24,702 bases of DNA from Candidatus Poribacteria bacterium (GCA_016215705.1 JACRIR010000080.1:1-24702); one strand, 5' to 3'. Shown: positions 1-24,702, counted from the stretch's first letter. Numbers and translations are program-made. Notes: generated by a model from the letters alone, not told the origin.

Positions 1-131
1 GAACCCATCAAGCACGAACGTTTTTCTTGGGCCCAATGCTTGTAATCTTTTGCATAATAATGAACAACTGTTTGATTTGAATGGACTCCCGCCTTCGTGG
101 GGAATGATAAAGAGGAATACTGGAACGACAC

Positions 132-728
132 ATGCCGGCGCACGTGGAGGTCGAACCTTCATCCGCCCACGTCCTGCCCGACCTGGACATCGAGTACCTC
201 ATGAAGTCTTCCGTCGCCATCTCGGCCGAGACGGAACAGGACGCGCTCTTGAAAAAGATCATGAACGTGGTCATCGAGAGTTCAGGCGCGCAGCGCGGGT
301 ATCTGCTGTTCGAGGAACAAGACGACTTGTTCATCCGCGCTGCAAGTCATGCCGACGATGGACCGGTCAAGACTTTCAACAGGAAAATCGAGGACGTCAC
401 TGAAATATGCAAAGCGATCGTTCGCTACGTATACCGGACGGGAGAGAAACTGGCGCTCGACAGCGCCTCGCAGGACGGCGAGTTCAAGGACAATCCGGAG
501 GTCCAAACTCTTCAACTTCGCTCCGTTCTCTGCATTCCGGTCGTCCGTCAGTCAAGGACTATAGGGATTCTCTACCTTGAGAACCGCCTTTCGGACGCAG
601 TGTTCACTCCTGAAAGCACCCAAATGACCGAATTGCTGGTCTCCTGGGCCGCCATTGCGCTTGAAAACGTCCGCCTTGCGGAGGAAGCGAAGAAAACCGA
701 CAGCAGAACCGAACCTTCCGCCAACTGA
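132..728 (+). CDS. Stand-alone GAF-domain protein
   Basis: A 198-residue protein consisting almost entirely of one GAF domain (about residues 20-180), followed by a short polar tail. Family features include the SSGAQRGYLLF strand, the central LRSVLCIPVV segment, the IGILYLENR strand and the closing helix around WAAIALENVRLAEEA. GAF domains bind small ligands, nucleotides or chromophores. No catalytic domain follows, so it is probably a soluble sensory module acting on a partner. The closest pattern I recall is the GAF domain placed before histidine kinase cores in large multi-sensor kinases. It is first in a same-strand block with three kinases, 151 bp before the next gene, which has its own promoter. 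The start is the first ATG after stops in this frame. A weak GAGGAA lies 14 bases upstream, so a slightly later GTG start is possible. Ligand unknown. Confidence 0.8.
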   Translation: MPAHVEVEPSSAHVLPDLDIEYLMKSSVAISAETEQDALLKKIMNVVIESSGAQRGYLLFEEQDDLFIRAASHADDGPVKTFNRKIEDVTEICKAIVRYVYRTGEKLALDSASQDGEFKDNPEVQTLQLRSVLCIPVVRQSRTIGILYLENRLSDAVFTPESTQMTELLVSWAAIALENVRLAEEAKKTDSRTEPSAN

Positions 729-760
729 GAAAGCGAAGGGCAAAAGGGAACGAACAAGAA

Positions 761-790
761 ATAATGAATGATGAATAGTGATGAATTGAA
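761..790. repeat. ATGAAT-type degenerate word repeat
   Basis: A short AT-rich stretch between the GAF gene and the next kinase repeats the words ATGAATG, ATGAATAGTG and ATGAATTG with a period of about 7-10 bases. It is non-coding. It belongs to the wider pattern of different short-period words in the gaps of this window. Confidence 0.5.
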
Positions 791-808
791 AAGAGAAGAA
801 AAGGACGT

Positions 809-843
809 TTGACCGTGAGCCGCGCGGCTCAATATGATATAAT
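809..843 (+). promoter_or_regulatory. Sigma-70 promoter with a palindrome in the spacer
   Basis: A TTGACC -35 (809-814) is followed after 18 bases by TATGAT (833-838). It overlaps an extended -10 reading TGATATAAT (835-843). The spacer holds a perfect 14-base palindrome, GAGCCGCGCGGCTC (817-830), which could be an operator. Transcription would start near 850, leaving about 30 bases of leader before the ATG at 880. Confidence 0.6.
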
Positions 844-879
844 TGGAACACCGTACTTCAAAGAAAGAAACACAAGATA

Positions 880-2478
880 ATGGCGCGAATCCTCATAGTT
901 GATGACCGGCAATTGAACCGCTACTTTCTGCGCACGCTCCTGCGTTACGACAACCACGACCTGGCGGAGGCCGCCGACGGCGCCGAGGCTCTTGATCAGA
1001 TAAGGTCGGTTGCTCCCGACCTTGTGATAACCGACCTCCTCATGCCGCGGGTTGACGGCTACGAACTCCTGCGCCAACTTCGCGTAGACCCCGCGCTGGC
1101 GGGCGTTCCCGTCATCTTTTACACTGCCGTTTTCCACGAACGCCAGGTCAGGGAGTTGGTCGGCTCGTTCGCCGGCTGCTATTACCTTGCTAAACCGGCG
1201 GACCCCCAGGCCATTCTACAAACGGTCCGGGCGGCCTTGGGGCTCCATACCCTTCAACCTGACGCTGCTGTGCCGGAAGATTTCGACCGCGAGCATCTGC
1301 GGGTTCTGACGGATACGCTATCTCAAAAGGTCGAAGAGCTTCATGAAGTGCTTCAGATGCAGGACCTGGCCAATATCTTGGCTATAGATTTGGGCTATCG
1401 GATTACGCGCTGGAACGCCGGCTGTCAGCGCCTCTATGGCTTTGCGAGCCAGCAGGCCATCGGCAAGATCAGTCACGAACTCTTGAAAACGCAGTTTCCC
1501 TTGCCGCTCTCCCAGATCAGAAAAATCGTGTGGGAAAAAGGGCGATGGGAAGGGGAACTGATCCATCAATCCTCAGATGGTCGCCGCTTGACGGTGGACA
1601 GCGAGTGGATTCTTCATCGAGATTCCAAAGGCGAACCTTCGGCGATTCTCGAGGTCAATAGGGATATCACCGGGCGGAAAGAGGCTGAAAACGCCTTGCG
1701 CGAGAGCGAAGCCCGTTATCGGCGTCTTGCGGAAAGCCTGGAGGAAACCGTCAAGAGGCAAGTGCAGGAACTTCGCCAGGCGCAGACTCTCGCTGCCCTC
1801 GGCCAAATGGTGTCGGTCGTGGCCCACGAAATCAGAAATCCGCTCCACACCATAAACCTGGGGATCGACAGCCTGCAAAAGGCGTTGGAAGAAGGCAAGC
1901 AGAAAGACATTCCGGAAATTTTTGGGGAAATTGCGCACGGGTTGAACTTGATGAACAACGTAATCGGCGAATTGTTGAACTATGCAAAACCAGTCACGTT
2001 GGAACCGTCGTGGTGGCCGCTTCGGAGCGTTGTCGAACAGGCGTTGGGCATCTTGGTTCACGCGCTTCGGAACGTATCGGTTGATCTGGACCTCGAGCAA
2101 ATGGAGATTTTTGTTGATGCGGAAAAAATGATCAGAGTGTTTGTGAATCTCTTCTCGAATGCGGCCGACGCCATGCCCAACGGAGGGAATCTCAAGGTTT
2201 ACTCGGAATACTCTGTGGACGATGGCCCGTTATCTCTGAAACTCTTCGTCTCCGACACCGGCTGCGGTATCAGTGAAGAAGCCCTGGGACACGTTCAGGA
2301 ACCCTTCTTTACAACAAAGATCAGAGGCGCCGGGCTTGGTATTCCTATCTGCAAAAAGATAGTCGAGGCGCACGACGGCGTCCTCGCCATCCGAAGCAAA
2401 GTCAACGAAGGAACCACGGTCGAAATCACGTTTCCTCCCACTATCTTCCGGAGCCCGGTGCCCGAGCCCGCGGTCTGA
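880..2478 (+). CDS. REC-PAS-histidine kinase (paralogue of the kinase at 5033)
   Basis: A 532-residue soluble kinase with an N-terminal receiver. REC spans about residues 1-120, with acidic pair D8/D9, phosphoacceptor D52, T82 and K105. A coiled linker and one PAS domain follow (about 150-275, ending DITGRKEAE). The HisKA H-box is AHEIRNPLHTI, with phospho-accepting H316. The HATPase domain shows N box NAADAMPNGG, G1 DTGCGIS and the GAGLGIPICKKI loop. No membrane segment is visible. An N-terminal receiver means input can come from another kinase, by phosphate transfer, as well as from the PAS ligand. The kinase core is strikingly like that of the gene at 5033: 3 differences over 53 residues around the H-box. 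There is no strong Shine-Dalgarno; the ATG begins a canonical receiver strand (MARILIVDD). No DNA-binding output is encoded nearby, so the downstream target is unknown. Confidence 0.92.
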   Translation: MARILIVDDRQLNRYFLRTLLRYDNHDLAEAADGAEALDQIRSVAPDLVITDLLMPRVDGYELLRQLRVDPALAGVPVIFYTAVFHERQVRELVGSFAGCYYLAKPADPQAILQTVRAALGLHTLQPDAAVPEDFDREHLRVLTDTLSQKVEELHEVLQMQDLANILAIDLGYRITRWNAGCQRLYGFASQQAIGKISHELLKTQFPLPLSQIRKIVWEKGRWEGELIHQSSDGRRLTVDSEWILHRDSKGEPSAILEVNRDITGRKEAENALRESEARYRRLAESLEETVKRQVQELRQAQTLAALGQMVSVVAHEIRNPLHTINLGIDSLQKALEEGKQKDIPEIFGEIAHGLNLMNNVIGELLNYAKPVTLEPSWWPLRSVVEQALGILVHALRNVSVDLDLEQMEIFVDAEKMIRVFVNLFSNAADAMPNGGNLKVYSEYSVDDGPLSLKLFVSDTGCGISEEALGHVQEPFFTTKIRGAGLGIPICKKIVEAHDGVLAIRSKVNEGTTVEITFPPTIFRSPVPEPAV

Positions 2479-2483
2479 TCCCG

Positions 2484-2500
2484 CTCGCTTCATAAGCGAG
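2484..2500 (+). other. Small hairpin after the REC-PAS kinase
   Basis: CTCGCTT and AAGCGAG form a 7-bp stem with a 3-base loop six bases after the stop codon. No T-run follows, so it is at best a weak or factor-dependent terminator or an mRNA 3' end stabiliser. Confidence 0.35.
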
Positions 2501-2557
2501 GGAAGAAATCGGAAACCGGGAGCCAAGAGTACGCGTGTCTTCTTTGCCCCCGTTTCT

Positions 2558-2587
2558 TTGAAATTTTCCATCGACAGACGCTATAAT
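2558..2587 (+). promoter_or_regulatory. Sigma-70 promoter for the four-PAS kinase
   Basis: TTGAAA (2558-2563), an 18-base spacer and a consensus TATAAT (2582-2587) lie upstream of the ATG at 2631. The predicted start near 2594 gives a leader of about 37 bases, which contains the ribosome site TGAGG at 2619-2623. Confidence 0.65.
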
Positions 2588-2630
2588 AGAAACCTAAGAA
2601 CTCAGAACTGGAATCTGGTGAGGCATCTCA

Positions 2631-4898
2631 ATGAGTCCCTCGGATAAATCCAAAAGGGCGCTCCTTCTGGAATTGGAAACACTCCGCAGCCGAATTGCGG
2701 ACTTGGAGGAGCATGCAACCGAGCGCGAGGGACGGTTCCAGTCGTTGTTCAACCAGATGACGGAAGGCTTTGCGCTCCACGAGATCATTTGCGACGAAAA
2801 AGGCCAACCCTGCGATTACCGGTTCCTCGAGACAAGCCCTGCCTTTGAGCGTCTCACGGGCCTCAAACGAAACGATGTAATCGGCAAGACCGTCCGCGAA
2901 ATCCTGCCTGAGATTGAACCCCACTGGATCACAACCTATGGCGCCGTAGCCCTCACGGGACAGCCGGTCCGCTTTGAAAACTATTCTGCGCCGCTTAAAC
3001 GGCATTACGAGTGCTTCGCCTATTCTCCCGCCCCCCGACAATTTGTTGTGCTATTCACGGACATCACCGAGCGCAAGCGAGCCGAGGAAGCGTTGCGCGA
3101 AAGCAGGGATGACCTCAACCGAGCCCAGGCCGTTGCTCATATCGGAAGCTGGCGCTTGGATGTCCGAAGGGATGAATTGCTCTGGTCCGATGAGACCTAC
3201 CGGATGTTCGGGATTCCAAAAGGAACTCCCCTGACCTACGAAGCCTTTATCGCCGCGGTACATCCCGAAGATCGGGAGTTTGTCGACCAAAAGTGGAATG
3301 CGGCGCTTCGAGGTGAGCCCTACGATATCGAACACCGAATAGTTGTTGAAGGAAATCTCAAGTGGGTCCGCGAAAGGGCGGAGCTGGAATTTGATCACGA
3401 AGCGAACCTCCGGGGCGGCTTCGGAACGGTCCAGGACATCACTGAGCTGAAGGGGGCCGAGGAGGCTCTGCGTCAGGCGAAGGGAACCGCGGAGCGACAC
3501 GCAGCGGAGTTGAAGACTATCTTCGACTCGATAAACGATCCGGTTCTGGTCTATGACGCCAATGGCGCCCTTTTGCAGACCAACGTTGCATTGAAGAAGT
3601 TCTACGGATTAGACCCTGATGGAACAGGTTGGGACAAACAAGCTGAAGTATTCCGCAAGTTTCTGGCTCACTATCCTGACGGACGGCTTATGAGACAAAA
3701 GGACAGGCCCGTGGCTCGCGCCCTGCAAGGTGAAACAGTCCGGAACGAAGTGATCATCGTCAAGGATCAGGCCGGCCGCGAAACGGCGTTCTCTCTCTCA
3801 TCGTCTCCAATAATTGTGGGGGGGAAAATTACGGGAGCGGTGTCCGTTAACCGCGATATCACCGAGCTTAAACGGGCCGAGGACGCCATTCTGCGAGCGA
3901 AGGAAGAGTGGGAAAAAACTTTCGACACGGTCCCGGACCTGATGGCAATTCTCGATCAACATCACCGTGTTGTCCGTGTAAACAAGGCGATGGCGAATCG
4001 CCTTGGTGTGGCGCCGGAACAGTGCATAGGGCTTCGCTGCCATGAGGCCGTCCACGGATCGCCTCATCCGCCGGAGTTCTGTCCGCATGCGCTCACCTGT
4101 CAAGATGGAAAGGAGCATGTCTCCGAGGTGCACGAACCGCGCCTTGGCGGCGATTTCCTGGTGAGCACCACGCCGCTGTGTGACGGACATGGCAAGCTCA
4201 TCGGCAGCATCCACGTCGCCCGCGACATCACCGAGCGTAAACAGGCCGAAGACCAGATCAAAAAGTCGCTGAAAGAAAAAGAGGTCCTTCTTAAGGAAAT
4301 ACATCATCGCGTCAAGAATAATCTTCAAATCATTCATAGCATGCTCAATCTTCAGATGCCTTACGTCAAAGATGAGCAAGCGATTGCGTTGTTCAAGGAG
4401 AGCAGAGACCGCGTCTTCTCAATGGCGCTTGTTCATGAGAAACTGTACCAGTCCAAGTCGCTGGCCAGGATAGATCTTCCCGACTATATTCAGAAAATTG
4501 CCGCCAATCTGTTCAATTCTTACGGTGTGAGTGAGAGGACGGTAGCGCTGAGAATAGATGTCGAAGACATCTCGCTAGACGCACATACTGTGATCCCGTG
4601 CGCTTTGATCATCAACGAGCTCGTCTCGAATTCTCTGAAATACGCCTTCCCGGGTTCGTCGGTGGGCGTAGGCGTCAAGGGCGAGGTCCGCATCGACCTG
4701 CTCCATGACATAGATAACAAATACATTCTGACTGTCAGCGACAACGGTGTCGGACTCCCCGATGGTTTCGATATTCAAAATTCAGAAACATTGGGACTTC
4801 AATTGGTCAGCGTGCTGGTAAAACAGCTCAATGGCAGCATTCAGATCAGAGCAGTCGCCGGCGCCGAATTCAAGATTACTTTTGAGGCGGGAAGGTAG
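2631..4898 (+). CDS. Four-PAS HisKA_2-type sensor histidine kinase
   Basis: A 755-residue soluble sensor kinase. It begins with a short coiled coil (about 5-30), then four PAS domains at roughly 30-150, 155-275, 285-415 and 420-545. Each closes with a DIT(E)-x-K signature. The dimerisation helix is of the HisKA_2 class: LLKEIHHRVKNNLQII has an HH pair at 558/559, the second aligning with the His of HWE-type kinases. The ATPase domain follows, with N box NELVSNSLKYAF and G1 DNGVGLP. The kinase class differs from its two neighbours. The fourth PAS contains a cysteine cluster, C465, C470, C484 and C490, with nearby histidines, which may sense metal, haem or redox state. Start choice is good: TGAGG sits 7 bases before the ATG, downstream of a clear promoter. 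Partner response regulator unknown; the receivers of the flanking kinases are candidates. Confidence 0.92.
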   Translation: MSPSDKSKRALLLELETLRSRIADLEEHATEREGRFQSLFNQMTEGFALHEIICDEKGQPCDYRFLETSPAFERLTGLKRNDVIGKTVREILPEIEPHWITTYGAVALTGQPVRFENYSAPLKRHYECFAYSPAPRQFVVLFTDITERKRAEEALRESRDDLNRAQAVAHIGSWRLDVRRDELLWSDETYRMFGIPKGTPLTYEAFIAAVHPEDREFVDQKWNAALRGEPYDIEHRIVVEGNLKWVRERAELEFDHEANLRGGFGTVQDITELKGAEEALRQAKGTAERHAAELKTIFDSINDPVLVYDANGALLQTNVALKKFYGLDPDGTGWDKQAEVFRKFLAHYPDGRLMRQKDRPVARALQGETVRNEVIIVKDQAGRETAFSLSSSPIIVGGKITGAVSVNRDITELKRAEDAILRAKEEWEKTFDTVPDLMAILDQHHRVVRVNKAMANRLGVAPEQCIGLRCHEAVHGSPHPPEFCPHALTCQDGKEHVSEVHEPRLGGDFLVSTTPLCDGHGKLIGSIHVARDITERKQAEDQIKKSLKEKEVLLKEIHHRVKNNLQIIHSMLNLQMPYVKDEQAIALFKESRDRVFSMALVHEKLYQSKSLARIDLPDYIQKIAANLFNSYGVSERTVALRIDVEDISLDAHTVIPCALIINELVSNSLKYAFPGSSVGVGVKGEVRIDLLHDIDNKYILTVSDNGVGLPDGFDIQNSETLGLQLVSVLVKQLNGSIQIRAVAGAEFKITFEAGR

Positions 4899-5015
4899 GC
4901 GTATTGCATGTTCCGTACTGCGTATCGCGTCTTACGTATTGCGTAATACGTAATGCGCAGTGTGTGGAGGTTGGAGAAGTTCGTCGATCAAAAACATGTA
5001 ATACGCAATACGCAA
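4899..5015. repeat. GCGTATTGC word repeats and a perfect hairpin
   Basis: The gap between two kinase genes is built from variants of GCGTATTGC and its complement. These occur at 4899-4953 and again at 4998-5015, where ATACGCA is repeated. It includes a perfect hairpin, TTACGTATT / GCGT / AATACGTAA (4932-4953). There is no coding potential and no T-run for a classical terminator. A copy-prone intergenic repeat is the simplest reading. Confidence 0.6.
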
Positions 5016-5032
5016 CATAGGAGATTCATACA

Positions 5033-7111
5033 ATGCCTGATGCGAGAATACTGATTGTGGAGGACGAAGGCATCGAGGCCCTTGACATGAAACAGCGACT
5101 CAAATCACTGGGATACCCTGTCTCGGACGTTGCCTCTACCGGAGAAGAAGCCATCAAGAAAGCAGGCGAAACATATCCTGATCTCATTTTGATGGATATA
5201 ATGCTGCAAGGTAAAATCGATGGCGTCACCGCCGCCGAACAGATAAGCACCCGCTTCGACATCCCGATTGTATATGTTACCGCCTATGCGGACGAGGATA
5301 CATTGCAGCGCGCAAAGATAACGGAACCGTATGGCTATATAGTCAAGCCCTTCCAGGAAAGGGAATTGCACATTGTTATTGATATGGCGCTGTACAAGCA
5401 CAAGGTGGAGAGAAAACTCAAGGAAAGCGAAAAGTGGCTCGCAACATCCCTCCGAAGCATAGGAGACGCCGTCATCGCCACCGACAAGAACGGTCTGATC
5501 ACATTCATGAATCCCGTGGCCGAGCAACTGATGGGTTGGAAACTGCAAGAGGCGGTGAACAAGAATCTGACGGAAGTATTCAAAATAGCAAACATGTATA
5601 CACGTCAGCCTATCGAGAATCCGGTGACAAAGGTGATACTGCAAGGTGCAATTGTGGGTCTGGCAAACCACACAATTCTTATTGCCAGGGACGGAACCGA
5701 AATTCCTATTGACGACAGCGCTGCGCCTATCAAAGACGACAAGGGAAACATCATCGGCGTGATTTTGGTCTTCCGCGACGTGACAGAACGCGTTAAGGCA
5801 GAGATGGAACTGAAAATCGCGCATGATGTGTTGGAAATGCGAGTCAGCGAACGAACCGCGCAACTGACTCAGACTGTGAAAGAGCTGGAGGCGGAAGTTT
5901 CCATGCGGACCACCGCTGAAATGGCCCTGCGCGCAAGTGAACAGGCCGTGAAGAATGAGCGGAAGCGATTCTTTGATGTCCTCGAGACACTACCTGCATA
6001 CCTCGTGCTGTTGACCCCCGATTATCACGTTCCCTTCGACAACCGCTTCTTCCGCGAGCGCTTCGGCGAGTCGCACGGCCGCCGCTGTTTCGAGTATCTC
6101 TTCAACCGCACCGAGCCCTGCGAGATATGTGAAACCTACACGGTCCTGAAAACCATGAAGCCCCATCGGTGGAAATGGCTCGGACCGGACGGCCGCAATT
6201 ACGATATCTACGACTTTCCCTTCACCGATACGGACGGCTCTACTCTTATCATGGAGATGGGTATTGACGTCACCGAGCAAAAACAAGCGCAAGAGGCGCT
6301 GAGAAAACTCAATGAGACGCTCGAACAGCGCGTGAGCGAACGCACCGCTGCTCTGAGCAAGAGCGAAGAACGATACCGCCATCTTGCAGAAAGCTTGGAA
6401 GAAACAGTAAAAAAACAAGTGGCCGAACTGCGCCAGGCTCAAACCCTCGCAGCCCTCGGCCAAATGATTTCGGTCGTGGCCCATGAAATCAGAAATCCTT
6501 TGCACACGATAAATTTGGGAATCGACAGCCTTCAAAAGGCGATAGAGCGCGTGCAGCAAGGGCCGGAAATCTCGGAAGTCTCGGAGATCGCCGAAGAAAT
6601 CGCATACGGATCGAGGTTGATGAACAGCGTGATAGAAGAGTTGCTGTACTATGCCAGACCTGTCACGCTGGAACCTTCGTGGCGCCCCATAAATGATATT
6701 GTCGACAAGGCGTTAAGCCTGACAACCCACAGGCTTCAAAATATATCGGTTGATGTGGACCTCGAGCAAAAAGAGATATTCGTTGACGCAGAAAGATTAC
6801 CCAGGGTGCTTGTCAACCTTATCTTAAATGCCGCAGACGCAATGCCCGACGGCGGGAAGTTGAAAGTATACACCCAAAGGCAGGAGACCGATGGCGCGGG
6901 CATCTTCCGCCTCTGCATCTCCGACACCGGTTGCGGGATCAGCGAAGAAAGCCTTGAAAAGATTTCCGAGCCTTTCTATACCACAAAAACCAGAGGCACA
7001 GGACTCGGTCTTCCTATCTGTAAGAAGCTGATCGAAGCCCACAACGGAAATCTGACCATCAGGAGCAGACTCAATGAGGGAACCACTGTCGAAATCACAC
7101 TCCCCACATAA
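5033..7111 (+). CDS. REC-PAS-PAS-histidine kinase
   Basis: A 692-residue hybrid-type kinase with an N-terminal receiver (about 1-122). The receiver has E10/D11, phosphoacceptor D55, T83 and K105. PAS1 spans about 130-265 and ends DVTERV. A coiled coil (about 265-315) leads to a second, divergent PAS (about 315-425). That domain carries C352, C363 and C366 in a C-x10-C-x2-C arrangement. The HisKA H-box is AHEIRNPLHTI with H484. The ATPase has NAADAMPDGG, DTGCGIS and GTGLGLPICKKL. The kinase core is paralogous to the gene at 880, but synonymous positions have drifted, so the duplication is not very recent. This protein carries one extra PAS domain compared with that gene. AGGAGA at 5019-5024 supports the ATG start with 8-base spacing. 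No transmembrane segment is apparent. The signal and output are not visible from the sequence. Confidence 0.92.
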   Translation: MPDARILIVEDEGIEALDMKQRLKSLGYPVSDVASTGEEAIKKAGETYPDLILMDIMLQGKIDGVTAAEQISTRFDIPIVYVTAYADEDTLQRAKITEPYGYIVKPFQERELHIVIDMALYKHKVERKLKESEKWLATSLRSIGDAVIATDKNGLITFMNPVAEQLMGWKLQEAVNKNLTEVFKIANMYTRQPIENPVTKVILQGAIVGLANHTILIARDGTEIPIDDSAAPIKDDKGNIIGVILVFRDVTERVKAEMELKIAHDVLEMRVSERTAQLTQTVKELEAEVSMRTTAEMALRASEQAVKNERKRFFDVLETLPAYLVLLTPDYHVPFDNRFFRERFGESHGRRCFEYLFNRTEPCEICETYTVLKTMKPHRWKWLGPDGRNYDIYDFPFTDTDGSTLIMEMGIDVTEQKQAQEALRKLNETLEQRVSERTAALSKSEERYRHLAESLEETVKKQVAELRQAQTLAALGQMISVVAHEIRNPLHTINLGIDSLQKAIERVQQGPEISEVSEIAEEIAYGSRLMNSVIEELLYYARPVTLEPSWRPINDIVDKALSLTTHRLQNISVDVDLEQKEIFVDAERLPRVLVNLILNAADAMPDGGKLKVYTQRQETDGAGIFRLCISDTGCGISEESLEKISEPFYTTKTRGTGLGLPICKKLIEAHNGNLTIRSRLNEGTTVEITLPT

Positions 7112-7174
7112 GAACTGCGAAGGGGGGAATGTGAATCAAAAGAGAAGGGCGGTTCTGGACCTTTGACTTTATGC

Positions 7175-7203
7175 CTGAAACATGAAATCTGAAACCAGAA
7201 ACC
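7175..7203. repeat. CTGAAAC/ATGAAATC word repeat
   Basis: Words CTGAAAC, ATGAAAT, CTGAAAC and AGAAACC follow one another with a period of about 8 bases in the gap before the GH4 gene. The stretch is non-coding and ends just before the ribosome binding site of the next gene. Confidence 0.5.
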
Positions 7204-7225
7204 ACTATCCTCGGAGGTGCACAGT

Positions 7226-8536
7226 ATGGCTCACTCGCCCGCAAAGAAAATTGTCTTTCTAGGTGGCGGAAGCACTCAGTTTGCGCCAACACTTATCGTT
7301 GATTTCATACACTCCCGCGAGCTATATGGCAGCACGATTGTGCTCGTCGACACAAATGAGGCGAAACTGAATACCATATTCCGGCTCGGGAAACGACTGC
7401 TCGAGGCCGGCCGCGCCGACTTTAAGCTCGAAAGTACAGCCAACAGGTGTGATGCGCTCGCAGGCGCCGACTTCGTCATTATAAGCGTGGAAGTCAACCG
7501 CTTCCCAACTTGGGAGACCGACAGGCGCATCCCGAAGGAATTCGGCATCGAACAATCGCTGGGAGAGAACGGCGGACCGGGAGGCCTCTTTCACGCGATG
7601 CGGCAGATTCCCGGAATCGTGGAAATCTGCCAGGACGTCGAGCGGATTTGTCCTGACGCGCTCGTGCTCAATCTGTCGAATCCCATGAGCCGAATCCTCC
7701 AAGCGGTCAAAGACTACACCAAAGTGAAGATCATCGGGCTCTGCCATGAAATCGCAGATGGGAACGCCTACCTCTCCTCGATTCTGGAAATGCCCGAGAG
7801 CAACCTTGACGTAATCGCAGCCGGATTGAATCATTTCTCGTGGTACCTCAAAATTCATGACAAGCAGACCGGCGAAGACCTCTACCCGAAGGTCCGCAAA
7901 CTTGTTCCGAACAACATTCATATCGATCGCCTACTCGTGGCCGACCTCCTCCGTCTCTCCAATCACCTTTGTGTCACGAGCGACAGCCACGTCGGTGAGT
8001 ATCTGAAGGATGGCCACGTATGGCGGACGGGTTGGGGACCGGAGATGGAGCCTTTTGACTTTTTCGCTTACTACCTGACATACGTCAAAGGCATCGAAGA
8101 ACGTGTGCAGTCGCTTATTGCCGGTGAGTTCCCGGCCGAAGAGTACATCGAAAAACGCTCGGGCGAGATCGTGACCGATATTATCGCCGCGGCGGTTCAA
8201 GGGCGCGAACAGAGGTTCCACGCCTTCAATCTCACGAACGACGGCTATATCTCGAATCTGCCCTCCGCTTGCGTGGTGGAAGTTCCCGGATGGGTCAGCG
8301 GGAAACGTTTCGGAGGCGAGCCGGTTGGCCATCTGCCTCCAGTGCTTGCCGGCTGGTGCCATCTGCAGACCGCCATTCACTGCCTGAACGCCAAGGCCGC
8401 CGTTGAAGGCGACAGACAAGCTGCCCTCGATGCGTTGTTGCTTGACCCGGTCGTGCCCGATCGGCTTACAGCCGAGCAATGCCTCGAGGCAATGCTCAAG
8501 GCAAACCGCGCATATCTCCCGCGCTTCTTCACCTAA
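7226..8536 (+). CDS. GH4 family NAD- and metal-dependent alpha-glucosidase (CHE type)
   Basis: A 436-residue glycosidase of family GH4, which hydrolyses glycosides by a redox-elimination route using NAD+ and a divalent metal, usually Mn2+. The N-terminal Rossmann motif is KIVFLGGGST. The metal and substrate residues fall in NLSNPM, in the C173-H174-E175 motif and in GLNHFSW (H203). The CHE signature is the one I associate with GH4 alpha-glucosidases such as Thermotoga AglA; alpha-galactosidases show CHSV and 6-phospho-glycosidases CDMP or CNxP. There is no signal peptide, so it is cytoplasmic. An upstream GTG at 7217 lies inside the GGAGG Shine-Dalgarno (7213-7217), so the ATG at 7226 is the better start. 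It is a single gene closed by an intrinsic terminator, and probably acts on maltose or maltodextrin-like sugars. Substrate choice rests on the motif only. Confidence 0.88.
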   Translation: MAHSPAKKIVFLGGGSTQFAPTLIVDFIHSRELYGSTIVLVDTNEAKLNTIFRLGKRLLEAGRADFKLESTANRCDALAGADFVIISVEVNRFPTWETDRRIPKEFGIEQSLGENGGPGGLFHAMRQIPGIVEICQDVERICPDALVLNLSNPMSRILQAVKDYTKVKIIGLCHEIADGNAYLSSILEMPESNLDVIAAGLNHFSWYLKIHDKQTGEDLYPKVRKLVPNNIHIDRLLVADLLRLSNHLCVTSDSHVGEYLKDGHVWRTGWGPEMEPFDFFAYYLTYVKGIEERVQSLIAGEFPAEEYIEKRSGEIVTDIIAAAVQGREQRFHAFNLTNDGYISNLPSACVVEVPGWVSGKRFGGEPVGHLPPVLAGWCHLQTAIHCLNAKAAVEGDRQAALDALLLDPVVPDRLTAEQCLEAMLKANRAYLPRFFT

Positions 8537-8554
8537 GAATCGAATTTTCGGACC

Positions 8555-8595
8555 GTGAACCCTGAATCCTGAACTGCGAACCGGGAACTCGCAAC
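8555..8595. repeat. GTGAACCCTGAATCCTGAA word repeat
   Basis: Words GTGAACC, CTGAATC, CTGAACTG, GCGAACC and GGGAACTC follow each other after the GH4 stop codon with a period of about 8. The stretch is non-coding and lies directly before the terminator hairpin. Confidence 0.5.
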
Positions 8596-8596
8596 C

Positions 8597-8621
8597 CCGC
8601 GCGCTTGGCGCGGTCCTTTTT
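8597..8621 (+). terminator. Intrinsic terminator after the GH4 gene
   Basis: CCGCGC (8597-8602) pairs perfectly with GCGCGG (8608-8613) across a 5-base loop, followed after TCC by a run of five T (8617-8621). It lies about 60 bases after the GH4 stop and separates this gene from the PHA-regulator promoter. Confidence 0.75.
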
Positions 8622-8665
8622 GCCTTTGCCATTTCGCCTCTTTCTGGGGCGCTTCGCGCAGCGCA

Positions 8666-8694
8666 TTGACAATTTTGACGCAGTGTGTTAAAAT
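8666..8694 (+). promoter_or_regulatory. Near-consensus promoter with a putative PhaR operator
   Basis: TTGACA (8666-8671), a 17-base spacer and TAAAAT (8689-8694). The spacer contains TGACGCA-G-TGTGTTA (8677-8691), an imperfect inverted repeat running into the -10. Nearly the same sequence, -35 to just past -10, recurs on the - strand at 24379-24347 before the phasin-like gene: 28 of 32 aligned positions match, with one 1-base gap. The downstream gene encodes a DNA-binding PHA regulator, so an autoregulatory operator is a reasonable inference. Confidence 0.8.
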
Positions 8695-8747
8695 GAATTC
8701 CAATACTGGACGCATTCCTCATTCTGTCAAATTGCAGGGGATTCCTC

Positions 8748-9341
8748 ATGACACGCACCATCAAACGATATGCCAACCGTAAATTGTACGACACGCAGGA
8801 TAGCCACTATGTCGGATTGGAGGACATACTTAAGCTTGTACGAGCGGGCGAGGACGTCGAGGTGATTGACAGTCGAACGGGCGAAGACCTCACCAGTGTC
8901 ACTCTCGCACAGGCGATGGCCGAAGAAGAGAAATCGAAAGGGAGCGTGTTGCCGCTTGACACTCTCAAAGAGTTGATCAAGCGAGGCAGCGAATCCCTGA
9001 ATGAAATAATGAGAAAGTCCAGACTGGCCGGAAAAGGCGCGATGCAGATGGCGGAAGAGGGCGCCTCGAAATACTATGAAAAACTCGTGAATCATGGTGA
9101 GATGAGCGAGGACGAAGCTAAGAGTTATCTGAGGCTCCTTTCCAAAGCGGTTACAAGGCGGCGACGCTCGCTGGAGGGCGCGGTCGATGACAGATTGCGG
9201 GCATTCGTGAAAACACTGAACCTCCCGGCGCGCTCGGATTTTGATACGGTTGCAAAGAAGATCGATTCACTGGCGTCCAAACTTGATTCTTACCTTGGGG
9301 AGACGCGCGCGCGCAGGGGAAGGCCGGGCAAAAAGAAGTAG
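8748..9341 (+). CDS. PHA-synthesis regulator DNA-binding domain with phasin-like C-terminal half
   Basis: A 197-residue protein. Residues 1-62 match the PHB/PHA accumulation regulator DNA-binding domain, as in PhaR: TIKRYANRKLYDT, SHYVGLEDI, VIDSRTGEDLTS. Residues 65-185 are charged, mostly helical and resemble granule-associated phasin regulators. The tail, RARRGRPGKKK, is strongly basic with an AT-hook-like RGRP core. PhaR proteins repress phasin and PHA genes and lose DNA when bound to nascent polymer. That role is known for the family and inferred here. AGGGG at 8736-8740, 7 bases before the ATG, fixes the start. It is transcribed alone from a strong promoter. No PHA synthase or depolymerase is in the window, so the actual storage polymer is unproven. 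A second phasin-like gene at the far end of the window shares its promoter sequence. Confidence 0.85.
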   Translation: MTRTIKRYANRKLYDTQDSHYVGLEDILKLVRAGEDVEVIDSRTGEDLTSVTLAQAMAEEEKSKGSVLPLDTLKELIKRGSESLNEIMRKSRLAGKGAMQMAEEGASKYYEKLVNHGEMSEDEAKSYLRLLSKAVTRRRRSLEGAVDDRLRAFVKTLNLPARSDFDTVAKKIDSLASKLDSYLGETRARRGRPGKKK

Positions 9342-9386
9342 GGGACAAGAAACTAGTAGAGCGCCTCCTAAACAATGTTGCAATGC

Positions 9387-9421
9387 TCCCCCTTTGAAAA
9401 AGGGGGACAAAGGGGGATTTA
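9387..9421 (+). repeat. CCCCCTTT palindromic repeat, copy 1
   Basis: CCCCCTTTGAAAAAGGGGG forms a hairpin, followed by a second GGGGG block and ATTTA. It lies in inverted orientation to copy 2, so the pair can also form one long-armed structure across 9387-9490. Confidence 0.75.
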
Positions 9422-9454
9422 GGAAGTCGCAGAAATCCTTGGAAAACAAGAGTC

Positions 9455-9490
9455 TTAAATCCCCCCTTCCCCCCTTTGCAAAGGGGGGAA
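9455..9490 (-). repeat. CCCCCTTT palindromic repeat, copy 2 (inverted)
   Basis: Reverse-oriented copy: TTAAATCCCCCC is followed by a hairpin of CCCCCCTTTGCAAAGGGGGG. Its reverse complement aligns along its full length with copy 1, including the distinctive GGGGGATTTA end. Confidence 0.75.
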
Positions 9491-9602
9491 CGTCGCCGAG
9501 TTAAGTGCATGTTATTTAGGAAACGCGGTACTAGTATTGTACCTCTCGCCTCTTTGCTTCACACTTTAGTTCACTTTAGACACTTCACACTCCTCCCTGC
9601 CT

Positions 9603-9636
9603 TTCCCCCTTTCCAAAGGGGGGACGAAGGGGGATT
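9603..9636 (+). repeat. CCCCCTTT palindromic repeat, copy 3
   Basis: CCCCCTTTCCAAAGGGGGG is followed by a spacer and GGGGGATTT, the same layout and orientation as copy 1. A degenerate relative, CCCTCTTTGATAAGGAGGG, lies at 22275-22293. Confidence 0.7.
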
Positions 9637-9716
9637 TCTCCTTATCCGCGCGGTATTATAGTTGATGCCTTGCGAGAATTCAATCGAGGGAAGACAAACC
9701 GGATCACGAGTGGTCC

Positions 9717-9794
9717 GATTTTGGATTCTAGATTTTGGATCACTGCTGTCCAAAACGGCTTTCTTCACCGCAACGGCGCAAAGGGCGCAAAGAG
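9717..9794. repeat. ATTTTGGATTC and GGCGCAAAG word repeats
   Basis: Two word blocks. At 9717-9741 GATTTTGGATTCTA is followed by GATTTTGGATC. At 9765-9794 CGCAACGG is followed by GCGCAAAGG and GCGCAAAGAG. Both resemble short intergenic words I have seen in other environmental genomes. No gene is supported. Confidence 0.45.
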
Positions 9795-9966
9795 GGAATC
9801 AACGGGAGAGGAATCTTTTCGTCTCTTTCGCGTTTTTCATTCGGTTTTCGGGTTCGGTGACGACTATATTATGTTATGCCTATTCGGTTGAGGCGGGACA
9901 GCGCCAAGTGTTGTCAGAATTTCCACTGTTGCGTTTGCCAAAGACCCGATTTGCGCTGAAGATAAG

Positions 9967-9997
9967 TTGAAAAATATTACCAGCTATGTGGTATAAT
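9967..9997 (+). promoter_or_regulatory. Sigma-70 promoter of the FG-GAP protein gene
   Basis: TTGAAA (9967-9972), a 19-base spacer and consensus TATAAT (9992-9997) preceded by TG at 9989-9990, an extended -10. The start near 10004 leaves a leader of about 95 bases. Confidence 0.7.
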
Positions 9998-10024
9998 AGT
10001 GGCCTTCAGTTGTGTTTGGAAGAG

Positions 10025-10074
10025 TTTGGCGTACGGAAAGTCGCGAAAACATGAAACTGCGTTTGTGCGCCAAG
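10025..10074 (+). other. Structured 5' leader of the FG-GAP gene
   Basis: Bases 10025-10035 (TTTGGCGTACG) can pair with 10064-10074 (TGTGCGCCAAG) in an 11-bp stem with GU wobbles, enclosing 28 bases. The stem ends 11 bases before the AGGAGGG ribosome site. It does not match the c-di-GMP-I or any other riboswitch consensus that I recall. It may only tune mRNA stability or translation. Confidence 0.35.
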
Positions 10075-10099
10075 GAACATCTCACAGGAGGGATTTGGA

Positions 10100-11950
10100 A
10101 TGAGCATCAACCGTTTTTCTGCAACTTTTGTCATTGCCGTTTCGCTCGTCGTGGCGGTCACGGTTCCGTCCGAGCAACCGGCCCATGCCGCGACAGCGGG
10201 TGACTCCCAAGTCTTGGCGAATTCGGGGCTTTTCTTTCCCTATGTAACCTTCCCGACAGGCTCGTGCGCGGAGGCGGTGGCCATAGGCGACCTCAATAAC
10301 GACGGCAGGAATGATGTCGTTGTGGCCACGACTGACGCCGATGACATACAGAATGACCATCGCATTCATGTTTTCCTGCAAGACATATCGGGAGAACTTC
10401 TGCCTCCTGCAAAATACGAAGTAATCAACGCGCTCAGTTCTTCCCATCCGAGGTCAGTGGATATCGGCGATCTGAATGGTGATGGAAGAAACGACGTGGC
10501 GGTCGCCACAAGCAACGCTGTCGGCGTCTTCCTGCAGAACGACACAGGCACGCTGGACCCGATGGTAGTGTATAACTCCGCACACTCGAGCGGCTCCAAC
10601 GTCTACAAAATTCGAATCGGCGACCTCAACAACGACAACTTGCTCGACATCGCGTCCATCGACTGGGGAACTCAGTCGTATTCCGTCGACGTATTCCTTC
10701 AGAACCAGGATGGCACGCTAGACACTCCGGCAGTTTACTCCGTCCAGCATGGAGGATACGACGACATGGACATTGGCGACGTGAACGATGACGGGCTGCA
10801 AGACGTTGTCGTTATGAGTGGACAGGGTGTTGGCAGCACACTAGGAATACTTATGCAGAATTCACAGGGAACTCTTGGCCCACCTATGTACTTCGACCTT
10901 ACTGACAACTCTCTCACAAATGGCGTCGCTGTAGGAGACATCAACAACGATTCCAGGGAAGATGTCGTCGTGACGTATCCGAACTACGTAGGCGCTTTCC
11001 TCCAGAACACCTCGGGCACGCTCAATCCGTCCATCCGCTACACTTCTTCCGGCGACACAAAACCCGTGGAGATAGGCGACATCAGCAACGACGGCAGGGA
11101 TGACGTGATAGCAGCCGGCGGCAACGTTGTGGAAATCCATCTGCAGAACTCGGGTGGCACACTCTCGAATTACGAACTTTACACGGTTCCCTTCGAGACT
11201 CATTATCCGCCTCACAGCCTGGCGGTGGGTGACATCAACGGAGACGGCGCGAACGATGTCGCTCTAGCTAACTGTGGCGCCGGTCTCGTCGTGCTATACA
11301 ATTCGATCAGTGTGTCACCGGCGATCGGCTTCAGTCCGACCTCGCTCAATCCCACATGCGTGCAGGGTCAGAATGCTTCCTCCCAGAGCTTCGAGATATG
11401 GAATTCCGGCGGAGCAACACTGTCGTACACGATTTCCGACAACGCCATCTGGCTTTCATGCAATCCTGCCGCCGGCACGTCGACGGGCGAGCACGACTTC
11501 ATCACGGTGACATACAGTACTTCCGGTCTTGCAGCGGGAAACTACCTGGCAACCATCGCGATATCGGCGGCCGGCGCGTCCAACACTCCCCAGAGCATCC
11601 CGGTAAGCCTCATAGTGAACGCACCGCCCCAGCTTACGCAAATAAACCTGGTATCCCCCATCAATGGGGCTATTTTGGCGGCGCCTCCAACGTTTATGTG
11701 GACTGCCAATGGAGGTTCCGGTAACACCTTTGCCGTAGAGTTGAGCTTGACACCAGCCTTCTCAACCTTTTGGTCCACCTATGTGAGCATGCATCAGCTC
11801 ATTTACGGAACAAATTGGATCATGCCAAACTCCATCTGGTTGAAAGTGCCCGTCGGGAAACCGGTATACTGGCGTGTCCGCGGCGCCGACTTGAACCGAC
11901 AGCCTCTTACTATAATCAGCAGCCAGGAGGTATTCTTCTTCTCCAGATGA
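10100..11950 (+). CDS. Secreted FG-GAP/VCBS-repeat beta-propeller protein with Ig-like C-terminus
   Basis: A 616-residue exported protein. A Sec signal peptide (about 1-31) has a hydrophobic VIAVSLVVAV core and an AHA-A cleavage site. Seven FG-GAP/VCBS repeats follow, with G-D-[LIV]-x-x-D starts near residues 63, 123, 174, 226, 279, 326 and 377. Most have the Ca2+-binding pattern DxNxDGxxD, and seven blades fit a closed beta-propeller like integrin alpha domains. Residues about 398-500 resemble a BACON-type Ig domain (FEIWNSGGATLSYTIS, WLSCNPAAG). The last 110 residues look like a fibronectin/Ig-type fold (YWRVRGADL). No anchor or sorting tail is seen, so it is probably released or surface-associated, in an adhesive or polymer-binding role. 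AGGAGGG at 10086-10092 confirms the start. It has its own promoter and converges on the lipoprotein gene. Function beyond binding is unknown. Confidence 0.88.
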   Translation: MSINRFSATFVIAVSLVVAVTVPSEQPAHAATAGDSQVLANSGLFFPYVTFPTGSCAEAVAIGDLNNDGRNDVVVATTDADDIQNDHRIHVFLQDISGELLPPAKYEVINALSSSHPRSVDIGDLNGDGRNDVAVATSNAVGVFLQNDTGTLDPMVVYNSAHSSGSNVYKIRIGDLNNDNLLDIASIDWGTQSYSVDVFLQNQDGTLDTPAVYSVQHGGYDDMDIGDVNDDGLQDVVVMSGQGVGSTLGILMQNSQGTLGPPMYFDLTDNSLTNGVAVGDINNDSREDVVVTYPNYVGAFLQNTSGTLNPSIRYTSSGDTKPVEIGDISNDGRDDVIAAGGNVVEIHLQNSGGTLSNYELYTVPFETHYPPHSLAVGDINGDGANDVALANCGAGLVVLYNSISVSPAIGFSPTSLNPTCVQGQNASSQSFEIWNSGGATLSYTISDNAIWLSCNPAAGTSTGEHDFITVTYSTSGLAAGNYLATIAISAAGASNTPQSIPVSLIVNAPPQLTQINLVSPINGAILAAPPTFMWTANGGSGNTFAVELSLTPAFSTFWSTYVSMHQLIYGTNWIMPNSIWLKVPVGKPVYWRVRGADLNRQPLTIISSQEVFFFSR

Positions 11951-11999
11951 TAGCGGGGAACATCGGGCGAAATACAGGGATGCCCTCCAAAGTTGATGG

Positions 12000-13577
12000 T
12001 CATATTTGTTGGAGACGGCCGCGGAATTTTCCGGTTGGGAGGCCGGTCATCTCTCGCATCGTGACATTGACTTTTTCATCTTTGAACTTCATGCGTATCT
12101 GCCAGTGATTGATGTTTCCCATCTCGTCCAGATCAACCATGAAGACATTCTTGTTTTTCCAAAATCCTTTGGCAGCGGCAGGCAGGCCGTACCTGCCGGG
12201 GGAAATGCGATAGACGTTATCGAGTCCCACAGGTAGTTCGAGGTCCATCTTCCCCTCGAATGATGACAAAGATAGACGCATGATCGCCTCGTCATTCTTT
12301 TGAAAGCTTAGCGAGAGAGACGTGAACCCATACATATTGGGCTCAAGCGTGAAAGTCCGGCCGGATATCTTCGCAGCCATTTCAGGCAAAGGCGGAGTCG
12401 ATTCGACCGCGTTACGGGAGAGAGTTGCCTGCCGAATGCCGGTTTCCAGCCTTGCGACAGCCTCGGGATTGGGAGGCAGCGACCCTGCCGACTTGGCGCC
12501 CGGAAGTATTATGGACTTCACTATCTCGAGTTCTTTCGTCATGTTGCGTTTGCCGGCGAGTCCGGCCGTGAGCGCCACAACCATGTTCTTTTCCGGCGCA
12601 ACAATGAGAAGCTGTCCTCCCCTTCCCACCCCGCTATAGATACCGGAGGAATCCACCCACCACAGGTAACCATAGCCGGCAAAGAGACCAAATCCTTTTG
12701 GGCGGACGTGCGAGGTCGTGGCGGCCTCGACCCAGCCGGTGGGCAGCAATTGCTTGCCATCCCAGAATCCGTTGTGCAAATAAAGCAGCCCGAGCTTGGC
12801 CATGTCGTGAGGATCGAGCTTCAGATCGCCCCATCCGTGGTTATTGATCCCTTGTGGGTCAGTCGGCCAGGTTACATTTGTTATGCCCATCGGGCCGAAC
12901 ACAGTTTCCCGCGCGAATTCGAGTGCGGTCATTCCCGTGGCTTCGTGAATAATGGCTGAGAGCAGATGCGTACCGCCGCTCGAGTATTTGAAGCGTGTTC
13001 CAGGCCTATCGGTCATCGGCAGATTGAGCATGAATTGAACCCAGTTGGGACTCTGCATCATCCGGAACAGCGTGATCTCACCCGGCCACGTTCGGCATTT
13101 CAACCCTGAACTCATGGTCAAGAGATGTTCCAAAGTTATCGCGCGCTTGTCCGCATCAAGGGTGGCAACCGTCCGTTCAGGGAAGAACGCGAGCGCAGGC
13201 TGCTGCAAACTGCTGATATTTCCATGGTGAATGGCGGACCCGATCAGAGTCGAGGTGAAGCTCTTGGTGACGGAGGCGATATCGTGCTTTGAGCCCTGCA
13301 TGAAAGGATAGAAGGCGACATCGGCCACTATGAAGCCGCTACGGATGACGAGCAGGCTGTGGATTTTCAGTTTCTGCCGCTCGACTGAGTCGATCGCCTT
13401 TATGAGCGATTCCGAGTCAATCCCTTGTTGTTCAGGCGTTGAGACTCGCCAGCTTTCCGTAGGCCAATAAGCGGGCTGTTCCGGCAAGGTGAATGGGCGC
13501 ATAGGCGGTTTTCGGCTGCATGCTGCGAGAGAAATTGCTGCTGTCAGAGCCAATATGATGGCGGGCAGCGTCTTCAT
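12000..13577 (-). CDS. Serine beta-lactamase/esterase-family lipoprotein
   Basis: A 525-residue exported lipoprotein. The signal ends in the lipobox LAAC (C20). The catalytic domain (about 45-370) is of the class C beta-lactamase/esterase/DD-peptidase family. It has the nucleophile motif S102-V-T-K105 and Y198-S-S200, and a third motif replaced by GRGGQ rather than KTG. The preceding strand pair GYGYLWW is also typical. Such proteins hydrolyse esters or peptidoglycan-related amides more often than antibiotics, and nothing here proves beta-lactamase activity. Residues about 400-525 form an additional beta-rich C-terminal domain of unknown role. The gene stands alone on the opposite strand, 49 bp from the convergent FG-GAP gene. 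The N-terminal signal peptide at the first ATG supports the start. Its promoter carries two palindromes, suggesting control by a repressor not encoded beside it. Confidence 0.85.
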   Translation of the reverse strand: MKTLPAIILALTAAISLAACSRKPPMRPFTLPEQPAYWPTESWRVSTPEQQGIDSESLIKAIDSVERQKLKIHSLLVIRSGFIVADVAFYPFMQGSKHDIASVTKSFTSTLIGSAIHHGNISSLQQPALAFFPERTVATLDADKRAITLEHLLTMSSGLKCRTWPGEITLFRMMQSPNWVQFMLNLPMTDRPGTRFKYSSGGTHLLSAIIHEATGMTALEFARETVFGPMGITNVTWPTDPQGINNHGWGDLKLDPHDMAKLGLLYLHNGFWDGKQLLPTGWVEAATTSHVRPKGFGLFAGYGYLWWVDSSGIYSGVGRGGQLLIVAPEKNMVVALTAGLAGKRNMTKELEIVKSIILPGAKSAGSLPPNPEAVARLETGIRQATLSRNAVESTPPLPEMAAKISGRTFTLEPNMYGFTSLSLSFQKNDEAIMRLSLSSFEGKMDLELPVGLDNVYRISPGRYGLPAAAKGFWKNKNVFMVDLDEMGNINHWQIRMKFKDEKVNVTMREMTGLPTGKFRGRLQQI

Positions 13578-13602
13578 TCTTGCACCCTTTCCATTTTAAC
13601 TT

Positions 13603-13617
13603 ACTAACTTGGTTAGT
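13603..13617. promoter_or_regulatory. Putative operator palindrome at the lipoprotein gene start site
   Basis: ACTAAC-TTG-GTTAGT, a perfect 6-bp inverted repeat, covers the predicted transcription start of the - strand lipoprotein gene just downstream of its -10. The shape resembles TetR-type operators; the regulator is not in this window. Confidence 0.45.
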
Positions 13618-13623
13618 TATCTA

Positions 13624-13652
13624 AGTATACGGGAGACCATCTGCCTTGTCAA
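13624..13652 (-). promoter_or_regulatory. Sigma-70 promoter of the lipoprotein gene
   Basis: On the - strand, consensus TTGACA (13652-13647), a 17-base spacer and TATACT (13629-13624). A perfect palindrome, CTGCCTTG-T-CAAGGCAG (13641-13657), overlaps the -35 and may be a second regulatory site. The predicted leader is about 40 bases. Confidence 0.75.
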
Positions 13653-13657
13653 GGCAG

Positions 13658-13822
13658 GAAAAGGACCTTTTGGCAGCCTCAGGGGAATCTGAGCGGATAG
13701 ATTGCTGACATGGTTCCTTTCGTGCAATCGGGGCCACCCGGGGCATGGCTGGTTCTGAAAGAAGAGCGTACCCATTGGGATCGTTGAGAGGGGTTTTCCC
13801 TAATAATTATAAGCCGGCGCCG
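13658..13822. other. Gap between two divergent promoters, no gene seen
   Basis: Between the lipoprotein promoter and the glgC promoter I see only short unconvincing open frames and no clear structured RNA. The stretch around 13785-13812 is AT-rich and could be an UP-element-like region for the glgC promoter. Confidence 0.4.
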
Positions 13823-13851
13823 TTGACTAATGTATGTCCTTTTGTTAGAAT
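13823..13851 (+). promoter_or_regulatory. Sigma-70 promoter of the glycogen cluster
   Basis: TTGACT (13823-13828), a 17-base spacer and TAGAAT (13846-13851) with TG at 13843-13844 making an extended -10. The start near 13858 lies downstream of the longest possible glgC start codon, which supports the shorter protein. Confidence 0.7.
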
Positions 13852-13870
13852 TGATTCGATATGTTTCCAA

Positions 13871-13890
13871 GGGCGCAATGAATTGCGCCC
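13871..13890. repeat. GGGCGCAA hairpin in the glgC leader
   Basis: GGGCGCAA / TGAA / TTGCGCCC, an 8-bp stem with a 4-base loop, followed by CCTACG. It lies in the transcribed leader between the promoter and ribosome site of glgC. I recall this GGGCGCAATGAATTGCGCCC type of word as a common intergenic repeat in environmental genomes, so a mobile-repeat origin is as likely as a regulatory one. Confidence 0.55.
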
Positions 13891-13928
13891 CTACGTTTTG
13901 TTCGTTTCTTAGAAGGGGTCATAAGGAT

Positions 13929-15200
13929 ATGCGGCATGTTTTGGCGATGGTGCTTGTCGGCGGCAAAGGGGAACGACTTCATCCTTTGACGCTCGACAGG
14001 GCCAAGCCCGCCGTGCCCTTTGGGGGCATATATCGTCTGATTGACTTCACACTGAGCAACAGCGTCAATTCCGGCCTGCGCCGCATATTCATCCTGACGC
14101 AGTACAAATCCGATTCGCTCAATCGCCACGTGAGAAACGGGTGGAGCATTTTCCATCATGAATTCGGCGAGTTCATCGAGTTGATCCCGGCCCAGCAGCG
14201 GATCGGCGAGGAGTGGTATCTCGGGACGGCCGACGCCGTGTATCAGAACCTGCACCTCCTCGAGTACGGCATGATCTCGAGAGTCATAATTCTTTCGGGC
14301 GACCATGTTTACAAGATGGACTACGCCAAGATGCTCGATTTCCACGAATCCAAGGGCGCGGATATGACGGTAGCCGCACTCGAGGTCCCTCGTGAGGAAG
14401 GACATCGATTCGGAATTCTGCAAGTCAATGAAGACGAGCGCATAATCGGGTTCCAGGAAAAACCCGTCGACCCGCCGCCTCTGCCGGGCAAGACGGACCT
14501 CTCTTTCGGCTCGATGGGAATCTATGTATTCAACAAGGATGCGCTCATCGAGGTGCTCATGGGCTCGCCCGAAGACCGACGTTTGCATGATTTCGGAAAG
14601 GACGTAATCCCTTCGATGATCGATTCGTACAAGGTCTACGCATATAACTTCATCGACGAGAACAAGAAGCAGGCAAAATACTGGAAAGACGTAGGCGCCA
14701 TAGACCCCTACTACGATGCCAATATGGATCTTGTGTCGGTCAGCCCCGTCTTCAATCTGTATGATCCGGCGTGGCCCATCCGGACGTACCAGCCGCAGAG
14801 TCCTCCCGCCAAGTTCGTGTTCGCTCAAGAGCATCCGGGCGGGCGACTGGGTGTAGCGGTGGACTCGGTCGTCTCCGGCGGTTGTATCATCAGTGGCGGC
14901 AAAGTGAAGAGGTCTATCTTGTCGCCGCGTGTGCGAATAAACAGCTTTGCGACGGTGGAGGACTCCATCCTCTTCGACGACGTTGATATCGGACGCTATT
15001 GCCGGATCAGGAATGCGATAATCGACAAGCACGTTCAGGTGCCGCCCCGAATGGAAATCGGATATGACCTCGAAAGCGACAGGAAACAATTCACCGTAAC
15101 GGAGTCGGGCATCGTGGTGATACCGAAGAATACCAGGATAGAGACGCCTCCGCTGAGTTTCCATATGCCTTCGCCAATGAGGGCAGAAAGGGAAACATGA
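13929..15200 (+). CDS. glgC: Glucose-1-phosphate adenylyltransferase (ADP-glucose synthase)
   Basis: A 423-residue cytoplasmic enzyme that makes ADP-glucose from ATP and glucose-1-phosphate, the committed step of bacterial glycogen synthesis. The N-terminal nucleotidyltransferase domain shows GGKGERLHPLTLDRAKPAV and FGGIYRLIDF. The substrate loop is SGDHVYKMDYAKML, and KYWKDVGAIDPYYDANMDL carries the sugar-phosphate contacts. A left-handed beta-helix domain occupies the last 120 residues. The length matches the family. A start at 13830 would add 33 non-family residues and begin inside the promoter. The ATG at 13929 begins the canonical MRHVLAMVLVGGKG and is preceded by AAGGGG at 13913-13918. 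Its stop overlaps the glgA start (ATGA), so the two are probably translationally coupled. Allosteric control is typical of the family but cannot be specified here. Confidence 0.95.
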   Translation: MRHVLAMVLVGGKGERLHPLTLDRAKPAVPFGGIYRLIDFTLSNSVNSGLRRIFILTQYKSDSLNRHVRNGWSIFHHEFGEFIELIPAQQRIGEEWYLGTADAVYQNLHLLEYGMISRVIILSGDHVYKMDYAKMLDFHESKGADMTVAALEVPREEGHRFGILQVNEDERIIGFQEKPVDPPPLPGKTDLSFGSMGIYVFNKDALIEVLMGSPEDRRLHDFGKDVIPSMIDSYKVYAYNFIDENKKQAKYWKDVGAIDPYYDANMDLVSVSPVFNLYDPAWPIRTYQPQSPPAKFVFAQEHPGGRLGVAVDSVVSGGCIISGGKVKRSILSPRVRINSFATVEDSILFDDVDIGRYCRIRNAIIDKHVQVPPRMEIGYDLESDRKQFTVTESGIVVIPKNTRIETPPLSFHMPSPMRAERET

Positions 15201-16654
15201 GAATCCTGTTTGCCACAAGCGAGATGGTCCCGTTCTCAAAGACCGGCGGTCTGGCCGACGTGGCCGGCGGACTCACAAAGGCGCTTAGGAAATTGGGGCA
15301 TGAGGTTGCCGCCATCGTTCCCTACTACAAGGTCACAAGGAAGAAGGGATTCTCGACCGAGGACGTCGACCTGCCTTTTCCGGTCCCGATGTCGGACAGG
15401 GAGGAGTACGGCGAGATTTTTCGCCTTGTTCAAGAGGACGGGAGCGTCGTAAATTTCATAGGGAAAGAAGCGTATTATGACCGGGAACAGTTGTACGGCA
15501 CGCCACAGGGCGACTATCCCGACAATGCGGAACGATTCATCTTCTTTTCCAAAGCGGTTCTTCAAGCGTGCAAGGCCTTGAAATATAAGCCCGATATTAT
15601 CCACTGCAACGACTGGCAGACGGGTCTCGTGCCCGTTTATCTCAAGACCTTGCAGAACATCGACCCGGGCTTCAAAAAGGTGGCAACCCTCTTTACAATC
15701 CACAACATTGCATACCAGGGGCTGTTCTGGCACCTCGACATGCACCTTACGAACTTGTCGTGGGACTTGTTCAATCCCGAAGGAATCGAGTATTACGGGA
15801 AGATCAATCTCCTGAAGGCGGGGATAGTGGGGTCGGACATAATCACGACCGTCAGCCCGCGGTACGCCGAAGAAATTCAGACGCCCGAGTTCGGATACGG
15901 CCTCGAGGGCATTCTGAGGAAGAGGTCGGGCCGGTTGTTCGGAGTGCTCAACGGAGCGGATTACGAAGAATGGAATCCGGAGACCGACAAGTATCTCGCC
16001 GCGAACTACAGCGCGCGCGACCTCAGCGGCAAGGCGAAGTGCAAGAGGGACCTTCTCGAACAGTTCGGCCTGCCGGCCAGCAACGACGCCCCGCTGATCG
16101 GGGTAGTCTCCCGTTTGGCCGATCAAAAAGGATTCGACATACTGGCCGAAGTCATGAACGATATTGTGCGAGACGGTTTCCAGTTCGTGCTGCTGGGGAC
16201 AGGCGAAGAGAAGTATCACACTCTATTCAGCAAGATGGCGAAGAAACATCCCGACAGAGTGGGAATAAAACTTACATTCTCGAATGAGATAGCTCACAAG
16301 ATCGAGGGCGGCGCCGACATGTTCCTGATGCCTTCCCTGTACGAGCCGTGCGGCCTCAATCAGATGTACAGCCTGAAGTATGGAACTGCGCCGGTAGTGC
16401 GGGCGACGGGCGGCCTTGACGACACGATAGTGGACCATCCCACTTCGTCCAGGTTCGGCAACGGATTCAAGTTCAGGGACTATACATCTTCCGCGCTCCT
16501 CGAGAAGCTCAGGCAGGCACGCAAATCCTACGGGAACAAGGAGGAGTGGAAACGCATCATGCTGAACGGGATGGCCTGTGATTTCTCGTGGGAATCATCG
16601 GCACGAAAGTACGCGGAGCTATATCAGAAAGCCATTTTGCTCAAGAATAGTTGA
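15197..16654 (+). CDS. glgA: Glycogen synthase, ADP-glucose type (GT5)
   Basis: A 485-residue GT5 glycosyltransferase that adds glucose from ADP-glucose to the non-reducing end of an alpha-1,4-glucan. The diagnostic N-terminal motif K15-TGGLADV, which binds the ADP-glucose phosphates, is present. The GT-B C-terminal half shows GVVSRLADQKGFDIL and the E-x7-E type motif in EPCGLNQMYSLKYGTAPVVRAT split around the active site. The length is close to the 477 residues of the E. coli enzyme. The ATG overlaps the glgC stop by four bases (ATGA), which fixes both the start and the operon link. A 167-bp gap with a repeat word separates it from the GalT gene. No branching enzyme of the GlgB type is visible in the window; the GH57 genes downstream may serve for chain remodelling. 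Confidence 0.95.
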   Translation: MRILFATSEMVPFSKTGGLADVAGGLTKALRKLGHEVAAIVPYYKVTRKKGFSTEDVDLPFPVPMSDREEYGEIFRLVQEDGSVVNFIGKEAYYDREQLYGTPQGDYPDNAERFIFFSKAVLQACKALKYKPDIIHCNDWQTGLVPVYLKTLQNIDPGFKKVATLFTIHNIAYQGLFWHLDMHLTNLSWDLFNPEGIEYYGKINLLKAGIVGSDIITTVSPRYAEEIQTPEFGYGLEGILRKRSGRLFGVLNGADYEEWNPETDKYLAANYSARDLSGKAKCKRDLLEQFGLPASNDAPLIGVVSRLADQKGFDILAEVMNDIVRDGFQFVLLGTGEEKYHTLFSKMAKKHPDRVGIKLTFSNEIAHKIEGGADMFLMPSLYEPCGLNQMYSLKYGTAPVVRATGGLDDTIVDHPTSSRFGNGFKFRDYTSSALLEKLRQARKSYGNKEEWKRIMLNGMACDFSWESSARKYAELYQKAILLKNS

Positions 16655-16821
16655 AGAATCCGGTTAGACGGCGCAGGCGCAATTTCGGAAAGAACAAAGA
16701 AAAAGAACACAAGAAATGAAATAGATTGCATTTATGTCATTCTGAGCGAAGCGAAGAGTCTCAGGCGGAGTTACATGGATAGGAAGCATGGTCGGGGGAA
16801 GATTACCAGGAGAAATACATA
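16655..16821. repeat. glgA-galT gap with a GTCATTCTGAGCGAAGCGAA word
   Basis: The gap has no gene. An AG-rich stretch (16690-16720) is followed at 16736-16762 by GTCATTCTGAGCGAAGCGAA plus GAGTCTC. I recognise this word from memory as widespread in intergenic regions of unrelated bacteria. The ribosome site AGGAGA for the next gene lies at 16809-16814. No strong promoter was found, so read-through from glgA is likely. Confidence 0.55.
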
Positions 16822-17841
16822 ATGCCGGAATTACGTAAGGACCCCGTAGTCGGACGTTGGGTTATCATAGCGACTGAGCGAGGCAAAAGGCCCATGGACT
16901 TTCACCCCGAACCGGTCAGTGACGACACCGGTTTCTGCCCATTCTGCGAGGGCCACGAAGACAAGACTCCGCCGGAAATCCTTGCGTTCCGCGATAACCA
17001 TCAAGTGGCCAACGGGCCCGGTTGGAACGTTCGTGTGGTCCCTAACAAATTCCCGGCGCTTCGGATCGAGGGCGAAATGGGGAAAGCCGGCGTCGGCATG
17101 TATGACAAGATGAACGGCATCGGTGCGCACGAGGTCATCATCGAGACGCCCGACCACTTCAAGAAGCTCGACATGCACACGCAAGACAGCCTCGCAAAGG
17201 TGTTTCAGGCATGCAAGAACAGAATCATTGATCTCAACAACGACAAGCGGTTCAAATATATTCTGGTTTTCAAGAATGAGGGACGCCAGGCCGGGGCCTC
17301 GCTGAGCCACCCACATTCGCAGCTCATCGCCACGCCGGTCACGCCCAAGCGCGTGAAAGAGGAACTGATGGGCGCAAAGGAGTTTTTCAATTACAAGGAC
17401 CGCTGCGTGTTCTGCGACATCATAAGGGAGGAGCTTTCGCAGGGCTCCAGGATAATTTATGAAAACAAGGGGTTCGTGAGTTTCTCTCCGTTCGCATCGA
17501 GATTTCCCTTCGAGATTTGGGTTCTCCCGAAGCGGCACAGCCCCGATTTTCAGACCATCGAATACGAGGAGATGCTGCTGCTCGCCGACATCCTCATCGT
17601 CACCATGAGGAAGCTCGCAGTCGCGCTCAACAGGCCGCAATACAACTTGGTTCTCCATACGGGACCGGTCCGGTGGGCGAGGATGGGTTACTGGGTCACC
17701 CTCGACATGGATTACCATTGGCACATCGAGATCATGCCCAAACTCACGCAGGTCGCCGGATTTGAATGGGGCACCGGCTTCTATATCAATCCGACGGTCC
17801 CTGAAGAAGCCGCCAAATTCCTTCGGGAGATCGAGGCTTGA
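16822..17841 (+). CDS. galT: GalT-family nucleotidylyltransferase (HIT superfamily)
   Basis: A 339-residue member of the galactose-1-phosphate uridylyltransferase family. The active site is H163-P-H165-S-Q167; H165 should form the nucleotidyl-enzyme. Two CxxC pairs, C39/C42 (CPFCEGHE) and C195/C198 (CVFCDII), are likely metal ligands. The family pattern GAHEVIIETPDH is also present. Classical GalT exchanges UDP-glucose and galactose-1-phosphate in the Leloir pathway, but no galK or galE is nearby. It sits between glgA and GH57 genes, a setting in which it may instead act on ADP-glucose or glucose-1-phosphate, as the plant homologue At5g18200 does. That substrate idea is inference. AGGAGA lies 7 bases before the ATG. 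Its stop overlaps the TTG start of the GH57 gene that follows. The symbol reflects family, not proven substrate. Confidence 0.88.
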   Translation: MPELRKDPVVGRWVIIATERGKRPMDFHPEPVSDDTGFCPFCEGHEDKTPPEILAFRDNHQVANGPGWNVRVVPNKFPALRIEGEMGKAGVGMYDKMNGIGAHEVIIETPDHFKKLDMHTQDSLAKVFQACKNRIIDLNNDKRFKYILVFKNEGRQAGASLSHPHSQLIATPVTPKRVKEELMGAKEFFNYKDRCVFCDIIREELSQGSRIIYENKGFVSFSPFASRFPFEIWVLPKRHSPDFQTIEYEEMLLLADILIVTMRKLAVALNRPQYNLVLHTGPVRWARMGYWVTLDMDYHWHIEIMPKLTQVAGFEWGTGFYINPTVPEEAAKFLREIEA

Positions 17842-20024
17842 GCCGCGGCTGCATAACCTTTCTCTGGCACATGCACCAGCCTTTCTATTTCGACCGCGTA
17901 TCCGGCGAGGTATCGATGCCGTGGGTTCGCTTGCATGCGTGCAAAGGCTACTACGACATGATGTCGCTCCTCGAGGATTTCCCCCGGATAAAAGCGACCT
18001 TCAACGTCGTGCCTTCTCTTATCACCCAGCTCGACGCATATTGTGACGGAACCGCGAAAGACAAGTTCCTTGAATACAGCGCCATCCCGGCGAAAGAGCT
18101 CACGCCGGTACAGAAGAAATTCATTTTGCGCGAGTTCTTCCAGGCGAATTGGGACAATATGATTCGCCCTCACAAGCGATATTGGGAGATTATGAGCGAG
18201 CGAGGGCTGCATATCGAGCCCGACACCATCAACGATTACACCATCACCAAATTCAACGCGCAGGCTTTTCTGGACATCCAGGTCTGGTTTAACCTGTCAT
18301 GGTTCGGATATCGCGCGCGCAAGCGCTTTCCCGCGCTCAACGACCTCATCAAGAAGGGCCGGTTCTTCAGCGAGGAAGAGAAGCGCCACGTGCTGTCGCT
18401 GCAAATGCAGATACTGGGAGAGATTGTCCCTCTCTACAAACGCATGCAAGACAGCAATCAGGTGGAACTGACGACCAGCCCTTTCTACCACCCGATTCTG
18501 CCGCTGCTATTCGATTCGGAATTCGCCTGGCGATCGATGCCGGGCGCCCGACTGCCCGAAAGGTTCTGCCATCCTGAAGACGCGCAGGAGCAGATAAACA
18601 AGGCAGTCGCATTCCATACGCGAGTTTTTGGCCGCGCGCCAAAGGGGATGTGGCCGTCGGAAGGCTCCGTTTGTCCCGAAATCATTCCGCCGGCTCGGAA
18701 CGCGGGAATCGAGTGGATAGCCACCGACGAGGCCATCCTGGCGCATTCATTGAAGACACACAACGTCTATGACCACTTGTATGCGCCCTACCGGACGCGA
18801 TTCGACAGCGCCGACATGGACATAGTCTTTCGCGACCGCGGCCTTTCCGACATGATCGGGTTCGCCTATTCACGGAACAAGCCCAGGGACGCCTGCAACG
18901 ATTTACTGTACCGGCTTCGGCGCATCGCCCGCGAGCAATGGCGGCCCGAAGCGCAGCCGCTCGTGCCGATAATCCTCGACGGAGAGAACGCATGGGAATA
19001 CTATTATGACGGCGGCGAAAGCTTCCTCTCATTCGTATATGAGAGCCTCAGCAAGGACGATATGCTGCGCACGGCCACCGTCAGCGGGTTCCTTGCAGAA
19101 AACGGCGGACGACGCAGAATGGACAACCTTTACACAGGTTCGTGGATAGGACATAATTTTGATATCTGGATCGGCGACCCGGAAGAAAACGACGCCTGGA
19201 ATTGCATCAACCGCACGAGAAAGTTTCTGAAAAGATACGAGGCAAAGCATGGCGCCGAAGTCTCGGGGCTCGCCCTGGCATGGGAGGAACTATACGCGGC
19301 GGAGGGCAGCGACTGGTTCTGGTGGTACGGCCCGGATTTCTCCACTGACAACGACGCAGAATTCGATCGACTGTTCCGCATGCATTTGCAAAACGTCTTC
19401 AGAGCAGTCAACGTCGACGTGCCCTCTTACCTTTTCACAACGCTCTTACGCAAGCATAAGGGCCTCGTGGGACGCCTGCCCGTCGCATTGGTGAAGCCCA
19501 AGATCGATGGGCGCATCACCGACTTCTTCGAGTGGCAGGGGGCAGGCTGCTACGAATGCGCCCGAGGCGACAAGGCGCTCGCACTCGGATGTCGATACCT
19601 GACGCACATATATTACGGATTCGACCTGCAGAATCTGTATATGCGGTTTGACCTGGATACGGCAAGCGGCATAAGGCCCGAAGACACGTCGGTAAGACTC
19701 GATGTCTATCTGACGTGTCCGCAGGTTTACAGGCTCACTATGCCGCTTTACCTGGAGATGGCGGAAGAGAAGGTCTTCACACTCGAGTGCAGCCAGCACG
19801 GGATCGAGTTCGAGAAAGTCCGCGACTACAAGACCGTCGCGTGGGCCAAAATACTGGAGCTTTCGATTCCATTTGCGGACCTCGGCCTGCAGCCGGGGCA
19901 GAGGATCGAAATGCAGGCAAGCCTGAAGAATGACAGGATCGAAATGATGCGATTCCCGAAGGAGGGATTGCTGAAGCTCACGGTGCCCGACGAGAACTTC
20001 GAGGCAAAAATGTGGGTCGTGTGA
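17838..20024 (+). CDS. GH57 glycoside hydrolase, amylopullulanase-like, with C-terminal binding-like domain
   Basis: A 728-residue family GH57 enzyme. Motif 1 is LWHMHQPFYFD, followed by MPWVRLHACKGYYDM, a pattern of amylopullulanase-type members. The likely nucleophile is E275 in MWPSE and the acid/base is D381 in ILDGENAWEYY. The last 220 residues (about 505-728) form a beta-rich domain (YGFDLQNLYMRFD) resembling the C-terminal module of glucodextranases; that assignment is tentative. There is no signal peptide, so it is cytoplasmic, fitting a role in cutting alpha-1,4 or alpha-1,6 bonds of stored glycogen. The start is an unusual TTG that overlaps the GalT stop codon (TTGA). The HMHQP motif only about 10 residues in leaves no room for a later start, so coupling is very likely. 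Exact specificity (alpha-amylase, pullulanase or both) cannot be decided from the sequence. Confidence 0.88.
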   Translation: MSRGCITFLWHMHQPFYFDRVSGEVSMPWVRLHACKGYYDMMSLLEDFPRIKATFNVVPSLITQLDAYCDGTAKDKFLEYSAIPAKELTPVQKKFILREFFQANWDNMIRPHKRYWEIMSERGLHIEPDTINDYTITKFNAQAFLDIQVWFNLSWFGYRARKRFPALNDLIKKGRFFSEEEKRHVLSLQMQILGEIVPLYKRMQDSNQVELTTSPFYHPILPLLFDSEFAWRSMPGARLPERFCHPEDAQEQINKAVAFHTRVFGRAPKGMWPSEGSVCPEIIPPARNAGIEWIATDEAILAHSLKTHNVYDHLYAPYRTRFDSADMDIVFRDRGLSDMIGFAYSRNKPRDACNDLLYRLRRIAREQWRPEAQPLVPIILDGENAWEYYYDGGESFLSFVYESLSKDDMLRTATVSGFLAENGGRRRMDNLYTGSWIGHNFDIWIGDPEENDAWNCINRTRKFLKRYEAKHGAEVSGLALAWEELYAAEGSDWFWWYGPDFSTDNDAEFDRLFRMHLQNVFRAVNVDVPSYLFTTLLRKHKGLVGRLPVALVKPKIDGRITDFFEWQGAGCYECARGDKALALGCRYLTHIYYGFDLQNLYMRFDLDTASGIRPEDTSVRLDVYLTCPQVYRLTMPLYLEMAEEKVFTLECSQHGIEFEKVRDYKTVAWAKILELSIPFADLGLQPGQRIEMQASLKNDRIEMMRFPKEGLLKLTVPDENFEAKMWVV

Positions 20025-20034
20025 TTACGAGCAG

Positions 20035-20082
20035 TTCCTTAATCGGGGACACCATGCGGCATGGTGTCCCCGATTAAAGGAA
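20035..20082. repeat. 23-bp-arm hairpin with GGGGACACCATG core
   Basis: TTAATCGGGGACACCATGC (20039-20057) and GCATGGTGTCCCCGATTAA (20059-20077) are perfect inverted repeats around one base. Four more pairs (TTCC/GGAA) follow after a single-base bulge. It sits in the 84-bp gap between two GH57 genes. It could be a REP/MITE-like mobile repeat, and in RNA it would be a very stable stem that may reduce or stabilise expression of the downstream gene. Confidence 0.85.
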
Positions 20083-20108
20083 ACACATGTGGGTTACTTA
20101 GGAGCGCC

Positions 20109-22238
20109 ATGACAACTCAAGTAAACTTGATGTTCGGAATTCACTCGCACCAGCCAGTGGGTAACTTCGGCGGTGTGTTCGAGGAGGCCTATCGGAATTG
20201 CTACCGCCCGTTCCTCGAGACGCTGGCGCGCCATCCCGGAATCAGGGCGGCGCTACACTATTCCGGACCGCTGCTCGAGTGGATCGAAGAAAACGAGCCG
20301 GACTACATTGACATCATTGCCTCGCTCGCCGAGAGAGGGCAGATCGAGATGCTCAGCGGCGGCTTCTACGAGCCAATCCTTCCAATAATCCCGCGTGATG
20401 ACGCGCTTGGCCAGATTCAGATGATGAACGACTATATCAAACGCCGCTTCGGCCAGAAAGCGCGCGGATTATGGCTCACCGAGCGGGTGTGGGAGCCCTG
20501 TCTTCCGTCCCTCATTGCGCAAGCAGGTTTGAACTACACCGTGATCGACGAGACCCACTTTGCTTATGCGGGCCTTGGCCCAAAGGACATGTTCGGCTAT
20601 TATCTCACTGAAGACGACGGCCGCGAAGTGGCGGTATTTCCCATAGACAAACACCTTCGCTACTACATCCCGTTCAAACTGCCGGAGGATACGATCGACT
20701 ATCTTCGGAGTGTTTCGGAAGAGGGAAAAACAACTGACATAACATACGGAGATGACGGCGAGAAATTCGGTGTTTGGCCGGAAACATACAAGTGGGTTTA
20801 CACCGAGGGCTATCTCGAAAAGTTGTTTTCCATGCTCGAGGCCAACTCGGATTGGATCAAGATGCCGACCTTTGCGGAATTCATCGAGTCACATCCGCCG
20901 ATGGGCCGAATATACTTACCGGCCGCGTCATACGACGAGATGATGGAATGGGCGCTGCCTTCGCGCTCGACGGTGAAGTATCAGGAGATTGTCGAGAAGC
21001 TCACTTCCGACGGGGTGTATCAGGATTACAGACCATTCATCCGGGGCGGCTTCTGGCGTAATTTTCTCGTGAAGTATCCGGAAGCGAACCAGATGCACAA
21101 GAAAATGATTCACGTGAGCCGGAAGGTCAACGCGATAAAGGGGAAAGCGGCGGCGGCGGGCAGACGCGAGTTGTGGCGCGGCCAGTGTAATTGTCCTTAT
21201 TGGCATGGCCTGTTCGGCGGCTTGTACCTCAACTATCTTCGGTTTGCCAACTATAGCAGCCTGCTGCGCGCCGAGAAGATAGCAGACGATGCCACGCACA
21301 GCGACAGCTCGAAGGTTCACGTCGAGCACACCGACTACGACTGCGACGGCCACAAGGAACTACTCGTGTCCACTCGCGATTATGGCGTTTGCCTCAGTCC
21401 CGGCTATGGCGGCTCCGTGACGGAAATAGACTACAGACCTAAGTGCTTCAACATGACCGACGTGCTCAGCCGTCGGCCCGAATCATACCACCGCAAGATA
21501 AAAGAAGCGTCCCATCAGTCCAAAACGGAAGAAGTAAAATCGATTCATGACATTGTCCGTGTGAAAGAAGCCGGCCTCGAGAAAAAGCTCAACTACGATT
21601 GGTATGACCGACGCTGTTTCCTCGACCATTTCATCCGTCCGGGAACGACGATCGAGGCGTTCGCGCGCGCAGACCATGACGAAGAGGGCGACTTCGTGAA
21701 CCAGCCGTATGAGTTGGTGGGCAAGAAGAAATCAGGCGACAAACTTATTGTTACCCTGAAGCGCGACGGTCACCTGTGGCGCCAGCGGTGCGCGATCCCG
21801 GTTTCGGTCGAGAAATCGCTGGCCATAAGCGGCGAGAGCGGCATCGTGGCGAATTATGCGGTCCGCGCCGGCAAAAAACCCATCGACTCCACGCTTTTTG
21901 CCGTTGAGCTCAACCTCACGCTGCTTGCGGGCGACAACGAGGATCGCTACTATGAGATACCGGGTGTCGCATTGAGCCGGAACCGCATGAACAGCATTGG
22001 CGCGGTGGATTCAGTTTCCCTTGTCCGGCTCGTGGACCGTTGGATGGGTATAGCAATTGAAATCCGATACGAACCGGCGGCCACATTCTGGAGATTCCCT
22101 GTTGAGACCGTTTCACAATCAGAGGGCGGCTTCGAGAGGACCTATCAGGGTTCAAGCGTTACAGCCGTGTGGCCCCTTTCTCTCGAGGCTGATGACTCGG
22201 CAAATTACTCGGTCAGCCTGAGTGTGGAACAACTATGA
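20109..22238 (+). CDS. GH57 4-alpha-glucanotransferase
   Basis: A 709-residue GH57 enzyme of the 4-alpha-glucanotransferase type (Thermococcus litoralis TLGT-like), which moves maltodextrin segments between alpha-glucans. Motif 1 is FGIHSHQPVGNF and GGFYEPIL is motif 2. The nucleophile is E125 in LWLTERVWEP. The acid/base is most likely D216 in GDDGEKFGVWP, positions close to E123 and D214 of the TLGT enzyme. After the barrel (to about 310), the remaining 400 residues fit the helical and beta-sandwich domains usual for this type (RRCFLDHF, GTTIEAFARADHDEEGDF, ELNLTLLAG). An in-frame ATG at 20061 lies inside a strong hairpin and adds 16 unrelated residues. The ATG at 20109, after AGGAG at 20100-20104 (4-base spacing, rather short), starts the canonical protein. 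It is cytoplasmic and probably the last gene of the glycogen cluster. Confidence 0.9.
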   Translation: MTTQVNLMFGIHSHQPVGNFGGVFEEAYRNCYRPFLETLARHPGIRAALHYSGPLLEWIEENEPDYIDIIASLAERGQIEMLSGGFYEPILPIIPRDDALGQIQMMNDYIKRRFGQKARGLWLTERVWEPCLPSLIAQAGLNYTVIDETHFAYAGLGPKDMFGYYLTEDDGREVAVFPIDKHLRYYIPFKLPEDTIDYLRSVSEEGKTTDITYGDDGEKFGVWPETYKWVYTEGYLEKLFSMLEANSDWIKMPTFAEFIESHPPMGRIYLPAASYDEMMEWALPSRSTVKYQEIVEKLTSDGVYQDYRPFIRGGFWRNFLVKYPEANQMHKKMIHVSRKVNAIKGKAAAAGRRELWRGQCNCPYWHGLFGGLYLNYLRFANYSSLLRAEKIADDATHSDSSKVHVEHTDYDCDGHKELLVSTRDYGVCLSPGYGGSVTEIDYRPKCFNMTDVLSRRPESYHRKIKEASHQSKTEEVKSIHDIVRVKEAGLEKKLNYDWYDRRCFLDHFIRPGTTIEAFARADHDEEGDFVNQPYELVGKKKSGDKLIVTLKRDGHLWRQRCAIPVSVEKSLAISGESGIVANYAVRAGKKPIDSTLFAVELNLTLLAGDNEDRYYEIPGVALSRNRMNSIGAVDSVSLVRLVDRWMGIAIEIRYEPAATFWRFPVETVSQSEGGFERTYQGSSVTAVWPLSLEADDSANYSVSLSVEQL

Positions 22239-22274
22239 GCAAGCACACTTCATGTCAAAGGTAGGTAGACTATT

Positions 22275-22337
22275 CCCTCTTTGATAAGGAGGGCAGTTTC
22301 GGACAAGGGCGTGAAGAAAGATCACGCTTGTTTCTTT
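22275..22337 (+). terminator. Hairpins at the end of the glycogen cluster
   Basis: Two structures: CCCTCTTTGATAAGGAGGG (22275-22293, a degenerate relative of the CCCCCTTT repeats), and a stem CGTGA/TCACG plus CAAG/CTTG with a two-base bulge (22303-22330) followed by the T-rich TTTCTTT. The second could act as an intrinsic terminator before the panE-like gene, though the stem is imperfect. Confidence 0.4.
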
Positions 22338-22353
22338 GAAGGATGATCCGCCT

Positions 22354-23322
22354 ATGAAAACCACCCTCTCAACCGTTGCAATCGTCGGCCCCGGCGCAAT
22401 CGGTTGCCTCTTCGGCGCCCTGATCGGAGGAGCAGGCCATTCAGTGATCATGCTCGACATCCGACCTGAGCGAGCCGAGAAAATCAACCGCGATGGTATC
22501 CGCGTCGAGGGCATATCCGGTAGGCGGACCGTCAAGGTCAAGGCCACTGCGCGACCGGCGGATGTCTCGGGCTGCGACGTGGCTGTCATCGCGACTAAGT
22601 CGTATGATACCGAGGCAGCGGTCAGGAGCGTAGCGGATGTCATAGGGAGCCGCACTCCCGTCTTAACACTCCAGAACGGCCTTGGCAACGTTGAGTTGAT
22701 CGCTCATGCCGTCGGAACCGAAAGGACGATCGGAGGAATCACGTCGCAAGGCGCCACGCTGGTGGCGGACGGCTCCATCGTACACGCGGGGGCCGGAAAG
22801 ACCGTCATCGGCACTCCCTCAGGCCGGCTCACGGAGAATCTGAAGCGGGTGAGAGACATTCTCGATTCGGCGGGTTTCAGCGCGGAGGTTTCCGATGACC
22901 TCGATGGCGCGGTCTGGGGGAAACTCGTCATTAACGTGGGGATAAACGCGCTTACGGCCATAACACGCCTGAACAATGGGAGACTGCTTGAATTCGAGGG
23001 GACGCGGGAAGTAATGAGAGAGGCAGTCGCCGAGGCAGTCGCAGTCGCAAAGGCAAGGGGAATCAGGCTTGCCCACAAAGACCCGTTAGCTCAAGTCGAG
23101 GAAGTATGCCGTCTGACCGCAACGAATGTGTCCTCGATGCTTCAGGATATCCTCGCGAAAAGGCGAACTGAAATAGACGCTATAAACGGGGCGATGGCAA
23201 AGATAGGAAACGAACTGGGAGTTCCGGCCCCCGTCAATTCGCTCCTCACTTCGCTTGTTCACACTATAGAATCAAGTTACGCTCTGCAGGTCCAGCGGCA
23301 GACAACCGCCCCGGGGAAATAA
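22354..23322 (+). CDS. panE: 2-dehydropantoate 2-reductase (ketopantoate reductase family)
   Basis: A 322-residue NADPH-dependent reductase of the PanE/ApbA family, which reduces ketopantoate to pantoate for coenzyme A synthesis. The Rossmann motif G12-P-G-A-I-G17 begins near the N-terminus. The NADPH and substrate segment ATKSYDT and the LQNGLGN loop follow. The catalytic lysine is probably K190 in WGKLVINVGINALT, with the C-terminal helical domain after it (AKRRTEIDAINGAM). The length is typical. An upstream TTG at 22336 is in frame, but AAGGA at 22339-22343 lies downstream of it and properly precedes the ATG at 22354, which is chosen here. It is not obviously linked to the glycogen genes and converges on the B12 subunit gene with only 19 bp between. 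Other 2-oxoacid substrates are possible, as many genomes have several homologues. Confidence 0.85.
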   Translation: MKTTLSTVAIVGPGAIGCLFGALIGGAGHSVIMLDIRPERAEKINRDGIRVEGISGRRTVKVKATARPADVSGCDVAVIATKSYDTEAAVRSVADVIGSRTPVLTLQNGLGNVELIAHAVGTERTIGGITSQGATLVADGSIVHAGAGKTVIGTPSGRLTENLKRVRDILDSAGFSAEVSDDLDGAVWGKLVINVGINALTAITRLNNGRLLEFEGTREVMREAVAEAVAVAKARGIRLAHKDPLAQVEEVCRLTATNVSSMLQDILAKRRTEIDAINGAMAKIGNELGVPAPVNSLLTSLVHTIESSYALQVQRQTTAPGK

Positions 23323-23341
23323 TTGATGAGACCCTACGCCC

Positions 23342-23740
23342 TCATCCGCACGCGCGCCGGATATAATCCACTATTTCCTTTGTGGGAGTTCCCGGGCCGA
23401 ACAATGCCGCGACGCCTGATTCAAGCAATTGCTGCCGGTCCTCTTCGGGAATAATCCCGCCACCCGTGAGAACAATATGGTCCGCCCCCCTCGAGTCAAG
23501 CATGTCCTTCACTTTCCTGAAAAGGGTCATGTGCGCTCCGGAGAGAACTGAGAGACCGACAACGTCCACGTCCTCCTGAATTGCAGTTTCCACAACCATC
23601 TCGGGTGTCTGATGCAGACCGGAGTAAATCACTTCCATCCCGGCGTCTCTCAAGGCGGCGGCAACCACCTTGGCGCCGCGGTCATGGCCATCGAGGCCGG
23701 GTTTGGCGACAAGCACTCGAATTTTCTTGTTGGATTTCAT
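23342..23740 (-). CDS. B12-binding subunit of a methylmalonyl-CoA mutase-type enzyme
   Basis: A 132-residue free-standing cobalamin-binding domain. The base-off B12 motif D17-G-H19-D-R-G22 supplies the cobalt-ligating histidine H19. GLSVLSGAH and [12 protein letters not shown] are the other nucleotide-tail contacts. The length is that of the small C-terminal subunit of split acyl-CoA mutases (McmA2 or HcmB-like), which need a separate large subunit not present in this window. Known partners isomerise methylmalonyl-CoA/succinyl-CoA or related acyl-CoAs. It is second in an operon, 13 bp after the phasin-like gene. No good Shine-Dalgarno precedes its ATG, which suggests translation coupled to the first gene. 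Which acyl-CoA is used cannot be told from the small subunit. Confidence 0.88.
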
Positions 23741-23753
23741 TGTCAGGGGTGGT

Positions 23754-24296
23754 CTATGCCGCCTTTGCCAGACGACGCTCTATGGCTTTCAGGATCGTGC
23801 TCCGATTGCGATGGCCTTTCTCGTAGTCTTTCAGCGCGGCTAACTCTTGAGGACTCAGGTCATTGAGTTTTTCGAGGACTACTCCGACCGCCATGTTATC
23901 ATACTCAGGGATGATGCGCACTTCATCGAGCTCTCTGTCTATCTGGCGTAGTATTCTGATACGATTATAGTTATGGTACTCGTAACCTCTAATTATCTCC
24001 AGTTGTCTCATGGGGAGACTCTTCAACTGGTCAATTATTTCGGTAACAGTCATATCGTCATATCCGGGGATGATACTGTTCACATTGCTCGCCGATGGGA
24101 CTCTCGACCCTATTTTGAATGCCGCCAGCAACGCCTTGCTCAGGCTGTCCTCCTTCTCATTGAGGCGCTCGCCCCGCTTTACGAAATCGTTGAGTGAGTC
24201 CTTGAGCGACTTTCGAATGTTGGAAAGCTTCTCGCGCGAGAACTCGACAGCGCCGATTCCACCGAAGCAGACCTTCTTTAAGATGTTGACTGCCAT
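23754..24296 (-). CDS. Phasin-like protein with two 49-residue YD/YE repeats
   Basis: A 180-residue protein not assigned to a named family with certainty. Residues 1-60 are helical with a short hydrophobic start and a D-F-V-K-R-G-E segment (37-43), typical of phasin-like granule regulators. Two tandem repeats follow at 75-123 and 128-176. They share IIPxYDxMxV, then L-x2-L-x4-L, YE, NR, IL, I-x-R-x-L; 19 of 49 positions are identical. Repeats of this kind occur, to my recollection, beside phasin-like helices in granule or lipid-droplet proteins. It probably binds or organises a storage granule (inference). It is first in an operon with a B12 mutase subunit. GAAGGAGA lies just upstream of the start. 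Its promoter is nearly the same as that of the PhaR-like gene, which suggests shared control. Confidence 0.75.
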
Positions 24297-24349
24297 AGCC
24301 TTTCTCCTTCTCCCGTAGTCCTCCCAGCAGACCGTCTTTTGCCAGGGTC

Positions 24350-24379
24350 ATTCTAACGCAATGCGTCAACAATTGTCAA
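24350..24379 (-). promoter_or_regulatory. Promoter of the phasin-like operon with PhaR-type palindrome
   Basis: On the - strand, TTGACA (24379-24374), an 18-base spacer and TAGAAT (24355-24350). Between them TGACGCA-T-TGCGTTA (24368-24354) is an inverted repeat with 6 of 7 arm pairs. The whole element copies the one at 8666-8697, including AATT after the -35 and AATGA at the -10. This is the basis for proposing a shared regulator. Confidence 0.8.
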
Positions 24380-24402
24380 GCGAGAAGGAAGTCGATGTCG
24401 CC

Positions 24403-24448
24403 GCCGGATGATAATGTCCTCTAGTTCGCCGGATAGAAATGTCCTCTA
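24403..24448. mobile_element. Left end of an ISNCY-like insertion sequence, two direct repeats
   Basis: GCCGGATGATAATGTCCTC(TA) at 24403-24423 and GCCGGATAGAAATGTCCTC(TA) at 24428-24448 are 21-base direct repeats, 18 positions alike, on a 25-base period. They directly precede a transposase start, as expected for transposase-binding repeats at an element end. The exact outer border is not defined and the element runs off the window. Confidence 0.65.
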
Positions 24449-24477
24449 TACTGACCTTCTCGGAAGAGGAGGTGCGG

Positions 24478-24702
24478 ATGGAAGGACATTTGGTGATGAG
24501 TGCGAAGGAGCGGCGACGCAAGGTGGAGTTTGAGGGTGTGCGCGTAGGGCGGCTGACGATAAAGGAGGCCGCGGTGCGGCTGGAGTTGTCCTATCGACAC
24601 TGTCGTCGCGCGTATAAGCGATTTTCTGAGCAAGGAGATGAAGGATTGGTGCACCGGAGTCGAGGGCAAGTATCGAACAGGGCGAAGCCGCAAGCGTTTA
24701 AA
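24478..24702 (+). CDS. Transposase N-terminus, ISNCY/IS1202-like (partial)
   Basis: The first 75 codons of an open frame that continues past the window edge. It encodes a helix-turn-helix region (RVGRLTIKEAAVRLELSY, then RHCRRAYKRFSEQGDEGL) ending in VHRSRGQVSNR. The LVHRSRG-x-x-SNR block after the HTH is, from memory, typical of ISNCY-family transposases. The catalytic core is outside the window, so activity cannot be judged. AGAGGAGG at 24465-24472 supports the ATG at 24478. An earlier in-frame ATG at 24439 lies inside the terminal repeat and is less likely. The element sits directly upstream of the phasin-like operon promoter, pointing away from it. Confidence 0.75.
   Translation, partial: MEGHLVMSAKERRRKVEFEGVRVGRLTIKEAAVRLELSYRHCRRAYKRFSEQGDEGLVHRSRGQVSNRAKPQAFK

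Follow-up and report, generated by a model that had tools for sequence, protein, structure and literature searches.

The window analysed here, a stretch of 24,702 nucleotides corresponding to contig C258, comes from a deep-subsurface bacterium of the candidate phylum Abyssobacteria (genome G000, 5.47 Mb). It encodes a PhaR-like regulator of 197 amino acids (8748..9341, + strand) and a phasin-like protein of 180 amino acids (23754..24296, - strand), with the gene for a methylmalonyl-CoA mutase small (B12-binding) subunit (23342..23740, - strand; TIGR00640, E=6.9e-50) downstream of the latter. The regulator is composed of an N-terminal PHB_acc_N domain (PF07879, residues 4-63; E=1.4e-25, 89.6 bits, passing the cut-off of 25) and a phasin-like C-terminus (residues 84-181; PF05597, E=2.2e-11), which occupies the position of the PHB_acc granule-binding domain (PF05233), for which the protein gave no match. 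It scored 51 bits against TIGR01837 and missed the NCBI PhaR equivalog TIGR01848 (84.6 bits vs a cut-off of 109.45; E=5.5e-24). Since the C-terminus is phasin-like, the inclusion-binding part of this regulator may be a phasin module.

The phasin-like protein combines a phasin-related N-terminus with a domain of ~50 amino acids present in two tandem copies; this domain also occurs in the lipid-droplet protein family Rv1109c and in a boxed protein at the phasin position in genome G050. Its matches to NF047773 (E=2.7e-5) and NF033649 (lipid droplet-associated; E=9.2e-11) are both below cut-off, and no Pfam phasin model matched. An AlphaFold model is all helical, at low confidence (pLDDT 69, pTM 0.43). 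PDB sequence searches with both proteins returned no match; contig searches gave five loci for the PhaR-like protein, one of them from Candidatus Abyssobacteria SURF_17, and no relatives for the phasin-like protein.

Two promoters and the palindrome in their spacers

The promoter of the PhaR-like gene starts at 8666 on the + strand (TTGACAATT-TTGACGCAGTGTGTTAAAATGAA, also written TTGACAATTTTGACGCAGTGTGTTAAAATGAA), and that of the phasin-like gene at 24379 on the - strand (TTGACAATTGTTGACGCATTGCGTTAGAATGAC). Both are near-consensus sigma-70 promoters. The former pairs a -35 TTGACA (8666..8671) with a -10 TAAAAT (8689..8694) preceded by TG, at a spacing of 17 bp (11/12 consensus), while alignment places the -35 TTGACA of the latter at 24374..24379 and its -10 TAGAAT at 24350..24355, 18 bp apart. 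The sequence-only reading had counted 28 of 32 identical positions between the two with one 1-base gap, extending across the -35, the spacer and the -10, and realignment reproduced exactly this figure and this extent. The likeness of the spacers goes beyond that of the hexamers, as had also been proposed: 15 of 17 positions match with one gap allowed, a value equalled by none of 200,000 random spacer pairs, the best of which reached 14. Outside the promoter region the identity ends.

Each spacer holds an inverted repeat with a 3-bp centre, TTGACGC-AGT-GTGTTAA (8675..8691, + strand) and TTGACGC-ATT-GCGTTAG (24353..24369, - strand), hereafter the putative PhaR box; the imperfect repeat described in the earlier reading is therefore real, with five of seven Watson-Crick pairs between the arms (TTGACGC / GTGTTAA and TTGACGC / GCGTTAG) at each site. 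Alignment of 13 promoters from several lineages gave the 17-bp consensus TWRACGC-ANT-GYGTTA(A) at constant spacing: the palindrome begins 3-4 bp past TTGACA and its final bases are the first of the -10, so that it fills the spacer and overlaps the -10 at both window sites. The right half-site reads GTG more commonly than GCG (9/13 promoters), and TGn precedes the -10 in 9/13. The symmetry is plausibly imperfect because the T of the right half makes the TGn of an extended -10. A 16-mer search of the window found exact copies only at the two promoters and one further place, at 4300, with three mismatches, in keeping with the claim that the other promoters of the window lack the element; each 16-mer was also rematched on the opposite strand with three mismatches because the sequence is palindromic.

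Copies in the genome and in sister genomes

Across the source genome, TTGACGCANTGNGTTA occurs exactly at three places, the two window sites and C168 5339-5354. This only exact copy beyond the window lies ahead of a phasin gene (139 aa; PF05597, E=4.5e-10, 40.1 bits, above the cut-off of 28.8), within a promoter built like the two window promoters, TTGACA-GAT-TTGACGCAGTGTGTTAAAAT, and a second box follows 25 bp past the first. On contig C75, a palindromic place lies just past the -10 of an enoyl-CoA hydratase (crotonase) gene followed by EtfB/EtfA-type genes, these names being assigned from reading the translations. Places with two mismatches, for example at an IMP dehydrogenase gene (L012), were discounted, the reversed pattern being similarly frequent (25 vs 29).

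Two sister genomes of the same family, G001 and G002 (SURF_17), were compared with the source genome; all three are drafts (G000 92%, G001 98% and G002 91% complete). The box is retained in both sisters at phaR (L066, L061) and at the phasin-like gene (G002 L060, G001 L121), whose products are 72% and 63% identical to the window protein. Loss of the palindrome from relatives that keep both genes, which the sequence-only reading had named as evidence against its proposal, was thus not seen. In both sisters a phasin gene adjoins phaR directly downstream. In SURF_17 the C168-type phasin has two boxes (L065), and the box at the crotonase gene is present in SURF_17 (L063) and absent in G001 (L140). 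The proposal of autoregulation together with control of a granule operon stands insofar as the box is kept at both genes, but the B12 gene lies outside the conserved unit: its membership of a conserved operon was ruled out, since a different gene is found behind the phasin-like orthologue in G001 and G002.

That one promoter was simply copied from the other, with no operator involved, would account for an identity that runs continuously over -35, spacer and -10. We regard such a copy as extremely improbable, as the identity ends outside the promoter, each of the two differing promoters is conserved at its own locus in the sisters, the palindrome is conserved while sequence elsewhere changes, and the arrangement recurs ahead of phasin-type genes in other phyla.

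Several boxes in G001 and G002 lie ahead of unrelated genes or outside any clear promoter; further palindromes in these genomes include ones before a NuoE-like gene and before a formate-THF ligase gene.

The box in other phyla

A combined pattern of promoter and box, TTGACN{3,6}TTRACGCNNNGYGTTA, was searched for in 386 genomes spread over the bacteria and found at 12 places, 10 of them before phaR or phasin-type genes. Seven are Abyssobacteria sites; G045, G190 and G050 each have one, ahead of a phasin-type gene, and the places in G151 and G031 do not lie ahead of either kind of gene. The reversed pattern occurred once. This control argues against the reading of the shared sequence as merely a strong extended -10 sigma-70 promoter, which would fit the near-consensus hexamers and the TGn seen before the -10 in most of the aligned promoters. 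An extended -10 does not need TTRACGCA in the spacer, and second boxes are found downstream of the -10, so we consider this explanation very unlikely. PF07879 is present in 7/8 genomes with the pattern vs 54/386 overall (Fisher p=5e-6), and the co-occurrence holds with Abyssobacteria left out (p=0.0013).

The box was also scored upstream of 31 phaR genes from outside Abyssobacteria, about one per genus in a phylum-spread sample, as a TTRACGC-N3 palindrome with at least 11 of 14 positions required for a good box and other windows of the same loci serving as controls. Good boxes were found in 12 of the 31 regions vs 0.73 expected from the control windows, most of them 27-82 bp ahead of the start codon, and the summed score of 298 exceeded all 20,000 control draws (maximum 287). 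For the other 19 genes, some of which lie inside operons, the 150 bp ahead of the gene contain no good box. A de novo palindrome search of the same regions ranked TGACG-N5-CGTCA first of 11,264, a modest result after multiple-testing correction (about 0.02), and TGTGC-N3-GCACA, the proteobacterial form, third. Judged by its sequence, the top-ranked palindrome is the same element as the window box. G061 has a double box ahead of a phasin-phaR operon.

The suggested scan of the genome and its relatives gave matches before phasins, namely C168, its SURF_17 orthologue and phasin-type genes in further lineages; at least seven lineages have a match before phaR itself. It did not place the conserved spacer before many unrelated genes. 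These data support the view that the same putative switch fronts phasin genes and phaR in several unrelated phyla. The cited papers report PhaR boxes from proteobacteria only, and their sequences have sometimes been regarded as unrelated; a single box at one promoter position in several phyla would point to a common operator and would offer a simple way of finding the regulon in uncultured bacteria.

PhaR as putative binder and the candidate signal

Published PhaR boxes have a common core, YGC-N3-GCR (PMC12542648, PMC3206438, PMC10888616, PMC12849132). They include the box of R. sphaeroides, CTGCNNNGCAG (PMC12542648); that of Sinorhizobium meliloti PhaR (AniA), WNWD2NYGCRNYGCRNH2WNW, with the EMSA-supported core YGCRNYGCR (PMC12542648); the footprinted TG[N]TGC[N]3GCAA of Herbaspirillum seropedicae PhbF (PMC3206438); NGCN3GC[GA] of B. 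diazoefficiens (PMC10888616); and YTKNTGCRNYGCANMAR of Cupriavidus necator (Ralstonia eutropha) H16 (PMC12849132). The core YGC-RNY-GCR with its 3-bp centre is met with 0-1 mismatches at all Abyssobacteria sites, and the mismatches to YGCRNYGCR number 0 at 24369-24353 and 1 at 8675-8691. The fit to classical TGC-rich sites that had been suggested is thus partial: the core with its 3-bp spacing is the same, but the triplets are CGC on the left and GYG on the right, and TGC/GCA triplets are absent from the Abyssobacteria boxes. At the third base from the spacer, most published boxes have T and these have C.

The C. necator box is likewise a 17-bp palindrome with a 3-bp RNY centre at a phasin promoter, and YTKNTGCRNYGCANMAR differs from the window site 24369-24353 at three positions. 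Counting outward from the centre, the third position is C/G in the window and T/A in C. necator; the window boxes fill the spacer, whereas those of C. necator flank the phaP1 -35 and start site. Used as a scanner of the window, the R. eutropha 17-mer did not discriminate (26 matches vs 26.6 expected). S. meliloti resembles Abyssobacteria in the core, in having two boxes at phasin promoters and in having phasin genes as main targets, but it is a PHB producer and its boxes have AT-rich arms, in contrast to the TGA/TCA arms of the window sites. H. seropedicae PhbF shares the TG-N-YGC-N3 geometry and the autoregulation predicted here, with TGC where the window has CGC. In Paracoccus denitrificans, according to the account cited in PMC3206438, PhaR has a TGC-rich site over the -35/-10 of phaR; the repressor site overlaps the phaR promoter, as the putative site does in the window, and the box sequence differs. 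Autoregulation was not found in every studied PhaR protein (PMC12542648).

The fit to YGCRNYGCR, the position at phaR and phasins and the co-occurrence with PF07879 make PhaR by far the likeliest putative binder of the palindrome. The element could instead be the operator of another regulator, such as a TetR- or MerR-type fatty-acid regulator that counts phaR and the phasins among its targets. The crotonase-EtfBA operon, typical of beta-oxidation regulons, is boxed in two genomes, and TGACGC-type palindromes are unlike the textbook PhaR sequence. Set against this, the box tracks PF07879 across phyla and is found at phaR itself in many lineages, its PhaR core YGC-RNY-GCR is retained, and an unsystematic look noticed no second regulator gene beside the boxes. 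A different regulator appears unlikely to us.

The shared core is, in our judgement, very probably a putative PhaR-type operator within a sigma-70 promoter, subject to repression by the PhaR-like protein that is relieved by inclusions. The comparisons above establish that the promoters share their sequence, that a palindrome is present, where it lies, that it is conserved and which genes it precedes; PhaR as binder, repression upon binding and the inclusion as signal are what we infer from them. Points that weigh against this reading are the boxes at unrelated genes in the sister genomes, the lack of the crotonase box in G001, the 19 phaR genes outside the phylum with no good box, the C in place of T, the failure of the R. 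eutropha 17-mer to discriminate in the window, the regulator's score under the TIGR01848 cut-off and the modest significance of the de novo search. The PhaR-like protein, as a dimer or tetramer, is predicted to bind the 17-bp palindrome in the spacer and would thereby exclude RNA polymerase. The predicted targets are the phaR-like gene itself, the phasin-like gene at 24296 and the C168 phasin with its two boxes, and the crotonase-EtfBA operon may also be repressed, through the box just downstream of its -10. As hydrophobic inclusions form, the phasin-like C-terminus of the regulator would be drawn to their surface and the operator freed, allowing regulator and coat proteins to be made, the coat in proportion to inclusion surface. 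The PhaR cycle of blocking the promoter, leaving for the granule and permitting phasin synthesis is established (PMC12542648, PMC12849132) and is carried over to Abyssobacteria here by analogy. The earlier proposal of a PhaR-type regulon is supported by the conserved boxes at phaR and phasins; its regulator departs from the type in lacking PHB_acc and having a phasin-like C-terminus.

A strict 'PHA regulon' is not established, because none of the three genomes yielded a PHA synthase gene. In these drafts, profile searches with PF07167 gave zero matches, and TIGR01836 gave none in G000 and G001 and only a 22-bit fragment in G002. A WS/DGAT (wax-ester/TAG synthase, PF03007) in place of PHA synthase was also considered and was not found in the three genomes. 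The passages of the lineage description reached by a term search name glycogen as a storage compound and leave polyhydroxyalkanoate unmentioned (PMC6121073).

Among the 54 sampled PhaR-bearing genomes, 37 had no TIGR01836 match at E<=1e-15. The presence of the box in genomes with no detectable PHA synthase raises a testable question, namely what PhaR senses there, and there are hints, no more, that in some bacteria it senses other inclusions. On a tentative reading, which we hold to be possible rather than probable, the switch in lineages with PhaR and the box but no PHA synthase found, Abyssobacteria included, would sense an inclusion of another kind, be it lipid droplets or some other hydrophobic body, and couple coat proteins to acyl-CoA metabolism. 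In that case, the sensing of PHA would represent one specialised form of an older circuit that senses inclusions. In G075, where no PHA synthase was found, a boxed phaR-phasin operon lies ~3 kb from a WS/DGAT gene on the same contig.

A repeat and a glycogen cluster in the window

Directly 3' of the phaR-like gene in the window lies a MITE-like repeat of ~185 bp (9353-9538), bounded by the terminal inverted repeats ACTAGTA...GCG..TCCTAAA. The start of contig C56 falls within this same repeat, and past it C56 carries a relative of the phasin that is found immediately behind phaR in each of the two sister genomes. Either a phaR-phasin operon has been split by the MITE-like element, or the contig has been joined through the repeat. 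A glycogen cluster (13830-22238), encoding GlgC-type, glycogen synthase-type, GalT-type and two GH57 enzymes, is located between the two boxed sites of the window and is itself without a box.

PhaR loci of other lineages

In locus L167 of genome G075 (contig C59; 1873-2763 and 5069-6541 of the locus), the PhaR-phasin operon is preceded by several boxes and is separated by ~3 kb from a gene for a WS/DGAT wax-ester/TAG synthase; no PHA synthase was detectable in this genome. Two proteobacterial-type boxes, GTGCAGCGCAC and GTGCAACGCAC, adjoin the phaR gene of G059, 20-50 bp before it (L089), and both box types are thus present in the genome sample.

Further palindromes in a sister genome

In G001, the palindrome TTAACGCATTGTGTCA (L072, position 2001), which an exact-pattern search did not find in its sister genomes, is positioned ~100 bp upstream of a NuoE/hydrogenase-type operon. 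Two other G001 boxes (position 2001 of both L070 and L071), with no clear gene found downstream, have the flanks TTTACTCTTGAT.TGTTGACGC.ATG.GTTATCT in common and may represent small-RNA promoters or parts of a repeat.
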